Source: Streptomyces kanamyceticus (GTDB lineage: Bacteria; Actinomycetota; Actinomycetes; Streptomycetales; Streptomycetaceae). From it: a DNA stretch of 64,000 bases. The stretch covers positions 1,736,001 through 1,800,000 of the forward strand of contig NZ_CP023699.1 of the NCBI RefSeq assembly GCF_008704495.1, given 5' to 3'. The translations under genes and the position numbers were made by a program. Shown here one piece after another: positions 1 to 64,000 of the stretch. Within the stretch, counting starts at the first letter, position 1, and each line of letters starts with the position of its first letter. The notes beneath the pieces are model-generated. The model was given only the letters and a program-made list of their open reading frames with translations. It was not told where the DNA came from and did not search any database.

Positions 1-1
1 T

Positions 2-604
2 GCTCGCGGAGCATCGCCGTGGCTCCTGCCGACCGTCGCCACCGCGGCACTCAGCCTCGCCCGCGCGCGCCGCTCCAAGGGCGCCGCGGCCGTCGCCGTG
101 CCCGCCACCGCGCTGGCGGCGGGCATGCTGTGGTTCTTCCGCGACCCCGAGCGCGAGATCGCCCAGGGCCGGGTCATCTCTCCCGCCGACGGCGTGGTGC
201 AGAGCATCATGCCGTGGAAGGACGGGCGCACCCGCGTCGCCATCTTCATGAGCCCGCTGAACGTCCACGTCAACCGCGCGCCCCTCGCGGGCACGGTGAC
301 GTCCGTGGAGCACATCCCCGGCGGGTTCGTCCCGGCGTTCAACAAGGAGAGCGAGAACAACGAGCGCGTTGTCTGGCACTTCGACACCGAGCTCGGCGAC
401 ATCGAGATGATCCAGATCGCGGGCGCGGTCGCGCGACGCATCGTGCCCTACGTGCCGCAGGGATCGAAGGTGGAGCAGGGCGAGCGGATCGGCCTGATCC
501 GCTTCGGCTCCCGCGTCGACATCTACCTCCCCGAGGGTGTCGAGGTGGACGTCGAGGTCGGTCAGAAGACCGTGGCTGGGGTGACTCGCATTGACCGTGG
601 TTGA
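2..604 (+). CDS. psd: Phosphatidylserine decarboxylase, 5' end cut by window
   Basis: Decarboxylates phosphatidylserine to phosphatidylethanolamine at the membrane. The frame is open from the first bases of the window, so the N-terminus is missing; about 200 residues are present. Visible family marks are the DPER and SPADG segments, the NVHVNRAP segment with its conserved histidine, and FGSRVD near the C-terminus. The serine of FGS (codon 509-511) is the expected self-cleavage residue that becomes the pyruvoyl cofactor, as in the short type II decarboxylases of actinobacteria. It overlaps the next gene, pssA, by 14 bases, so the two consecutive steps of phosphatidylethanolamine synthesis are translationally coupled. 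Confidence 0.93.
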   Translation, partial: ARGASPWLLPTVATAALSLARARRSKGAAAVAVPATALAAGMLWFFRDPEREIAQGRVISPADGVVQSIMPWKDGRTRVAIFMSPLNVHVNRAPLAGTVTSVEHIPGGFVPAFNKESENNERVVWHFDTELGDIEMIQIAGAVARRIVPYVPQGSKVEQGERIGLIRFGSRVDIYLPEGVEVDVEVGQKTVAGVTRIDRG

Positions 605-1445
605 TCCTGAGACACAAGCGGGCTGGGTGCCCGAGGCCGCGGAGGACGAGGCCGACGAGGAGATGCCTCTCTCGCTGCGCCTCTCAATAGCGGACACCCT
701 CACGCTCGGTAACGCGACGTGCGGGTTCATGGCGGTGTACTTCACCACCACGGGCATCCTCATCCCGCACCTGCAAGGCAGCAACGAGAGCGGCATGGCG
801 CGGCACTCCGCCGCGACCGCCGTGATCCTGATGCTCTGCGCGGCCGTCTTCGACCTGTTCGACGGGCTCGTGGCGCGCAAGCTGCGGTCCTCGCCGATGG
901 GCGCCGAGCTCGACAACCTGTCGGACCTGATCAGCTTCGGTCTGGCACCGGCGTACTTCGTCCTCGTCTACGGCATGGTCGCCGACGACGCGCACCAGCG
1001 GGTGGCGGCGGTCGGCGCGATCGTCGTGCTGTTGGCGGTGGTGCTGCGGCTTGCGCGGTTCTCGTGCGTGACCGTGAAGGACGGCACCTTCCAAGGCATG
1101 CCATCGCCCTTCGGCGCGCTCACGGTGGTCTCGATCGTGCTCCTGGAGCTGCCCTTCGTGGCGACGCTCCTGGCGATCATCGGCACGGCCTGGCTCATGG
1201 TCAGCCGCGTCGAGTACCCGAAGCCGCGCGGTCCCCTCGCGGTGGCCATGCTCTCGTGGATCGTCGCGGCCATGGGGCTGCTCGCGGCCTGGGCGTTCGA
1301 CGCTCCCGGCGGGCAGCTGCTCCTGCAGACGGGCTGCGCGCTCCAGGTCGTCCTCGGCGCGGTGATCCCCCTCTTCGCCACGGCTCGACGGTTGAACAAC
1401 TTCCGCGACAATCGGCGCGAGGCGCGTGCGGCGCAGTTGCCTTAG
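591..1445 (+). CDS. pssA: CDP-diacylglycerol--serine O-phosphatidyltransferase
   Basis: Integral membrane enzyme of 284 residues that makes phosphatidylserine from CDP-diacylglycerol and serine, the substrate of the decarboxylase encoded just upstream. The CDP-alcohol phosphotransferase signature is complete: D88-x2-D91-G92-x2-A95-R96, then G104-x3-D108-x3-D112. Several hydrophobic segments surround it. The start is a TTG inside the end of psd; a GTG two codons later is an alternative. A strong hairpin terminator follows the stop. Confidence 0.93.
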   Translation: MTVVDPETQAGWVPEAAEDEADEEMPLSLRLSIADTLTLGNATCGFMAVYFTTTGILIPHLQGSNESGMARHSAATAVILMLCAAVFDLFDGLVARKLRSSPMGAELDNLSDLISFGLAPAYFVLVYGMVADDAHQRVAAVGAIVVLLAVVLRLARFSCVTVKDGTFQGMPSPFGALTVVSIVLLELPFVATLLAIIGTAWLMVSRVEYPKPRGPLAVAMLSWIVAAMGLLAAWAFDAPGGQLLLQTGCALQVVLGAVIPLFATARRLNNFRDNRREARAAQLP

Positions 1446-1466
1446 CGGCGCTTGAGCAGTGTTTGT

Positions 1467-1498
1467 GGGGCCCGGACCGATTGGTCCGGGCCCCCTTT
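1467..1498 (+). terminator. Rho-independent terminator of psd-pssA
   Basis: A perfect 12-base stem (1467-1478 and 1483-1494) with a GATT loop, followed by CTTT. It lies 21 bases after the pssA stop and separates that operon from the convergent dehydrogenase gene. Confidence 0.9.
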
Positions 1499-1533
1499 GC
1501 TTGCGTCTGTCGCCCTTCGGGCTCGTCCTCAAA

Positions 1534-1568
1534 CTCCCCCAAGCTCTTAAGGAGCAGGGAGGGGCCCC
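1534..1568. repeat. Short hairpin-forming repeat, copy 1
   Basis: The segment CTCCCCCAAGCTCTTAAGGAG followed by CAGGGAGGGGCCCC is, in reverse complement, closely similar to 4829-4870 (shared blocks GGGGCC, CCTGCTC and GAGCTTGGGGGA). It reads into the 3' end of the leftward dehydrogenase gene and supplies its TAA stop and last few codons. This looks like a dispersed intergenic repeat of Streptomyces type; no function is visible beyond possible termination. Confidence 0.6.
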
Positions 1569-2593
1569 CTCGACGGGCTATTAATCACCAGTACCTTCAC
1601 GTGGTCGTCCGGGTGGGTCAGGGTCTCCATCGCCGCGCCGACCTCCCCGAAGCCCACCTCCGCCGTGATCAGCTCCGCCGCGTCCACCCTGCCGTCCGCG
1701 ATCCGCTCCAGCGTGCGGGCGAATTCCTCCGGCGGGTACTCCATGCACATGGTCACCGTGATGTCCTTGCAGATGCCGACCACGGGGCGGAAGACGTCCT
1801 CCGTCATGCAGGCGCCGATCAGCAGGATCCGGGTGGAGCGCGGGGCGCGGTGCAGGATGGTGTTCAGCATGCCCGGTTTGCCAGAGCACTCGTACACGGT
1901 CAGTGACTGGCCGGATTCGCGCGCCGCGCGCCACACGTCGAAGGGGTCGCGCACCGCCGGGTCCACCACCGTGTGCGCCCCGAAGCGGGCCGCAAGGGCC
2001 CTGCGGCGCGGGGAGGGCTCCGATACGACGAGGGGGGCGATGCCCCGCTCGGCGAGGGCCGCCGTGGCGCCGAGGCCGATGGGGCCCGCTCCGATGACCA
2101 GGGCGCCCGTGCCGGGGGCCTGGGCCGCGCGGGCGACGTTGCCGAAGCCGACGGCGAGCGGCTCGGTGAGGGCCGCGACGCGCGGCGGCACGTGGTCGGG
2201 GACGGGGACGAGGGCGGCCTCCTGGAGCGTCACGCGCTCGCCGAAGCCGCCGGGGAAGTGCGTCGAGTAGCCGATGGTGCGCAAGGTGCCCGAGGGGTCG
2301 AGGGCCCAGGGCAGGCCGACCACGACCTTGCCCTGCCACTCCCCCGGGCTCAGCACCCGCGCGCACAGCTCGTGGCCCATCACGAGGTCCTGCTCGGGGT
2401 CGAAGAGGAACGCCTTCGTGCCCGAGTCCCGCCAGGCCGCGAGGAAGTCATCGGTGTGCCGGACCGCCGAGAGGTCCGAGCCGCAGATGCCGGTGGCCAG
2501 CGTCTCGGCGACGACCTGTCCTGGGCCGGGGGCGGGCGGTTCGGGGACCTCGGCCTCGACGAAGCGTCCCGCGCGCAGCACCGCCGCCCTCAT
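1547..2593 (-). CDS. Zinc-dependent medium-chain alcohol dehydrogenase family protein
   Basis: 348-residue MDR-family oxidoreductase. C37 (GICGSD) and the H74-E75 pair (VMGHEL) fit the catalytic zinc site, and VIGAGPIGLGA is the NAD(P)-binding Rossmann loop. The CxxCxxC structural-zinc loop is not seen, so this is the shorter-lobed type. The start is ATG within an ATGA overlap with the upstream LLM oxidoreductase, so the two are co-transcribed and coupled. The substrate cannot be read from sequence. The last residues after VLVINS are encoded by a repeat element, so the native C-terminus may have been replaced. Confidence 0.85.
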   Translation of the reverse strand: MRAAVLRAGRFVEAEVPEPPAPGPGQVVAETLATGICGSDLSAVRHTDDFLAAWRDSGTKAFLFDPEQDLVMGHELCARVLSPGEWQGKVVVGLPWALDPSGTLRTIGYSTHFPGGFGERVTLQEAALVPVPDHVPPRVAALTEPLAVGFGNVARAAQAPGTGALVIGAGPIGLGATAALAERGIAPLVVSEPSPRRRALAARFGAHTVVDPAVRDPFDVWRAARESGQSLTVYECSGKPGMLNTILHRAPRSTRILLIGACMTEDVFRPVVGICKDITVTMCMEYPPEEFARTLERIADGRVDAAELITAEVGFGEVGAAMETLTHPDDHVKVLVINSPSRGPLPAP

Positions 2594-3765
2594 CGCGCCT
2601 CCCCGACGGCGGCGTCGACGGCCGCGCGCATCGCGCCCAGGAAGCGCTCGCTGTTGGCGCGGGCCCAGGCCATGGACTCCTCGCGGGCCCGGTTGGCGCC
2701 GGTGAAGTGCGGCACCACGTACTCGGCGAAGAGCTCGTAGCTGCGCCGCTTGGCCTCCGGTGTGCCGGTCGGCAGGTCGAGCAGGAGCAGGGTGCCGAAG
2801 CCGCCGGAGGCCTCGGCCAGCGCCTCGATCCGGGCGATGGCGTCCGCCGGGGTGCCGATGGTCGCGACGCCGAAGACCGGGATGCCCTCGCCGGTCCAGC
2901 GGTCGAGCGCGTCCCGCTCGGTGCGGCCCCACGGCAGCGTCGTGTCCGACAGGCCCTCGATGTAGCGGACCAGGTCGAGGACGCCGTACGCGGCCTGGGC
3001 GCGGGCCTCGGCGGCGGTCTCGGCGAGGTGCATCGGCACCACGAGCCGCCAGGCGGCGCGGTCCGCGGTGTGGCCGTGCTCGGCGCAGGACTTCTCGTAC
3101 GCGGCCCAGTTCCCGGTCAGCGCGGCGAGCCCCGCGGGGTCGGCGGCCGCCAGCGAGAGCAGCCCGATGCCGTGCCGTCCGGCCTGCACCGCGCCCGAGG
3201 GCGAGACCGCGGAGGCGACCGCGAGCCCGACGCCCTCAGGGCGGTGGGAGCGCAGCTGGAGGCGCGCCTCGGCCAGTTCGAACCAGTCCGTGCGCATCGT
3301 GACGGTCTCGCCGCGCAGCAGCCGTACGACGGCCTCCAGGGCCTCGGCCATCATGGCGCGCTGCCGCAGCGGGTCGATGCCCATCATGAAGGCGTCGGAG
3401 GCCAGCTGTCCGGGGCCCGCGCCCAGCATCACGCGCCCCATGGTCTGGTGGTCGAGCTGGCGGATGCGGTCCGCGAGGATCAGCGGGTGGTGGTAGGGCA
3501 GGGAGTTCACGCCGGTGCCGAGCCTGATCCGGCGCGTGTGCTCGGCCGCCGCCGCGATGAACACCTCGGGCGACGCGATCGTCTCGTACCCGGCGGAGTG
3601 GTGCTCGCCGATCCACGCCTCGTCGAAGCCGAGGCCGTCGAGGTGGCGCACCAGGTCGAGGTCGCGGCGGAGCAGGAGTGCGGGGCTGGAGCCGAGCCCG
3701 TGGTAGGGCGCCAGGAAGGTGCCGAAACGGGTGGGCGGGAGCGGGACGGGGCCCTGGTGATCCAT
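2590..3765 (-). CDS. LLM class flavin-dependent oxidoreductase
   Basis: 391-residue luciferase-like monooxygenase with the TIM-barrel signatures of the family: an N-terminal FGTFLAPYHG segment, GFDEAWIGEHH, and GTGVNSLPYHHP. It should use FMN or F420; the substrate is unknown. The chosen ATG at 3765 has the Shine-Dalgarno sequence GGAAGG 7 bases upstream; the frame stays open a little further but without a ribosome site. It leads a two-gene leftward operon with the dehydrogenase (ATGA overlap). The operon is divergent from a PaaX-type regulator, which probably controls it. Confidence 0.87.
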   Translation of the reverse strand: MDHQGPVPLPPTRFGTFLAPYHGLGSSPALLLRRDLDLVRHLDGLGFDEAWIGEHHSAGYETIASPEVFIAAAAEHTRRIRLGTGVNSLPYHHPLILADRIRQLDHQTMGRVMLGAGPGQLASDAFMMGIDPLRQRAMMAEALEAVVRLLRGETVTMRTDWFELAEARLQLRSHRPEGVGLAVASAVSPSGAVQAGRHGIGLLSLAAADPAGLAALTGNWAAYEKSCAEHGHTADRAAWRLVVPMHLAETAAEARAQAAYGVLDLVRYIEGLSDTTLPWGRTERDALDRWTGEGIPVFGVATIGTPADAIARIEALAEASGGFGTLLLLDLPTGTPEAKRRSYELFAEYVVPHFTGANRAREESMAWARANSERFLGAMRAAVDAAVGEAR

Positions 3766-3793
3766 GCGTACGCCTTCCGTGGGCGATGACACT

Positions 3794-3827
3794 GGACGTA
3801 ACATCGAGCACTCGAATTCTTACGTCC
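3794..3827. promoter_or_regulatory. Palindromic candidate operator between LLM operon and PaaX-type gene
   Basis: Perfect 8-base inverted repeat GGACGTAA (3794-3801) and TTACGTCC (3820-3827). Nested inside, slightly off-centre, is TCGAG-CA-CTCGA (3804-3815). It sits in the 108-base divergent region and is a good candidate binding site for the regulator at 3874. Binding is inferred, not shown. Confidence 0.5.
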
Positions 3828-3873
3828 TATACCGGGGCGCCGAAGAGGTCAACAGGCAAGCAGGGGAGGGACG

Positions 3874-4722
3874 TTGGAGAGGCCACGCACCCGTCGCCGC
3901 GCGGACGGCTCCCCCAGCGCGCGGACGCTGCTGCTCACGGTGCTCGGCGAGTACGTGCGCTACGCGGGCGACGCGCGCGTCTGGTCCCGTGCCGTCGTGG
4001 ACGCGCTCGGCGCCTGCGGGACGGGCGAGACGGCGACCCGGCGGGCGATCACCCGACTCGTCCAGGAGGGCTGGCTGCGCACGGAGTCGACGGGGCGGTG
4101 GACCGCGCTCGTGTTCGAGCCCCGCCTGGTCGCGCTCCTCACGGCCTGGACGCACCGCCTTGAGCGCGCGGTCCAGGAGACGCCGTGGCACGGCGAGTGG
4201 CAGCAGCTGCTGCTGCGCGGTCCCGCGCACGACCGGGCGCTGGTGGCGGAGCAGCTGGCCTTCGAGGGGTTCGGGCGGCTGGCACCCGGTGGCTGGATCG
4301 CGGCGGACGCGGGGGGTGTGGGCGCCCTCAAGGAGCTGCTGCGGGAACAGGGCCTCGCCCCGCACGCGACGTGGCTGGTCTCGCGCGCCGACGACGACGG
4401 CGAACTGGTCGCCCGCGCCTGGGACCTGGCGGCGGTGCGGGCCGCGCACGAGGAGTTCGTCGGCCGTTTCGACGGGCCGCGTGCGGCGTCGGACGAGGAG
4501 GCGTTCGTGCTGCGCACCCGGCTCGTGCACGCGTGGCGCGGCACGTTCGAGCGGGACCCCCGGCTGCCCGGGGTACTCCTGCCGTCCGGGTGGCCGGGCC
4601 TGGTGTCGACGAAGCTGTTCATCGACACGTGGCGCGCGCTGCGGGCCCCGGCCGACCGCTACTGGCGGGAGCTGGCGCGGGACCCGCGGGGGTGCGGGAA
4701 ACGGCCGCCGGACAGGCCCTAG
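3874..4722 (+). CDS. PaaX-family transcriptional regulator
   Basis: 282-residue regulator. The N-terminal winged helix (about residues 15-75) contains TATRRAITRLVQEGWL as the likely recognition region, and is followed by the PaaX-type middle and C-terminal domains (GEWQQLLLRG, then ...FVLRTRLVHAWR near the end). PaaX proteins usually repress aromatic or acyl-CoA catabolic operons and release DNA on binding an acyl-CoA. The TTG start is chosen because GGGGAGGG lies just ahead of it. It probably controls the divergent LLM/dehydrogenase pair. The stop codon lies inside the left inverted repeat of a MITE-like element. Confidence 0.8.
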   Translation: MERPRTRRRADGSPSARTLLLTVLGEYVRYAGDARVWSRAVVDALGACGTGETATRRAITRLVQEGWLRTESTGRWTALVFEPRLVALLTAWTHRLERAVQETPWHGEWQQLLLRGPAHDRALVAEQLAFEGFGRLAPGGWIAADAGGVGALKELLREQGLAPHATWLVSRADDDGELVARAWDLAAVRAAHEEFVGRFDGPRAASDEEAFVLRTRLVHAWRGTFERDPRLPGVLLPSGWPGLVSTKLFIDTWRALRAPADRYWRELARDPRGCGKRPPDRP

Positions 4723-4919
4723 GGCTGTCCGGCGGATCAGGGCGCGCTCGGGTGGCGACCACCCGTCCGGTGCGGGCGAGCGGAGTCCGGTGCGTGCAGC
4801 CGCAAGGCGGAGGAGGGCGGCAACGCAGTGGGGCCTCCCCTGCTCAAGCGGAGCCGAGAGCTTGGGGGAGCGCGTGCCAGACCCCGCGACAGCGCCATGC
4901 TCCGCCGGACACGCCCTAG
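4719..4919. mobile_element. MITE-like 201 bp element with terminal inverted repeats
   Basis: The left end CTAGGGCTGTCCGGCGGA (4719-4736) and right end TCCGCCGGACACGCCCTAG (4901-4919) are inverted repeats that match except for one inserted base. Between them there is no open gene. A perfect hairpin CGGGTGG-CGA-CCACCCG (4749-4765) and a second copy of the 1534-1568 repeat (4829-4870) are visible. Because the ends contain CTAG, the element supplies the TAG stop codons of both convergent flanking genes. It is probably a non-autonomous transposable element now acting as a gene spacer or terminator. Confidence 0.6.
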
Positions 4920-5671
4920 ACGGTGAGCAGGTCCTGGAAGGCGCCCGTCGATTCCGTCACGGATCTGCCGAAGGGCGCGTCGAAGCTCCAGACGAGGAAG
5001 AGCAGGAAGGCGATCAGGGCGCTGAAGGTCCCGGCGAGCAGCAGCTCCCTCGACGAGCGCCTGATCTGCAGCATGAAGATCAGGCCTACGGTGACGATCG
5101 CCCCGGCGACGAGGCCGAACCAGACCACCCCGGGCAGTGTCGCCTCCGCGTTGTCGGCGCGGGCCCTGCGCGCCTCGTCGGCGGCGGCCACCTGGTCGAG
5201 CAGCGGCTGGTAGGTCTGCGCCTCCAGATCGTTGGCGGGCTCGCGCTCGGCGATGTCCTGGCGCAGGGTGTCCAGCAGCTCTGTGCCCCGGTCGGTCAGT
5301 TCGTGGCGTTCGATCATGTGCGGCCACTCCACGGCCGTCACGTGCCGCGTGTAGCGCCGCACGTCCTGCTGGATGCGGTCCTCGGTGGCGGCCGGGTAGA
5401 TCTTGGCGCGGCTGCTGATCTCGTGCAGCGCCTGGGCCTCCTGGCGGGTGCCGTCCTCGGCGGCGCCGCGGGCCTCCCAGACGCCCGCGATGGCGAGTCC
5501 GAGGACGATCGCGTAGACGACGCCGACCATCATCACCATGTACTCGATGACGTCCGGTGTCTGACTCGGGTCATCGTCCTCGGGCACGCGGCGTTGCCTG
5601 AGAACGGTGACGGTCAGAACGACCGCGCAGGCCAGCGCCATGGCGACGGCGAGTACGAGCCATTCCGTCAC
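4916..5671 (-). CDS. DUF4239 (bestrophin-like) membrane protein
   Basis: 251-residue membrane protein. Two hydrophobic segments near the N-terminus (about residues 4-24 and 46-66) and two near the C-terminus (about 175-195 and 202-222) flank a charged, helical, probably cytoplasmic middle. This is the DUF4239 layout; the function is unknown in the family. The GTG start at 5671 has a strong GGAGGA site 6 bases upstream and overlaps the stop of the upstream gene (GTGA). The stop codon is supplied by the MITE-like element. Confidence 0.75.
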   Translation of the reverse strand: MTEWLVLAVAMALACAVVLTVTVLRQRRVPEDDDPSQTPDVIEYMVMMVGVVYAIVLGLAIAGVWEARGAAEDGTRQEAQALHEISSRAKIYPAATEDRIQQDVRRYTRHVTAVEWPHMIERHELTDRGTELLDTLRQDIAEREPANDLEAQTYQPLLDQVAAADEARRARADNAEATLPGVVWFGLVAGAIVTVGLIFMLQIRRSSRELLLAGTFSALIAFLLFLVWSFDAPFGRSVTESTGAFQDLLTV

Positions 5672-6270
5672 GAAGATCCTCCGGAGTGGGAGTGGGAACG
5701 GGAAGCGGCGCCCGAGCGGGAGCCCGAGCGCGGCCGCAGCATCGCCGCGGCGAGGACCGCCGGGGTGGTGACGACCATCGTGGTGGTGACCACGGACCGC
5801 CCCACCGGGGGTTCGGGGCCTTCGGCGGGGCGGTAGTGCGGCGCGGGGAAGGAGGGGTCCGACGGCGGCCCGGGCACGGGCGGTCTGCGGGGCCGCGCGG
5901 GCTCCAGGCGTACGGGGATGACGAGTTCCCGCACGCGGGGCGCGGCGGGGGCCGGGGCCGGTGCGGCGGGGTGGGCGCGGGGCGGCGGCGCGGGCGGCGC
6001 GGGGGCCGGTGGCGGATGCCGGTGCGGCGGGGAACCGGGGTGCGGCGCGGCGGCGGGTCCTGGCGCGGGCCCGACGGCGACGGTGACCTCGGCGTCCGGC
6101 GGATCCGGCAGGTCCGGCAGCTCCGGCAGGTCCGGGCGGCAGATCCCCACGTCGCCGGTCAGGGCCACGCCGAGCGCCTCGACGTGCGCGGCGACGGACG
6201 CGCCGGCCACCGGGCACAGGGTCGCGGCGATGCCCAGGCCCCCGACGCCGAGACCCGCCCACCCCGTCAA
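5668..6270 (-). CDS. Proline/alanine-rich membrane-associated hypothetical protein
   Basis: 200 residues, not recognised. A hydrophobic N-terminal stretch (GLGVGGLGIAATLCPVAGA) is followed by a long Pro/Ala-rich, low-complexity region, and a short hydrophobic segment precedes a Ser/His-rich basic tail. The TTG at 6270 is chosen because GAGGAG lies 6 bases upstream; a TTG at 6306 is a weaker alternative. It is coupled by a GTGA overlap to the DUF4239 gene, suggesting they act together at the membrane. Coding status rests on the clean frame, the ribosome site and the coupling. Confidence 0.6.
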   Translation of the reverse strand: MTGWAGLGVGGLGIAATLCPVAGASVAAHVEALGVALTGDVGICRPDLPELPDLPDPPDAEVTVAVGPAPGPAAAPHPGSPPHRHPPPAPAPPAPPPRAHPAAPAPAPAAPRVRELVIPVRLEPARPRRPPVPGPPSDPSFPAPHYRPAEGPEPPVGRSVVTTTMVVTTPAVLAAAMLRPRSGSRSGAASRSHSHSGGSS

Positions 6271-6354
6271 GATCGACTCCTCTTCACGTCCTGAAGAAAC
6301 GATCAAGTCGAGGGTCGGATACGGGGACTTCAGGACAGCCGTCGCGCAACGACG

Positions 6355-6387
6355 GCGAGGCCCCGCCAGGGTGTGGCGGGGCCTCGC
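6355..6387. terminator. Hairpin terminator after glycerate kinase
   Basis: Perfect 13-base inverted repeat (6355-6367 and 6375-6387) with a 7-base loop. It lies 36 bases downstream of the leftward glycerate kinase stop and upstream of the 5668-6270 gene. There is no clear T tract, as is usual for Streptomyces. Confidence 0.75.
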
Positions 6388-6423
6388 TGAACGTACGAAA
6401 GAAGTGGCGTCTCGTCAGGACAG

Positions 6424-7629
6424 TCAGGACAGGAAGTCCCTGGCGATTCCCTCCGCCACCGTCTCCAGGATGGGGCCCGCCTCCGCGATGCAGCGCGCCA
6501 CGTCGGGCTCGACGTCGGTGAGGGCGTACGCGCGGCGGATGCCCGCCTTGCCGAGGACCTCGGGGGCGAGGGCCAGGCGGCCGCAGACCGCGACGACCTC
6601 GATGCCCGCGGCCCTGGCCGCGGCGGCCACCCCCGCGGGTGCCTTGCCGTGCAGGGTCTGCTCGTCGAGCGAGCCCTCGCCGGTGATGACGAGGGTGGCC
6701 CGCGCCAGGGCGGGCGCGAAGCCGAGCACGTCGAGCATGACCTCGATGCCGGGCCGGAAGCCCGCCCCGAGCCCGACGAGCGCGCCGTACCCGATGCCGC
6801 CCGCGGCGCCGGCGCCCGGCGACTGCGCGTACTCGGCGGCCTTGGGTCCCATCGCCTTCTCCAGGACCGTGGCGAAGTGCGCGAGGGCCGCGTCGAGGGC
6901 CTCGACGTCGGCCGGGGACGCGCCCTTCTGCGGGCCGTAGACGGCGGGCGCGCCCTTCGGTCCGGTCAGCGGGTTGTCGACGTCGCTGGCGAGGACGATC
7001 TCGACGTCCTTCAGGCGCGGGTCGAGCCCCGCCAGATCGGCGCTCGCGAGGTCCTTCAGCGGGCCTCCGCCGGGCGCGACGGGCTCGCCGTCCGCGGCCA
7101 GGAAGCGCGCGCCGAGCGCGGCCAGCATGCCCGCGCCGCCGTCGGTCGTGGCGCTGCCGCCGACGCCGAAGACGATCGTGCGGGCGCCCGCGTCGAGGGC
7201 CGCGCGCAGCAGCTCTCCGGAGCCGTACGTCGTGGACGTGAGCGGCGCGAAGACGCCGTCGGGGAGCAGCTGCAGGCCGGAGGCCTCGGCCATCTCCACC
7301 ACGGCGGTGCCGTCCTTGAACGCGTACGCGGCGGTCACCGTGTCACCGAGCGGCCCGGTCACCCGTGCCTCGCGGCGCTCGAAGCCGCCCGCGACGGCCG
7401 CGGCGACCGTGCCGTCGCCGCCGTCGGCGACGGGCAGCGCCTCGACCGGCACGCCGGGGGCGACCCGGTGGAGCCCGGCCTTCACCCGCTCGGCGACCTG
7501 GACGGCCGTGAGCGAACCCTTGAACTTGTCCGCGGCGATGAGTACACGCTGCGCGTTCCCGCGCCGTGCGTCGTTGCGCTCAGCCTGAGCCTGCCGCTCG
7601 CTTCCCGCCGTCCCTGCAGCGTCCGCCAC
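6424..7629 (-). CDS. Glycerate kinase
   Basis: 401-residue kinase of the GlxK/GarK family, phosphorylating D-glycerate. It shows the opening AADKFKGSLTA, the ADGGDGT segment, GVGGSATTDGG and the late GEGSLDEQTLHGKAP. The GTG start at 7629 gives the normal family length plus a short charged leader; the frame is open further upstream but without family sequence. It is monocistronic, divergent from the BCCT transporter gene. Confidence 0.92.
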   Translation of the reverse strand: MADAAGTAGSERQAQAERNDARRGNAQRVLIAADKFKGSLTAVQVAERVKAGLHRVAPGVPVEALPVADGGDGTVAAAVAGGFERREARVTGPLGDTVTAAYAFKDGTAVVEMAEASGLQLLPDGVFAPLTSTTYGSGELLRAALDAGARTIVFGVGGSATTDGGAGMLAALGARFLAADGEPVAPGGGPLKDLASADLAGLDPRLKDVEIVLASDVDNPLTGPKGAPAVYGPQKGASPADVEALDAALAHFATVLEKAMGPKAAEYAQSPGAGAAGGIGYGALVGLGAGFRPGIEVMLDVLGFAPALARATLVITGEGSLDEQTLHGKAPAGVAAAARAAGIEVVAVCGRLALAPEVLGKAGIRRAYALTDVEPDVARCIAEAGPILETVAEGIARDFLS

Positions 7630-7786
7630 CTTGGATTCCCCTTGCTTTCCGGGCCTTGCTCGCGTCAAGGCAGTCGCGCCGCTGCGACCATAACCGCAGG
7701 AGGGGCTCCCTGCCCATGGCCGCCCTTCGCCCGGGACGGCGTGCCCCGGTGAAAAATGACCCTTAATCGCCCCATAGTGGTGCGTC

Positions 7787-9511
7787 ATGAGCACGGAAAT
7801 GATCGATCAGCCCCTCCCCGACGAGGGCCCGCCGGGCCCGCCGTCCACCGGCCGGGACCCCGATGGCGGCTCGCCGTCGGACGGCACACCGGACTACGCC
7901 GTCATCGGCATCGGCGTGGTCGCCGTTCTCGCGGTGGTCGCCTGGGCGGCGATCGGCAAGAAGTCCTTCGAGAGCGCGTCGAGCACGGCCCTTGCCTGGG
8001 TCCTGGAGAACTTCGCCTGGCTGTTCGTGATCGCCGCGGACATCTTCCTGGTCCTGTGCGTGGTCATCGCGGTCTCCAGGTTCGGCCGGATCAGGCTCGG
8101 CAAGGACGACGCGCGGCCCGAGTTCACCAATCTCGCGTGGATCGCAATGATGTTCAGCGCGGGCATGGGCATCGGCCTGATGTTCTACGGCGTCGGTGAG
8201 CCCCTCACCCACTATCTGAACCCGCCGCCGTCCAGTGCCGCCGAGCCGCGCACGGGCGGCGCCGCGCGGACCGCCCTGGAGTACTCCTTCTTCCACTGGA
8301 CGCTCACCCCCTGGGCGATCTACGGCATCGCGGGCCTCGCGCTCGCCTACGCGGGCTTCCGCAAGGGCCGCGGCAACCGTCTCAGCGCGGTCTTCGTGCC
8401 CCTGATCGGCGCCCGGCGCGCGGCGGGCTGGCCGGGCCGTCTCATCGATCTGCTCGCGCTCTTCGCCACCGTCTTCGGCACCGCGACCAGCCTCGGCGTG
8501 GGTGCGCTCCAGGTCGCCACCGGGCTCAACCTCACGACGGGCGCGGAGAATTCGACCGCGCTCCAGCTGATCATCATCGTCTCGCTCGGCGCGGCCTTCG
8601 TGATCTCCGCGTTCTCCGGGGTGCACAAGGGCGTGAAGTGGCTCAGCACCCTCAACCTCGCGCTCGCCGCCTGTCTGATGCTGTTCGTCTTCGTGCTCGG
8701 TCCTACCGTCTACATCCTGGACGCGATCCCGGCCAGCCTCGGCGGCTACCTCCACCAGCTCCTGCCGATGGCCTCGCGCACCGGCGCCTTCACCGACAGC
8801 GGCTGGCTCGGCGCGTGGACGATCTTCTACTGGGCGTGGTGGCTGTCGTGGGCGCCGTTCGTCGGCACGTTCATCGCGCGGATCTCCCACGGCCGTACGA
8901 TCCGTGAGTTCCTGATCGGCGTGCTGCTCGTGCCGAGCGGCGCCACCGTCTTCTGGTTCTGCGTGATGGGCGGCACCGGCATCCGCCTGGACTCCACCGG
9001 CAAGGTCGACATGGCCGAGAAGGTCAAGGAGGGCCCGGAGTCCTCGCTCTTCGCGATGCTGGACGCGCTGCCGCTCGGCACGGTCACCTCGTGGGTCGCG
9101 ATGATCCTCGTCATGACGTACTTCGTCACGAGCGCCGACTCGGCCTCCCTGGTGATGGGCTCCCTCAGCAGCCGCGGCTCGCTGCACCCGCCGACCTGGC
9201 TGGTCGTCACCTGGGGCGTCCTGATGGCCGCGGTGGCCGCGGTACTCCTGGTCGCGGGCGGCCTCAACTCGCTCCAGAGCGCCACGATCCTGGTGGCGCT
9301 GCCGTTCGTCGTGGTGATGCTGGCACTGTGCTGGGCACTGCTCAAGGAACTGCGCCAGGACCCCGGCGCGGGCCCCGCACGCGGCCACGCGCTGCACGGC
9401 CTGCGGGACGCGGTCCGCACGATGGTCGGCGACGCGATCACGGAACAGACGCCGGAGCGTCATCCCCGGCTGCGGCGGATCGTTCGGTCGCGCAGTCAGG
9501 AGGAGGACTGA
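7787..9511 (+). CDS. BCCT-family betaine/choline/carnitine transporter
   Basis: 574-residue secondary transporter with about 12 hydrophobic segments. The family signature in the tryptophan-rich helix (IFYWAWWLSWAPFVGTFIAR) is at about residues 345-364. It imports quaternary ammonium osmolytes such as glycine betaine, driven by Na+ or H+. The Pro/Gly/Asp-rich N-terminal 35 residues and a short C-terminal tail ending in basic residues are typical of osmosensing members. Confidence 0.93.
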   Translation: MSTEMIDQPLPDEGPPGPPSTGRDPDGGSPSDGTPDYAVIGIGVVAVLAVVAWAAIGKKSFESASSTALAWVLENFAWLFVIAADIFLVLCVVIAVSRFGRIRLGKDDARPEFTNLAWIAMMFSAGMGIGLMFYGVGEPLTHYLNPPPSSAAEPRTGGAARTALEYSFFHWTLTPWAIYGIAGLALAYAGFRKGRGNRLSAVFVPLIGARRAAGWPGRLIDLLALFATVFGTATSLGVGALQVATGLNLTTGAENSTALQLIIIVSLGAAFVISAFSGVHKGVKWLSTLNLALAACLMLFVFVLGPTVYILDAIPASLGGYLHQLLPMASRTGAFTDSGWLGAWTIFYWAWWLSWAPFVGTFIARISHGRTIREFLIGVLLVPSGATVFWFCVMGGTGIRLDSTGKVDMAEKVKEGPESSLFAMLDALPLGTVTSWVAMILVMTYFVTSADSASLVMGSLSSRGSLHPPTWLVVTWGVLMAAVAAVLLVAGGLNSLQSATILVALPFVVVMLALCWALLKELRQDPGAGPARGHALHGLRDAVRTMVGDAITEQTPERHPRLRRIVRSRSQEED

Positions 9512-9584
9512 GGCGGGGGCCTCGGCGAGGTCCGGATCAGCGAACTCGTGACGCGCGTCGTGGATTTGGCCGCACAATGATCCC

Positions 9585-9989
9585 ATGCCTGAGTACCTGG
9601 AACTCGACCTGGCCGGGGCCGCGCTGCGCGTCGAGCTCGCCGATGTGGGGCAGGCGCCCGGATCCGGCGCCCTGCCGCCGGAGTTCGGCGCGCCCGAGCC
9701 CGTCTCCACCGGCGGCGGCCGGGGCGCGGCGCTCGCCGCGGGGGCGCTGCGGGCGACGTTGAGCCCGCTCGGTCCGCTCCTGGACGAGGTGCACGCCTCG
9801 GTGTCCCGGGCCGAGCGGCCACCGGAGGAGTTCACGGTCGAGTTCGGCATCGAGGTGGGCAAGGACCTCAAGCTCGGCATCGTCGGGCTCAAGGGGTCGG
9901 CCACCATGACGGTGTCGGCGACGTGGCGGCGTACGGAAGGTCCTGGCGGCGGAGCCGAAGACCCGCACAGCGGCGCCGACGGGGCGTAG
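9585..9989 (+). CDS. Trypsin-co-occurring domain (Trypco1-like) protein
   Basis: 134-residue small protein. Its core (EFGIEVGKDLKLGIVGLKGS followed by TMTVSATWR) matches the short beta-rich CU044_2847/Trypco1 type that is repeatedly found next to trypsin-like peptidases in predicted conflict systems. It ends 2 bases before the peptidase gene, so the two are almost certainly co-translated. The expected role is an adaptor or regulator of the peptidase. The family assignment is by remembered sequence pattern, so moderately secure. Confidence 0.7.
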   Translation: MPEYLELDLAGAALRVELADVGQAPGSGALPPEFGAPEPVSTGGGRGAALAAGALRATLSPLGPLLDEVHASVSRAERPPEEFTVEFGIEVGKDLKLGIVGLKGSATMTVSATWRRTEGPGGGAEDPHSGADGA

Positions 9990-9991
9990 CC

Positions 9992-12232
9992 GTGGGCTGG
10001 TTCAAGGAGGCGCGGAAGCCGCCACCGGTGGTCGCGGTCCTCGGGCGGCACGGTGACGCGGCCGTCGGCGCGGCCGCACTGCTCTCCCCCGGCCGCGCCC
10101 TGACCTGCGCGCACGTGGTCAACGAGGCGCTCGGCAGGCCCCCGTTGAGCGGGTCGGCGCCCGCGGGCGAGGCGCTCCAGGTGGGGTTCGCCCGGCGCAC
10201 GGTCCGGATCGAGGCGCGGATCGAGGTGTGGCTGCCGCCCCGGCGCGGCGGCGCCGGGGCCTGGCAGGGCGACCTGTGCGTACTGCGGCTCGCCGAACCC
10301 GCGCCCGCGGGCGCCGCCCCCGTCGTCTGGACGGAGATGACGGAGGGTCAGTCGCTGCGGGCCTGGCACGGCTGCGGGGAGCCGATCACCTTCGCGGACA
10401 CGGTCCTCAAGTTGCTTGACGACCAACTTGGATATCTGGACGGCGAGTTGTCCGGTGCCGCGATCGGGCCGGGCTTCAGCGGCGGGCCCCTGTGGACCGA
10501 TTCGGGGGACAGCGTGGCCGGGCTCGTGGTCGGACAGCTCGGGCAGCGGGACGCCGCCGCGCACCCCGCCCACACCCTGCGGCGCACCTGGGCGCTGCCC
10601 TGGCAGGCGGTGCGCGATCAGCTGTACGCGGCGGGCGCGGGCGCCGTCGTGGCCGACTGCCGCACCCTGCGCGCCGCTCCGCAGGACGACCCGCTCGGCG
10701 CCGAACTCACCGAGCTGCTGCGCTCGTTGCTGCCGGATCCCGCCGTGCGCGCCGAGCACGCGCGGCGGCTCGCCGCCGAACTGGGCCTCCCCGTGCCGCA
10801 GGACGGCTCGGCGCCCCGCGTCGAGGAACTGACCGCCGTCCTGCTCACCCGGCACCGCGCCCTGCCCACCCTCAGCGAGTCCCTGCTCACCGCGGGACCC
10901 TACGGCGCGCGCCCCGACAGGCTCACGGCCCTGCTCGGCACCGGCCGTGCGGTCGAGGCGGCCGGACTGCTCTCCCTCGGCGAGTACGCCTTCCTCGAGA
11001 AGCAGCTGCGGTGCGTCGTCCTCGCCGACGCGACGCTGCCCGCCCGTGCGGCCCAGGAGGCGCTGCGCTACACCCCGCTCCCCTCCGCCCTGTGCACCGC
11101 GCGCCTGGCGCCCGAGGCGCTGGGGCAGGTCATCGCGGACCTGGAGGAGTACCAGGACGGCGGCAGCGTACCGGCGGGGACGCCGCGGGTGCCCGCGCTC
11201 GTGCACCTGGTCGAGTTCATCGCCGCGGCCTCGGGCGGCCCCCTCGGCGCCGGACTGAGCCGCTGGAGCGAGCGGGTCTGCGACCGGCTCGGCGTGCACC
11301 CCGCGGCGCGCGACCAGCGCAGGGCCGACGCCGCGCACTGGGCGGGCGCGCGGGCGCCCCAGGTGACGCGGCTGCTCGCCCGGCTCACCAGGACCGAGCC
11401 GGAGGGCGAAGTCGCGGGAACGGGCGCAGGTGCGGGCATCGGCGCGGGCGCGGGCGCCGAGCGGGTCGAGCGCTACCGCTGTCGGCTGTGGCAGCAGCAC
11501 GCGGACGGCTCCGTGCGCCGCCTGGACACCGCGGCGGGAGACGCGCCGCTCACCCCCGAGCAGGTCGGCGCCCTGATCCGCGAGGGCGCCGAGCGGTCGG
11601 GGGACGCGCTGCCCGCCGTGGACATCGAGGTCGACCGCGACGGGCTGCACCTGCCCGTCGACGAGTGGGACGCGGGCAGCCCCAACGAGTTCGTGCCGAG
11701 CCTTCCGCTCGGCGCCTCCTTCCCGCTCACGCTGCGCTGCCCGGAGATGAGCCGCCGGGTGCCCCGGCGCGACGTCGAGCACCGCCGCCGCTGGGGCGAC
11801 GGGCACGGCAGACCGCTGGTCATCGACCCGAGCTGCGCGGACGGACGGCAGGTCGCCGCGCTGCTCAACTCCACCCACCGGGACGCCAACCACGTCGTCC
11901 TGCACGGTCCGCCCGCGCTCCGCGCCCAGCTGCTCGACCTCTGTCTGGCCCTCGGCGTGCCCGTGGTGCTCTGGGACCGCGAGGCCGAGGGGCACGACCA
12001 GGCCGACCGCCTCGAACCCCTCGCGCCGACCGGGCGGCTGCACGAACTCCCCTTCCGCGTGCACCGGTTCAGGGCGGCCTCGCTGCCGGACCCGACGGGG
12101 CTCCGGGCCCGCCCCTCCCTCGTGTGGGAGGACCTCGCCTGGCAGGACCGCGTGGGGTCCGAGCACGAGCCGAGACTGACCGACCCCGACGCGGCGCGCC
12201 CGCTTTCCGACGAAGGAGTACGCCGTTCATGA
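9992..12232 (+). CDS. Trypsin-like serine protease fused to VMAP-type region
   Basis: 746 residues from a GTG 2 bases after the upstream stop. N-terminal trypsin-fold domain with a complete catalytic triad: H41 in LTCAHVV, D94 in GDLCVLRL, S163 in GFSGGPLW. No signal peptide, so it acts inside the cell. Residues about 230-450 are helical and look like an effector-associated/VMAP middle region. A Gly/Ala-rich linker (about 470-490) leads to a C-terminal region (about 530-746) resembling the vWA-MoxR-associated protein C-terminal domain, ending in LVWEDLAWQD and a charged tail. In this class of system the protease is the proposed effector, held inactive until the MoxR/vWA partners sense a trigger. 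ATGA overlap with the MoxR gene. Confidence 0.8.
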   Translation: MGWFKEARKPPPVVAVLGRHGDAAVGAAALLSPGRALTCAHVVNEALGRPPLSGSAPAGEALQVGFARRTVRIEARIEVWLPPRRGGAGAWQGDLCVLRLAEPAPAGAAPVVWTEMTEGQSLRAWHGCGEPITFADTVLKLLDDQLGYLDGELSGAAIGPGFSGGPLWTDSGDSVAGLVVGQLGQRDAAAHPAHTLRRTWALPWQAVRDQLYAAGAGAVVADCRTLRAAPQDDPLGAELTELLRSLLPDPAVRAEHARRLAAELGLPVPQDGSAPRVEELTAVLLTRHRALPTLSESLLTAGPYGARPDRLTALLGTGRAVEAAGLLSLGEYAFLEKQLRCVVLADATLPARAAQEALRYTPLPSALCTARLAPEALGQVIADLEEYQDGGSVPAGTPRVPALVHLVEFIAAASGGPLGAGLSRWSERVCDRLGVHPAARDQRRADAAHWAGARAPQVTRLLARLTRTEPEGEVAGTGAGAGIGAGAGAERVERYRCRLWQQHADGSVRRLDTAAGDAPLTPEQVGALIREGAERSGDALPAVDIEVDRDGLHLPVDEWDAGSPNEFVPSLPLGASFPLTLRCPEMSRRVPRRDVEHRRRWGDGHGRPLVIDPSCADGRQVAALLNSTHRDANHVVLHGPPALRAQLLDLCLALGVPVVLWDREAEGHDQADRLEPLAPTGRLHELPFRVHRFRAASLPDPTGLRARPSLVWEDLAWQDRVGSEHEPRLTDPDAARPLSDEGVRRS

Positions 12233-13242
12233 CCGCACCCCAGGGACCCCGGGCGCCCCGGACGCCTGCGCCGCCACCTCAGCCACCCCGCGAGGACGAC
12301 TGGCGGCTCTTCCGCGGTGACGGCGACGCCCGCCGCGCCGACTTCCCCGAAGCCCCGCCGTGGCGCCGCTTCGCCCCCGCGGACGACGCGCCGAGGCCCC
12401 GCCCCTATCTGATCGGCCCCGACGAGTCGGAGGTGGTCAACGCCGCGCTGCTGCTGCGCCGCCCGCTCCTGGTCACCGGCCATCCCGGCACCGGCAAGTC
12501 CTCCCTCGCGCACGCCGTCGCGCACGAGCTGACGCTCGGCCGCGTGCTGACCTGGCCGGTCAACAGCCGCTCCACGCTGCGCGACGCCCTCTACGACTAC
12601 GACGCCATCGGCCGCCTCCGGGAGTCCAACCTGCGCCGCGACGACGGCTCCGACGACGCGCCGGACGAGGGTCCCGACATCGGCTCGTACGTCCGTCTCG
12701 GCCCGCTCGGCACCGCCTTCGTCCCTGGCGAGCGGCCGCGCGTCCTGCTCGTCGACGAGCTCGACAAGGGAGACGTCGACCTGCCGAACGACCTCCTGAC
12801 GGTGTTCGAGGAGGGCGAGTTCGAGATCCCCGAGCTGGCCAGGCTGCCCGACGACCAGTCGCACGTCGACGTCCTCACCGCGGATCCGCGCGTGCGGGCG
12901 CCGGTGACGCGGGGCAGGGTGCGCTGTTCCGAGTTCCCCGTGGTGGTCATCACCAGCAACGGCGAACGCGAGTTCCCGCCCGCGTTCCTGCGCCGCTGCG
13001 TACGGCTCGATCTCGCGGAGCCGGACGAGCAGCGCCTTCGCGACATCGTGGAGGCGCACCTCGGCGACGCGGCACTGGACGGCGTCGACGATCTGCTTCG
13101 CGCCTTCCTGGGCCGCCGCGCCCCCGGCGAACTGGCCACCGACCAGCTCCTGAACGCCGTGTTCCTGCGCAAGGGCGGTCTCGACCTGCCGCCGGGCGCG
13201 CTGCTCGACGCGGTGCTCCACCGGCTCGGCGGGGCGGTCTAG
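12229..13242 (+). CDS. MoxR-type AAA+ ATPase
   Basis: 337-residue AAA+ ATPase. Walker A GHPGTGKS (G84-S91), Walker B LLVDELDKGD with D176-E177, sensor-1 VVITSN, and an arginine pair in AFLRRC as finger candidates. The Pro-rich N-terminal 45 residues are unstructured. MoxR ATPases remodel or activate vWA-domain partners. Here the gene is coupled by ATGA to the protease-VMAP gene and followed 2 bases later by a vWA-containing gene, the exact trio expected for a ternary conflict system. Confidence 0.9.
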   Translation: MTAPQGPRAPRTPAPPPQPPREDDWRLFRGDGDARRADFPEAPPWRRFAPADDAPRPRPYLIGPDESEVVNAALLLRRPLLVTGHPGTGKSSLAHAVAHELTLGRVLTWPVNSRSTLRDALYDYDAIGRLRESNLRRDDGSDDAPDEGPDIGSYVRLGPLGTAFVPGERPRVLLVDELDKGDVDLPNDLLTVFEEGEFEIPELARLPDDQSHVDVLTADPRVRAPVTRGRVRCSEFPVVVITSNGEREFPPAFLRRCVRLDLAEPDEQRLRDIVEAHLGDAALDGVDDLLRAFLGRRAPGELATDQLLNAVFLRKGGLDLPPGALLDAVLHRLGGAV

Positions 13243-13244
13243 GA

Positions 13245-16200
13245 GTGCCGGACGAGCGCCCGGATGTCGCCGCCCTGATCAACCGGATCGTCAGGGCGAC
13301 CACCGTCGGCACCCGGCCCGAGCGGCTGCGCCAGGCGCTCTGGGCCCTCACGGACAGCGGTGTGGAGCTCGCCCAGGAGGAACTGCTCGACGCGCTGTGG
13401 CTGGCGGGACGACTGCCCGACGGCGCGTCGACGGCGCTGGCGCGGGCGGCGCGGGCGAGCGCACCGGCGGAGCAGGCGCCCGGGCACGAGTGGACGTCCT
13501 GGGAGGTCGAGCCGGAGGCGGCCCCGCCGCTGCCCAGCGGGGCCGTGGCCTGGCGGCCCCGCACCGAGGAACCGCCTGCGCAGCGGCGGCCCGACGCCGC
13601 CGAGCCGCCCTCGGACGCCGCCGCACGGTCCGGCTCGCGGGCCGACCCGAGTGCCGAGGCCCTGTCCGACGCCCTCCCCCGCCTCGCCCCGCTGCGCCAC
13701 GACCCCGCCAGGCGCTCCGCCCTCTACGGCGCCGCCGCCCCCGACCGCACCCCGCACGACCGCACCCTCCCCGTCCGCCCCGTCCGCGCGCCCGGCACCC
13801 GCGCCCTCGCCTCCCGGCAGCTGCAACTGGGCCGCGCGCTACGCCCGTTGAAGCAGACCGTCGCCGACCGAAGACGCTGGGAGCTCGACGAGACGGCCAC
13901 CGCCGACTCGACCGCCCACAGCGGCCTCACCGACGCCGTCCTTCGCCCCGCCCGCGCGCGCTGGCTCGATCTGACGCTGCTCGTGGACGACGGCGCCTCC
14001 ATGCTCCTGTGGCAGCGGCTCGCCACCGAGACACGGCTGCTCCTGGAGCGCAGCGGCGCCTTCCGCGACGTACGCGTACACGGCCTGGACACCCGCACCC
14101 CCGGCGCCCCGCTGCTCGGCCGCCGCCCCTTCACTCCGGGTACCGCCGTGCTGCCGCCCGCCACCGTGACCGATCCCGGCGGCAACACGCTGATCCTCGT
14201 CCTGAGCGACGGCGTCGGCGCGGCCTGGCGGGACGGCCGGATGCGCGAACTCCTCGGCCAGTGGGGGAGGTTCGGCCCGACCGCCGTGCTGCACGCGCTG
14301 CCGCCACACCTGTGGGACGGCTCGGGCATCCGCGCCGAACGCTGGCAGGTGACCACCCGGCGGCGCGGCGCGCCCAACCTCACCTGGGACGTGGCGGATC
14401 CGGTCCTGCCGCCCGGGCTCACCGCGTTCGGCGGCGTACCCGTCCCGGTGCTCGCGCCCGAGCCGGACGCGGTCGGCGCCTGGGCGGGCCTGGTCGCGTC
14501 GCCAGGGGCGAGCGCGGTCCTGCCGCTCCTGACGGCGCCCTTCGAGCCGACCGGGGCGCTACCCGCCGAACTGGACGCGGGCCGAAGGGTGCTGCGATTC
14601 AGGGAGACGGCGTCCCCGGAGGCGTACCGCCTCGCCGCCCATCTCGCCGCCGTCGCCCCGCTGTCCGTACCGGTGATGCGCCTGGTGCAGGACGCCCTCG
14701 GCCCCGACGTGACGACCGGACACTTGGCGGAGGTGTTCCTGAGCGGCCTGATGGGGCGCTGCGACGACACCGCGGACCTCGCCCCTCGGCACCGGAGTTA
14801 CGACGTCACGTCCGAGGCCCGCGACATCCTCCTGGGCACCGCGCCGGTACGTGAACTCCTGCGCACCAGCCGTTCGGTGACGGACCGTCTGGGCGAACTC
14901 GCGGGCCGGTCCGCCGACTTCCCCGCCTGGCTCGCCCATCCGGACGGCGCGGGCCGGGCCGGGGACGGCACGCGGCCGTTCGGCTGGGTGGACGAACGGC
15001 TGCTGCGCAGGCTGGGCGTGGGCGTTCCCCCGGGCCCCCGGGCGCCCGAGCCGCCCGCCGAGCCCGAGCTGCCCGGGTACGTCGACGCGCCGGGCTCCCC
15101 GTGGCTCTCGCTGCGTCCCGCGAACCCCCGGTGGGCGGGCCCCTGGCGGCTGTTCGCCCGGCACGTCGGCGCGCGGTCCACCAGCGGGATGTTCCTCGGC
15201 CGACGCGAGGAGGGCGACATCGCGATGCTCCGGCTCACCCGCCCGGGATCCGTGCGCCGCGCCTCGCTGCCCCGGCAGGCCGAAGCGCTGCGCCTGCTCA
15301 GCTGCGCGGCGGTGCCCCGCATCGTGGGCATGGACCCGGCGGCGCAGCCGTCCTGGCTGGCCACGGAGATCTGCCTGGTGGACGGGGCGCCCGCCACGCA
15401 CCTCGAAGCCCGCACTCTGGCAGGCGAACGGTACGAGGACCCGGTGCGGTTCGCCCTGCTCGGCCAGCGGATCGCCGGGATCCTCGCGGACGCCCACGTA
15501 CGGGGAATCCTCCACGGCGACCTGGTGCAGCGCAGGGTGCTGCTCACACCGGGGGGCGTGTGCGTCACCGGCTGGTGCGTGCAGGAGCACGCCGACGGCG
15601 CCGCCCATGACATCTCCAAGCTCGGTCTCGTCCTCCTGAAGGCCGCGGGCCACGGCCTGCCGGGCTCCTTGACCGACATCCTGCAGCGCTGCTCGTCGCC
15701 GCTGCTCGACACGCGGCCCACCGCGGCCGAAGTGGCCGCGCACTTCCGCTCGTTCCTCGACGCCCAGGCACTGCTGCCCCGTGCGGGTGACGACGCCGAC
15801 GGCGCACTCGCCGTGGTCATCGGACGCGACGAGCAGGGCTCCGACGTCGTCCTGGACTTCCGCTCCATGGGCCCGCACGGCGTCATCCAGGGCACGAGGG
15901 CCCAATGGTCCACCGTCCTCGACGAGCTCGTCCGCGGCGTGGCCGAGCGGTACTCACCGTCAGCGGTGCAGTTCCACATGCTCGACTCGACCGAGCGGTA
16001 CCTGCGTTCGACGACGAGCGGCACGGTGCCGCACGTCGTGACGGCCGCCGACCCGCGCTCCCTCGAACACGCCCTCGACATCGAGCGCGGCCACCGGAGG
16101 GAGCTGCTCGCCGAGGCACAGGAGCTGGGCCTCGCCCACCCGGCCCAGACCAGCCTGATCGTGGTCCGCACGGCGCAGGAACTGCCGAGCGACGAGAGCT

Positions 16201-17054
16201 GGCTCGAAGACCTCGGCATCCACCTCCTGGTGCTCGACGGTCCCGGAAGGGGACCGCTCGAACTCGACTTCCGCATCGACCTCACCGGCCGCGCGCCCGT
16301 GCTCCACCACGCGCGGATGCCGTCGGGCATCGTCTTCCGGCTGCCGCTCCCCCGGCGCGTCCCGCTGGAGGCGATGCTCACCGACGAGTTCAAGGCCGCC
16401 GTGACGCAGGGCCGCGAGGGGCACCACGAGGCGTCCCTGATCTGGCTGGAGAGACTCGCCGACCGGCAGCTCGAACACCTCGGCCGCGACCATCCGCACC
16501 TGCTGTCCACCCAGTACGAGATCGGCCACCTCCAGCTCGCGCTCGACCGCATGGAGGACGCCCTGCACGCGTTCTCCGCCTGCGCGTCGCGCCGCGCCGA
16601 GGTGCTCGGCAGGGACCACGCCGACACGCTGACCGCGCACCAGCAGTGCGCCTACGTGCTCTCCCGCATGGGACGCCACGAGGAGGCACACACGATCTAC
16701 CGCACCGTCCTGCGGCTCTGGGAGAGCGCCCGGGGCCGCACCCACCCCGACACCCTCCTGTGCCGCCACAACCTGGCCGTCACCCTCACCGCCCTGCGCC
16801 GCCACGAGGAGGCCGCCCTCGAAGCCCTCGCCACGCACAGCGGGCGTGAGGTCACCCTCGGAGCCGAGCACCCCGCCACCCTCGCGAGCGGCCACGAACT
16901 GGCCATCGCGCTCAGGGACTCGGGCCGCACGCGAAGGGGCCGCGGTATCGCCCGGGCCGTCCTGGCCGCGCGCGAGCGCGTCCTCGGCCCCGACCACCCG
17001 GACACCGCCGCGACCCGGCTCGTCCTGGACTCCCCCTGGCCTCCCGAGGACTGA
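13245..17054 (+). CDS. SAV_2336-type multidomain protein: vWA-like, degenerate kinase, FtsK/EccC-like, TPR
   Basis: 1269 residues from a GTG 2 bases after the MoxR stop. Regions in order: an N-terminal helical domain (1-70); a Pro-rich linker; a vWA-like fold (about 243-400) whose metal motif is altered to LLVDDGASM, with LVLSDGVG later; a protein-kinase-like region (about 630-850) where HGD is kept (H757) but the following Lys and Asn and the DFG motif are lost; a region like an EccC/FtsK ATPase (about 853-1040; VVLDFRSMGPHGVIQGT) lacking the Walker A lysine; and C-terminal TPRs of the kinesin-light-chain type with LGRDHPHLLST-like repeats (about 1056-1260). It probably acts as the sensing and scaffold partner of the MoxR ATPase and protease. 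The domain calls for the kinase and FtsK parts are by eye. Confidence 0.75.
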   Translation: MPDERPDVAALINRIVRATTVGTRPERLRQALWALTDSGVELAQEELLDALWLAGRLPDGASTALARAARASAPAEQAPGHEWTSWEVEPEAAPPLPSGAVAWRPRTEEPPAQRRPDAAEPPSDAAARSGSRADPSAEALSDALPRLAPLRHDPARRSALYGAAAPDRTPHDRTLPVRPVRAPGTRALASRQLQLGRALRPLKQTVADRRRWELDETATADSTAHSGLTDAVLRPARARWLDLTLLVDDGASMLLWQRLATETRLLLERSGAFRDVRVHGLDTRTPGAPLLGRRPFTPGTAVLPPATVTDPGGNTLILVLSDGVGAAWRDGRMRELLGQWGRFGPTAVLHALPPHLWDGSGIRAERWQVTTRRRGAPNLTWDVADPVLPPGLTAFGGVPVPVLAPEPDAVGAWAGLVASPGASAVLPLLTAPFEPTGALPAELDAGRRVLRFRETASPEAYRLAAHLAAVAPLSVPVMRLVQDALGPDVTTGHLAEVFLSGLMGRCDDTADLAPRHRSYDVTSEARDILLGTAPVRELLRTSRSVTDRLGELAGRSADFPAWLAHPDGAGRAGDGTRPFGWVDERLLRRLGVGVPPGPRAPEPPAEPELPGYVDAPGSPWLSLRPANPRWAGPWRLFARHVGARSTSGMFLGRREEGDIAMLRLTRPGSVRRASLPRQAEALRLLSCAAVPRIVGMDPAAQPSWLATEICLVDGAPATHLEARTLAGERYEDPVRFALLGQRIAGILADAHVRGILHGDLVQRRVLLTPGGVCVTGWCVQEHADGAAHDISKLGLVLLKAAGHGLPGSLTDILQRCSSPLLDTRPTAAEVAAHFRSFLDAQALLPRAGDDADGALAVVIGRDEQGSDVVLDFRSMGPHGVIQGTRAQWSTVLDELVRGVAERYSPSAVQFHMLDSTERYLRSTTSGTVPHVVTAADPRSLEHALDIERGHRRELLAEAQELGLAHPAQTSLIVVRTAQELPSDESWLEDLGIHLLVLDGPGRGPLELDFRIDLTGRAPVLHHARMPSGIVFRLPLPRRVPLEAMLTDEFKAAVTQGREGHHEASLIWLERLADRQLEHLGRDHPHLLSTQYEIGHLQLALDRMEDALHAFSACASRRAEVLGRDHADTLTAHQQCAYVLSRMGRHEEAHTIYRTVLRLWESARGRTHPDTLLCRHNLAVTLTALRRHEEAALEALATHSGREVTLGAEHPATLASGHELAIALRDSGRTRRGRGIARAVLAARERVLGPDHPDTAATRLVLDSPWPPED

Positions 17055-17100
17055 CCGGACCGCCGCAGGCCGGGCGGCCCGCCCCGGCTACCCTTCCCCC

Positions 17101-17601
17101 GTGACCATCCAGGACTACGCCACGTACATCGCAGGACTCCCGCGCGTGCTCGTCGCGGCCGCCGCGCTCTTCAGGGACGTCGAGGGGCGGGTCCTGCTCG
17201 TCGAGCCCAACTACCGCGAGGGCTGGGCGCTGCCGGGCGGCACCGTCGAGTCCGATGCCGGGGAGACGCCCCGGCAGGGTGCCCGCAGGGAGACCGCGGA
17301 GGAGATCGGACTCGACGTCACGCTCGGTCCGCTGCTCGCGGTGGACTGGGTACCGGCGGGCGCCGAGCGGGTGCGGCCGCCGCTGGTCGCCTATCTGTAC
17401 GACGGCGGGGTGCTCGACACGGAGCGGCTGAAGTCGATCCGGCTCCAGGAGGAGGAGCTGCTCTCCTGGCGCCTGGCGGACCGCTCGGACCTCGCGGAGC
17501 TGCTGCTCGGCGCGACGGCGCGCAGGGTCGCGACCGCGCTCGACGTCCTGGCGGACGGCGGCGGCACGGCGGAGCTGGAGAACGGCTACCGGGTCGGCTG
17601 A
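17101..17601 (+). CDS. Nudix hydrolase
   Basis: 166 residues from a GTG 46 bases after the conflict operon. The Nudix box is present around residues 48-72, ending RRETAEEIGLDV, but the loop between the first Gly and Glu is two residues longer than the G-x5-E consensus. It hydrolyses a nucleoside diphosphate linked to another moiety; the substrate is not predictable. It could be the last gene of the upstream operon, though a promoter in the 46-base gap is equally possible. Confidence 0.87.
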   Translation: MTIQDYATYIAGLPRVLVAAAALFRDVEGRVLLVEPNYREGWALPGGTVESDAGETPRQGARRETAEEIGLDVTLGPLLAVDWVPAGAERVRPPLVAYLYDGGVLDTERLKSIRLQEEELLSWRLADRSDLAELLLGATARRVATALDVLADGGGTAELENGYRVG

Positions 17602-17603
17602 GC

Positions 17604-18104
17604 TCAGAACAAGGCGTCGGCCCCGCCCTCCGTACCGCCCTCGAAGGCGAGCAGCCGCTTCTTGCGGTCGAGCCCGCCGCCGTACCCCGTAAGGCTCCCG
17701 TCGGCGCCGACGACACGGTGGCAGGGCACGATCACGCCGATCGGGTTCTTGCCGTTGGCGAGGCCGACGGCCCGGGAGGCGTTGGGCTTGCCGAGGGCGT
17801 CGGCGAGCTGGCCGTACGACCGGGTCTCGCCGTACGGGATCCGCTGGAGCTCCTGCCACACCGTCCGCTGGAACGGCGTGCCGTCCAGGCGCAGCGGCAG
17901 GTCGAACTCGGTGAGCTCACCGGCGAAGTAGGCCGCGAGCTGACCGATCGTCTCGCCGAACGGTGCCGGGTCGCGGTCGCCGAAGGTCTCCTCCGGCGGG
18001 CGGTGGCGCTGCTCGGTCATGTAGAGGCCGCTGAGGACGCCGTCGGTGGCGACGAGCGTGAGCGGGCCGTAGGGGCTGTCGATGACGGTGTGCAGGCGTT
18101 CCAT
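17604..18104 (-). CDS. ogt: Methylated-DNA--protein-cysteine methyltransferase
   Basis: 166-residue suicide repair protein that removes alkyl groups from O6-alkylguanine onto its own cysteine. The active-site motif IVPCHRV (C128) and the RAVGLANGKNP helix are intact, and length is normal for Ogt. It lies 36 bases downstream of the Ada/AlkA gene on the same strand, so the two direct-reversal and base-excision activities form one alkylation-repair operon. It is convergent with the Nudix gene, with only 2 bases between stops. Confidence 0.95.
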   Translation of the reverse strand: MERLHTVIDSPYGPLTLVATDGVLSGLYMTEQRHRPPEETFGDRDPAPFGETIGQLAAYFAGELTEFDLPLRLDGTPFQRTVWQELQRIPYGETRSYGQLADALGKPNASRAVGLANGKNPIGVIVPCHRVVGADGSLTGYGGGLDRKKRLLAFEGGTEGGADALF

Positions 18105-18140
18105 GAGTACGTCCCTCGGGCAATGTCTTACGGGGGTGGC

Positions 18141-19640
18141 TTACGCGGGGATGAAGTTGATCGGGTGGTCGTCGATGGCCCACAGGTACTGGACCGCGTA
18201 CGCCCGCCAGGGCCGCCAGGCCGCCGCGCGCGCGGTGAGCGCGGCCGGGGTGTGCGGCAGGCCCAACTCCTGTGCGGCGCGCCGGATCCCGAGGTCGGAG
18301 GGGAGGAAGGCGTCCGGGTCGCCGAGGGCCCGCAGCGCGATCACCTCGACCGTCCAGGGGCCGAACCCGGGCAGCTCGGCGAGGCGGGCCCTGGACTCTT
18401 CCCAGTCGCTCTCGGCGCCGAGCTTGAGGCGTCCGTCGGCGAGGTGACTCACCAGCGTGGTCAGGGTGGTGCGGCGGCTGCGCGGCAGGGCGAGCGATTC
18501 GGGGTCGAGCGCGGCGAGCTGCCCCGGGGTGGGGAAGAGGTGGGTCAGGCCGCCCTCCGCGTCCGCCACGGGCGTGCCGTGCGCGGTGACGAGGCGGGCC
18601 GCGTGGGTACGGGCCGCGGCCGTGGAGACCTGCTGGCCGAGCACGGCGCGCACCGCGAACTCCGCCTCGTCGACGGTGCCGGGCACCCGCCGCCCCGGCG
18701 CCTTGTCGACGAGCGGCGCGAGCAGCGGATCGCTCCTCAACTGGCCGTCCACGGCGTCCGGGTCGGCGTCCAGGTCGAGCATGCGGCGGCAGCGGCTGAT
18801 GGCGATGGTGAGGTCGCGCGGGTCGGTGAGGCTGAGGCGGCAGCCGATGTGGTCGGGGTGCGGGGTGAGCGCGACGATGCCGTGTCCGAAGGGCAGGTCG
18901 AGGGTGCGCCGGTAGGCCCCGTCGCGCCACTCCTCGACGCCGGGCACACCGGTCGCGATGAGGTGCCCGAAGAGGTTGTCGGGGTTGAGCGGCTTGCGGA
19001 ACGGCAGCCGCAGCGAGAGGACGCCGGGGGCGCGGGACGACGCGGCCGGTGCCGTGCCCGCCGGGGACGCGGTGCGCTTGGGCGCCCGGGCGCGCAGTTC
19101 GCCGGGGGCGAGCGCGAAGACCTCGCGCACGGTGTCGTTGAACGTACGGATCGAGGAGAACCCGGCGGCGAAGGCGATCTCCGCCATGGGGAGCGCGGTC
19201 GTCTCGATGAGCAGCCGCGCGGTCTGCGCGCGCTGGGCACGGGCGAGCGCGAGCGGTCCCGCACCGAGCTCGGCGCGCAGCTGGCGCTCGACCTGGCGGG
19301 CGCTGTAGCCGAGCCGGGAGGCGAGACCGGGGACGCCGTCGCGGTCGACGACGCCGTCGCCGATGAGCCGCATGGCGCGGGCCACCAGGTCGGCCCGCTG
19401 GTTCCACTCGGGCGAGCCGGGGCTGCTGTCGGGGCGGCACCGCTTGCAGGCCCGGAACCCGGCCTGCTGGCAGGCGGCGGCGCTCGGGTAGAAGGTCATG
19501 TTCTCGGCCTTGGGCGGCACGACCGGGCAGCTGGGGCGGCAGTAGATCCGCGTGGTGGTGACGGCGGTGAAGAACCATCCGTCGAAGCGGGCGTCCTTCG
19601 ACTGAACAGCGCGCACGCAGCGTTCGGTGTCGGTGTGCAT
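18141..19640 (-). CDS. alkA: Ada-type regulator fused to AlkA DNA-3-methyladenine glycosylase
   Basis: 499 residues. The N-terminal Ada zinc/methyl-acceptor domain has cysteines in CRPSCP and CKRC (about residues 35-75). An AraC-type HTH follows (about 85-190). The C-terminal half is an AlkA N-domain plus HhH-GPD glycosylase with VLGQQVSTAAA, LPGFGPWTVEV and the catalytic Asp in FLPSDLGIRR. It excises alkylated bases, and its Ada half can sense methyl phosphotriesters and activate expression, here presumably of itself and ogt. ATG at 19640 is chosen because family sequence begins there (MHTDTERC); an upstream ATG at 19694 is possible. Confidence 0.92.
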   Translation of the reverse strand: MHTDTERCVRAVQSKDARFDGWFFTAVTTTRIYCRPSCPVVPPKAENMTFYPSAAACQQAGFRACKRCRPDSSPGSPEWNQRADLVARAMRLIGDGVVDRDGVPGLASRLGYSARQVERQLRAELGAGPLALARAQRAQTARLLIETTALPMAEIAFAAGFSSIRTFNDTVREVFALAPGELRARAPKRTASPAGTAPAASSRAPGVLSLRLPFRKPLNPDNLFGHLIATGVPGVEEWRDGAYRRTLDLPFGHGIVALTPHPDHIGCRLSLTDPRDLTIAISRCRRMLDLDADPDAVDGQLRSDPLLAPLVDKAPGRRVPGTVDEAEFAVRAVLGQQVSTAAARTHAARLVTAHGTPVADAEGGLTHLFPTPGQLAALDPESLALPRSRRTTLTTLVSHLADGRLKLGAESDWEESRARLAELPGFGPWTVEVIALRALGDPDAFLPSDLGIRRAAQELGLPHTPAALTARAAAWRPWRAYAVQYLWAIDDHPINFIPA

Positions 19641-19724
19641 GCCGTCAAGGATGGTCGATCCCCGTCGCTCGGGCTGGCGGGAATCCGACATCAACCTCGC
19701 GCGACCTGTACCCCGGGCTCGGGC

Positions 19725-21143
19725 TCACGCGCTCCTGAGCCGCCGCCACACCGCCTTGGCCGCGTTGTGCCCGGACATCCCGTGCACCCCGGGGCCCGGC
19801 GGGGTCGCCGACGAGCAGATGAAGACGGCGGGGTGCGGGGTGCCGTACGGGAACAGGGAGAGCTTGGGGCGCAGCAGCAGCTGGAGTCCGCTGGCGGCTC
19901 CGCAGGCGATGTCGCCGCCCACGTAGTTCGCGTTGCGCGCGGCCAGCTCGGGCGGGCCCGCCGTGGCGCGGGCGAGGACGCGGTCGCGGAAGCCCGGCGC
20001 GAAGCGTTCCAGCTGCCGCTCGATCGCGTCGGTCAGGTCACCGTCCCAGCCGCCCGGGACGTGGCCGTACGCCCAGAAGACGTGCTTGCCCGCCGGGGCG
20101 CGGGAGGGGTCGACGACGCTGGGCTGCACCGTGATCAGGAACGGGGCGTCCGGGGCGCGCCCCTCGCGCGACGCGGCGCGCAGCGCGGCACCGATCTCCT
20201 TGCTGCTCGCGCCGACCTGGACGGTCCCGGCGGTGCGCGGTTCCTGCGCGGTCCAGGGCACGGGCCCGTCCAGGGCGTAGTCGATCTTGAAGACGCTGGA
20301 TCCGTACCGGTACCCCGCATAGGCGCGGCCGAGACCGGCGATCTTGGCGAGCGCGGTGGGCGAGGTGTCGAAGACGTACGCGCGGGCGGGCGGCAGGTCG
20401 TCGAGGCGCTTGACCTCGTAGTCCGTGTGGACGGTGCCGCCGAGGTCCAGCAGATACGCGGTGAGCGCGTCGGAGATGGACTGCGAGCCGCCGCGCGCGA
20501 CGGGCCAGCCGCGGGCGTGCGCGGCAAGGGCGAAGACCATGCCGACGCCGCCGGTGATGATGCCGTCGAGCGGCGCGATGACGTGGGCGACCAGACCGGC
20601 GAAGAGTGCTCGGGCACGGTCGTCGCGGAAGCGCCGCATCAGCCAGGTCGAGGGCGGCAGGCCCGAGAGCCCGAACCGGGCGAGCGTGACGGGGTCCCGC
20701 GGCAGGGAGCTCAGCGGCAGCGACATGAAGTCCCGCAGCAGGACGTCCCACTTCCCGAGGAAGGGCTCCACCAGGCGTCGGTACGCTCCCGCGTCGCGCG
20801 GCCCGAACGAGGCGGCGGTCTCGGCGACGGAGCGGGACAGCACGGCGGCGGTGCCGTCGAGGAAGGGGTGCGCCATCGGCAGCGGGGGCTGCAGCCACTC
20901 CAGGCCGTACCGGTCAAGGGGCATGGCGCGGAACGCCGGGGAGTTGATGCCGAGGGGGTGGGCGGCGGAGCAGGGGTCGTGGCGGAAGCCGGGCAGCGTC
21001 AGCTCCTCGGTGCGCGCCCCGCCCCCCACCGTGTCCCTGGCCTCGAAGACGGCCACGGAGAAGCCGCGGCGGGCCAGCTCGACGGCAGCGGTGAGCCCGT
21101 TCGGTCCCGCCCCCACGACGACGGCATCAAGCATCGACGGCAC
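19725..21143 (-). CDS. FAD-dependent oxidoreductase, phytoene desaturase/PYROXD2-like
   Basis: 472-residue flavoprotein with the N-terminal dinucleotide-binding motif [20 protein letters not shown] and a C-terminal [13 protein letters not shown] segment, both typical of the NAD(P)/FAD oxidoreductases related to CrtI and PYROXD2. The substrate is not known and there are no carotenoid genes around it. The GTG at 21143 is chosen because AAGGAG lies 7 bases ahead; an ATG three codons in is an alternative. Confidence 0.85.
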
Positions 21144-21256
21144 CTTCGGACTCCTTTGTCAGCCGATGGCCACTGCCGCCCAGGATAGGCCGGGACCCTT
21201 GCGCCACCGTCGGCGCGGTGGCCCTCATCGGCACCCGGGCCACGGGACGGGAGACC

Positions 21257-22084
21257 TCAGGCCGTGCCCGCGAGGAGGTCCATCACGCGCCGGGCCGTGG
21301 CGGCGTCGCGCGCGGCGGTGAACGGCAGCGCGTTGCCCCCGGCTATGCGGAACGGCTCGCCCGTCAAGGTCAGGTCGGCGCCCCCGGCCTCGGCGACGAG
21401 CAGCAGCCCCGCCGCGTGGTCCCAGGCCAGCTCCCAGGAGAAGGCGACGGCGTCCAACTCGCCCTTGGCGATGGCGAGGTACTCAAGGCCCGCGGAGCCG
21501 CACGGCCTCGGCCGCACGCCCTCGGCGCGAAGGCCGCTCAGCGCCCGCTTCTGGTCGTCGGTGGTGAAGTCCGGGTGCGAGGTGGCCACTTCGATGTCCG
21601 TGCCCGGCTCGGGCACGCCCGCGACCAGCGGCTTCCCGTCGAGCAGGGCGCCCTTGCCGCGGATGGCCACGGCGAACTCGTCGAGTGCGGGTGCGTACGT
21701 CCAGGAGGCCTGGACCTCGCCGTCGACCGCGAGGGCGACGAGCATGCAGAAGCCGGGGTCGCCGTTCACGAACTGCCGCGTGCCGTCGACCGGGTCGACG
21801 ATCCACACCGGAGCGGCGCCGCGTATCGCCTCGTACCTCGACGGGTCCGCGTGCACCGCTTCCTCGCCGACCACGACCGATCCCGGCAGGAGGGCCAGGA
21901 GGTCGGCGGTGAGCTGCTCCTCGGCGCGGCGGTCCGCGACGGTCACCACGTCGTGCGGCCCGGACTTCTCGACCACGTCGCCCTCGGCGAGCTGCCGGAA
22001 CCGGGGCATGACCTCGGTCGCGGCAGCCTTGCGGAGGGCCTCTTCAACGCCGTGCACGCCGTGCACCAGAAACTTTTCGATCAT
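21257..22084 (-). CDS. Inositol monophosphatase family phosphatase
   Basis: 275-residue Mg-dependent sugar phosphatase. Motif 1 includes VVGEEAVH and motif 2 IVDPVDGTRQFVNG; the C-terminal motif AWDHAAGLLLVAEAGG is intact. Substrates in this family include inositol phosphate, histidinol phosphate, nucleotide 3'-phosphates and fructose bisphosphate, and the sequence alone does not decide. It stands alone on the minus strand. Confidence 0.9.
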   Translation of the reverse strand: MIEKFLVHGVHGVEEALRKAAATEVMPRFRQLAEGDVVEKSGPHDVVTVADRRAEEQLTADLLALLPGSVVVGEEAVHADPSRYEAIRGAAPVWIVDPVDGTRQFVNGDPGFCMLVALAVDGEVQASWTYAPALDEFAVAIRGKGALLDGKPLVAGVPEPGTDIEVATSHPDFTTDDQKRALSGLRAEGVRPRPCGSAGLEYLAIAKGELDAVAFSWELAWDHAAGLLLVAEAGGADLTLTGEPFRIAGGNALPFTAARDAATARRVMDLLAGTA

Positions 22085-22189
22085 GTGTCCATGAGAGCAC
22101 GCCCCACTGACATCCCGTACGCCCCACCTGAACGCCCCCTTACCTCACGGTGAACCTCCCGTGCCGCGCCCCGCCGCCCGCCCACTCTC

Positions 22190-24031
22190 TCACCGCCCCA
22201 CGGCGTACCCCTGCATCCCGCGGGGATTGGCCCCGGCGGACAGGACACCGGTGCGCGGATCGCGTGCCACCGCGCACAGCCGCCCCTCCGACCACGGCCC
22301 TCCCACCGTCACGTCGTGCCCCCGCCGCCGCAGCTCCGCGACCACCTCGGGGTCCATGCGCGATTCGACCGTGACGCTGCCCGCGCGCATCTCGCGCGGG
22401 TGGAAGGAGCCGGGGAAGGCGTCGGTGTGCCAGTTGGGGGCGTCGATCGCGCCTTGCAGGTCCAGGCCGCCCCGCACGGCGTCCCGCAGCGCCACGCCGA
22501 GGAAGAAGTGCACCTGCCACTGGTCCTGCTGGTCGCCGCCCGGCGTGCCGAAGGCCAGCACGGGCACCCCGTCCTTGAGCGCCAGGGACGGGGTGAGCGT
22601 GGTCCGCGGCCGCCGCCCCGGCGTGAGCGAATTGGGCAGCCCCTCCTCCAGCCACGCCATCTGCAGCCGGGTGCCCAGCGGGAAGCCGAGCTCGGGGACG
22701 ACGGGGTTGGACTGCAGCCAGCCGCCGCTGGGCGTGGCCGAGAGCATGTTGCCCCAGCGGTCGACGATGTCGAGGTGGCAGGTGTCGCCACGGGTCCCGC
22801 CGTCGCCCGCCACGGTCGGCTCGCCCGCCCCGGCCGCCGCGACGCCCCCCGCCGCGTCGGCGTGCGGCCGCTCCCCCGCGGCCACCGCGCGGGCGTGCGC
22901 CGACAGCCTGGGCTCGCGCCCGCCGGGGCTGCCGGGGCGCAGCTCGTAGGACGCCTTCTCGCCGATGAGCCGCCGCCGCCGGGCGTTGTACTCGGCCGAG
23001 AGCAGCTCGGCGACGGGCACCTCCCCGGCGCCGCCCGCGGCGTCCCCGTACCAGGCCTCCCGGTCGGCCATGGCCAACTTGCAGCCCTCGACCAGGAGAT
23101 GGACGTATTCGGCGGATCCGTACGCGGGCAGCTCGGCGACCGCGCGGGGCAGCAGGGCGAACTGCTGGAGGAGGGCGGGCCCCTGGCTCCACGCGCCCGC
23201 CTTGCACAGGGTCCAGCCGTTCCAGTCGTAGGTGACGGGGTCCTCGTACCGCGCGGACCAGTCGCGCAGGTCGTGGTCCTTCAGCGTGCCCGTGTGCCGC
23301 TGGCCGCTGGTGTCCATGGTGGGCCGCCCCGCCTGCCGCACCAGCGCCTCGGCGATGAAGCCCGTGCGCCACACCTCGCGCGCGGCGTCGATCTCCGCGG
23401 TGCGGCCGCCCCCGTCGGCCGCCGCCTTCTCCCCCGCCTCGGCTATGAGCCGTCGCCAGGTGGCCGCGAGCGCCGGGTTGCGCAGCAGCTCGCCGGTGCG
23501 CGGGGGTTCGCCGTCCGGCAGGTAGACGTCGGCGGAGGTGGGCCACTCCCGCTCGAAGAGTTCCCGCACCGTCTCCACGGTCTCCACGACGCGCTCCACG
23601 GGCGCGTGCCCGTCCGCCGCGTACCCGATGGCGTACTTGAGCACCTCGGCGAGCGACTTCGTGCCGTGGTCGCGCAGGAGCAGCAGCCACGCGTCGAAGG
23701 CGCCTGGCACCGCGGCGGCGAGGGGTCCGGTGCCCGGCACCAGGTCGAGTCCCAGGGCGCGGTAATGGGCCACGGTGGCTCCGGCGGGCGCGGGTCCCTG
23801 GCCGCAGAGCACGCGCACCTCGCCGTCGGCGGGCGCGAGGATGATCGGCACCTCGCCCGCGGGACCGTTGAGGTGCGGCTCGACCACGTGCAGCACGAAG
23901 CCCGCGGCGACCGCGGCGTCGAAGGCGTTGCCGCCGTCCTCCAGGACGGCCATCGCGGACTGGGAGGCGAGCCAGTGGGTGGACGACACCATGCCGAAGG
24001 TGCCCTGAAGTGTGGGACGCGTCGTGAACAT
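22190..24031 (-). CDS. Gamma-glutamyltransferase family protein
   Basis: 613-residue Ntn-hydrolase precursor. GGNAFDAAVAAGFVL and LNGPAGE near the N-terminus are typical of the large subunit. The autoprocessing nucleophile is Thr417 in RGDTCHLDIVD, followed by NMLSATPSGG and the late GTPGGDQQDQW. No signal peptide is visible, so it is probably cytoplasmic, unlike classical secreted GGTs. Large and small subunits would be about 416 and 197 residues. Substrate probably a gamma-glutamyl or related amide, not certain. Confidence 0.9.
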   Translation of the reverse strand: MFTTRPTLQGTFGMVSSTHWLASQSAMAVLEDGGNAFDAAVAAGFVLHVVEPHLNGPAGEVPIILAPADGEVRVLCGQGPAPAGATVAHYRALGLDLVPGTGPLAAAVPGAFDAWLLLLRDHGTKSLAEVLKYAIGYAADGHAPVERVVETVETVRELFEREWPTSADVYLPDGEPPRTGELLRNPALAATWRRLIAEAGEKAAADGGGRTAEIDAAREVWRTGFIAEALVRQAGRPTMDTSGQRHTGTLKDHDLRDWSARYEDPVTYDWNGWTLCKAGAWSQGPALLQQFALLPRAVAELPAYGSAEYVHLLVEGCKLAMADREAWYGDAAGGAGEVPVAELLSAEYNARRRRLIGEKASYELRPGSPGGREPRLSAHARAVAAGERPHADAAGGVAAAGAGEPTVAGDGGTRGDTCHLDIVDRWGNMLSATPSGGWLQSNPVVPELGFPLGTRLQMAWLEEGLPNSLTPGRRPRTTLTPSLALKDGVPVLAFGTPGGDQQDQWQVHFFLGVALRDAVRGGLDLQGAIDAPNWHTDAFPGSFHPREMRAGSVTVESRMDPEVVAELRRRGHDVTVGGPWSEGRLCAVARDPRTGVLSAGANPRGMQGYAVGR

Positions 24032-24165
24032 GATCCGCAGGCTAGCGCCGGTGGTGGCGCGCCCGCCCCGCGATCACCGGCCCCGAAATCGGACACACTT
24101 GACGTAAGGAAGAATTCGGTACGGCCACGTCAGGCCGACCGACCCCTGGGCATGGAGGAAGCACG

Positions 24166-25230
24166 GTGCACGGTGAGTACAAGGTCCCCGGCGGCAAGCT
24201 CGTCGTAGTGGATCTGGACGTCGAGGGCGGCGAGTTGCGGCACACGCGCGTGGCCGGTGATTTCTTCCTCGAACCCGACGAGGCGCTCGACGCGATCAAC
24301 GCGGCACTCGACGGCGCCCCCGCCGACACGGACACCGCGGGCCTCACCGCCCGCATCGACGCCGCGCTGCCCGAGGGCACCGTGATGTACGGCCTGACGT
24401 CGGACGGCATCGGCATCGCGGTGCGCCGCGCCCTCGCGCACGCGACGGACTGGACCGACTACGACTGGCAGCTCGTGCACGAGGGCCCGCAGGCGCCCGC
24501 CCTGCACATGGCCCTGGACGAGGTGCTCACCCAGGAGGTCGCGGCGGGCCGGCGCCCGCCGACGCTGCGCGTGTGGGAGTGGGGCGCCCCTTCGGTGATC
24601 ATCGGCAGCTTCCAGTCGCTCGCCAACGAGGTCGACCCGGAGGGCGCGGCCCGGCACGGCATCGACGTCGTCCGCAGGATCTCGGGCGGCGGCGCGATGT
24701 TCGTGGAGCCGGGGAACACCATCACGTACTCCCTTTCGGTGCCCGACGCCCTCGTCCAGGGACTCTCGTTCCAGGACAGCTACGCCTACCTCGACGACTG
24801 GGTGCTCGGCGCCCTCGCCGACATGGGCATCAAGGCGTGGTACCAGCCGCTGAACGACATCGCGACGGACGCGGGGAAGATCGCGGGGGCCGCGCAGAAG
24901 CGCATGGTGGCGCCCGGCGGCGGCCCTGGCGCGGTCCTTCACCACGTGACCATGTCGTACGACATCGACGCGGACAAGATGCTGGAGGTCCTGCGCATCG
25001 GCAAGGAGAAGCTGTCCGACAAGGGGACGAAGAGCGCCAAGAAGCGCGTGGACCCGCTGCGCCGCCAGACCGGGCTGCCCCGCGAATCGGTCATCGAGCG
25101 GATGATCGAATCCTTCCGCGGGCGGTACGGCCTAACGGACGGCGAGGTCACCGAGGACGAGCTCGCGCGGGCGCGGGAGCTGGCCCGGACGAAGTTCAGC
25201 TCGCCGGAGTGGACGGCGCGGGTGCCGTAG
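24166..25230 (+). CDS. Lipoate--protein ligase family protein
   Basis: 354 residues from a GTG with GGAGGAAG upstream. An accessory domain comes first (about residues 1-90), followed by the BPL/LplA/LipB catalytic fold: LHMALDEVL, RVWEWGAPSVIIGSFQS, RRISGGGAMFVEPGNTITYS, and a lysine in AGKIAGAAQKR. The accessory domain is thus placed before the catalytic domain, a permuted order relative to E. coli LplA. It attaches lipoate or octanoate to carrier domains. Divergent from the GGT-like gene; its end overlaps the convergent lipoprotein gene by 35 bases. Confidence 0.88.
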   Translation: MHGEYKVPGGKLVVVDLDVEGGELRHTRVAGDFFLEPDEALDAINAALDGAPADTDTAGLTARIDAALPEGTVMYGLTSDGIGIAVRRALAHATDWTDYDWQLVHEGPQAPALHMALDEVLTQEVAAGRRPPTLRVWEWGAPSVIIGSFQSLANEVDPEGAARHGIDVVRRISGGGAMFVEPGNTITYSLSVPDALVQGLSFQDSYAYLDDWVLGALADMGIKAWYQPLNDIATDAGKIAGAAQKRMVAPGGGPGAVLHHVTMSYDIDADKMLEVLRIGKEKLSDKGTKSAKKRVDPLRRQTGLPRESVIERMIESFRGRYGLTDGEVTEDELARARELARTKFSSPEWTARVP

Positions 25231-25924
25231 GCCTCGCGTCCGGGCGCCGGGGCCCTTCGTCGGCCGGGCTGCGCTGCCAGGCGGTCGTGCCGAGCATGCC
25301 CGTCTCACCGATGTCGAGGCCGCCGTCCGGCTCGATGGTCTGCCGGGCGGCGCCCTTGCCGGTGCCGATCTCCACATAGACGCCGCTGCCCTCCCGGGTG
25401 GCGGCGTCGACGGCCGAGTACCGCCAGACCAGCGAGGTGTACGCGGATTCGCCCGGCTTCAGCGTGACGCGGCGCGGTCCTGGGTCGTCCATGGTGGTGA
25501 CCGGCTCGGTGCCCTTGAGCACGTTCACGCGGAACAGCTGCTTGTCCAGGCCGCGGACGCGGATGTCCGGGTAGCCGTTGACCTGCCGCACGCCCTTGCC
25601 GCAGTTCGTCACGGTCACCGACATCGCGCGCAGGCCCATCGCGGCGGTCACCATGCCCGGGGACATCGTCACGCCGGACTTCGGGCAGCGCGGGGTGGCG
25701 GGGGCCGGGGACGCGGTGGCGGAAGGCCCGTCGGGGCTGGGCGGGAGGTCGCCGGGCGCGCCCGGCGCGGACCGGGTCGGCTCGGGCCGCGTCGCCTCCG
25801 TCCTCGGCTCGCGCTCCGGGTTCGCCTCGCGGTCCAGCTCCGCGGAGAGCCCGCAACCGGCCACGAGCAGCGCGGTCGCCGACAGCGCCAGGGCTTGTCT
25901 GAACGGTCTCGGTATGACGGTCAC
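25196..25924 (-). CDS. DUF4232-type lipoprotein
   Basis: 242 residues from a GTG. A basic N-terminus, hydrophobic core and lipobox LVAGC predict lipidation at the outer face of the membrane. A Pro/Ser/Thr-rich stalk (about residues 33-75) leads to a beta-rich domain with two cysteines (TPRCPKSG, TVTNCGKG) that fits DUF4232. The function is unknown in the family. Its 3' end lies inside the end of the lipoate ligase gene on the other strand. Confidence 0.8.
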   Translation of the reverse strand: MTVIPRPFRQALALSATALLVAGCGLSAELDREANPEREPRTEATRPEPTRSAPGAPGDLPPSPDGPSATASPAPATPRCPKSGVTMSPGMVTAAMGLRAMSVTVTNCGKGVRQVNGYPDIRVRGLDKQLFRVNVLKGTEPVTTMDDPGPRRVTLKPGESAYTSLVWRYSAVDAATREGSGVYVEIGTGKGAARQTIEPDGGLDIGETGMLGTTAWQRSPADEGPRRPDARPTAPAPSTPAS

Positions 25925-25997
25925 GCGGAGATCATGCCACGCCTCCCCCTCCTGTCCACATATGAGGCGAAACGGCCCAACTATGGGGCGACACGGC

Positions 25998-26666
25998 CTA
26001 GAGATCGGCATTCCGGGCCGCCACCAGTCCCGACTCGTAGGCGAACACGACCAGTTGGGCCCGGTCGCGCGCGCCGAGCTTGGTCATCGCACGGCTCACG
26101 TGCGTCTTCGCCGTGAACGGGCTGATGACCATGTGTGCGGCGATCTCCTCGTTCGTCAGACCGCGGGCGACCAGCGCGGTCACCTCGCGCTCGCGGCGCG
26201 TGAGGGTCTCCAGGCCCGGCGCGCTGGTCCGGTCGGGGGGCCGGGAGACGAACTCGCCGATCAGGCTGCGCGTCACCGACGGCGAGAGCAACGCCTCGCC
26301 GCGCGCGACGACTTCGATGCCCTGCAGCAGCGCGGCGGGCTCGGTGTCCTTGAGCAGGAACCCGCTGGCCCCGGCGCGCAGCGCCTCGAAGACGTACTCG
26401 TCGTGGCCGTAGTTGGTGAGGATCACCACGCGTACGGCGGCCAGGCGCGGTTCCGCGACGATCCTGCGGGTCGCCTCGATGCCGGTCATCACGGGCATCT
26501 GCACGTCGACGAGCGCGACGTCGGGCACCGTGTCCCGTACGACGGCGACGCCTTCCGCGCCGTCGGCGCCCTCCCCCACCACCTCGATCCCGTCCTCGGC
26601 GTCGAGCAGCGCCCTGAACCCCGCACGCATCAGCGCCTGGTCGTCGACGAGCACGACACGGATCAC
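25998..26666 (-). CDS. NarL/LuxR-type response regulator
   Basis: 222 residues. The receiver domain has acidic pocket D8-D9, phospho-acceptor D54 (VALVDVQMP), and a lysine in FLLKD. The C-terminal LuxR HTH has LTRREREVTALVARGLTNEE. The GTG start overlaps the stop of the sensor kinase (GTGA), so it is coupled to its cognate kinase. Targets cannot be read from the sequence. Confidence 0.93.
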   Translation of the reverse strand: MIRVVLVDDQALMRAGFRALLDAEDGIEVVGEGADGAEGVAVVRDTVPDVALVDVQMPVMTGIEATRRIVAEPRLAAVRVVILTNYGHDEYVFEALRAGASGFLLKDTEPAALLQGIEVVARGEALLSPSVTRSLIGEFVSRPPDRTSAPGLETLTRREREVTALVARGLTNEEIAAHMVISPFTAKTHVSRAMTKLGARDRAQLVVFAYESGLVAARNADL

Positions 26667-27895
26667 GGCGCCGCCCCCTTGAGCCGCCGCCCTTCGAGCA
26701 GCCCTACGTTTCCTACGTCCCTGTCCCCGTCCCTGCCGGGCGATCCTTCGAGCCGCCCGTCGAGCGGCAGTTCGGCCCGCACCGCGAACCCGCCCTCCTC
26801 GCGCGGCCCCGCCCACAGCACGCCACCCAGGGCCGTGACCCGCTCGCGCATCCCGGTCAGCCCTGTGCCCTCCACCGGCGGACGCGCCGGGTCACCTGAC
26901 CCGTCGTCCGCCACGCGGATGCCCAACTCCCGCTCCCCGTAGCCGAGTCGCACCCGCACCAGCGCGGAGCCGCCCGCGTGGCGCGCCGCGTTGGTCAGGC
27001 ACTCCTGCACGATGCGGTACGCGGCCCGGTCGAGCTCGGGCGAGAGGGGCCGCTCGCGCCCGGTCACCGTCAGCTCGACCGCGAGCCCCGCCGAGCGGGC
27101 CCGCTCCACGAGCAGCGCGGGGCTGCCGGTGGGCTCGTCGGTGCGCAACACCTCCAGCGTGGAGCGCAGTTCCCGCATCGCCTCGCCGCTCGCCTCCTCG
27201 ATGGCGAGCAGCGCGGGCGGCACCTCCTCGCCGCGCTTGCGCGCCAGATGCACGGCGACGCCCGCCTGCAGCTTGACGATCGAGATGCTGTGCGTGAGCG
27301 AGTCGTGCAGCTCGCGCGCGATCCGCAGCCGCTCCTCGCCCGCCCTGCGCAGCGCCGCCTCCTCGCGGGTCCGCTCGGCCTCCAGGGCGCGCTCCTCGGT
27401 CTGGCGCAGATACGCCTGCCAGGTCTTGCCCGCGATGCCCGTGGCCAGCGCGCACACGAACCACCCGGCGAGCAGCAGCGTCCGCTCGACGATGCCGGGG
27501 TCCCCCGGGTCGGCCACGAAGAACCCCGTGAGGAACACCGCGCTCGCGCCGAGGCCCACCACGCGATGCCCCCGGTGGGCGGCGGCGTGCACCGCGGCGA
27601 GCACCGGGAAGGCGGCCGTCGTACTGGGCTCGGCGTGCAGCACCAGGCCGGTCAGGCAGGCCGTGGTGACGGCGAGCACCACGCGCGGCAGGGCCCGGTG
27701 CACGACGAGCGCGAGGGAGCCGACCGCCATCAGGGCGTAGTCGACCGCGTCGGCCCCGCCCTCGTACGCCGAGGCGAGCATCACGATCGCGGCCACGACG
27801 ACGGCGAACGCCGCGTCGGCGGACCGCTTCTGCCACGCGGGCATGCCGTGGGCGCTCCGCGCCTCGTGGGCGTCCCGCGCCCCGACCCCCCTCAT
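26663..27895 (-). CDS. Two-component sensor histidine kinase (HisKA_3)
   Basis: About 410 residues. Four to five hydrophobic segments in the first 160 residues form the membrane sensor, followed by a coiled helix (EERALEAERTREEAALRRAG) and the dimerisation box ERLRIARELHDSLTHS with phospho-acceptor H197. The ATPase has an N box (QECLTNAARHA) and DDGSG. A Gly/Asp-rich tail follows. Start at ATG 27895 is a choice among in-frame ATG/GTG codons. It pairs with the response regulator immediately downstream. Confidence 0.9.
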   Translation of the reverse strand: MRGVGARDAHEARSAHGMPAWQKRSADAAFAVVVAAIVMLASAYEGGADAVDYALMAVGSLALVVHRALPRVVLAVTTACLTGLVLHAEPSTTAAFPVLAAVHAAAHRGHRVVGLGASAVFLTGFFVADPGDPGIVERTLLLAGWFVCALATGIAGKTWQAYLRQTEERALEAERTREEAALRRAGEERLRIARELHDSLTHSISIVKLQAGVAVHLARKRGEEVPPALLAIEEASGEAMRELRSTLEVLRTDEPTGSPALLVERARSAGLAVELTVTGRERPLSPELDRAAYRIVQECLTNAARHAGGSALVRVRLGYGERELGIRVADDGSGDPARPPVEGTGLTGMRERVTALGGVLWAGPREEGGFAVRAELPLDGRLEGSPGRDGDRDVGNVGLLEGRRLKGAAP

Positions 27896-28083
27896 GCCTC
27901 GCACCCTAGCCGCCACCACCGACAGCGGCGTCCCCCGCGCGGACCGCTCGTCCGCTACTCCCAGGGGAGTAGTTCCCTCGCCGCGGGACCCCGGCGAGGT
28001 AGGTCCAACTCCCTTCCCCCGTACGACGACCGGAGGCATCCGGCGCGGCCAGCATCGGTACCCGGACGACCGAGGGAGACGCC

Positions 28084-28965
28084 ATGAAGCCCAGCACCAC
28101 CACCGTCGCCAGCACCGCCAACGCCCGTCAGGAGGAGATCTGGAACGGCCCGCTCGGCCACCACTGGGCCGAACAGCAGGACCGCTACGACGCAATGAGC
28201 GCCGCCCTCAACGACCGCCTCTTCGAAGCCGCGGCCATCCGCAACGGCGACCGCGTCCTGGACATCGGCTGCGGGGCGGGCACGGTCACGCGCACGGCCG
28301 CACGGCTCGCCGGTCTCGGCCACGCGGTCGGCGTCGACATCTCGGCGCCGCTCCTTGACCGCGCAAGGGCCCGGGCCAGGGACGAACGCGTCAGGAACGT
28401 CGCGTTCGAACGGGCCGACGCCCAGACGCACCCCTTCCCCGTGGCCGGGTACGACGTGGCGATCAGCCGCGGCGGCGTGATGTTCTTCGCCGATCACGCC
28501 GCCGCCTTCGACAACATCGCCCGCGCCCTGATCCCCGGCGGCCGACTCGTCTTCGCCTGCCCGCAGCCCGCGGGTTCCGGCGGCGAGGAGGCCCAGGCGC
28601 TCGGCCTCCTCTCGAAGCTGCTCGGCGAAGGCGAAGGCGAAGGCGAAACCGACGGCGAAGGCCGCGGCGACAACGGCACCTCCGACGCCCGCGCCGCCAT
28701 GGCCTCCCTCTCCGACCCCGACCACATCCGCAGGTCCCTGGCCGCCTACGACGACGTGACCGTGACCCCGCTGCCCATCGAGACCCACTGGGGCCAAACC
28801 CCGGCGGACGCGGTCGACTTCCTCCTCTCCCGCACCCCGGACCGCACCGTCTCCCCTGCCGTACGCACCGGCCTGGAGGACGCGCTGCGCCCCTACGCGA
28901 CCGCGGCGGGCGTGCGGATGCGGGCCGCGGTGTGGCTGGTGACGGCGGTACGTCCGCGCACCTGA
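28084..28965 (+). CDS. Class I SAM-dependent methyltransferase
   Basis: 293 residues. SAM motif I is VLDIGCGAGTVT, motif II acid is in GVDIS, and ALIPGGRLVFACPQP is motif IV/V. The ATG has GGGAGA upstream. An acidic, Gly-rich insertion (GEGEGEGETDGEGRG, about residues 181-196) encoded by a GGCGAA tandem repeat lies before the substrate lobe. The substrate is unknown; the protein resembles small-molecule methyltransferases of the ubiquinone/menaquinone type. Confidence 0.88.
   Translation: MKPSTTTVASTANARQEEIWNGPLGHHWAEQQDRYDAMSAALNDRLFEAAAIRNGDRVLDIGCGAGTVTRTAARLAGLGHAVGVDISAPLLDRARARARDERVRNVAFERADAQTHPFPVAGYDVAISRGGVMFFADHAAAFDNIARALIPGGRLVFACPQPAGSGGEEAQALGLLSKLLGEGEGEGETDGEGRGDNGTSDARAAMASLSDPDHIRRSLAAYDDVTVTPLPIETHWGQTPADAVDFLLSRTPDRTVSPAVRTGLEDALRPYATAAGVRMRAAVWLVTAVRPRT
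28624..28659 (+). repeat. GGCGAA hexanucleotide repeat inside methyltransferase gene
   Basis: Four perfect tandem copies of GGCGAA (28624-28647), then ACCGAC and a fifth copy (28654-28659). It encodes Gly-Glu repeats in the methyltransferase insertion. A simple repeat such as this may vary in copy number between strains. Confidence 0.85.
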
Positions 28966-28981
28966 CCGGTATCGGTGCCGG

Positions 28982-29980
28982 TCAGGCGAACGCGGGGACG
29001 ACGTGGGTGCCGTACGCGTCGATGACGTCCTCGCGCGCGTCGTGCATGGCGTACAGCGCGAACTGGTCGACGCCGAGGTCCCGCAGTTCCCGCAGCCGTT
29101 CGATGTGCGCGTCGACGGGTCCGACGAGGCAGAACCGGTCGACGATCTCGTCGGGCACGAAGGCGGTGTCGGGGTTGCCCGCCCGCCCGTGGTGGCTGTA
29201 GTCGTAGCCCTCGCGGGCCTTGATGTACTCGGTGAGGGCCTCGGGCACCATCGAGGAGTGCTCGCCGTACTTGGCGACGAGGTCGGCGACGTGGTTGCCG
29301 ACCATGCCGCCGAACCAGCGGCACTGCTCGCGGGCGTGCGCGAGGTCGTCGCCCACGTAGGCGGGCGCGGCGACACAGATCTTCACGTCGGCCGGATCGC
29401 GCCCCGCGTCGGCCGCCGCGTCCCGTACGGCCTTGACCATCCACTCGGTGAGGTAGGGGTCGGCGAGCTGCAGGATGAACCCGTCGGCCTTCTGCCCGGC
29501 GAGCGCGAGCGCCTTGGGTCCGTACGCCGCCATCCACACCGGCAGGTGCCCCTCGCGCACCCACGGCAGCCGCAGCGTCTGGCCTCCGACGTCCGCCGAG
29601 CGCCCCTCGGCGAGGTCGCGGATGACGTCGATGGCCTCGCCGAGCCGGGCCAGGGTGTTGGGCTTGCGCCCCGCCACGCGCATCGCGGAGTCGCCGCGTC
29701 CGATGCCGCAGACGGTGCGGTTGCCGTACATGTCGTTGAGGGTGGCGAAGGTGGACGCGGTGACTTCCCAGGTCCTGGTCCCCGGGTTGGTGACCATGGG
29801 CCCCACGATCAGCCGCTCGGTGTGTTCGAGGATGCGGCTGTAGACGACGAACGGCTCCTGCCAGAGCACCGCGGAGTCGAACGTCCAGCCGTAGCGGAAG
29901 CCGTTGCGTTCCGCGCGTCGCATGAGATCGACGACCGCCGACGCGGGCGGGTCGGTCTGCAGCACAAGTCCGAAATCCAC
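28982..29980 (-). CDS. F420-dependent LLM-class oxidoreductase (TIGR03842-like)
   Basis: 332 residues. GTG start at 29980 with AGGAGG 7 bases upstream; the frame stays open further but without family sequence. The TIM-barrel LLM family is recognised from VDFGLVLQTDPPA, the GWTFDSAVLWQEP segment and the substrate-binding GIGRGDSAMRVAG. It resembles the TIGR03842 group, which is often near hydantoin or pyrimidine catabolism genes, but none are adjacent here. It is convergent with the methyltransferase gene and may be co-transcribed with the gene at 30099. Confidence 0.82.
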   Translation of the reverse strand: MDFGLVLQTDPPASAVVDLMRRAERNGFRYGWTFDSAVLWQEPFVVYSRILEHTERLIVGPMVTNPGTRTWEVTASTFATLNDMYGNRTVCGIGRGDSAMRVAGRKPNTLARLGEAIDVIRDLAEGRSADVGGQTLRLPWVREGHLPVWMAAYGPKALALAGQKADGFILQLADPYLTEWMVKAVRDAAADAGRDPADVKICVAAPAYVGDDLAHAREQCRWFGGMVGNHVADLVAKYGEHSSMVPEALTEYIKAREGYDYSHHGRAGNPDTAFVPDEIVDRFCLVGPVDAHIERLRELRDLGVDQFALYAMHDAREDVIDAYGTHVVPAFA

Positions 29981-30098
29981 GGCAGGACCTCCTGGTTCAG
30001 GTACTGGGCTCGCGCACTCCCGTGCGGTGCGACGCCTCGGCGACCGCCCGCGGGAGGGACGATCCTGGACCTGTTCCCTGGCCGTGGCAAGAGGGCCT

Positions 30099-30560
30099 CT
30101 ACGCGCGCCCACCTCCCGTGGAGGGATCGCGCGGCCACTGCGAGCGCCCGGAGAGGAAGGAGCGGACCGCCGTCTGTGTCGCCTCCGCGTCGAAGCGCGC
30201 GGTCTCCCACAGGGCCGAGCGCATCGTGCCCCGGTCACGGTACGAGCGCATGATGCGCACGTGGTCGTGGCGCGCCACGAAGCCCTTCAGGTCCTTCTCC
30301 TCGCGCCACACGGAGACCGACCCCGACCGGGGACGGCGGACGTCGGGGTCCACCCACAGCCAGAGCCCGACGGCACCGGTGACATCGCGCCAGGACTTGC
30401 GCAGGGCGACCCCGGCGATGTTGACGCCGAGGGCGGTCCAGGGGCGGTGCGGGGTGAACTCGGTGACGCTGACGACGGCCGCGCCCGTCAGGTCGTTCTC
30501 GTGCGCGGTCTCCGCCGCCGGTCCCGACGTCCATGGCGCGAACCAGATGGTGGACGGCAT
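30099..30560 (-). CDS. Small dimeric alpha/beta-barrel-like hypothetical protein
   Basis: 153 residues. ATG with GAGGGG upstream. The layout (VVSVTEF strand, later GSVSVWREEKDLKGFV, then RIMRSYRDRGTMRSALWE) resembles the short proteins with a dimeric alpha+beta barrel, such as antibiotic-biosynthesis-monooxygenase-like proteins and DUF3291. No catalytic motif is assignable. It shares a divergent promoter region with the alpha/beta hydrolase, which contains a candidate TetR operator, so it may belong to the cluster regulon. Confidence 0.6.
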   Translation of the reverse strand: MPSTIWFAPWTSGPAAETAHENDLTGAAVVSVTEFTPHRPWTALGVNIAGVALRKSWRDVTGAVGLWLWVDPDVRRPRSGSVSVWREEKDLKGFVARHDHVRIMRSYRDRGTMRSALWETARFDAEATQTAVRSFLSGRSQWPRDPSTGGGRA

Positions 30561-30641
30561 GGCGTTCCCCTCGATTCAGCGAGCGCTCGGGTCCGCGGAC
30601 GCGGACGCGGTGGCGGGCTCTCGGATACGGCAACATCTAAA

Positions 30642-30661
30642 AGCACGGACGATCGTGCTAA
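30642..30661. promoter_or_regulatory. Candidate TetR operator, divergent region 30561-30702
   Basis: AGCACG-GACGAT-CGTGCT (30642-30659) is a perfect inverted repeat with 6-base arms. Its right part ACGATCGTGCTAA (30649-30661) matches 12 of 13 bases of the paired sites at 38000-38012 and 38063-38075. The 12-mer GGACGATCGTGC recurs, inverted, upstream of the TetR gene. TAATAT overlapping its end could be the -10 of the hydrolase promoter. Confidence 0.6.
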
Positions 30662-30702
30662 TATACCACGCTCCTGCTACCGCCGACCGAGGAGTACTGG
30701 AC

Positions 30703-31551
30703 ATGGACCCCACCGAGGCAGTTGTGAGTACGACCCTCAACACCGTCTCCCGCGTCTCGGGGCGGCTCGCGGGCACCGGCGCGTACGCCCTGTTCCACAT
30801 GCCGCTGGCCCGCAGCAAGATGCGCTCGTCCGAGCGTGAGCTGTTCGACGCCGCGCACCGCGGGCGCGTCCGCGTCAACGGCAAGTCCGCGGTGACCTAC
30901 CGCTGGGGCACCGGGGAGCGCCCCGTCCTGCTGGTGCACGGCTGGCAGTCGCGCGGCTCGCGCTTCAGCGACTTCATCTCCGGCCTGCTCGACCGGGGCT
31001 ACAGCGTCGTCACCTTCGACGCGCCGGGACACGGCGACGGCACGGGCCGCAGCACCACCATCATCGAGTACCAGAAGATCCTCACCGAACTGCACGACCA
31101 GTACGGCGCGTTCGAGGCACTGGTCGCGCACTCCCTCGGCGCGCTCGGCTCGTTCCACGCGCTCACCAAGGGCGTGAAGGCGGAGCGGATCGTCGCCATC
31201 AGCGGGGTCTGCGACTTCGAGTACCTGGTCGACGAGTTCGTCTCCGGGCTCAAGCTCCGCCCGTCCCTGAAGGGCGAGTTGCTCGTCCGGATCGGCAAGG
31301 ACCTCTTCCCCGGCGTCCCTGCCGACCGGATGCCGTTCTCCGTCCGGCACGCCACCGAGGTCATCACGGCACCGGTCCTCGTGGTGCACGACGAGGACGA
31401 CACCCGGATCGGGGTCGGCCAGGGGCGCGCGATCGCCGCGGCCTTCGGTGACCGGGCGCGGCTGATCACCACCCAGGGGCTCGGGCACCGCAAGATCCTC
31501 GGCGATCCCGACGTGGTGCGCTCCGTACTGGACTTCGTCGAGCACGGGTGA
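30703..31551 (+). CDS. Alpha/beta hydrolase, paralogue of the 37103-37960 gene
   Basis: 282 residues, ATG with GAGGAG upstream. HGW oxyanion segment (VLLVHGWQSR), nucleophile in VAHSLGALGS, acid in VVHDEDDTR, and histidine in GLGHRKIL. It is clearly related to the product of 37103-37960; both share VNGKSAV followed by YRWG and the same catalytic spacing. An N-terminal extension (residues 1-50) is helical. It could hydrolyse an ester, act as a proofreading thioesterase, or modify the cluster product. The operator in front of it suggests control by the TetR protein at 35582. Confidence 0.85.
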   Translation: MDPTEAVVSTTLNTVSRVSGRLAGTGAYALFHMPLARSKMRSSERELFDAAHRGRVRVNGKSAVTYRWGTGERPVLLVHGWQSRGSRFSDFISGLLDRGYSVVTFDAPGHGDGTGRSTTIIEYQKILTELHDQYGAFEALVAHSLGALGSFHALTKGVKAERIVAISGVCDFEYLVDEFVSGLKLRPSLKGELLVRIGKDLFPGVPADRMPFSVRHATEVITAPVLVVHDEDDTRIGVGQGRAIAAAFGDRARLITTQGLGHRKILGDPDVVRSVLDFVEHG

Positions 31552-31830
31552 CGCCCGGGACCCCGGCGGCCGCGGCGGCGGGGTTCCCGCGCGCCCTCAC
31601 ACCCGTTCGCCCGCCCGCTGTGACGAGGATCATCAGTTGACACAAAAGGCGGATAGTCGGCACCAGTTGAAGCGTGCCCTTCCAGGGAAAGCGGATCTTG
31701 GGCCGTCGCTGTGCCTGCCCACCGCACCACTCAGGAGACGTCGGGTGGACCTCGCGCTCCCTCTGCGCGGCGCGAGGCCCACCGCCCCCCTCACAGCGGG
31801 ATCCCCCGCTCCCGCTCATGGAGCCAGTGC
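31552..31830. other. Intergenic, no gene seen
   Basis: The region between the hydrolase stop and the convergent secreted-protein stop has no frame with coding character. Its base composition is slightly lower in GC than the flanking genes. Confidence 0.6.
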
Positions 31831-32262
31831 TCAGCGGTGCCAGCCGCTCCAGCCGCCGCTCGGAGTTCCACCTCGGTTGTTGTAATACCAGTTGCCGTCG
31901 GTGCCGCGCACTTGGAGCGTGATGGCCCAGCCCCTTCCTCCGGCGTACACCGTGCTGCGGCCCTGACCGCCCATAGAGGTCCAGGAGCTGAGCGTGCCAT
32001 TGGTGCGGGACCAACGCGTCCAGATCGCTCCGTCTGTGCCGACCCCGAAGACCTGCTGCTCCCCGTTGGGCAGGCCGTACTCCGTGCAGCCGTACTGGTT
32101 CTGGATGTTGCCGCCCCAGTTGCGGGTCGAGGTCACGCACGACGCCAGCGCCGCGTCGGCCCCGGTCGGCGCGGCCACCGCGCTGCCGGTCCCCGCCAGG
32201 GTCCCGACAAGGGTCAGGCCCGCCAGGGCCGACGCTGCTGTCCATGTGAACTTGTGCTTCAC
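31831..32262 (-). CDS. Small secreted PLL/lectin-like protein
   Basis: 143 residues from a GTG with GAGGGGAA upstream. Clear Sec signal peptide: basic start, hydrophobic core ASALAGLTLVGTLAG, cleavage near SAVAAP. The mature part is rich in Trp, Gly, Ser and Asn, with repeating units such as GAIWTRWSRTNG and NWYYNNRGG, like blades of a PLL-type lectin or other beta-propeller, but too short for a whole propeller. It contains two cysteines (ASCVTS, YGCTEY). It may bind carbohydrate outside the cell. Divergent from the AfsR-type regulator. Confidence 0.7.
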   Translation of the reverse strand: MKHKFTWTAASALAGLTLVGTLAGTGSAVAAPTGADAALASCVTSTRNWGGNIQNQYGCTEYGLPNGEQQVFGVGTDGAIWTRWSRTNGTLSSWTSMGGQGRSTVYAGGRGWAITLQVRGTDGNWYYNNRGGTPSGGWSGWHR

Positions 32263-32326
32263 GGGAATTCCCCTCTTCTTGGCCGTTCCGGTCGGTCGTA
32301 CCTTCGCCAAAGGACCGTGAGGATGT

Positions 32327-32344
32327 CTTGGAACTTACTTGAAC
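32327..32344 (+). promoter_or_regulatory. Candidate SARP-type direct repeats
   Basis: Heptamers CTTGGAA (32327-32333) and CTTGAAC (32338-32344) are separated by 4 bases, giving the 11-base periodicity typical of SARP binding sites. They lie about 53-70 bases before the start of the AfsR-type gene, suggesting autoregulation or control of the divergent secreted-protein gene. Only two units are clear. Confidence 0.35.
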
Positions 32345-32396
32345 ACCTGCGCTGAACTGCCGAAACTGGGCGCCGCAAAGGCGATGGGGGGACGCA

Positions 32397-35234
32397 GTGC
32401 CGGTGGAGATCCACGTCCTGAACGCCGTGCGGGCATGGTCGGACGGGCAGGAGGTGAACCTCGGGCACGCCCGGCAGCGTCATGTACTGGCGGCCCTGCT
32501 CTTCGAGCTCAACCGCCCCGTGTCCATAGACCAGTTGATCGACCGAGTGTGGGGCGAACGCGCACCCCGACGCGTGACGACAACCCTGCACAGCTATGTG
32601 TCACGGCTTCGCCCGATCATCGGGGGCCTCGGGCTGACGATCGTGCGCCGCGCAGGCGGCTATGTGTGCGAGGCCGACCCGGAGATCGTGGACGTGCACC
32701 GCTTCCGTCGCCTCGTGGAAGACGCTCGCGCGGCCAACGGCCCGCAGCGCACGGCTGACCTCCTGCTGGAGGCGCTGGCGACGTGGCAGGGGGACGCGCT
32801 CGACGGGGCGGACACCACGTGGTTCAACCAACTGCGGGAAATTCTCGGCAGAGAGCTCCTCAGTGCCGAACTGGCCTTGAGCGAAGTGATGCTGGAGCTC
32901 GGGCGGGAGGCAGAAATCCTCGCCATGCTCCGCTCGCTGACGCAGGCGCAGCCCTTCGACGAGCGCGTCGCCGGAAGGCTGATGCTCACGCTGCACCGGC
33001 AGGGGCGAACCGTGGAGGCGCTCGACCACTACCAGGACATCAGGAGTCGGCTGGACGGCGAACTGGGTCTGGAACCGGGTGCCCCGTTGCAGCGGCTGCA
33101 CCAGCAGATACTCTCGGACGACTCGGCACTCGCCAATGCAGAACCGGAGGCCGCCGCCCGCACCAGGGCGCCGACGACGCCGACGGTCGTTCCCCGCCAG
33201 CTTCCCGCCCAGCCACGTGGGTTCACCGGCCGGAACGAGCAACTGGCCCTGCTCTCCGAAGTGCTGGGTTCCCCGGATGAGCCCGGCGGAACGGCGGTGG
33301 TCTGCGCGATCGGCGGCATCGGCGGCATCGGCAAGACCTGGCTCGCCCTGCGCTGGGCTCATGAACACCACAACGCCTTCCCCGACGGACAGCTCTACGT
33401 AAATCTCCGAGGCTTCGACCCTGGTGGCGAACCTGTCCCTGCGCATACGGCGGTGCGCGGCTTTCTGGAAGCGCTCGGCACCGATGTGATGGCCGTCCCG
33501 GCTGAACCGGACGCCCAGGCCGCGCTCTACCGCAGCCTGACCGCCGACAAACGTCTGCTGATCGTCCTGGACAACGCCCGCGACACCGCCCAGGTCGCAC
33601 CGTTGCTGCCCGGCAGCCCAACGTGCACCGTCGTCGTCACGAGCCGCAGCCGGCTCGCCGGCTTGACCACCGCACACGGCGCCCGTCCCGTGGCCCTGGA
33701 CGTACTCACCGACATCGAGGCGCGCCACCTGCTCACCAGCCATCTCGGCGCCGACCGCACGGCCGCTGAGCCCGAGGCCGTGGCGACATTGCTGGAACAC
33801 TGCGCGGGCCTCCCACTGGCCCTGAGCATCCTGGCCGCACGCGCCACCCTGAGCCCGGACGTCCCCCTCGCCGAACTGGCCGGAGAGCTCCACGAGACGC
33901 ACACCCGGCTCGACGCCCTGGACAGCGGCGACCTCACCGCCGATCTCCGGACGGTGTTCGCCTCGTCGTACCACGTTCTCGAACCGGACGCCGCGCAGTT
34001 GTTTCGACTCCTCGGTCGTGCACCCGGCCCCGACATCAGCCTGCCCGCAGCAGCCGGCCTCACGGCCCTGCCCGTGCCGCGAGTGCGCGTGTTGCTCCGC
34101 CGGCTCCAAGCCGCTCACCTGGTCCAGGAGCACGCCCCCGGCCGCTACCGCATGCACGACCTCACGCGTCTCTACGCTGCCGAACGGGCCCGCGCGGAGC
34201 CGGCCATCGACAGCGGCGACGCACTGCTGAGGCTGGTCGACTTCTACCTGCACACGGCCCACGCCGCCGCGTCCCACCTCGACCCGCACCGGGACCGCAT
34301 CCCCATGGCCCCCGCCAGGCCCGGGGCCATGCCCGAGGAACCAGCGGATCTCGGCGCGGCCCTGGCCTGGTTCACCGTCGAGCACCCTGTGCTTCTCGAC
34401 GCCGTCGACACGGCAGTCGGGGCCGACCACGATCGGCGGGCGTGGCTGCTGGCCCACGCCTTGGAGACCTACTTCGACTATCGCGGTCACTGTCATGACT
34501 GGGCGGCCAGTCAGCACACCGCGCTTGACGCGGCCCGGCGGCTCGCCGACCGGTCTTGGCAGGCGGGCGCCCATCGCAGCCTCGGTAGCGTCTACACGCA
34601 GATGGGCCGACTCGACGTCGGCCACATCCACTTCCGCCACGCCCTGGACCTCTACATCCGCCTCGGCGACCAGGTGAACCAGGCCCACACCCACCGCGGC
34701 CTGGGCTGGGTGTGCGACCGGCAAGGGAGCCGACGCGACGCGCTCGCCCACAACGAACAGGCACTCGCCCTGTACCGGCAGGCCGGTCACCGTGCGGGAC
34801 AGGCCAAGGCACTCAACAACACCGGCTGGCTGCACATCATGCTCGGCGACTATCGACCGGCACTTGACCACTGCGCCCAGGCGGTGGACGTCAACCAGCA
34901 GATCGGCGATCGGCACGCCGAGGCCGGAGCGTGGGACAGCCTTGGTTACGCGCACCATCACCTCGCGAACTACAGCGATGCCATCACCTGCTACGAACGG
35001 GCCCTCGCCCTGGACCGGGGATTCGGCGACCAGTACGGGGAGACGGAGATCTTGAGGCATCTCGGCGACACTCGGTTGGCCGCCGGCGACACCGAGGCCG
35101 CCGGAATCGCTTGGCGGAACGCCTTGGAGATCGCCGAAGAGATCGACCATCCGGCCATTGAGGAGCTCCACAGCAAGCTCGACAGTCTCACTCGGCCCTC
35201 GCCCGGTCCCAGGGAGGAACGCAGGGGAACATGA
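32397..35234 (+). CDS. AfsR/SARP-family transcriptional regulator with NB-ARC and TPR
   Basis: 945 residues from a GTG with GGGGGA upstream. OmpR-type winged helix (about 1-100; TTLHSYVSRLRPIIG), then a bacterial transcriptional activation domain (about 100-245), an NB-ARC STAND ATPase (about 275-560) with P-loop GGIGGIGKTW (K313) and LLIVLDNARD as Walker B, and a winged region. TPR repeats follow to the end (about 700-930). These are ATP-switched pathway activators in Streptomyces secondary metabolism. Position at the edge of the cluster suggests it activates cluster operons. The gene has somewhat lower GC than its neighbours. Confidence 0.9.
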   Translation: MPVEIHVLNAVRAWSDGQEVNLGHARQRHVLAALLFELNRPVSIDQLIDRVWGERAPRRVTTTLHSYVSRLRPIIGGLGLTIVRRAGGYVCEADPEIVDVHRFRRLVEDARAANGPQRTADLLLEALATWQGDALDGADTTWFNQLREILGRELLSAELALSEVMLELGREAEILAMLRSLTQAQPFDERVAGRLMLTLHRQGRTVEALDHYQDIRSRLDGELGLEPGAPLQRLHQQILSDDSALANAEPEAAARTRAPTTPTVVPRQLPAQPRGFTGRNEQLALLSEVLGSPDEPGGTAVVCAIGGIGGIGKTWLALRWAHEHHNAFPDGQLYVNLRGFDPGGEPVPAHTAVRGFLEALGTDVMAVPAEPDAQAALYRSLTADKRLLIVLDNARDTAQVAPLLPGSPTCTVVVTSRSRLAGLTTAHGARPVALDVLTDIEARHLLTSHLGADRTAAEPEAVATLLEHCAGLPLALSILAARATLSPDVPLAELAGELHETHTRLDALDSGDLTADLRTVFASSYHVLEPDAAQLFRLLGRAPGPDISLPAAAGLTALPVPRVRVLLRRLQAAHLVQEHAPGRYRMHDLTRLYAAERARAEPAIDSGDALLRLVDFYLHTAHAAASHLDPHRDRIPMAPARPGAMPEEPADLGAALAWFTVEHPVLLDAVDTAVGADHDRRAWLLAHALETYFDYRGHCHDWAASQHTALDAARRLADRSWQAGAHRSLGSVYTQMGRLDVGHIHFRHALDLYIRLGDQVNQAHTHRGLGWVCDRQGSRRDALAHNEQALALYRQAGHRAGQAKALNNTGWLHIMLGDYRPALDHCAQAVDVNQQIGDRHAEAGAWDSLGYAHHHLANYSDAITCYERALALDRGFGDQYGETEILRHLGDTRLAAGDTEAAGIAWRNALEIAEEIDHPAIEELHSKLDSLTRPSPGPREERRGT

Positions 35235-35581
35235 CGACCGACAGCGGCTATCCGAGCGACCTGTCCGGAGGTGGCTCAGACCGGTGGATTCGTTGGTGCC
35301 GGGGAGGGATTCGGTGCATGTGGCATCTCCGCAGGTCGTAAACCTTGCCTGGTGTCAACTAGCGGTCCTGGTCCCACCCGCTCGCCGCGGAACTCCAGGA
35401 CGCACGCGAACCCGTTCTCACTGCCGGAGCCCAGCACCACGCCGTGGGCCGTCGCCGCACGGAAGGGGACACCAGTCACCACACCCTCACACACTGACCG
35501 CACGATCGTCCACTTAATCGGTACACTGGTCGTCTATCGGGCACCGCGAGCACCTGGCCCAGGAGATAGGTAGGCACCACC
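35235..35581. other. Intergenic region with possible transposase remnant
   Basis: An ATG at 35231 overlapping the AfsR-type stop (ATGA) opens a 36-codon frame beginning MTTDSGYPSDLS, ending TAA near 35341. The YPSDLS segment resembles the N-terminus of IS5-family transposases, so this may be a decayed insertion-sequence fragment. The rest of the region shows no supported gene but holds the candidate TetR operator at 35500-35511 and a TACACT (35522-35527) that could be a -10. Confidence 0.35.
35500..35511. promoter_or_regulatory. Candidate autoregulatory TetR operator
   Basis: GCACGATCGTCC is the exact reverse complement of the 12-mer GGACGATCGTGC inside the 30642-30659 operator. It includes the palindrome ACGATCGT. 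It lies about 70 bases upstream of the TetR start, where an autoregulatory site is expected. Confidence 0.5.
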
Positions 35582-36244
35582 ATGGCAGCGACACACATCG
35601 ACGGACGGGTCGCCCGCGGGAACCAGACCCGTCAGCTGGTCCTCAAGCGCGCCATGCAGGTCGCATCGGTCGAAGGCCTGGAGGGCCTCTCCCTCGGCCG
35701 CCTCGCGGGCGAGCTCAAGCTCAGCAAGAGCGGCGTGTTCGCCCTGTTCGGCTCCAAGGAGGACCTCCAGCTCGCCACGGTGCGCGCCGCGATCAAGGTC
35801 TATCTGGAGCACGTGGTCCAGCCCGCCCGTGAACTCCCGCCGGGCATCAACCGGTTGTGGCGCGTGTGCACCAGCTGGCTCACCTATTCGCGCGAGCGCG
35901 TCTTCCCCGGCGGCTGCTTCTTCTACTCGACGTCGGCGGAGTACGACGCCCGCACCGGCCAGGTGCACGACACCCTCGCCGCGGCCCGCACCAACTGGAC
36001 CACCCATCTGGAGCAGACCGTCTGGGAGGCGCAGCAGACGGAGGAGATCGTGGCGGACGTCGACATCCCCCAACTCGTCTTCGAGCTGATCGCGTTCCTG
36101 GAGATGGCGAACGCCGAGTCCGTCCTGCACAACGAGTTCACCAGCTACGACAAGGCGGCCACGGCCATCTTGAACCGGCTGCGCGACGTGGCCACCGACC
36201 CCTCGCTGCTGCCCGCGTCCATCGAGGGACCGGCGGGCGCGTAG
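35582..36244 (+). CDS. TetR/AcrR-family transcriptional repressor
   Basis: 220 residues. N-terminal TetR HTH: VLKRAMQVASVEGLEGLSLG then LAGELKLSKSGVFALFGSKEDLQ (about residues 18-66). The C-terminal ligand-binding domain is TetR_C-like with WLTYSRERVFPGGCFFYSTS. It probably represses the cluster genes that carry the ACGGTCGTGCTAA-type sites and its own gene, with release by a cluster intermediate or product. The ligand is unknown. Confidence 0.9.
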   Translation: MAATHIDGRVARGNQTRQLVLKRAMQVASVEGLEGLSLGRLAGELKLSKSGVFALFGSKEDLQLATVRAAIKVYLEHVVQPARELPPGINRLWRVCTSWLTYSRERVFPGGCFFYSTSAEYDARTGQVHDTLAAARTNWTTHLEQTVWEAQQTEEIVADVDIPQLVFELIAFLEMANAESVLHNEFTSYDKAATAILNRLRDVATDPSLLPASIEGPAGA

Positions 36245-36291
36245 GCGCCGTGCGAGGGCCCGCCCGGGGGTGACGGGCCCTCGCACGGCGC
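36245..36291. terminator. Bidirectional hairpin terminator between tetR and fabI-like gene
   Basis: Perfect 18-base inverted repeat (36245-36262 and 36274-36291) with an 11-base loop, beginning right after the TetR stop and placed between two convergent genes. Confidence 0.88.
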
Positions 36292-36326
36292 GTCCATGGG
36301 CGGGGCCGCGGCCCCGCGACGCGGGG

Positions 36327-37106
36327 TCAGGCCCCGATGGCGTGCACACCGCCGTCGACGTGCACGATCTCGCCCGTCGTGCGCGGGAACCAGTCCGAGA
36401 GCAGCGCGATGACCGCACGGGCCGCGGGCTCGGGGTCGGACAGGTCCCAGCCGATGGGGGCGCGGGTGCGCCACACCTCGCGGAACGTCTCGAAGCCGGG
36501 GATGGACTTGGCGGCCATCGTCTTGATCGGGCCCGCCGCGACGAGGTTGCAGCGGATGCCGCGCGGCCCCAGGTCCCGCGCGACGTAGCGCGAGGTGGAC
36601 TCCAGGGCGGCCTTGGCCACGCCCATCCAGTCGTACGCGGGCCAGGCGGTGCTCGCGTCGAAGTCCAGGCCCACCACGGCGCCGCCCCGCTCCTCCATGA
36701 GCGGCAGACAGGCCATGGCCAGGGACTTCAGGGAGTACGCGGAGACCTCGATCGCGGTCGCCACCGAATCCCAGCCGGTCTCCAGGAAGTTGCCGCCGAG
36801 CGCGTCCTGCGGGGCGAAGGCGATGGAGTGCACGACGCCGTCCAGGCGCGCGTCGCCGCCGACGCTCTCCCTGACGCGGTCCGCGAGGCTGTCCAGCTGC
36901 CCCTTGTCCCGCACGTCCAGCTCGATCAGGGGCGCGGGGCGCGGCAGCCGCTTGGCGATGCGTTCGACCAGGCTGAGCCTGCCGTATCCGGTGAGGACCA
37001 CCTCGGCGCCCTGCTCCTGGGCGAGCTTCGCCGCGTGGAAGGCGATCGAGGACTCCATGAGCACCCCGGTCACCAGTACGCGCTTGCCCGCGAGTATGCC
37101 GCTCAT
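36327..37106 (-). CDS. fabI: FabI/InhA-type enoyl-ACP reductase
   Basis: 259-residue NADH-dependent enoyl reductase. Opens MSGILAGKRVLVTGVLMESS, has VHSIAFAPQDALGGNF, the catalytic Tyr-x6-Lys as YDWMGVAK, and ends DWFPRTTGEIVHVDGG. It reduces trans-2-enoyl-ACP in fatty acid synthesis. A lone copy inside a biosynthetic region, coupled (ATGA) behind an alpha/beta hydrolase, is probably a second, specialised copy; the housekeeping gene would lie elsewhere. It could serve the pathway or act as a resistant form of the target. Confidence 0.9.
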   Translation of the reverse strand: MSGILAGKRVLVTGVLMESSIAFHAAKLAQEQGAEVVLTGYGRLSLVERIAKRLPRPAPLIELDVRDKGQLDSLADRVRESVGGDARLDGVVHSIAFAPQDALGGNFLETGWDSVATAIEVSAYSLKSLAMACLPLMEERGGAVVGLDFDASTAWPAYDWMGVAKAALESTSRYVARDLGPRGIRCNLVAAGPIKTMAAKSIPGFETFREVWRTRAPIGWDLSDPEPAARAVIALLSDWFPRTTGEIVHVDGGVHAIGA

Positions 37107-37960
37107 CCCGCCACCACCTCGGTCTTCCTGCCGGGCCCCGTGGCGCCGGCCGTGACGAACTCCGTTATTTCCGCGACGACTTGGGGTGCGCCCAGAATGC
37201 GCAGGTGCCCGAATCGCCGCGTGGTGACCAGGCGCGCCCCGAAGAACTCGGCGACGCGCACCCCCTGGCCGGGGTCGACCGAACCGTCGTTCTCGTCGTG
37301 GATGACGAGCAGGGGTACGTGCGCTCCCGCGCCGCCGTGGAAGACGGAGAAGCGCGTCCACATGTCCGCCTCACCCGGGTACACCTCACGCTCGATGCGC
37401 CCGCGCAGCTCCTCGTTGACCTGCGCGGGGAGCCGCGCGGCCGTGCAGAAGCTGTCGACCAGGTAGGCGAAGTCGGGGACCGGGCTGATCGCCACGATGC
37501 GGCCGGTGCGCACCCCGTGCTGCAGGGCGAAGTAGGTCGCGGTCGCCCCGAAGGAGTGCCCCACGATCGCCTCGAAGTCCCCGTGTGCGCGGTGGAGTTC
37601 GACGATGATGTCGCGGTACTCGATCATGGTCGTGCTGTCGCCGGTGGCCTCGCCGTGTCCCGGTGCGTCGAACGCGACCGGGCTGTAGCCGAGGTCGGTG
37701 AGCCGGGCGATGGTCTTGGCGTAGCGCGAGGCACGCGATTCCCAGCCGTGCACCAGGAGCACCGGCCGTTCGCCGTCGCCCCAGCGGTAGACGACGGCCG
37801 ACTTGCCGTTGACCGTCAGCTCCGAGGTCCGTGCGCCGTCGATGACCGCCCGCTCGTCGGGCCTGGCCCTGCTGCGGCCCTGAGGGCGGCGGAAGAGGTC
37901 GAACATCTCCTCGCCCTGGTCGCTCGGGGCAGCGTGTGCGGCTGCTGTAGCGGGATTCAT
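37103..37960 (-). CDS. Alpha/beta hydrolase, paralogue of the 30703-31551 gene
   Basis: 285 residues. VLLVHGWESR, nucleophile in GHSFGATAT, acid in VIHDENDGS, histidine in FGHLRILG. It matches the hydrolase at 30703 in the core and in the VNGKSAV/YRWG lead-in, so one arose by duplication. First gene of a leftward two-gene operon with the FabI-type reductase. Its promoter region carries the 37999-38012 operator half, so the TetR protein probably controls it. Confidence 0.87.
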   Translation of the reverse strand: MNPATAAAHAAPSDQGEEMFDLFRRPQGRSRARPDERAVIDGARTSELTVNGKSAVVYRWGDGERPVLLVHGWESRASRYAKTIARLTDLGYSPVAFDAPGHGEATGDSTTMIEYRDIIVELHRAHGDFEAIVGHSFGATATYFALQHGVRTGRIVAISPVPDFAYLVDSFCTAARLPAQVNEELRGRIEREVYPGEADMWTRFSVFHGGAGAHVPLLVIHDENDGSVDPGQGVRVAEFFGARLVTTRRFGHLRILGAPQVVAEITEFVTAGATGPGRKTEVVAG

Positions 37961-37998
37961 CCCACGCCCTCCATCCAGATGATCAGGAATGCCGAGAT

Positions 37999-38076
37999 GT
38001 TAGCACGACCGTTCGCTCATATTGATTCCCCCCGAACACCTTTGAAGCAGAAAAGTGAACGTACGGTCGTGCTAAC
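37999..38076. promoter_or_regulatory. Divergent promoter region with paired TetR operator candidates
   Basis: GTTAGCACGACCGT (37999-38012) and ACGGTCGTGCTAAC (38063-38076) are exact 14-base reverse complements. Each faces one of the two divergent operons: fabI/hydrolase leftward, and the FAAL operon rightward. Both closely match the site at 30649-30661. The GCTAAC part could overlap the -10 of each promoter, fitting repression by TetR. Confidence 0.65.
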
Positions 38077-38113
38077 GTTCGCGACGTCAGCTCTCCCCTG
38101 CTTGGAGGACGCC

Positions 38114-38284
38114 ATGACGCTCCCGCACTCCGCCGAGGCCGACGCAACGGCAGACCGGTACCCGGGCCCCAACCAGTCGTTCAAGGACGACCTGGACGGC
38201 CTGATCGACGCCACTCTCCTGTCCGGCTGCGCCGAGCAGTTCGCCGACACCACCGACCAGCCAGGGAAGGGACGCAATGACTGA
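38114..38284 (+). CDS. 56-residue small acidic protein heading the FAAL operon
   Basis: Short gene with a near-ideal site (TTGGAGGA, 6 bases before the ATG), overlapping the next ATG by 8 bases. The product is acidic and hydrophilic, with a possible helix KDDLDGLIDATLL and one Cys (C39). It is not recognised. Being the first gene of an operon with tight coupling supports that it is real. It could be a precursor peptide, a small subunit or a leader; nothing in the sequence decides. Confidence 0.65.
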   Translation: MTLPHSAEADATADRYPGPNQSFKDDLDGLIDATLLSGCAEQFADTTDQPGKGRND

Positions 38285-39224
38285 CGCAGGCGCCACGGAG
38301 CGCATAGGCATCGCCGTCGCGTCGGGGATGCTCAAAGGGGTCTACGGTCACGGCGTCCTGTCCGCGTTCGAGGAACGCGGGCTGCGCGCCGACGTCTACG
38401 GCACCGCCTCGTCCTCCGTCCTGTCCGGCGGCCTCGCCGCGGTCGGCAGGGCCCGGCGCACCGGCGTGGACTACTGGCTGAAGGCCACCGCGGCCGCCGC
38501 GGAGAAGGGCATGAGCGCCGTCGTCCTCGACAGCATCGAGGAGTACGGACCCGTCCTGCGCGAGGGGCTCTTCACGGCGCGGGCGCCGGAGTTCCTGCTC
38601 GCCACGGGGAAGGTCACCAATGCGGCCGCCGCCGAGATCACCCAGGGCTCCGGCGCGAAGGCGCTGGGCAGGGACCTGCTGCGCAACGTCTTCGCGGGCG
38701 ACCGGAGTTGGGTCGAGGAGAACCTCGCCACCGTCGTGTTCTCCTCCCGCGCCGAGCCCGGCAGCGCCGAGCCGCGACTGACCCCGGAGAACTACGACGC
38801 CGTCTCCTACGCCTCGACACGCATGCTGCACGCCTGGGCCGTCCCCGCGGAGATCGACGGCGAGGCGTACGTCGACGCCTCGTACACCTGCTCCTGTCCG
38901 GCCCGCGAGGTCGCCGCCAAGGGGGTGGACGTGCTGATCGCGATCGGCTCCGACCCCTTCCCGCTCTTCCGCGACCTCTACGCGTCCGAGGAGATCGTGG
39001 ACGGCTCCGTCGTCGGGCAGGCACGCGTCCTGGTGATCAAGCCGGACGACGACCTCAAGAACCTCGGCGTCGACTACGCGTCGGCGACGGCGGACGGGCT
39101 CGTCAAGGCGTACGAGCTCGGCCTTGAGGCGGGCCACCGGTTCGTGGACGCGCACGGCGAGCTGCTCGCGGCCGACTCGGCAACAGGCTCTGCGGGGACC
39201 GGAGTTCAGGGGGAGAGCGCGTGA
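38277..39224 (+). CDS. Patatin-like phospholipase/acyl-hydrolase-fold protein
   Basis: 315 residues. The opening GIAVASGMLKGVYGHGVLSA corresponds to the patatin oxyanion-loop region, and EAYVDASYTCSCPAREV followed by GVDVLIAIGS matches the region of the patatin Asp. The nucleophile elbow reads YGTASSSVLSGG where GTSAG is expected, so the standard Ser position is Ala. It may be non-hydrolytic or use an adjacent Ser. It probably handles acyl chains in the pathway. Coupled to the small protein upstream and the ferredoxin downstream (GTGA). Confidence 0.65.
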   Translation: MTDAGATERIGIAVASGMLKGVYGHGVLSAFEERGLRADVYGTASSSVLSGGLAAVGRARRTGVDYWLKATAAAAEKGMSAVVLDSIEEYGPVLREGLFTARAPEFLLATGKVTNAAAAEITQGSGAKALGRDLLRNVFAGDRSWVEENLATVVFSSRAEPGSAEPRLTPENYDAVSYASTRMLHAWAVPAEIDGEAYVDASYTCSCPAREVAAKGVDVLIAIGSDPFPLFRDLYASEEIVDGSVVGQARVLVIKPDDDLKNLGVDYASATADGLVKAYELGLEAGHRFVDAHGELLAADSATGSAGTGVQGESA

Positions 39225-39571
39225 CACACGTCGTCACCGAGCAGTGCGTCCACTGCAAGTTCGCGGAGTGCATCACCTACTGCCCCGTCGCCTGCTTCCG
39301 GGAGGCCGGTACGTTCCTGGTGATCGACCCCGAGGAGTGCATCGACTGCGGCAACTGCGTAGAGGCGTGCCCGGCCGACGCGATCTACCCCGAGGACGAG
39401 CTGCCGCCCGAACTCGCGCCCGCGCTCGAATGGAACGCCCGGCTCTCCACCGAACTCCCCCTGGCCACCACGCGCGTCGAGCCGCTGCCCGACGGCGAGC
39501 AGTGGCAGGGCAGGCCCGGCAAGTGGGACACCCTCCCCGTCGAACAGGCACCCCGTGTCAGCTGTCCGTGA
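39221..39571 (+). CDS. 7Fe/8Fe-type ferredoxin
   Basis: 116 residues from a GTG overlapping the upstream stop. Two clusters of cysteines: CVHC, AEC and YCPV, then CIDCGNCVEACP, in the pattern of Streptomyces dicluster ferredoxins. The C-terminal 60 residues are an unpaired extension. It would pass electrons to an oxidase in the cluster, for example the acyl-ACP desaturase at the window end or an acyl-CoA dehydrogenase-like enzyme. Overlaps the FAAL gene by 17 bases. Confidence 0.87.
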   Translation: MTHVVTEQCVHCKFAECITYCPVACFREAGTFLVIDPEECIDCGNCVEACPADAIYPEDELPPELAPALEWNARLSTELPLATTRVEPLPDGEQWQGRPGKWDTLPVEQAPRVSCP

Positions 39572-41318
39572 CCCCGACGGCTTCGCGGGCTTCGCGCGGC
39601 TGCTGTACGAGCGGGCCCGCCACGCTCCCGACGTCGTCGCCCACCGGTTCGTCCACGAGGACGAGTCCGCCGAGGAACTCACCCACGCCGCGCTCGACGC
39701 CCGCGCACGCGCCGTCGCGGCGGGGGTCCTCGCGGCCACCGACGGGCGCCCCGAACCGGTGCTGCTCCTGTTCGCGCCGGGGCCCGACTACCTCGCCGCC
39801 CTGTTCGGCTGCTTCTACGCGGGCGTACCCGCGGTGCCCGCGTTCCCGCCGGACCCCACCCGGCTCGCGCGCACCCTGCCCCGGCTCGCCGCCATCATCG
39901 AGGACGCCGGGTCGAGCACCGTCCTGACCACCTCGGACATCGCGCCGCTCATGGCGGACTGGCTCACCGAGACCTTCGGCGGCCGGGCCCCGCGCCTGAT
40001 CGCCACCGACACGCTCGACGCGGCGGGCGCGGGCACCGGCACGGAGCCGCCGCCCGCGCCCAGGACCGGTGTGCCCGCGCTGCTGCAGTACACCTCGGGT
40101 TCGACGGCGCTGCCGCGCGGCGTGCTGCTCGACCAGGACAGGCTGCGGGCCAACTGCGCGGAGATCGCGCGCGGCTTCGGGATCCACCCCGGCAGTTCGG
40201 GCGGCCTGTGGCTGCCGCCGTACCACGACATGGGCCTGGTCGGCGGCATCCTCACGCCGCTCGCCACCGGCATCCCGGTGACCCTCATGTCACCGGTGAC
40301 GTTCCTGCGCCGCCCGCTGTCCTGGCTCCGCATGGTCTCCCGGTACCGCGCGACGATCATCGGCGCCCCGAACTTCGCGTACGACCTCTGTGTGCGCCGC
40401 GCGACGGACGCCGAGGTCGAGGCGCTCGACCTGTCCGGGGTCGAACTCGCCTTCACCGGCGCGGAGCCCGTGCGGGCCGAGACGATGGAGCGGTTCGCCG
40501 CGCGCTTCGGGCCCGCCGGGTTCCGTGCCGCCTCCTTCCTGCCCTGCTACGGACTCGCCGAGGCGACGCTGTACGTGACGGGCGGCAAGCCGCTTGGCGG
40601 CTGGCAGACGGTCTCCGTGGACCGGGAGGCCCTCGAAGCGCGCGGCACGGCGCGGCCCGCACGGCAGGGGCAGCCGTCGAGGTCGCTGGTGAGCTGCGGC
40701 AGGCCGGGGCCCGGCACCCGTCTCCTGATCGCCGATCCGGCCACCCGCGAGCCCCTCGCGGACGGCGCCGTCGGCGAGATCTGGGTCGACTCGCCGAGCG
40801 TCACCGACGGGTACTGGCGGCGCCCCGAGGAGACCGCGCAGACGTTCGGCGCGCGGACCGCGACCGGCGACGGCCCCTACCTGCGCACCGGCGACCTCGG
40901 GTTCCTCCTGGACGACGAGCTCTTCGTCGCCGGCAGGCTCAAGGACCTGATCGTCATCAACGGCCGCAACCTCCACCCGGTCGACGTCGAGCGGGTCTGC
41001 GAGGCCGCGGTCCCCGGCATCCGGCGCAACTGCGGCGCCGTGTTCGCGATCGAGGGCGCGGCGGGCGGCACCGAGCGGCTCGTCGTGGTGTACGAGGCGG
41101 ACATCGCCGACGAGGAGCGGTACGCCGAAGCCCTCGACGGCATCCGCAGGGCCGTGTCGAGGGAGCTGAACGTCCGGCCGGGCGCCGTCGTCCTGGTGCG
41201 GCCCAGGACCATCCCCAAGACCTCCAGCGGAAAGGTCCAGCGCTGGCTGGCCCGTCGGCACTACCTCGCCGGCGAGCTGGAAGCACTCGCAAGCACCGAC
41301 GAAAGGGCCGGGCGATGA
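39555..41318 (+). CDS. Fatty acyl-AMP ligase (FAAL)
   Basis: 587-residue adenylating enzyme of the FAAL class. P-loop LLQYTSGSTALPRGV, motif WLPPYHDMGLVGGIL, SFLPCYGLAEATLYV, YLRTGDLGF, and late IPKTSSGKVQRW. FAALs activate a fatty acid as acyl-AMP and transfer it to an ACP rather than CoA, the usual way to start lipopeptides and PKS/NRPS hybrids. The ACP at 44171 is the probable acceptor, and the NRPS starter C domain the next step. ATGA coupling to the ThiS-like gene. Confidence 0.93.
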   Translation: MSAVRDPDGFAGFARLLYERARHAPDVVAHRFVHEDESAEELTHAALDARARAVAAGVLAATDGRPEPVLLLFAPGPDYLAALFGCFYAGVPAVPAFPPDPTRLARTLPRLAAIIEDAGSSTVLTTSDIAPLMADWLTETFGGRAPRLIATDTLDAAGAGTGTEPPPAPRTGVPALLQYTSGSTALPRGVLLDQDRLRANCAEIARGFGIHPGSSGGLWLPPYHDMGLVGGILTPLATGIPVTLMSPVTFLRRPLSWLRMVSRYRATIIGAPNFAYDLCVRRATDAEVEALDLSGVELAFTGAEPVRAETMERFAARFGPAGFRAASFLPCYGLAEATLYVTGGKPLGGWQTVSVDREALEARGTARPARQGQPSRSLVSCGRPGPGTRLLIADPATREPLADGAVGEIWVDSPSVTDGYWRRPEETAQTFGARTATGDGPYLRTGDLGFLLDDELFVAGRLKDLIVINGRNLHPVDVERVCEAAVPGIRRNCGAVFAIEGAAGGTERLVVVYEADIADEERYAEALDGIRRAVSRELNVRPGAVVLVRPRTIPKTSSGKVQRWLARRHYLAGELEALASTDERAGR

Positions 41319-41581
41319 TCGTCAAGGTCAGGGGCGTCCTGCTCCGCTTCACCGACTACGAGAACGAGATCGAGATCGGCGGCGGCACCGTGCGCGCCGG
41401 TCTCACCGGCCTGACCGAGCGCTACCCGCGGCTGCGCGAGGTGCTGCTCGACCGGGACGGCACCGTGCGCCCGACCCACCTCATCGCCCTCAACGGCGAG
41501 CGGCTCACCCAGGGAGAGCTGGACCGCGAGGCCACCGAGGACGACCGGGTCGACATCGTCACCGCGATCTCCGGGGGCTAG
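41315..41581 (+). CDS. ThiS/MoaD-like beta-grasp carrier protein
   Basis: 88 residues ending in the diglycine GG that E1-like enzymes adenylate and load with sulfur. VRGVLLRFTDYE, the LNGERL loop and VDIVTAISGG fit the ThiS/MoaD beta-grasp fold. The ATGA overlap with the FAAL gene puts it at equal stoichiometry. No E1-like (ThiF/MoeB) or sulfurtransferase gene is in the window. It could supply thiocarboxylate sulfur to the product by borrowing a housekeeping E1, or have a non-sulfur role. Confidence 0.78.
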   Translation: MIVKVRGVLLRFTDYENEIEIGGGTVRAGLTGLTERYPRLREVLLDRDGTVRPTHLIALNGERLTQGELDREATEDDRVDIVTAISGG

Positions 41582-41584
41582 CCG

Positions 41585-42412
41585 ATGCCCCGCACCTCGG
41601 CCTACGAGACCGTGCTCGACGCGGGCCAGTTCACCCCGACGCAGCTGGGGACCACGGCCGTCGGCAGGCTCGCCTTCCAGGCGGGGGCCCGCTGGCTGCG
41701 CGACCACGTGGCCAGCCACCGAACCCTCGTGAGTCAGCATCAGGTCGGATTCGTGCTCTGGTCATGGCAGTTGGAGTACGAGTCGCCGCTCGGCTTCCTC
41801 GACGCCGACGCCGCGCTTGTGGACGTACGGGCCCGGCTGCGCGGCCCCGCCGCCTCGCAGCTGGAGGTGGAGATGACGCTCTCCGGTCCCGCAGGTGTCG
41901 CGGTGCGCACCCGGGGGGCGTCGGTGCCGCTGCGGCTCGGCGGCGACCAGGCGCTCTCCGGGGCGCCCGCGCCGCTGCCCGACGCGCTGGTGGCCGCCTT
42001 CAAGGACGACGAGGTCGAGCGCTCGCCGCACCGCTCCGCCGTGCGGGCGCTGCGCGGCCGGTTCGAGCGGGACGGGGAGCGGCTCGCCGATGGCACCACG
42101 TCCTATCGCGTGCACCGCCATCACTGCGAGGTCGCCGACCAGTGGTACTGGGCGGAGACCCTGGGGTTCGCCGCGGGCGCCCGGGAGGAACTCGTGCTGC
42201 GGCACGGCCGTTCGGCGCCCGAGCTGCGACGCGCGCTCGCCGACGGCATCCGGGCGGTCGACGTGACCTGGCTGCGCTCGGGCCAGCTGTGGGACCTCCT
42301 TGAGGTCCACAGCACGGCGTACCGGCACGGCGACGAGCTCGCCTTCGTCCATGAGATCAGGCTCGCCGACGACGACGGCGGGCCCTGCGCCCTGGTGGTG
42401 GAGCGGATATGA
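41585..42412 (+). CDS. Hotdog-fold, thioesterase-like protein
   Basis: 275 residues. Two halves look like hotdog repeats: residues about 40-130, and about 175-275, the latter with HRHHCEVADQWYWAETLGF in the position of a hotdog active-site segment. No exact family is assigned. It could be a thioesterase, dehydratase-like or acyl-thioester-binding enzyme for the FAAL/ACP line. ATGA overlap with the acyl-CoA dehydrogenase gene. Confidence 0.55.
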   Translation: MPRTSAYETVLDAGQFTPTQLGTTAVGRLAFQAGARWLRDHVASHRTLVSQHQVGFVLWSWQLEYESPLGFLDADAALVDVRARLRGPAASQLEVEMTLSGPAGVAVRTRGASVPLRLGGDQALSGAPAPLPDALVAAFKDDEVERSPHRSAVRALRGRFERDGERLADGTTSYRVHRHHCEVADQWYWAETLGFAAGAREELVLRHGRSAPELRRALADGIRAVDVTWLRSGQLWDLLEVHSTAYRHGDELAFVHEIRLADDDGGPCALVVERI

Positions 42413-44145
42413 CCGCGATCGAGGCGGAGCGGGAAGCCGACAGCTCGGCGGGTGCCGGGGTCACGCCGCCCGCCTTCGAGGGTGCGGCGCGTCTTGAGCG
42501 CACGCTCGGCTGCCCGTTCGACCCCGGTACCGGCATGTCGCTGGCCGGGGGCGTGCGCGCGGACGAGAGCGAGAGCGAACCCACCGCCGCCTACGAGGCG
42601 GCCTGGGCGGCCGGCCTTCACCGGCATCTGGTGCCCGTGTCCGAGGGCGGCGGCCTCGCCTCGTTCGAGTCGTTCGCGGCCGTGGCGCGCGCCGTGTCGC
42701 GCCGTGATCTCGCGGTCTCGGTGGGGCTCGGCTCGACGTTGCTCGCCGCGACGCCCGTATGGATCTGGGGCGACGACGAACAGCGGGCCCGCGTCGCGGA
42801 GTTGGTGCTCGGCCGGGCCTGGGGCACGGCGGGCATCAGCGAGGAGGAGGCAGGCAGCGATCTGCTCGCCACCGCCACCCGCGCGGTCCCCGACGGCGAA
42901 GGCCACGTACTCAACGGCAGGAAGTGGCTGGTCGGCAACGGCGGCAGGTCCGCCTTCGCCACCGTGCTCGCCGCGTCGGAGCCGTCGTACGGCCTGTTCC
43001 TGCTCGACTTCGAGGCCATCGGCGGCGCCGGGGTGCGGCGGCTGCCCAAGGTCCCCACGCACGGTCTGCGCGGGCACGACCTGAGCGGCTTCGTCCTGGA
43101 CGACTGCCGGGTCGGCGCCGACGCCGTGCTCGGGCGTCCGGGGCGCGGCATCGAGATGGTCTCCGGCATGCTCCAGTTCACCCGGACCCTGGTCGGCGCG
43201 AGCAGCCTCGGCGCGGCCGATACGGCGCTGCGCATCGCCCTGCGGCACGCCCGCGAGCGCGTCCTGTACGGCGCGCCCGCGCTCGCCCTGCCCCCGGTGC
43301 GGTCGCTGCTCGCCAGGGGCTTCGCCGACCTGCTGGTCGCCGAGTGCACCCAACTGGCCGCCGCGCGCGGCCTGGACGTGGCGCGGCAGCGGATGGCGCT
43401 GTGGTCAGCCGTGGCGAAGTACGCGGTGCCGGGGCTGTGCGTGGACACCGTGGGAGCCTGCGGCGAAGTGCTCAGCGCGCGGGCCCATCTGCGCGAGGGC
43501 GCCGCGGGCGGCGCGTTCCAGAAGCTGCTGCGCGACGTGTCCATCACGCCCGTCTTCGAAGGCACCGAGCTGGTCCAACTGGACACGGTGCGAGCCCAGT
43601 TGGCGGCGGCTGCCCGGCGCCCCCGGAAGCCCGCGCAGGTGCCGCTGCCGGTGCTCTTCGGGTTCGGCGAACCGGCGCCGTCACCGGCCCCGCGCGAGCT
43701 GCGGCCCGCGCTGACCTTCGGCGGCGCCGACGAGATCGTCGACCTCCTCGACGAGGCGGCACAGGCACTGGCCGACGACGCCGAACTAGCCCCTCTCGTA
43801 CGCACGTTGGTGGCCATCCGCGACGAGAACCGGGCGGCGTTCCGCGCGCTCGGCACGCGGCGCACGGCCGACGCGTACGAGGCGGCCCGCACCCACTGCC
43901 TGCTGCACACGGCCGCCTGCGTCCTGCACACCTGGCAGTGGCGCGGCACGGCCATCGGCGGGCTCGCGGCCGGGCGGCACTGGGTCTCTCTCGCGCTGCG
44001 CCGCGTCCTTGCCAGGCTCGGCCGTCCCGCCGCGCCGGACCCCGACGCCGAGGACCTGCTCGTACGCGATCTCGTCCGGCTCGACGACGAGGACCGGGCG
44101 TTCTCGCTCGTGCCGCTGCGGATCGCGCCGCGGCACCGCGGCTGA
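42409..44145 (+). CDS. Acyl-CoA/acyl-ACP dehydrogenase
   Basis: 578 residues. Acyl-CoA dehydrogenase fold: GTAGISEEEAGSDLLA (middle domain), HVLNGRKWLVGNGG, and the C-terminal helical domain with PVFEGTELVQLDTV. A C-terminal extension of about 160 residues beyond the usual length is helical. It would introduce an alpha,beta double bond into the activated acyl chain, as in lipodepsipeptide clusters with unsaturated lipid tails. Confidence 0.87.
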   Translation: MTAIEAEREADSSAGAGVTPPAFEGAARLERTLGCPFDPGTGMSLAGGVRADESESEPTAAYEAAWAAGLHRHLVPVSEGGGLASFESFAAVARAVSRRDLAVSVGLGSTLLAATPVWIWGDDEQRARVAELVLGRAWGTAGISEEEAGSDLLATATRAVPDGEGHVLNGRKWLVGNGGRSAFATVLAASEPSYGLFLLDFEAIGGAGVRRLPKVPTHGLRGHDLSGFVLDDCRVGADAVLGRPGRGIEMVSGMLQFTRTLVGASSLGAADTALRIALRHARERVLYGAPALALPPVRSLLARGFADLLVAECTQLAAARGLDVARQRMALWSAVAKYAVPGLCVDTVGACGEVLSARAHLREGAAGGAFQKLLRDVSITPVFEGTELVQLDTVRAQLAAAARRPRKPAQVPLPVLFGFGEPAPSPAPRELRPALTFGGADEIVDLLDEAAQALADDAELAPLVRTLVAIRDENRAAFRALGTRRTADAYEAARTHCLLHTAACVLHTWQWRGTAIGGLAAGRHWVSLALRRVLARLGRPAAPDPDAEDLLVRDLVRLDDEDRAFSLVPLRIAPRHRG

Positions 44146-44170
44146 TCCGAACGATCTCAGGGAGTACGCC

Positions 44171-44455
44171 ATCACCACCACCGACCACGCGCACGGCACC
44201 GCCGAGTCCGCGGGAGCCTGGCTCTCGCGGCTGATCGGCGAGCTGCTCGGCATCGACGAGGAGCTCCCCGCCGACCGGCCGCTCGGCGAACTCGGCATCG
44301 ACTCGCTCACCGCGGCCCAGCTCTCCGTGGAGGTCGAGGAGCGCACCGGCGCCACCATCGCCCTCGACCGGTTCCTCGGCGACGAGACCCTCGACGACCT
44401 GGTGCGCGCCCTGCGCGCAGAGGCGGATCCCGCCGCTCCCGGGGCCGCGGCATGA
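44171..44455 (+). CDS. Acyl carrier protein with ATC start
   Basis: 94 residues. The phosphopantetheine site is Ser45 in ELGIDSLTAAQ; length and helices fit a stand-alone ACP. No ATG, GTG or TTG occurs in frame between the upstream region and the ACP core. An ATC (44171) in the frame ITTTDHAHG has the site AGGGAG 6 bases ahead and is the best start; an error in the sequence (ATG read as ATC) is the alternative. It is the probable acceptor for the FAAL. ATGA overlap with the next gene. Confidence 0.82.
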   Translation: MTTTDHAHGTAESAGAWLSRLIGELLGIDEELPADRPLGELGIDSLTAAQLSVEVEERTGATIALDRFLGDETLDDLVRALRAEADPAAPGAAA

Positions 44456-46869
44456 CGCCCCGGGCGCACGCGGCCGACGTCATGAACCGCGGGGACCTGG
44501 CCCACGCCACGCTCGACGACGAGGTGGAGCGGGTCAGGCTTGAGGCGCGGCACCGGTTCGGGGGCTTCGTCCTCGACCACGTCAATCCGGGCTCGTACTT
44601 CCTGAACCACGAGCGCAGGGCGCTGGACAAGCGTCTCTTCGAGCAGGCGGGCGACCTCGGTCTGCTGCGCTTCTCGCTGCCCGTCGACGCGGGCGGCGAC
44701 GGCAGGGACAAGCTCGCCTGGGGCGTGGTGGTCGAGGAGATCGCCCGGCTCTCGCGCGATCCGGGATTCGCCGTGCTGCTCGACATCACCGTCGAGATCA
44801 CCGAGCTGATCCTCTCCAGCGGGAGCCCCGAACTCATCGACGCCTACGTCCCCGACCTGCTGTCCGGGCGGCGCTTCGGGGTGCAGGGCGCCTATGAGAA
44901 CCGGGATCCGTACGACTACCGGTCCACCGCGCGCCTGGAGGGCGACACCTGGGTGCTCAACGGCGCCAAGCGGTTCCTCGCCGGGGCCCGGTTCGCCGAC
45001 CTGTTCATCCTGTTCCTGCGCGACGAGGCGTCCAACGACATGCTCGCCTTCGCCGTGCAGAAGGACGATCCGGGCGTGAGCGCCGTGCACATGGACACCA
45101 TGGGCCTGCACACCATGGGGCTCGGCCAGGTCGTCCTGCACGACGTGCGGCTGCCCGCGTGGCGCCTGGTGTGGCGTGCCGACGCGCTCAGCGAACTCAA
45201 CACCTACGCCCGGATCCGCCGCACCATGAGCGCCTGCGGGGTGCTCGGCGCCCTCGACGGGGTCGTCGACGCCTGCGTGGAGTCGCTCACGCCGCGCAGG
45301 CGCGGTGGCCGTCCCGTGCTCGACTACACCAACGTGGAGCGCACGGTCGGCGAGATGCGCATGCTGCTGCAGAGCGCACGCGCGGGCATCCACCGGGCCC
45401 TCGACGGCACCCGGTCCCCCGGCCGCGACCCGCACTTCGACGAGTTCGCGACCGTCGCCAAGCACCAGGCGGCGGAGTGCGCGCTGCGCGTGGGCAGGCT
45501 CGTGATGGGGTTGCAGGGCGGCGAGGCGTACATGTCCGCGTTCCCCTGGGAGCGGTTCATGCGCGACATCCTCGGCCTCGTCTCCGGGCAGGGCTCCCAG
45601 GAGACGCTCCTCATCCAGCTCGGGCAACGCGCGATCGTCGGCCTGGAGGGCAGGCGGGTCCGCGAGGACGCCGCCGAGCGGTCCGTCGCCCGGTGCGCGG
45701 ACGCCTGGTGGGCACTGCACGCCGTCGAGCGGCGGCACACAGCCCCCGGCGGACTCGCCGACGCGGTGGGCGAGATGACCACCGCCGCGGGCCTGGACGG
45801 CGACATCGCCCCCGAACAGCTCGCAGCGGTGACGGGACTGCTCGACCGCGCCCACGCGCTGCTCGCCGCCGTGCGGTCGGGGCAGGCGCCGACGGTGCTG
45901 CCGCCGGGGCCCGCGGGCCTGTTCGAGGGGCGCCTCGCGGAAGTGGCGGAAGGGGCGTGGACGCTCGTGGCGTGCGCGGTCGCGCACGAGAGCGGGCTCC
46001 TGAACCGACTCGTACGGCCCGCGACAGCGAAGGAGGCGGCCGACGGCCTCTCCGAGGACCTGACGGAAGGGCTCCTGCGGATCCTGGCCGACGCCTCGCT
46101 CGTGCGCGGGGACGAGGCCGGGCGCCATGCCGTCGAACCCGGCCTGGAACGCGTCCTCATCGGCGGTCCGCGCGCCGCGGCGTTCGCGGCGCGGCTGCGG
46201 CGCACCGTGATCGCGGGCGCCCGACTGCGCGCCGGGACACGGGGGTTGGGGCGCACGATGGTGCCGGGCTGCGGCGGCGAAGCCGCGGTGCTCGCCGACG
46301 CGCTCGTCGACGGGCTGCTCGGGCGACTCGAAGGACTGCCCTGGACGTTGGACGCGCCCGGCGCGCGGGTGGGCTGCGCGGCCGCCGACGGCGGCCGCAC
46401 CGCCGCCCAACTCGCCCGGCACATCCCGTCCGTGCCGGTGCTCGCGCTGGAACCGGAACAGGTGGTGGTGCCCCCGGTGGGGCGCGGCGGCGGCCGGGCG
46501 CCGGAGCGGACGGCCACGGACCGGATCCAGGTGCGGGCCGGGGACCGTGCGGGCTTCGCGGCGGACGACCGGCTCGCGCTCGCCTGGCTGCCCGCCGGTG
46601 GCCGTACGGCCGAAGGGCTGCGGCAGGCCGTGACCGACGCGGTGGGCGCGCTCCTGCCGGGCGGCTGGCTCGTCGTCCCGTGCCCGCTGCCGCCCAAGCG
46701 TCCGCTGGGCGCCGCGGCCGTCCGGCTCGAACTCGCCGTCGCGGGCGGCGCGGTGCCGTCCGAAGCCGATGTCGAGGAATCGCTGCGGGACGCCGGGCTC
46801 GGTCAGGTCCGCGTGGCCTGGGAGGACGCGGCGCTCGGCCTGCGCCTGTTCGTGGGGCGACGCCCGTAG
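44452..46869 (+). CDS. Acyl-CoA dehydrogenase fused to a methyltransferase-like domain
   Basis: 805 residues. The N-terminal part (about 1-400) is an acyl-CoA dehydrogenase fold with WVLNGAKRFLAG and a C-terminal helical domain with LVMGLQGGEAY. After a linker, residues about 500-590 look like a winged-helix dimerisation domain (LLNRLVRPATAKEAADGL) and residues about 590-800 like a degenerate SAM methyltransferase (RVGCAAADGGRT in place of motif I; LLPGGWLVV). The fusion suggests that oxidation and a second acyl-chain modification are linked. Last gene of the operon. Confidence 0.7.
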   Translation: MTPRAHAADVMNRGDLAHATLDDEVERVRLEARHRFGGFVLDHVNPGSYFLNHERRALDKRLFEQAGDLGLLRFSLPVDAGGDGRDKLAWGVVVEEIARLSRDPGFAVLLDITVEITELILSSGSPELIDAYVPDLLSGRRFGVQGAYENRDPYDYRSTARLEGDTWVLNGAKRFLAGARFADLFILFLRDEASNDMLAFAVQKDDPGVSAVHMDTMGLHTMGLGQVVLHDVRLPAWRLVWRADALSELNTYARIRRTMSACGVLGALDGVVDACVESLTPRRRGGRPVLDYTNVERTVGEMRMLLQSARAGIHRALDGTRSPGRDPHFDEFATVAKHQAAECALRVGRLVMGLQGGEAYMSAFPWERFMRDILGLVSGQGSQETLLIQLGQRAIVGLEGRRVREDAAERSVARCADAWWALHAVERRHTAPGGLADAVGEMTTAAGLDGDIAPEQLAAVTGLLDRAHALLAAVRSGQAPTVLPPGPAGLFEGRLAEVAEGAWTLVACAVAHESGLLNRLVRPATAKEAADGLSEDLTEGLLRILADASLVRGDEAGRHAVEPGLERVLIGGPRAAAFAARLRRTVIAGARLRAGTRGLGRTMVPGCGGEAAVLADALVDGLLGRLEGLPWTLDAPGARVGCAAADGGRTAAQLARHIPSVPVLALEPEQVVVPPVGRGGGRAPERTATDRIQVRAGDRAGFAADDRLALAWLPAGGRTAEGLRQAVTDAVGALLPGGWLVVPCPLPPKRPLGAAAVRLELAVAGGAVPSEADVEESLRDAGLGQVRVAWEDAALGLRLFVGRRP

Positions 46870-46882
46870 CAGACACACTGAC

Positions 46883-46914
46883 GTGCGGCGGGCCTGCCCC
46901 GGGGCCCGCCGCAC
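46883..46914 (+). terminator. Hairpin terminator of FAAL operon
   Basis: Perfect 12-base inverted repeat (46883-46894 and 46903-46914) with an 8-base loop, 13 bases after the stop of the fused dehydrogenase gene. Confidence 0.85.
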
Positions 46915-47333
46915 GGCAGTGGCCCGTGTCCCCACCCGGCGGCCGAGTCGCCGTCATGAGCTGCGCGGCGCCGTGTGACCGGCCTGCACACGTCTCGCCG
47001 CTTCAACCGCTTCAACCGCTTCAACCGGATACGACCGACATCACATCCACGGTTGATCGCCGCCCAATACACCCCTCGGCACACACGTCCAGTTCATGCC
47101 GAAGCGCAGCGCGAACCTTGCTCGCGGCATCACTGGCCTCGGGGACCCTTCGAGCGTGACCCGAATCAGTGTCGGCGCGAGCTGGTGCAAGGCTTCCTGC
47201 GGAGCGACCTGCCTCCGCGCAACAGTTTCTGTCACAAGCCGATTGGGGCAGTAGACGCGTACCTCCGGGCAGCCGCGCGCGCGGTCGGCGTCGCGCAAGG
47301 GCGCACCACGGTCGTAGGGGCGAGCGGTGCGCG
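46915..47333. other. Intergenic region between convergent operons
   Basis: Three tandem copies of CGCTTCAAC lie at 46999-47025. The remainder is lower in GC than the neighbours. A leftward frame of about 65 codons (47041-47235) has no clear ribosome site and poor codon bias, and is probably not a gene or is a decayed one. Confidence 0.5.
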
Positions 47334-47768
47334 TCAGCGGCCGCCCGTGTTCCTGCCCTTGCGCAGCAGGCACGTCAGCCGGGCGGAGCAGACCAGCTGA
47401 TCCCGGTCGTTCGTGATCGTCACCTGGTACGTGCCGATCTGTGCGCCCTCGTGCAGCGGTTCGCAGACTCCGGTGACCAGGCCGTCGCGGGCGGCGCGGT
47501 GGTGCGTGCAGTTCAGTTCGAGGCCGACCAGCATGCCGTCCGGCGCCACGTAGGCCGCGGCGGCGAGGGAGCCGAGGGTCTCGGCGAGTGCCGCGCTCGC
47601 GCCGCCGTGCAGCAGGCCGAACGGCTGGCGGTTGCCCGCCACCGGCATGGTCCCGACCACCCGCTCGCGGGACCACTCGGTGATCTTGATGCCCAGGCGG
47701 TTCACCAGCTGTTCCGCCGCGAGCTCCGGGGGCAGGTCGGCCATGATCCGGTCCATCGGCTGCTTCAT
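47334..47768 (-). CDS. PaaI-family hotdog thioesterase
   Basis: 144 residues. The PaaI/4HBT signature FGLLHGGASAALAETLGSLAA is complete, with the HGG and catalytic acid positions expected in the family. It hydrolyses acyl thioesters, either editing stalled carrier proteins or releasing intermediates. Last gene of the leftward operon, coupled by ATGA to the ketosynthase-like gene. Confidence 0.87.
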   Translation of the reverse strand: MKQPMDRIMADLPPELAAEQLVNRLGIKITEWSRERVVGTMPVAGNRQPFGLLHGGASAALAETLGSLAAAAYVAPDGMLVGLELNCTHHRAARDGLVTGVCEPLHEGAQIGTYQVTITNDRDQLVCSARLTCLLRKGRNTGGR

Positions 47769-48496
47769 CGGGTCGCTCCCAGTGCGTTCTGTGCGCGATC
47801 GGCCTGCGTGACGAGGGCGGCCAGGTGGCCCAAGTCGCCCTGCGGGTACAGAGGTTCGGCGAGTTCGGTGCCGGTCCCGCCGGCCTCCGCCTCGCGCAGG
47901 AGCAGCGCCACCGCCAGGTCTCCCCCGGGCGGCAGCCCCGTGCCGCCCGACGCCGCCAAGTGGGCGAAGGCCGCGCCCGTGCGCGGATTCGCCGCGAGTT
48001 CCGCCGCGATCAGCAGGACCTGGTCGATGTCGTCGTCCAGGAGCAGCAGTTCGGCCGCGTCCAGCGCCTCCGCGCCGACGCCGCTGTCGGCGGCCAGGCA
48101 GGAGACGGGACCGGTGAGGCCGTACTCGATGGTGAGGTGGCCCAGGATCGAGGTGGTGACCGACTGGAGGAAGAGGAGCGGGTTGTGCACCCGGCCGCTC
48201 ACCAGCCTCTGGCTCGCCAGGTCGGACGTCGTGGCGTCCCCGGCGACGGTGGCGAGCACGACGGCCGTCGTGTCGGGGTGCGGACCGACGAGCGGATTGT
48301 CCGCGCCCGGCTCGCCGAGGCAGCGCCGGACGGTCTCCCTGACCAGCGGGTTGAAGGCGGAGGCGATGAAGCCGGGTACGGCGGGGAGTTCGGCGCCGGT
48401 GGCCCCGGGCCCGACGCGCGCCGCGGCGGCCACGGCCAGCGTCGGCCGTCCGGTCGGAGAGGGAGTCGGAGAGGGAGTCAAAGAGGGAAGGGTCAC
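47765..48496 (-). CDS. Ketosynthase-like partner without active cysteine
   Basis: 243 residues from a GTG overlapping the ketosynthase stop. It corresponds to the N-terminal ketosynthase half (Ketoacyl-synt_2-like). Where the active enzyme has a Cys, it reads LAADSGVGAEAL, so it cannot condense. Short ketosynthase-like subunits of this kind partner an active KS in type II systems (chain length factor role, as in aryl polyene assembly). The Pro/Ser-rich N-terminus is a linker. Confidence 0.75.
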   Translation of the reverse strand: MTLPSLTPSPTPSPTGRPTLAVAAAARVGPGATGAELPAVPGFIASAFNPLVRETVRRCLGEPGADNPLVGPHPDTTAVVLATVAGDATTSDLASQRLVSGRVHNPLLFLQSVTTSILGHLTIEYGLTGPVSCLAADSGVGAEALDAAELLLLDDDIDQVLLIAAELAANPRTGAAFAHLAASGGTGLPPGGDLAVALLLREAEAGGTGTELAEPLYPQGDLGHLAALVTQADRAQNALGATR

Positions 48497-49704
48497 GGCT
48501 GCTCCAGGATGATCGCGGTGTTCATGCCCCCGAAGGCCGCGTTCAGCGAGAGCACCCGGCGCAGGTCGGCCCGGCGCGGCTCGTTCGGCACCCAGTCGAG
48601 GTCGCACCGGGGGTCGGGCGCGTCGAAGCCCGCGGTGGGCGGCACCGTGCCGGACTCCAACGCCATGACGGCGACGACGAGTTCGACCGCGCCCGTGGCC
48701 TCAAGCAGGTGGCCCGTCGTGCCCTTGGTCGAGCTGACCATGAGCCGCCCCGCGTGGCTGCCGAACGCGGCGTGCAGCGCGGCGGTCTCGGCCAGGTCGT
48801 TGAGTTCGGTGCCGGTGCCGTGAGCGTTGACGTACTGGATCCCGGTGGGTCCCAGGCGCGCCCTGCCGAGCGCGCGGACGACGGCCCGTGCCATGCCGAG
48901 CCCTTCGGGGTGGGGCTTGACGACGTGGTGGGCGTCGGCCGCGGCACCGAAGCCGCCGATCCTGGCCAGCGGGCGACCGCCGCGCCGGAGCAGGTGCGCG
49001 CCGGACTCCAGGACGAGTGCGGCCACGCCGTCGCCGAGCAGCATGCCGCTGCGGCCGCTGGCGAAGGGGCGTACCTGCCCGTCCCTGGCGAAGGTGCGCC
49101 CCGAGTCGAACTTGGCGAACTGCTCCTCCTCCACCAGATAGCCGCCGCCGACCACGGCGACGTCCACCCGTCCCGCCTCGATGAGCCGGCAGGCGTGCGC
49201 GACCGCGCTGGGCGAGGCCACGCACGCGTTGATGAAGGCGAGCCGGGGCCCGGTGAACCCGAGGTCGTCGGCGACCGCCGCGGGCACCCCGCCCGCGAAG
49301 CTGCGGTGCGCGTCGGCCGGGTCAGGGGTCCGGCCCGCCGCGGTTTCCTGCCAGAAGCGGTGGATGCCGGTGAAGTCGCCCTGGGTGCCCAGGAGTACGG
49401 CGGCGCGGTGCGCGTCGACCGTCGCGGGATCGAGCTTCGCCGCGCCCAAGGCCCCGCGCGCGCAGTCGATGGCGGTCTCGGTCAGAGCGGGTGCGGGCGC
49501 GGGTCCCGTGCCGTGGGCGGCGGCGTACCGGTTGCGGAAGGGCTCGGTGTCGAAGCGCTCGACCGGGGCGAAGGCGGGCCGCCCGGCGAACACGTGCTCG
49601 CGCAGCGCGTCGGCACCGTGGCCGAAGGCGGTGAACGTGTCGTATCCGGTGATCCAGACGTCCGTGCCGCCCGGTGCGGGCGCCGCACTCCTCTCAGCGG
49701 GCAT
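48493..49704 (-). CDS. Type II beta-ketoacyl-ACP synthase
   Basis: 403 residues with the full C-H-H triad: C161 in INACVASPSA, H295 in VNAHGTGTELND, and H332 in TKGTTGHLLEATG with K327. A discrete KS that extends an acyl-ACP by malonyl units. It lies between its ACP (11-base overlap) and the cysteine-less KS partner, so the three form a minimal type II polyketide synthase. Confidence 0.92.
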   Translation of the reverse strand: MPAERSAAPAPGGTDVWITGYDTFTAFGHGADALREHVFAGRPAFAPVERFDTEPFRNRYAAAHGTGPAPAPALTETAIDCARGALGAAKLDPATVDAHRAAVLLGTQGDFTGIHRFWQETAAGRTPDPADAHRSFAGGVPAAVADDLGFTGPRLAFINACVASPSAVAHACRLIEAGRVDVAVVGGGYLVEEEQFAKFDSGRTFARDGQVRPFASGRSGMLLGDGVAALVLESGAHLLRRGGRPLARIGGFGAAADAHHVVKPHPEGLGMARAVVRALGRARLGPTGIQYVNAHGTGTELNDLAETAALHAAFGSHAGRLMVSSTKGTTGHLLEATGAVELVVAVMALESGTVPPTAGFDAPDPRCDLDWVPNEPRRADLRRVLSLNAAFGGMNTAIILEQP

Positions 49705-49942
49705 CGGTGCCCGCCTGGACGGCCGAGAGGAAGGTGTGGATCCCGCGTACCGAGGTGAAGAGGTCGAGGTCGGCGCCGTAGGGGTCGACGCTGAGCCCGT
49801 GCTCCTCGTCCATGGCGTGCTGGAACCAGACCAGGGCCAGCGAGTCGAGGGTGAGCGGGGTGTCCTCGCCGAGTTCCTCCAGGGCGAGCGGGACGATGGA
49901 GTACTGGGTGAGCAGCCTGCGGATCTCGTACGTCGTGATCAC
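49694..49942 (-). CDS. Acyl carrier protein (type II PKS)
   Basis: 82 residues from a GTG. Phosphopantetheine site S34 in LTLDSLALVWF. Its start overlaps the FabV-type gene stop (GTGA), and its end overlaps the ketosynthase start. It is the probable carrier for the chain made by the adjacent KS and primed by the AMP ligase. Confidence 0.9.
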   Translation of the reverse strand: MITTYEIRRLLTQYSIVPLALEELGEDTPLTLDSLALVWFQHAMDEEHGLSVDPYGADLDLFTSVRGIHTFLSAVQAGTDAR

Positions 49943-51237
49943 GTGGCCGCCTCGTGCTCGTGCCGCACGGCGGTTCTCCTGCCTCTGTCGGGCGCCGTCG
50001 GCGCCACGTGGATCGGGTCCCCGAGGTCGCGGACCGGGTCCGTCGGGGCCGCGTAGTCGACGCCGGGCAGGCCGAAGCCGTTGAGGGCCAGGCACTGCGC
50101 GCGGTAGCCGTCGGGGTCGCCGAGCCGCCCGATGTTCTCGGTGTCGACCAGCGCGAGCCTGCGGTCGACCTCGGCCTGTACGTCGGGGCGCAGTTCCCGG
50201 TCGTCGAGGCGCAGCCGCCCGTGCTCGTCCGCGCCGGGAAACGCGGCCGCCGTCCGTGACCTGCTCGCCGAGCAGCCCGGATAGAGGTGCTCGGCGAGCA
50301 GCCGGTGGGCCTGGGCGACGGGGCCCTCCTCCAGGCCCCGTTCGCGCATCACCCGCGTGAGGATCAGGGTGTAGAGCGTCTGGGCGGGGATGACCCGGCT
50401 CGCCTGGGTGACCATCGCCCGCATCACGGCGGTGACGGCGCGGCCGCCGGTGGGGCCGAGCCGGGCGTGCAGCGCGTGTGCCGTGGCCTCCAGGTGTTCC
50501 TTGGCCCTGCCGAGGGTGCCCGCCCGGTAGGTGGGGGCGAGCGCGGTGTTGCCCTGGTAGCTGAAGGCGAGCGTGGTGACGTCGGGCGCGAGCACACCGG
50601 CGTCGCCGAGCACGTCGATCCAGCGCCGCCAGTCGTCGCCCCCCATGACGGCGACCGTGTCCCCGATCTCCTCGTCGGACGCGGGTTCCAAGGTCGCGCT
50701 GCCGACCTCACCGGTGGCGCTGTCGTAGGTCTTCGCCGTGAACGGGGCGCCGAGCGGCTTGATCGCGGAGCGGTGCGTGCGGCCGGTCTCCGGGTGGGTG
50801 CGGCGCGGCGCGGCCAGGCTGTGGACGACCAGGTCCACCTGCCCGAGGTCGTCGCGGACGGCCCGCGCCGTGCGGTGTTTCACCTCGTCGCTGAACGCGT
50901 CCCCGACGACCGTACGGCCGTAGCGCCCGATGCGCGCCAACTCCCCTTCGAGTGCGGCCGTGTTGTACCAACCGGGGGTGCCGGTGCGCCCTGGCAGTCC
51001 TGGGCTCTCCCGGCACACGTTCAGCGTGGCGGCGCCCAGGCCGACGGCGGCGACGAGCCGGGTGGCGAGGCCGAGGCCCGCGGAGCCCCCGATGACGAGG
51101 ACCGCGCGGGGCCGCGCGGCGCCGGGTGGCAGCGGCCGCTCCCGTACGTACGCGATGTCGTCGCGCACCCGCTGGGCGCAGCCCTCCGGATGGGCGTTGA
51201 CGCAGAGGGAGCCGTGCGTCATCGGCTCGATGATCAT
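49939..51237 (-). CDS. fabV: FabV-type trans-2-enoyl-CoA/ACP reductase
   Basis: 432 residues. VLVIGGSAGLGLATRLVAA is the dinucleotide site of FabV, and the catalytic Tyr-x8-Lys is YRAGTLGRAK; VVHSLAAPRRTHP and the C-terminal ENIGRLGDPDGYR also match. It reduces enoyl thioesters. FabV enzymes are naturally insensitive to triclosan-type FabI inhibitors. Here it could reduce the growing chain of the type II PKS. Coupled to both neighbours. Confidence 0.92.
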   Translation of the reverse strand: MIIEPMTHGSLCVNAHPEGCAQRVRDDIAYVRERPLPPGAARPRAVLVIGGSAGLGLATRLVAAVGLGAATLNVCRESPGLPGRTGTPGWYNTAALEGELARIGRYGRTVVGDAFSDEVKHRTARAVRDDLGQVDLVVHSLAAPRRTHPETGRTHRSAIKPLGAPFTAKTYDSATGEVGSATLEPASDEEIGDTVAVMGGDDWRRWIDVLGDAGVLAPDVTTLAFSYQGNTALAPTYRAGTLGRAKEHLEATAHALHARLGPTGGRAVTAVMRAMVTQASRVIPAQTLYTLILTRVMRERGLEEGPVAQAHRLLAEHLYPGCSASRSRTAAAFPGADEHGRLRLDDRELRPDVQAEVDRRLALVDTENIGRLGDPDGYRAQCLALNGFGLPGVDYAAPTDPVRDLGDPIHVAPTAPDRGRRTAVRHEHEAAT

Positions 51238-52667
51238 GCCGTGGCCCCGCTCGGGACGGCGGCGCCCATGCGCGCGAGGAGCGCGTCGCGGTCGCGCAGC
51301 AGCTTTCCGTTGCTCGTGCGCGGGATCGCGGGGGCGACCTCGAACCGGCGCGGGACCTTGTAGAGGCTGAGCCGCTCACGGCACCAGTCCTGGAGGTCGC
51401 GGGCCGTCGTGCCGTCCTTCACGCCCACGAACGCCTCGATGGCGTTCTCGAAGAGCACCACCACCTCGCTGACGTCGGGGTGCGCCGTCAGGGTCAGTTC
51501 GACCTCCCTGAGATCGACCTTGAGTCCCCCGACCACCACCAGGGCGTCGGTCCTGCCGTGCAGGGACAGCACTCCGTTCGCGTCGATGCGGCAGCGGTCG
51601 TGCGTGCGCAGCCAGCCGTCCGCGTACCGCTCCGGCGCGCCGCCCTGTTCGTAGGCGTACGGGGAGGCGTCCGTGCGGATGTAGAGCTCGCCCGCCCGGA
51701 CTTCGAGTGCCATGCCCGGGGCCGGTAGCCCCACCACCGGGGGCCGGTGCGTGCCCGCCAGGTCGACGGCGGCGATGCCGGTCTCGGTCATGCCGTACGC
51801 CTGGCCGATCCGGATTCCGTACCGATCGGCGAACCGCTCGTACACCTCGACGCGCAGCGCCTCGCCGCCGGATACGGCGAGGCGCAGCTCGGGCAGCGCG
51901 ACCGGGTCGGACACGCGGGTGAGCAGCTCGAAGTGGAAGGGCACGCCGAAGACCACGTGCGCCCGCTGTTCCGCGAGGGTGGTCAGGAAGGTCCGGGGCC
52001 TGGCGTCCGGCGCGAACAGCAGCGTGGCGCCCGCGCGGAGCGCGTGCAGCACACCGCCGAGCAGGCCGAAGGAGTGCGTCAACGAGTTGCCGAGCAGCAC
52101 CCGTTCACCGGCCTGCGGCATCTCGGGCAGGGCGGCGAACCGGTCGAGTTCGGCGAGCAGGGACGCCGCCGTGCGGCCGATCGCCTTCGGGTGTCCCGTG
52201 GAGCCCGAGGTGAACTGGATCAGCGCGTGCGCGGTGCTCGCCGCGCGGCCCTCGGGGCGGGCCTCGATCCGGGACTCGCAGGTGTCCCGGAATTCGACGC
52301 GGACGGCCCCCGCGTCCCCCGAGTGGATCAGGTGGCCCGGCGCGCACAGGGCGAGCATCCTGTCCACCTCGGCCCGGGTCGAGCGCGGGTCGATCAGGAT
52401 GACCTGTGCGCCGCGCGTCCAGAGCGCGATGACGGTCCACAGATAGCTGAAGCCGGGTGTCATCCGGACGGCGACGGCCGATCCGGGGCCGATGCCGCGT
52501 GCCGCGAAGTCCCGTGCCAGCGCAGCGACTTCAGTGCGCAGCCGGTGCCAGGTGGCCTCGGTCCCGGCGCGCGCCCAGACGGCGTCGGCGGGCTGCGCGG
52601 CCAGCGCCCGCGCGAGCTCGTCGGCAAGGGGTTCGATGTCGGGTTCGTTGCCGGGTTCGTTGTCCAC
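51234..52667 (-). CDS. AMP-dependent ligase, probable aryl acid activation
   Basis: 477-residue ANL-superfamily enzyme. P-loop LIQFTSGSTGHPKAIG, QAYGMTETGIAA, LRTHDRCRI and late PRTSNGKLLR. The position between the GriH-like gene and the FabV/ACP/KS genes suggests it activates 3-amino-4-hydroxybenzoate (or the derived acid) and loads it on the ACP at 49694, as in manumycin-type pathways. Substrate is an inference from context. GTG start with a weak site; ATGA overlap with FabV. Confidence 0.8.
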   Translation of the reverse strand: MDNEPGNEPDIEPLADELARALAAQPADAVWARAGTEATWHRLRTEVAALARDFAARGIGPGSAVAVRMTPGFSYLWTVIALWTRGAQVILIDPRSTRAEVDRMLALCAPGHLIHSGDAGAVRVEFRDTCESRIEARPEGRAASTAHALIQFTSGSTGHPKAIGRTAASLLAELDRFAALPEMPQAGERVLLGNSLTHSFGLLGGVLHALRAGATLLFAPDARPRTFLTTLAEQRAHVVFGVPFHFELLTRVSDPVALPELRLAVSGGEALRVEVYERFADRYGIRIGQAYGMTETGIAAVDLAGTHRPPVVGLPAPGMALEVRAGELYIRTDASPYAYEQGGAPERYADGWLRTHDRCRIDANGVLSLHGRTDALVVVGGLKVDLREVELTLTAHPDVSEVVVLFENAIEAFVGVKDGTTARDLQDWCRERLSLYKVPRRFEVAPAIPRTSNGKLLRDRDALLARMGAAVPSGATA

Positions 52668-52676
52668 GGGACCCGC

Positions 52677-53795
52677 TCACTTCTCGATGCAGAACTCGGC
52701 GACCGGCCAGCCGACGTGCCGTTTGTCGGTCGGCGTGTAGCCCAACAGCTGATCGCCCGCCTTGAGTTCGGTGACGTTCAGGACGGCGGCGCCGGGGCCG
52801 AGGACCCGCACGTGCCAGTCGTCCTGCACGGTCAGGCTGACCTCGACGCCCTCGGGGGACGTCGCCTTGATGGTCAGGAGCGGGCGGGACTCCAGCTTGA
52901 CGCGGCCCACCGCGATGCGCCGCGTACGGCCGTCGGCGCCCACGCCGAGCACGGTCGCCCCCGCCTGGAGTTCGCTCAGGTAGTTGGTGCGGTTGTCGGC
53001 GCCGAAGGTGTAGGAGTGCAGGGCACCGGCGTTGACGCGGAACGGCCGGGTCGGCATGTACGGCAGCGGGTGCGTCTCGCTGACGCAGAGGACGAAGCCA
53101 TGGGCGTACGAGCCCACCAGGATGCCCTCGTCCTTCTCGAAGTGCGTGCAGGTGTCGACGCAGACGCGGTCGCCCATGCCCGAGTGCTCGATCGACTCGA
53201 CGGTCAGCGAGGTGAGGTCGAGGGGTTCGGTCTTGGTGGCGAGGAGTTCGGCGAGCTTGAAGACGTCGTCGACACCGGACGGCGCCATCAGCAGCCCCTC
53301 GGAGCCCTTCTCCAGGACGCCGACGACGATCTCGGCCTCTTCGACGGAGCCGACCTCGCAGATCAGCCGTCCTTCCGAGCGGTCGGCGGCCGCGATGACG
53401 ATCTCCAGCGGGATCTTGGTCGGGTCGCGGAAGCGCACGACGGTGTACGGCAGGTCGGCGGCCGCGCCGCAGGCCAGGTCGAGGGTGCGCTGGTCGGTCA
53501 CCTCTACGTACGCGGTCGCGGACTTGTCGCCCGCGAGGAAGCGCAGGCGCAGCGCGTTGAGTTCCTGCTCGTCGGTGACGGTCACGGCGACGAGGTCGGG
53601 GCCCTCGCCCTCCGTCGCGTCCTCGGGCGCGGCGCCCTTCGGCAGGAGCACCTTGCGCACCGTCGGCGGCAGGGTGGAGAGCACCTCGGCGTGGGAGTCC
53701 ACGATGCCGTCGAGCCGGGCGTGCACGGCCGCGTCGACGACGGCGGCGACCTGCTCGGGCGCGACGGAACGGATGTCGATCCAGGCGAATTTCAC
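52677..53795 (-). CDS. GriH-like 3-dehydroquinate synthase II family enzyme (3,4-AHBA synthesis)
   Basis: 372 residues from a GTG with GAGGAA upstream. Type II dehydroquinate synthase family: MKFAWIDIR-type opening (VKFAWIDIR), EVGSVEEAEI, GDRVCVDTCTHFEKDEGILVG (position about 210-230), and the late GDQLLGYT. With the aldolase encoded just upstream it matches the GriI/GriH pair that makes 3-amino-4-hydroxybenzoate from aspartate semialdehyde and dihydroxyacetone phosphate. The 14-base tandem repeat lies in the gap ahead of it. Confidence 0.85.
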   Translation of the reverse strand: MKFAWIDIRSVAPEQVAAVVDAAVHARLDGIVDSHAEVLSTLPPTVRKVLLPKGAAPEDATEGEGPDLVAVTVTDEQELNALRLRFLAGDKSATAYVEVTDQRTLDLACGAAADLPYTVVRFRDPTKIPLEIVIAAADRSEGRLICEVGSVEEAEIVVGVLEKGSEGLLMAPSGVDDVFKLAELLATKTEPLDLTSLTVESIEHSGMGDRVCVDTCTHFEKDEGILVGSYAHGFVLCVSETHPLPYMPTRPFRVNAGALHSYTFGADNRTNYLSELQAGATVLGVGADGRTRRIAVGRVKLESRPLLTIKATSPEGVEVSLTVQDDWHVRVLGPGAAVLNVTELKAGDQLLGYTPTDKRHVGWPVAEFCIEK

Positions 53796-53812
53796 GTGAG
53801 TTCCTCGGGATG

Positions 53813-53868
53813 GAAGAGGCATGGGTGAAGAGGCATGGGTGAAGAGGCGTGGGTGAAGAGGCATGAGT
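53813..53868. repeat. 14 bp tandem repeat, four copies
   Basis: Unit GAAGAGGCATGGGT repeated four times (53813-53826, 53827-53840, 53841-53854 with one change, 53855-53868 with one change). It sits in the 85-base gap between the aldolase and GriH-like genes, where neighbouring genes otherwise overlap or nearly touch. Confidence 0.92.
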
Positions 53869-53880
53869 GAGGTGCGTGCG

Positions 53881-54672
53881 TCAGACCGTGGCGACCGTGT
53901 CGTACAGCTCGGGGACGGGCCGCGGCAGGCCCGCGAGGTCGCGCGGCGCGTGGACGGTCTCGGCGAGTTCGCGTACCAGCCGCTCGGGGTCCGCGCTGGT
54001 GAACACCCGCCGCCCGACGGCGAGTCCGGCGCATCCGGCGTCGAGCACGGCCCGCGCGTAGCCGCTCAGGTCCGCGCCGTTCTCGGGTCCGCCCGCCACC
54101 AGGACGGGGACCGGGCAGCTCGCCACGACCTCCGCCATCCGGTGCAGCGGCGCGGCGGCCGAGGTCTTGACCAGGTCGGCGCCCAGGTCGACGGCGATGT
54201 TCACCACGTGGGAGAGCAGGGCGGGGTCGCACGCGTCGGCGATCCTGGGACCCCTGGGGTAGATCATCGCGAGCAGCGGCAGGTTCCAGTGCTGGCACTC
54301 GGTGGCGATGCGGCCGAGGTCGGCGAGCTGCGCCGCCTCGGTCTCCGAGCCCACGTTGACGTGCACGCTGACCGCGTCGGCGCCGAGCCGCACGGCGTCC
54401 TCCACGCCACCGACGAGCACCTTGGCATGCTCGTCGGCGGCGTGCACCGTGCCCGCGCTGAGGTGCACGATCAGCGCGCAGGAGCGCAGGTGGCGCGGGT
54501 CGATGCTGGGCGCGCGGCCCTTGTGCACGATCACGGCGTCCGCGCCGCCCGCCACGATCCGGCCCAGGAGCCGGTCGAACTCGACGGCGTCGGCGACGGG
54601 GCCGTCGGAGACGGAGTGGTCCAGCGGAATGAACAGATAGCGTTCGTCGGCTCTTCGCGAGAGCCTGCTCAT
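53881..54672 (-). CDS. GriI-like DhnA-type aldolase (3,4-AHBA synthesis)
   Basis: 263 residues from ATG 54672 with AAGAG upstream; an in-frame GTG at 54714 is possible. Class I aldolase of the 2-amino-3,7-dideoxy-heptulosonate synthase family: FIPLDHSVSDGP, VIVHKG, ADLVKTSAAAP (Schiff-base Lys) and VLVAGGPENG. It would condense a C3 unit with aspartate semialdehyde, the product then being aromatised by the GriH-like enzyme to 3-amino-4-hydroxybenzoate. Confidence 0.87.
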   Translation of the reverse strand: MSRLSRRADERYLFIPLDHSVSDGPVADAVEFDRLLGRIVAGGADAVIVHKGRAPSIDPRHLRSCALIVHLSAGTVHAADEHAKVLVGGVEDAVRLGADAVSVHVNVGSETEAAQLADLGRIATECQHWNLPLLAMIYPRGPRIADACDPALLSHVVNIAVDLGADLVKTSAAAPLHRMAEVVASCPVPVLVAGGPENGADLSGYARAVLDAGCAGLAVGRRVFTSADPERLVRELAETVHAPRDLAGLPRPVPELYDTVATV

Positions 54673-54717
54673 ACGGAGCTCTTTCCCGCCGAAGCGGGTC
54701 CGGGCGGCGGTCACCCG

Positions 54718-55140
54718 TCAGCCCTGGCCGAAGAGCGTACGGGCGAAGTACTGGGTGTCGAAGTACTCCCGCATGCTGCGGATCTGCCCGTCCTCGACGG
54801 TGAACTGGGCACTGATGTCCAGCTCGTAGGGAGCGCCGTCGCGGGTCGTGGCCCGGGTGACGCACTCGACCGACACCTCGGCGCCCTCGGCGATGACGTG
54901 CAGGACGTCGACCGCGTAGTCGGCCGTCGGGTCGAAGCGCTCCCCCATGGGCAGCAGGAAATTCTCGGCGATCTCCGCGAGTCCCTTCCAGGTGCCCGCC
55001 ACCGGGTGGTCGCCCGGTATGCGGTAGACGGCGTCGGCGGCGATGAGCTGCGGGATGGCCGCGGCGTCGCGTTCGCGCAGGGCCTTGAGGTAGCGGTGCA
55101 CGACGCTTTTGGCCTCGGCGCCGGTATCGGGGTGGTTCAT
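54718..55140 (-). CDS. SnoaL-like/NTF2-fold protein
   Basis: 140 residues, ATG with GGGAG upstream. NTF2-like cone: KSVVHRYLKALRERDAAAI, then FTVEDGQIRSMREYFDT near the end. Members include polyketide cyclases and small tailoring or isomerase proteins. No catalytic residues can be assigned. The location between the FAD monooxygenase and aldolase genes suggests a tailoring step. Confidence 0.82.
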   Translation of the reverse strand: MNHPDTGAEAKSVVHRYLKALRERDAAAIPQLIAADAVYRIPGDHPVAGTWKGLAEIAENFLLPMGERFDPTADYAVDVLHVIAEGAEVSVECVTRATTRDGAPYELDISAQFTVEDGQIRSMREYFDTQYFARTLFGQG

Positions 55141-55172
55141 GGCTGCTCCCGTAGGTCGAAGAGGTCGAGGGG

Positions 55173-56345
55173 TCATTCGTCGAGCAGTTGCGGCGTCAGG
55201 GCCCGCTGGAACGGCTTGAAGAGCACGGACTGGGGGGCGTGGCGCAGGTATACGTCGCGTACGGCGCGCAGCACGGGGTTCTCCAGCTGCTCGAAGCCGC
55301 CGAACTTGCGGGAGACCTCCACCATTTCCCTGGTGCGCTCGCGCCGCAGCTTCTCGTAGGCGCGCAGGGCCGCCACCGGGTCCTTGCGCGACGCCAGGCA
55401 CTGCGCGAGCACCACGGCGTCCTCGATGGCGGTGCTGCCGCCCTGGCCGAGGCTGGGCAGCATGGGGTGGGCGGCGTCGCCGAGGAGCGTCACGGGCCCT
55501 TCGCCCCAGTTCTCCAGGAACGGCCTGTCCTGGGCCGGTACGGCGACGATGTCCTCGACCGGCGTGGTCCTGATCGCCTCGCGCACCTCGTCCGCCCAGC
55601 CCGCGTAGGCGCGCACGATCCGGTCCTTGTCACCGTCCCAGTCGCGGGCGGCGTCGGCGGGCATGTTCACGGTGCCCCACCAGTAGGCGCGGCCCTTTCC
55701 CACGTCGTGCAGGCCGAACCGGCTGCCGAGGCCCCAGTAGTGGGCGTTGAACCCCTTGGTGATCTTCGGGTGGGTGAAGGGGGTGACGGAGAGCCAGCAC
55801 AGGAAGCCCCCGTAGCGCGGGCCCCTCTTGTCACCGGTGACGGCCCGCCGGATCGCGGAGTTGATGCCGTCGGCGCCGATCAGGATGTCGCCGGTGGCCT
55901 CCCTGCCGTCCTCGAACGTGACGCGTACGCCGTCGCCCGTGGTGTCGTAGCCGGTGGCGACCGCGCCCAGCGAGACGGGCAGTCCGCCGAGCGCGTCGAG
56001 CAGCGCCGCCTGGAGGTCGCCGCGGTACATCGCGACGCTGGGGGCGCCGAGCCGGTCGCCCGCCGTCTCCAGGGGCAGCGAGCGGAGCGTGCGGCCCTTG
56101 TCGGTCATGATCTCGGTGTGCAGGATCGTCTGGCCGCGCTTCTCCAGGCCGAGGTCGATGTCCAGGGCGCGCAGCGCGGCCACCGCGTTGCTCATCACGG
56201 AGATGCCGAAGCCCGCGGGGCGCAGTTCGGGCGCCCGCTCGTAGATCTCCACCTCCACGCCCACGCGGCGCAGGGCCACGGCGGTCGCCAGACCTCCGAT
56301 GCCCGCTCCGATCACGATCGCCCGGGGGTTGGTGCGCTCAGACAC
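55173..56345 (-). CDS. FAD-dependent aromatic monooxygenase
   Basis: 390 residues. GAGIGGLATAVALRRVGVEV binds FAD, DGINSAIR is the DG motif, and GDAAHPMLPSLGQGGSTAIE the second FAD motif. Related to salicylate hydroxylase-type enzymes and to the epoxidases/hydroxylases of manumycin-type pathways. Likely hydroxylates the aminohydroxybenzoate-derived ring. GTG start; 8-base overlap with the NRPS end. Confidence 0.87.
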   Translation of the reverse strand: MSERTNPRAIVIGAGIGGLATAVALRRVGVEVEIYERAPELRPAGFGISVMSNAVAALRALDIDLGLEKRGQTILHTEIMTDKGRTLRSLPLETAGDRLGAPSVAMYRGDLQAALLDALGGLPVSLGAVATGYDTTGDGVRVTFEDGREATGDILIGADGINSAIRRAVTGDKRGPRYGGFLCWLSVTPFTHPKITKGFNAHYWGLGSRFGLHDVGKGRAYWWGTVNMPADAARDWDGDKDRIVRAYAGWADEVREAIRTTPVEDIVAVPAQDRPFLENWGEGPVTLLGDAAHPMLPSLGQGGSTAIEDAVVLAQCLASRKDPVAALRAYEKLRRERTREMVEVSRKFGGFEQLENPVLRAVRDVYLRHAPQSVLFKPFQRALTPQLLDE

Positions 56346-59300
56346 GTCGCTTTCCCTTCTCTGCGGTGCCGGACTCGGCCAGTTCGGCGACCGCGGCCGC
56401 CACGTCGGCCACGTGCGGCTCCTCCATGATCGAGAGATGGTCGCCGGGTACGTGGACGACCTTCACGTGGCCGGTGGTCATGGTGTGCCACCCGTTGGCC
56501 GGGTCGGTGTGCTGGGTGCCGCCCGCGCCGTGCATCGCCCGCAGGACCCGCGGGAGCGGCTCGGAGGCACGGATCAGGGTGATGTCATCGGCGCCGGGTT
56601 CGGGCTGATAGTGCTGTGTGGCACGCCAGTTGGCCTCGTACACCCGGAACAGCCGCCCGACGAGGGAGCCGTCGCTGTCCGCGGGCAGAATGCCCTCGTC
56701 GGTCGCGGTCCTCGCGATGAAGCCGAACTTCTCATCCAGCGTGGTGAGTTCGGCGGGAATCGCCTCGATCGGCGAGTCGCCGCCGCGGCCGAGCAACAGC
56801 AGCTCCCAGAAGAACCAGCCGAGCAGCGCCTCGTCGGTGTATCCCTGGCGTTCCTCCGCGGGGCCCAGGGCGACCGTGTCCAGGAGGATCACCTCGGCCA
56901 CCTCGTCGCCAGCGGCCCGCAGTTGGCGTGCCATCTCGAAGGCCACGAAGCCGCCGAAGGACCAGCCGCCGACGACGTACGGGCCCTGGGGGCGCACCCT
57001 GCGCATCGCCTCGATGTAGCTCGCGGCGATGTCGGGGACGGAGCGCAGCGGCTCGGTGCCCAGGTCCCCGCCGGACGCCTGGAAGGCGAACAGCGGCTGC
57101 CCTTCGGGGAGATGGCGGGCCAGCGGCACATAGCAGAGCACGTTGCCGCCCATCGGGTGGGCGAGGAACAGCGGCGTGCGCTCGCCCTCGGCGCGGATCG
57201 GCACCAGCGGGTCGAAGGAGAGCGTGGCGCCGCCGGACCGCAGGAGTTCCGCGAGCGCGGCGACCGTCGGCGCCGCGATGAACCCGGAGATGGGGATGGT
57301 GACGCCGTACCGCTGCTCGATGAGGACGACGAGCCGCATGGTGGTGAGCGAGGTGGCACCGAGCGCGAAGATGTCGTCGTGGACGCCGACGCTCCCGACG
57401 CCGAGCAGGCCGCCGAGCAGCTCCGCGAGCGTCCGCTCGTACGCGTCCCTGGGCGCCTGCCCGTCCGACGCCTCGGGCCGATCGAGCCGCAGGGTCCGCA
57501 GCGCCCCGTCGTCCCGCTTACCGCTCGGTGTCAGCGGCAGCTCGGGCAGCCACGCGAAGTGGTCCGGCACCATGAACTCCGGCAGGAGCGTGCGCAGTTC
57601 ACCGCGGAGCGCCACCAGATCGGTGGATTCGGGGTCGCCGACCAGGAAGGCGACGAGTCCGGTGGATCCGTCCGCCGCCGCGCGGGCGACCACGGCCGCC
57701 TCCTTGATGCCACCGCCCGCGGGGCCCGCGGCGAGGCGCACGAGGGCGACCTCGGCCTCGGCGGGTTCGACGCGGTAGCCGCGGATCTTCACCTGGGTGT
57801 CGGCCCGGCCCGCGTACGCGAGGGAGCCGTCGGGCAGGACGAGACCCAGATCCCCCGTCCGGTAAGCGGTGACGGCCCCGCCGGGCAGCGTGACGGGGAC
57901 GAAGCGCTCCTCGGTCAGCGCCGGGTCGCCGAGGTAGCCGTCGGCGAGCGCGGCGCCGGTGAGGAACAGTTCGCCCTGCACGCCGGTGGGCACGGGGCGG
58001 CCCTTCGGGTCGAGGACCAGCACGTCCGCGCCGCTGATGGGGGCGCCGATCGGGACGATGGCGGGGAAAGCCGCCGGGTCCCCGGCCAGGGTGTGGGTGG
58101 ACACCACGTGGGACTCGGTCGGCCCGTACTGGTTCTCCAGGACGGCTCCGGGCAGCGCGGCGAGCAACGTCCGGATCTCGTCGGTGACCCGCAGTTGCTC
58201 CCCCGAGGAGCAGATCACCCGCAGCCCGCGAGGCACGACACCGAGCGCGGCCGACGCCTCCGCGAGCTGCTGCAGGGCGACGTAGGGCAGGAAGATCCGT
58301 GCCACGCCCTCGCGGTCGAGCATCCTCAGGAGCGCGGGCATGTCCCGCCGTTCGGCCTCGGCGACCAGGCGCAGGGTGCCGCCCGAGCAGAGCGTGGAGT
58401 AGATCTCCTGGAAGGAGACGTCGAAGCTGAGCGGCGCGTACTGCGCGGTGGTCCCGCCCGCGGCCGCGCTCGTGGCGCGGATCTGCCAGCCGATCAGGTT
58501 GGCGAGCGAGCGGTGCGGCATCACGACGCCCTTGGGGCGTCCGGTGGATCCTGAGGTGAAGAGGATGTAGGCGGTGCTGGCCGGGTCGAGCGGACCTTCG
58601 GAAACGCGCGGGTGCGGCTGGGACTGGGGCTCGTGCTGGGACTGGGGCTGCCGCTGGGGCTGCCGCTGGGGCTGCGACTGTGGCTGCTGCGACTGCGACT
58701 GCGACTGCGGCTGCGGCTGCGGCTGCGTCGCCTCGTCGTCGAACAGCGACTCCGCCGTCAGCAGCGGCGCCCCCTCCCCGAACGAACCGGCGTCCGCCGC
58801 GCGGGCGATGATCCGGAAGGGCTCCGCATCGGCCACCATCGCGGCGATCCTGGCCGCCGGATAGCCGGTGTCCAGCGGCACGCACGCGGCCCCGGCCATG
58901 GCGGTGCCGAGGATCGCGGCGATCGTCTCCGGCGAGCGGTCCATGGCGATGCCGACGCGGGCGCCGGGGCGAGCACCGAGGGCGACGAGCCGCCGCGCCA
59001 CGCGCTCGGAGTGCTCCGCCAACTCCCGGTAGGAACAGGCGCGTTCACCGGTGGACACGGCGGGCGCGTCGGGGGTGCGGTCGGCCTGGCGCCGGAAGAG
59101 GCACACCACGTCCTCGTCGAAGGGCGCGACCATCTCCGTACGCGCCGCGCCCTCGGCCAAGAACGCGAAGTCCGGTGCCTCGTCGGGCTCGTCGACGATG
59201 CGGCGCAGCACTTCGGTGTAGGTGTCCCCGAAGAGCTCGGCCTGTGCGGGCGTGATGCCGCGGCCCTCGCCGTCGATGCGCAGCGTCACCGAGCCGTCGA

Positions 59301-62300
59301 CCGGGTGCGTGAACGCGTTGACCAGGAGCTGGAAGTCGGTCTCCTCCCAGGCCGTGAACTCCTCAAGACGTACGTCGGGCAGGCGCAGCACATCGGAGAG
59401 CACGTGGAAGTGCACGTAGTTGAAGGCGGTGTGCAGCACCGGGGCGCCGTGGTCCTCCTGGATCGCGCTCAGCGGGTAGCGCTGGTGGGGGCGGCCCGCG
59501 CGCTCCTGCCGGAACAGTTCCCGTACGACGTCGAGCCAGCTGCCGTCGGCCTCGGTCTCGGTCTTGGTGACGCGCACGGGCACGGTGTTGAGGAAGAGCC
59601 CCACCATCCGCTCCGCGCCCTCGCGCTCGGGTCTGCCGTGGGTGATGAGCCCGGTGGTGAAGTCGTCGGCCCCGGAGAGCAGTCGCAGTGTCAGGGCGTA
59701 CGCGGCGAACAGCAGGGACTTGACCGGCAGCGCCTGCTCCCGGGCCAGCGCGCGGGCGCCGCGCACGACGTCGTCGGGCAGTTCGACGAGCCGGACGACC
59801 AGGTCGTCGCCGCGCGGCGGTTCGGCGGCCGCGAAGCCGTCGAGCCGCAGCGCGTCGGCCCCGTCCGTCACCGTCTTCCAGTGCTCGCGCGCCGCCGGGT
59901 CGGCCAGCGCCGCGCGCTCGCCCCCCAGGTGATGGGCGGCGGCGGGCGGCGCCTCGTCCGTGACGGGCCCGATGTCCGCGCCCAGGGCGTGCAGATAGTC
60001 CTGGAGGAGTTCGGTGAGGAGGTTGGCGACGCTGCCGCCGTCGAGCAGCGCGTGGTGGAAGCCGAGCACCAGGTCGACGCCGTCGTCGCGGACGTGGGCC
60101 CGGAACAGGTACAGCGGCGCGTGCTCGAACCGGTAGCGGTGGTAGCGGCGTTGCTCGATGTGGGCGTGGATCTCGTCCTCGGCGTCCGGCGCCGGGCGGC
60201 CGCGCAGGTCGACCACGTCGAGGCCGCCCGGCGCGTCCGCGTGCACGAGCTGCAGCGGCTCGGTGAAGCCGCCGAGGTCGAAGGAGGAGCGCAGCGCGGG
60301 GTGCCGGGCGGCGATCCTGGCGAAGGCGGCCCGGAAGTGCGTCTCGTCCCAGGCCATGGCGAGCCGGTAGCGGAACACGTCGTGGTAGACGGCGGAGTGC
60401 TCGCTCTGCAGGCTGTGGTAGACGAGGCCGAGTTGGAGGCGGGTCAGCGGGAAGGCGTCGACGGCGTCCGTGATGCGGGCCCGGTCCACCCGGGAGACGA
60501 GGCCGAAGGGCGGCAGCTCGGCGGCGGGGCCCGCTGCCCCGGTGGCGGCGTGCGCGGCGAGGGCCGCGACCGTCGGGTGCCACACGAGGTCGTTCAGCGA
60601 GAAGTGGATGCCCTGCCGCTCGGCGAGGGCGCGCAGGCGCAGCATCAGGAGTGAGTCGCCGCCGAGCGCGTAGTAGTCGTCGTGGATGCCGACCCGCTCC
60701 GCGCCGAGCACCTCGGCCCAGATGCCGACGAGTACCCGTTCGGTCTCGGTGCGGGGCGGGGCGCCCGGCTCGCCGCGACTCGTTTCCGGGTCCGGCAGTG
60801 CGCGCCGGTCCAGCTTGCCGTTGGGGGTCAGGGGTATCGCGTCGATGCGCGGCAGATGGGCGGGGATCATGAACTCGGGCAGTTCGGCCGCGAGTTGCTC
60901 GCGCAGCCACCTCGGGTCGAGGTCGTCCTCGCCCGTCCAGTAGCCGACGAGGTAGGTGCCGCGCCCCGGGGACGTGCGGTCCACGACGGCGGCGTCCCGT
61001 ACGCCGTGTATGCGGACCAGGGCGTCCCGGACCTCGCCCGGTTCGACGCGGTTGCCGCGGATCTTCACCTGGCCGTCGATGCGGCCGAGGTACTCCAGGG
61101 TGCCGTCGGCGAGCCAGCGGGCGAGGTCGCCGGTGCGGTAGAGCCTGCCGCCGTCGACGAACGGCGCGGGCACGAACTTCTCCCGGGTCAGCTCGGGTCT
61201 TTCCAGGTAGCCGCGGGCGAGCGCGACACCGCCGATGCACAGCTCGCCCGGTACGCCGACGGGCTGGGGCGTGCCGTCGGGGCCCACGACGTACAACTCC
61301 GTGTTGTCGATGGGGCGTCCGATGGGGACCCGGGTGACGGGCCGTCCCGGGTCGGCAGGGCAGGTGTGGGCGCAGACGTCCACGGTCGCCTCGGTCGGCC
61401 CGTACAGATTGGTCAGCGCCGGTGCCCCCGCGACACCGGCGTAGACGCGGTTGAACTGGTCGACGCGCCCCGGGGGCAGCGCCTCACCGCTGCACACCAC
61501 GTGGCGCAGCGAGTCCGCCCGCGCACGGTGGCGCGGCGATTCCTCCAGGAGGTCCAGGAAGGGACCGAGCATGGAGGGCACGAAGTGTACGACGCTGACG
61601 CGGTGTTGGGCGATGGCGTCGAGGAGTTGGCGCGGGTCCTTCTCGCCGCCGGGCGGCAGCAGCGCCACGGACGCGCCCTCGATCGCCCACCAGAACAGCT
61701 CCCACACGGAGACGTCGAAGGAGATGGGGGTCTTCTGCAGGAGTACGTCGTCCTCGCCGATCGGCAGGGCGCGCTGCATCCAGGCGAGGCGGTTGACCAC
61801 CGAACGGTGCTCGACCATCGCGCCCTTGGGGCGGCCCGTGGACCCCGAGGTGTAGATGACGTAGGCCAGGTCGCGGGGGCCCGCCACGGGTTCGAGGGCG
61901 GCCGCGGAGCCCTGCATCAGGTCGTCGACGGGGCACACCGGCGTCCCGGCGGGTACGGGCAGGTCCGGGGCCTCCGCGTCGGTGACGACGACCTTGGCGC
62001 CGCTGTCCTGGAGGATGTGGCCGATGCGCGCCGCCGGGTAGCCGGGGTCGACGGGGACGTACGCGCCACCGGATTTGAGGACGCCGAGGACGGCGGCGAG
62101 CATCCGCGGGCCGCGTTCCATCAGCACGGCGACACGGTCGTCACGGCCCACCCGGCGCGCGCGCAGCGACCGGGCCACTTGGTTGGCGAGGGCGTCGAGT
62201 TCGGCGTAGCGGATGGTCTCCTGCTCGTCGTCGCCGAGCACCGCGGTCCGGTCGGGGAAGCGGGCCGCCCGTTCCTCGAACAGGGCGTGCAGGGTCGTGT

Positions 62301-63675
62301 CGTCGGCGAACGGGACGCGGGGGCCGCGGGCGAAGCGCTGGAGGGTCTCCTGCTCGCGCGCGGAGAGCATGTACAGCTCGCCCGCGGGCAGTTCGGGCTT
62401 GTCGAGCCCGTGCGCGATCAGCGACGTCAGATGTTCCACGAGCGAGGTGACGGTCAGGTCGTCGTCGAACACGTCGGTGGCGTAGCGCACTTCGATCCGC
62501 AGGTCCGAGCTGCCCCTGGCGCCGACGACGGCGACCGCGAGCGCCTCCTGCTCGTGCGGCGGCGCCGTGAACGACACGCCGCCGCGCACCACGCCGTCCA
62601 GGGGCAGCGGGTTGCGCAGCGTCAGATAGGAGAGGGTGACGTCGAAGAGCCTGCGCTCCCTGGACCCGTCGGCGGGCAGCTCCCGCAGCAGGTCCCCGAT
62701 CGGCAGCCGTTGGTGCTGCTGGAGGTCGCCCACCGATTCCTGGAGGTCGGTGGCGATGCCCGCGAGCGGCTTCCCCTCGGGCACCTCGATGCGCAGCGGC
62801 AGGGTGTTGGCGTACTGCGCGACGGCTGTCAGCTCGGCCCGGGTGCGCCGGTTGAGCAGGGGTACGCCGATCACGGCCTGGGTGGTCCGGTGCACGCGGG
62901 CGAGCCAGGTGCCGAGCGCGGCGGCGACGTACGCGAAGGGGGTGCTGCCGCTCTCCTTGATGCTCTCGACGACGGCGCCGGGCAGCGTGAAGGTGTGCAG
63001 CCCGAAGGAGGAGCCGGTGTCCTGGACGCGCCGGGGGAAGAAGTTCGGCTCCATCAGGGCCAGTTCACCGCGGTGGTAGGCGCGGTCGTCCGCGTACTCC
63101 TGGGCGGCGAAGTAGGCGTCGCGGCCGGTGACGGCGGCCAGCACGGACGGCGCGGGGCCGCGGTCGCGCGGCTCCTGTCCCCGGGCGCGGCGCGCGTAGT
63201 CCTCCATCAGCTCGGTGTGCAGGACCTCCGCGCCGCGCCCGTCGAGCAGCAGGTGGTGGCCCTTCAGGAAGAGCTGGACCGCGTCGTCGCCCTCGCGCAG
63301 CAGCGTCGCCCGGAAGAGCCGCCGGTCACGCAGGTCGAAGGGGGTGGCCATGGTCCTCTCGCGCCAGGCCCGGCAGGCCGCCTCCGGATCGGGTTCCGCG
63401 GAGAGGTCGACGAGGTCGACGACGGGTTCGCCGTCGTCCCTGAGGGTGTCGGCGAGCCACTGGCACGGCACCCCTTCGGCGTCGTCGAAGCGGAGCCGGA
63501 AGGTGTCGTGGCGCTCCAAGACGCGCGTGAAGCACGCGCGCAGGAGCTCCCCGTCGACGGCACCGGTGAACCGCTCGTAGACGGCACCGTTGAACTGCGG
63601 GCTGCCGGGTGCCCGGGATTCCGCGAACCAGATGTCTCGCTGGTACGGCGACAGCTGAACTTTGTCGGTACTGAT
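56338..63675 (-). CDS. Two-module NRPS C-A-T-C-A-T-TE
   Basis: 2445 residues when read from ATC 63675 (ISTDKVQLSPYQRDIWF), preceded by AGGA; a TTG at 63519 would cut into the C domain. Order: C1 (HHLLLDG about residue 140, starter type), A1 (YTSGSTGRPKG), T1 (GGDSLL, S1008), C2 (HHALLDG, about 1207), A2, T2 (GATSL, S2109), TE (GWSFGG, S2239). The pocket residues of A1 read DVWHVSLVD(K), the serine code. A2 reads about DVQFCSQVV(K), not an exact known code but nearest to proline-type ones. A Gln/Pro/Ser-rich insert (1651-1689) interrupts A2. Acyl chain is probably added to Ser by C1. Confidence 0.9.
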   Translation of the reverse strand: MSTDKVQLSPYQRDIWFAESRAPGSPQFNGAVYERFTGAVDGELLRACFTRVLERHDTFRLRFDDAEGVPCQWLADTLRDDGEPVVDLVDLSAEPDPEAACRAWRERTMATPFDLRDRRLFRATLLREGDDAVQLFLKGHHLLLDGRGAEVLHTELMEDYARRARGQEPRDRGPAPSVLAAVTGRDAYFAAQEYADDRAYHRGELALMEPNFFPRRVQDTGSSFGLHTFTLPGAVVESIKESGSTPFAYVAAALGTWLARVHRTTQAVIGVPLLNRRTRAELTAVAQYANTLPLRIEVPEGKPLAGIATDLQESVGDLQQHQRLPIGDLLRELPADGSRERRLFDVTLSYLTLRNPLPLDGVVRGGVSFTAPPHEQEALAVAVVGARGSSDLRIEVRYATDVFDDDLTVTSLVEHLTSLIAHGLDKPELPAGELYMLSAREQETLQRFARGPRVPFADDTTLHALFEERAARFPDRTAVLGDDEQETIRYAELDALANQVARSLRARRVGRDDRVAVLMERGPRMLAAVLGVLKSGGAYVPVDPGYPAARIGHILQDSGAKVVVTDAEAPDLPVPAGTPVCPVDDLMQGSAAALEPVAGPRDLAYVIYTSGSTGRPKGAMVEHRSVVNRLAWMQRALPIGEDDVLLQKTPISFDVSVWELFWWAIEGASVALLPPGGEKDPRQLLDAIAQHRVSVVHFVPSMLGPFLDLLEESPRHRARADSLRHVVCSGEALPPGRVDQFNRVYAGVAGAPALTNLYGPTEATVDVCAHTCPADPGRPVTRVPIGRPIDNTELYVVGPDGTPQPVGVPGELCIGGVALARGYLERPELTREKFVPAPFVDGGRLYRTGDLARWLADGTLEYLGRIDGQVKIRGNRVEPGEVRDALVRIHGVRDAAVVDRTSPGRGTYLVGYWTGEDDLDPRWLREQLAAELPEFMIPAHLPRIDAIPLTPNGKLDRRALPDPETSRGEPGAPPRTETERVLVGIWAEVLGAERVGIHDDYYALGGDSLLMLRLRALAERQGIHFSLNDLVWHPTVAALAAHAATGAAGPAAELPPFGLVSRVDRARITDAVDAFPLTRLQLGLVYHSLQSEHSAVYHDVFRYRLAMAWDETHFRAAFARIAARHPALRSSFDLGGFTEPLQLVHADAPGGLDVVDLRGRPAPDAEDEIHAHIEQRRYHRYRFEHAPLYLFRAHVRDDGVDLVLGFHHALLDGGSVANLLTELLQDYLHALGADIGPVTDEAPPAAAHHLGGERAALADPAAREHWKTVTDGADALRLDGFAAAEPPRGDDLVVRLVELPDDVVRGARALAREQALPVKSLLFAAYALTLRLLSGADDFTTGLITHGRPEREGAERMVGLFLNTVPVRVTKTETEADGSWLDVVRELFRQERAGRPHQRYPLSAIQEDHGAPVLHTAFNYVHFHVLSDVLRLPDVRLEEFTAWEETDFQLLVNAFTHPVDGSVTLRIDGEGRGITPAQAELFGDTYTEVLRRIVDEPDEAPDFAFLAEGAARTEMVAPFDEDVVCLFRRQADRTPDAPAVSTGERACSYRELAEHSERVARRLVALGARPGARVGIAMDRSPETIAAILGTAMAGAACVPLDTGYPAARIAAMVADAEPFRIIARAADAGSFGEGAPLLTAESLFDDEATQPQPQPQSQSQSQQPQSQPQRQPQRQPQSQHEPQSQPHPRVSEGPLDPASTAYILFTSGSTGRPKGVVMPHRSLANLIGWQIRATSAAAGGTTAQYAPLSFDVSFQEIYSTLCSGGTLRLVAEAERRDMPALLRMLDREGVARIFLPYVALQQLAEASAALGVVPRGLRVICSSGEQLRVTDEIRTLLAALPGAVLENQYGPTESHVVSTHTLAGDPAAFPAIVPIGAPISGADVLVLDPKGRPVPTGVQGELFLTGAALADGYLGDPALTEERFVPVTLPGGAVTAYRTGDLGLVLPDGSLAYAGRADTQVKIRGYRVEPAEAEVALVRLAAGPAGGGIKEAAVVARAAADGSTGLVAFLVGDPESTDLVALRGELRTLLPEFMVPDHFAWLPELPLTPSGKRDDGALRTLRLDRPEASDGQAPRDAYERTLAELLGGLLGVGSVGVHDDIFALGATSLTTMRLVVLIEQRYGVTIPISGFIAAPTVAALAELLRSGGATLSFDPLVPIRAEGERTPLFLAHPMGGNVLCYVPLARHLPEGQPLFAFQASGGDLGTEPLRSVPDIAASYIEAMRRVRPQGPYVVGGWSFGGFVAFEMARQLRAAGDEVAEVILLDTVALGPAEERQGYTDEALLGWFFWELLLLGRGGDSPIEAIPAELTTLDEKFGFIARTATDEGILPADSDGSLVGRLFRVYEANWRATQHYQPEPGADDITLIRASEPLPRVLRAMHGAGGTQHTDPANGWHTMTTGHVKVVHVPGDHLSIMEEPHVADVAAAVAELAESGTAEKGKRRV
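58611..58725. repeat. Low-complexity Gln/Pro/Ser-coding insert in A2
   Basis: Repeats of CAG with CCG, TCG and CGG encode a stretch of 39 residues rich in Gln-Pro and Gln-Ser (NRPS residues 1651-1689). It lies before the A2 P-loop (FTSGSTGRPKG), where A domains normally have a short loop. Confidence 0.88.
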
Positions 63676-63749
63676 GAGCTTGTCCTGTTCTTGAGTAGGG
63701 CCGTTACGGAGCGGGTGGGGGATCGGGGATGGGGATGCAGGGTCGGGGA

Positions 63750-64000
63750 TCAGGAGGCCATGGCGGCCGCCCGCTTGGCTCGGGACGCCCGGACGCCCTC
63801 ACGCCGGTCGGTGAAGGAGGTGGCCTGGGTGTCCAGCTTCGACAGGAATCCCGCGAGCTCCTCGCGGGCCGCCTCGCCCGCGGGGCCGAGCCCGTCGCGC
63901 TCGAAGACGCGCAGCTTGCGCAGGATCGGCATGACCACGTTGTCGTGGTGCAGCCGCAGGTCGTAGATGCCCGCGAGGGCGATCTCCGCGGACTTGCGCC
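63750..64000 (-). CDS. Acyl-ACP desaturase, C-terminal part
   Basis: Only the last 82 residues are in the window; the gene continues past 64000. RKSAEIALAGIYDLRLHHDN followed by VMPILRKL and REELAGFLSKLD fit the C-terminal helices of actinobacterial acyl-ACP desaturases (FA_desaturase_2). It would introduce a double bond into an acyl-ACP with ferredoxin, which the cluster encodes at 39221. It lies 74 bases upstream of the NRPS, on the same strand. Confidence 0.75.
   Translation of the reverse strand, partial: RKSAEIALAGIYDLRLHHDNVVMPILRKLRVFERDGLGPAGEAAREELAGFLSKLDTQATSFTDRREGVRASRAKRAAAMAS

Follow-up and report, generated by a model that had tools for sequence, protein, structure and literature searches.

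A putative composite cluster of Streptomyces kanamyceticus with an aminohydroxybenzoate cassette embedded among FAAL, NRPS and nitrous-acid genes

A 64,000-nt stretch of the Streptomyces kanamyceticus genome (hereafter the window) contains a FAAL (fatty acyl-AMP ligase) lipid line, an amino-hydroxybenzoate (AHBA) cassette and an NRPS, which raises the question of whether these parts make one product or several. The initial annotation had joined the three logics and knew of no described pathway that combines them. The genes are indeed physically interleaved, and the literature searched contained neither a described pathway with this gene set nor an equivalent. The reading preferred here, at a probability of roughly 0.55, is that of one composite cluster in which the FAAL lipid line, the NRPS and the AHBA cassette act jointly with a core.

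Gene models were obtained with our own codon-position script and families were assigned with Pfam and NCBIfam, while the names MFS, hydrolase 2, ferritin-like protein, arylamine N-acetyltransferase-like, KASIII, DUF3050, manumycin-like and CreM-like were given by eye or by inference. A blastn alignment with S. flavidovirens covers 35486-46868 and 63762-88124, in a numbering continued past the window (ext). Because of this synteny, the true borders would lie about 2.6 kb before and about 24 kb past the range 38114..64000 first taken for the whole cluster; the window thus cuts a cluster that probably measures about 53 kb (about 35.5-88.1 kb in window numbering). Beyond 64 kb lie two nitrous-acid enzymes, namely nitrosuccinate lyase and aspartate N-hydroxylase, together with an AvaA6-like ligase, a set of genes of the hydroxyphenylglycine type, another aryl ligase, and one further KS and ACP each. 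All components named in the initial parts list are present, but the nitrous-acid enzymes, the diazotase-like ligase and the hydroxyphenylglycine-type genes lie outside the window; FabV, a second FabI, a 4HBT protein, a FAD monooxygenase and a SnoaL-like protein also have to be added. Domain scores and synteny in several genomes exclude a chance origin of this predicted gene content. The left edge reads as follows.

35582..36244, plus strand, TetR regulator 1 (Pfam; left edge of the S. flavidovirens synteny)
36327..37106, minus strand, FabI-type enoyl-ACP reductase, second copy (Pfam)
37103..37906, minus strand, alpha/beta hydrolase 1 (Pfam)

TetR 1 has a paralogue (72.5% identity), likewise a TetR, at ext 80771-81415. 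The other FabI copy of the genome (G000:C1:7811529, own-genome search) is 69% identical to the cluster FabI. A role of FabI or FabV in self-resistance was considered and not retained: a second FabI copy is there, but a dedicated biosynthetic reductase accounts for it equally well.

The FAAL, ACP and dehydrogenase line and its ThiS-like carrier were each confirmed by gene models and by Pfam or NCBIfam.

38114..38284, plus strand, small protein with a 46% counterpart in S. flavidovirens
38277..39224, plus strand, patatin-like protein (Pfam 20.1 bits, under the 27.7 cut-off)
39221..39571, plus strand, ferredoxin (Pfam)
39555..41318, plus strand, FAAL (Pfam; best NCBIfam families all fatty acyl-AMP ligases, every score under the curated cut-off)
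41315..41581, plus strand, ThiS-like small protein with a Gly-Gly C-terminus (PF02597, 27.8 bits against a cut-off of 22.5)
41585..42412, plus strand, conserved protein, no Pfam family (structure model of low confidence; weak best Foldseek match, LnmK)
42409..44145, plus strand, acyl-CoA-dehydrogenase-like protein 1 with a C-terminal extension (Pfam)
44171..44455, plus strand, FAAL-line ACP, probably starting at an ATC (frame and start scan)
44452..46869, plus strand, acyl-CoA-dehydrogenase-like protein 2 with a C-terminal extension (Pfam)

The start scan revealed no ATG, GTG or TTG near the start of this ACP; a similar small protein, judged by eye, occupies the same position in WZ.A104. For the 41.6-kb protein, the LnmK match (E 1.1e-3, mean pLDDT 50) is a hint only and was not used to assign a fold. 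Two genomes of the Kitasatospora group (G149 and G209) have the order FAAL, ThiS-like protein, 41.6-kb protein and dehydrogenase as well, with different genes around it; together with the cassette copy in Peterkaempfera described below, this speaks for modules that are portable. FAAL-initiated lipopeptides of the daptomycin type are the reference family for such a line. FAAL, dedicated free ACP, dehydrogenases and an NRPS with a leading C domain are common to both; in contrast, the present cluster has two modules only, contains ThiS-like, patatin-like and ferredoxin genes, and adds AHBA and diazo logic.

The NRPS unit and the desaturase close the window.

54718..55140, minus strand, SnoaL-like protein (Pfam; adjoins the NRPS in relatives)
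55173..56279, minus strand, FAD-dependent monooxygenase (Pfam, PDB sequence match; adjoins the NRPS in relatives)
56338..63675 (end approximate), minus strand, NRPS C-A-T-C-A-T-TE (74% over 2389 aa in S. poriferorum)
63750-64724 (ext), minus strand, acyl-ACP desaturase cut by the window end (Pfam)

Both the two-module architecture and the desaturase had been predicted correctly. The true NRPS start lies upstream of the TTG at 63519, with an ATC as candidate. The A1 code, DVWHVSLVD, is Ser-like, and the A2 code is DVQICSQVV. Solved structures were uninformative on A2 specificity, their top match, linear gramicidin synthase, summing several domains.

Between the lipid line and the NRPS unit lies the AHBA cassette, whose GriI/GriH pair, AMP ligase and KS/KS-like/ACP set were recovered as annotated.

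46870..54716, no strand, AHBA cassette of about 7.85 kb (blastn breakpoints; S. poriferorum and WZ.A104 have the same two flanking genes without it)
47334..47768, minus strand, 4HBT hotdog thioesterase (Pfam; 77% in Peterkaempfera)
47765..48433, minus strand, KS-like or chain-length-factor (CLF) protein (Pfam)
48493..49704, minus strand, ketosynthase KS1 with intact Cys motif NACVAS (Pfam, sequence)
49694..49942, minus strand, starter-type ACP, ACP1 (W-x-x-H in sequence; 67% in Peterkaempfera; no Pfam hit)
49939..51237, minus strand, FabV enoyl reductase (Pfam)
51234..52667, minus strand, aryl-AMP ligase 1, resembling the A1-position ligase of ava-type loci (Pfam, identity, tree)
52677..53795, minus strand, GriH-like protein, DHQ synthase II family (NCBIfam)
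53881..54672, minus strand, GriI-like aldolase (NCBIfam, Pfam)

GriI and GriH pass the general family models but stay under the cut-offs of the AHBA-specific ones, with 270.6 of 500 (BagB/FevI) and 446.2 of 750 (BagC/FevH); with 54-71% identity to GriHI loci, they appear to be homologues. No relative of FabV occurred in the 15 GriI loci that were compared, comprising the 13 best matches after the window and two lower ones; elsewhere, S. formicae (P0122) has a FabV at 94% and NPDC059002 (P0123) one at 88%. FabV was also rejected as an AvaA7 equivalent, since it differs from the A7-position proteins (sequences from 5 loci), which look like extended SDRs 295-307 aa long.

How these parts came together is indicated by the relatives. 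At the junction, 12 Streptomyces loci are readable, a count that leaves out AJS327 and G551 (junction unreadable) and the Kitasatospora and Catenulispora loci (order differing): four carry the FAAL line, three of these also the NRPS, and only S. kanamyceticus also the AHBA cassette. The unit gained with the NRPS comprises SnoaL, FAD monooxygenase and NRPS, and blastn breakpoints place the cassette as a clean insertion exactly between two cluster genes. S. poriferorum P01-B04 and Streptomyces sp. WZ.A104 share the FAAL line, SnoaL, FAD monooxygenase, NRPS (73-74%) and core; they lack the cassette, and both have a second FAAL and a PKS-like gene of ~3000 aa beside TetR1. The desaturase is absent at the junction in WZ.A104. 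From this layer pattern, it follows that the FAAL line and the NRPS descend together and that the AHBA cassette was acquired as a module inside them. The nested layers would then reflect stepwise gain, with losses possible as well. A single three-part hybrid of old standing seems a poor fit for two parts found together in S. poriferorum and WZ.A104 and a third found, among the 12 readable loci, only here. The counter-proposal of separate neighbouring clusters holds as regards descent, but one of them sits inside the other. Another genome (G468), in which GriI and a protein related to the diazotase-like ligase lie ~27 kb apart, was rejected as a second combined cluster, its GriHI being 51-52% identical and its other neighbours different.

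The core that recurs in the relatives consists of the diazotase-like ligase, aryl ligase 2, ACP2, KS2, hydroxyphenylglycine-type genes and FabI, with CreE/CreD in 8/12 loci. The nitrosuccinate lyase scores 705.5 with NCBIfam (cut-off 650) and matches CreD 5xny, and the CreE-type enzyme matches the aspartate N-hydroxylase 8cp2 at 1.4e-197; homologues of both enzymes being present, nitrous acid could be produced. AvaA6 is the best NCBIfam family of the diazotase-like ligase (483.7 bits, cut-off 975), which is 41-44% identical to the A6 ligases of 8 ava-type loci. It forms its own group beside but outside the ava-A6/CreM-like group, in a midpoint-rooted tree with flagged long branches in which ava A6 and the CreM-like pair are joined at only 80/78. 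HmaS-, Hmo-, prephenate dehydrogenase- and aminotransferase-family genes are all four present. The HmaS-like protein (e56) reaches 345 bits to 2r5v (labelled PCZA361.1), which we take to be hydroxymandelate synthase, 322.6 to a chain labelled HPPD and 257.5 to HPPD 1t47. A plain HPPD is therefore disfavoured, as a preference and not as proof, since the protein also passes the NCBIfam HPPD cut-off. The Hmo-like protein reaches 311 bits to 4-hydroxymandelate oxidase and 371 to lactate oxidase over two stretches. It is not certain that this set would make hydroxyphenylglycine.

What the diazotase-like ligase acts on is the main point of doubt. GriI had no match in 16/16 other genomes with this ligase, searched with positive controls (several are drafts, G404 is a MAG, and G061 and G205 were included by ligase match alone); the ligase would therefore have another native substrate or another reaction. 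With a chance not far short of even, it never acts on the AHBA unit, its substrate being a carrier-bound hydroxyphenylglycine-derived amine, or no nitrite chemistry takes place, a view compatible with the other readings. In addition to its own tree group, the ligase adjoins an AvaA1-like ligase, ACP2 and HmaS/Hmo/aminotransferase-type genes, and two Kitasatospora-group loci keep the order A1-A2-A3-KS-CLF-A6 without GriHI. Nevertheless, CreE/CreD are not in place in 4/12 readable loci, against a fixed nitrite need; for comparison, 72/134 ava-related clusters are without CreE/CreD (PMC10777205).

A colinear copy of the whole cassette was found in an unrelated locus of Peterkaempfera bronchialis (G025:C1:1.64-1.72 Mb, 66-83% protein identity), and FAAL line, NRPS and diazotase-like ligase are absent from the 80 kb read around it. 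Together with the relatives that lack the cassette at the junction, this speaks for two independent pathways at one site, the cassette by itself making a small arylalkanoic acid or amide, which remains a real if doubtful prospect. A parallel is Streptomyces sp. CS057, where NRPS and AHBA regions adjoin and an NRPS mutant still makes AHBA-derived compounds (PMC11429834). Against it, the cassette lies between cluster genes, not beside them, and has no second ACP, and nitrite enzymes as well as a diazotase-like ligase are available from the core. The P. bronchialis copy has an extra ACP between ACP1 and FabV (385-bp gap), which the window cassette does not have; this ACP is 30% identical to core ACP2. 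The argument for ACP loss is a single comparison at low identity. Relatives of ACP2 (55-60%) hold the ligase-adjoining position in two Kitasatospora-group ava-ordered operons.

Joint function of the AHBA cassette with the lipopeptide cluster would be plausible. It is supported because the cassette is without a second ACP and the core offers ACP2, a nitrite supply and a diazotase-like ligase; it is opposed because of the 16 genomes without GriI, the position of the ligase outside known diazotases and the missing AvaA7. In the composite pathway, a fatty acid would be activated by the FAAL and passed to the ACP at 44.2 kb, double bonds would be introduced by the dehydrogenases together with the desaturase, and the chain would prime the NRPS, which would add Ser and a second residue before TE release. 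In parallel, GriI/GriH would form 3-amino-4-hydroxybenzoate, ligase 1 would load it on ACP1, KS1/CLF would extend it with malonyl on core ACP2, and FabV would reduce the enoyl group before the aryl acyl unit is joined to the lipopeptide. The least certain step would be the one in which the core ligase diazotises the amine of the AHBA unit with CreE/CreD-derived nitrite, no AvaA7 being there to remove a diazo group.

It is unlikely that the core founded a family not described so far, in which an AvaA6-related ligase would use nitrite to turn a hydroxyphenylglycine-derived amine, bound to a carrier, into a diazo compound (e.g. an alpha-diazoketone); in this strain, capture of the AHBA cassette would have given the same ligase a second, aromatic substrate. 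Because AvaA7 is missing, the lipopeptide would then keep a diazo or N-N group. No AvaA7 or AvaB homologue was found in 114 kb, and AvaA7 gave only weak partial hits in the genome.

The ava/cma clusters (avenalumic acid, p-coumaric acid; PMC10777205) have in common with this locus GriI/GriH, an aryl-ACP ligase, a starter ACP, KS/CLF, aspartate-nitrosuccinate enzymes and an A6-like ligase; AvaA1-like ligase, KS, CLF and an ACP with the W-x-x-H pattern described for CmaA3 are all present here. In contrast to them, AvaA7 and AvaB are missing, the A6-like ligase falls outside their group, and FabV, the FAAL line, the NRPS and hydroxyphenylglycine-type genes are added. As in manumycin-type clusters, 3,4-AHBA genes stand alongside a discrete KS set. 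The manumycin likeness noted initially holds for 4HBT, CLF, ligase 1 and GriH, which are nearer the manumycin-like loci (L116, L118 and L120, so read by eye or inference) than ava-type loci, but not for KS1, ACP1 and GriI. For ligase 1 this is the case in two of the three loci, and in the tree its closest neighbour is the Peterkaempfera copy, followed by two manumycin-like ligases. Unlike the manumycin type, the cassette is embedded in a lipopeptide cluster, and FabV suggests a reduced chain. No Pfam hit to an arylamine N-acetyltransferase was obtained among the 40 cluster proteins scanned. That the locus is a known ava/cma-type or manumycin-type pathway is very improbable: GriI/GriH, ligase, ACP, KS and CLF are shared, but AvaA7/AvaB are missing, the 15 GriI loci compared have no FabV relative, and to our knowledge the FAAL line and this NRPS belong to neither family.

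The relatives form a natural growth series with readable breakpoints, from the core to the lipid line, the NRPS and the aryl cassette, in which strains can be compared product by product. Moreover, a group of AvaA6-related ligases occurs in Streptomyces, Kitasatospora and Catenulispora genomes that gave no GriI match, which makes directly testable what such a ligase diazotises, if anything. If the parts cooperate, a lipopeptide bearing a diazo or an aminohydroxyphenyl unit would be expected.

The cluster is built of layers that are nested in their distribution among related loci. At a single junction, a FAAL line (FAAL, ThiS-like, dehydrogenase and ACP genes, 39555-46869), an NRPS unit (SnoaL, FAD monooxygenase and NRPS) and an aminohydroxybenzoate (AHBA) cassette (46870-54716; 4HBT, CLF, KS1, ACP1, FabV, ligase 1, GriH and GriI) adjoin a core that contains a diazotase-like ligase. 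Coordinates marked ext are window coordinates continued into 50 kb of downstream DNA. S. flavidovirens DNA matches over 35486-46868 and 63762-88124 (in two pieces), and the extent of this alignment sets the cluster limits at 35486 and 88124. DNA of S. poriferorum and WZ.A104 matches up to ext 46867-46869 and again from 54717-54718, so that a clean difference of 7.85 kb, the AHBA cassette, separates the window from both.

Twelve Streptomyces loci were readable at the junction, namely the window, S. flavidovirens, S. poriferorum, WZ.A104, S. parvulus, WAC 04229, SA15, DH41, S. buecherae, G533, G529 and G293; AJS327 and G551, unreadable there, are outside this count. Four of the 12 contain the FAAL line (the window, S. 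flavidovirens, S. poriferorum and WZ.A104). Three of these four, all but S. flavidovirens, also have the NRPS unit, including SnoaL and the FAD monooxygenase, and the window alone has the AHBA cassette (1/12). The nitrous-acid enzymes CreE/CreD are in place in 8 of the 12; the four loci without them are DH41, S. buecherae, G529 and G293. The FAAL line was also observed in different surroundings in two Kitasatospora-group genomes, G149 (FAAL 76%) and G209 (FAAL 71%), which indicates that it too is separable. In both WZ.A104 and S. poriferorum, a further FAAL and a PKS-like gene of about 3000 aa lie beyond TetR1 (L085, L157).

The initial annotation had listed a FAAL line, a GriI/GriH pair with a ketosynthase set and a two-module NRPS, and gene models, Pfam/NCBIfam and a frame and start scan bore this list out. 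Beyond it were found a hotdog thioesterase, a FAD monooxygenase, a SnoaL-like protein and the first two genes below.

Additional genes in the window (first two lines) and genes in ext 64.0-88.1 kb (remaining lines)
36327-37106, second FabI
49939-51237, FabV
remainder of the desaturase; MFS transporter and hydrolase (last two named by eye)
nitrosuccinate lyase (705.5 bits, NCBIfam cut-off 650; CreD 5xny match)
aspartate N-hydroxylase match (8cp2, 1.4e-197)
prephenate dehydrogenase, PhyH, HmaS/HPPD-family protein
ketosynthase, 37% to KS1
diazotase-like ligase, then ACP, PPTase, second aryl ligase
FMN-dependent hydroxyacid oxidase, TetR, hydrolase, aminotransferase
small operon: maleylpyruvate-isomerase-like, ACP-like, ferritin-like (the last two named by eye, without Pfam hit), thioesterase, FAAL-like ligase

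The genome's other FabI copy, at 7811529, is 69% identical to that at 36327-37106. The NRPS reads C-A-T-C-A-T-TE; its first A domain has, at the usual positions, the code DVWHVSLVD, which is close to the serine code, and its second DVQICSQVV. Neither the FAAL-line ACP (44171, plus) nor the NRPS (63675, minus) has ATG, GTG or TTG where alignments begin; both have ATC after a purine-rich stretch, which is possibly their start codon. The NRPS start context GGACAAGCTCATCAG is identical in WZ.A104, but an open GTG lies further upstream in S. poriferorum and another further downstream in WZ.A104, counter to an ATC start. Two paralogous pairs were also noted: TetR regulators at 35582-36244, the left cluster edge, and ext 80771-81415 (72.5% identity), and hydrolases at 37103-37906 and ext 66361-67206 (45.6%).

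The HmaS/HPPD-family protein gave a higher score with 2r5v (PCZA361.1), presumably a hydroxymandelate synthase (345 bits), than with 3zgj, which bears the label HPPD (322.6), or with HPPD 1t47 (257.5); it also exceeds the NCBIfam HPPD cut-off (384.6 vs 277). For the oxidase, a lactate oxidase (371 bits, in two stretches) outscored 4-hydroxymandelate oxidase (311). Because these scores are split between families, a hydroxyphenylglycine pathway is a reading of the gene set, not a proof.

For the diazotase-like ligase, the best NCBIfam family was AvaA6 3-aminoavenalumate diazotase (483.7 bits, under the cut-off of 975; next family 166.6). It shares 41-44% identity with proteins at the diazotase (A6) position of eight ava-type loci; for the counterparts in L121 and L122, read as CreM-like, the figure is 35%. 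A tree of 31 ligases placed it in one group (98/91) with its relatives from S. flavidovirens, the Kitasatospora group and Catenulispora. This group lies next to the ava A6 and CreM-like rows, themselves joined at 80/78, and long branches were flagged in the tree. Relatives at E <= 1e-150 occur in 12 of 370 Streptomyces, window counted (10 at >= 72%), and a genome scan gave 13 loci, nine in Streptomyces (70-88%) and four in the Catenulispora group (53-55%). Two annotated Catenulispora core-like loci (L016, L017) carry genes named by eye as a pyruvate-dehydrogenase-E1-like pair, KASIII-like and DUF3050-like.

When 18 genomes were searched together for GriI, matches were found in the window and Peterkaempfera bronchialis and in none of the other 16, all bearing the ligase, which indicates that the ligase occurs independently of a detected AHBA synthase. 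Two Kitasatospora-group loci (L078-L081; G111, G209) keep the ava operon order ligase-ACP-ACP-KS-CLF-A6 and adjoin HmaS, PhyH, Hmo and aminotransferase relatives; GriHI is absent from both loci, and neither genome gave a GriI match. A GriH/GriI pair about 27 kb from a ligase relative in G468 (L167-L169) was set aside, its neighbours being unrelated.

GriI relatives (E <= 1e-60) were found in 79 of 392 Streptomyces, window counted, the best other being 67% identical. Among 15 such loci read (eight ava-type, three manumycin-like by reading, four other), none contained a FabV relative. Compared with the ava-type loci, the manumycin-like ones are nearer to the window in CLF (48-54% vs 41-48%), GriH (70-71% vs 59-60%) and, in two of three, ligase 1 (51-54% vs 49-50%; 29% in the remaining one). 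Of the 11 loci compared, the manumycin-like ones alone have a 4HBT relative (50-62%). KS1 (50-54% vs 52-56%), ACP1 (33-42% vs 40-43%) and GriI (63-64% vs 59-69%), however, do not favour them. FabV relatives (E <= 1e-40) are present in 56 of 392 Streptomyces, window counted, the best other 47% identical; nearer ones in the protein collection reach 94%, 88%, then 73% and lower. At E <= 1e-95, FabV was restricted to the window and P. bronchialis (G025) among 388 genomes of the family. The P. bronchialis cassette is colinear (66-83% identity) but has one additional ACP, between ACP1 and FabV, that the window cassette lacks. Its neighbours, a FAD monooxygenase, flavin reductase, arylamine N-acetyltransferase-like protein and KS III genes (by eye), look manumycin-like.

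Diazotisation is only tentatively suggested for this pathway. The A7 position of ava-type loci holds a gene of 295-308 codons in 7 of 8 (exception L117). With five of these seven sequences used for comparison, A7- and AvaB-position homologues were not found in the 114 kb (best E 0.026 for A7 and 0.008 for a short AvaB piece), and a whole-genome A7 search gave only partial matches, the strongest of which covered 143 residues at 1.2e-8. Should diazotisation of the amine take place, the pathway lacks the known diazo-removal step. The position of the AHBA cassette and its missing ACP argue, with moderate strength, that it acts jointly with the cluster. The FAAL line and the NRPS likely act together, as both stand together in three genomes. 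Finally, the nesting of the layers among the 12 loci suggests that they were gained stepwise.
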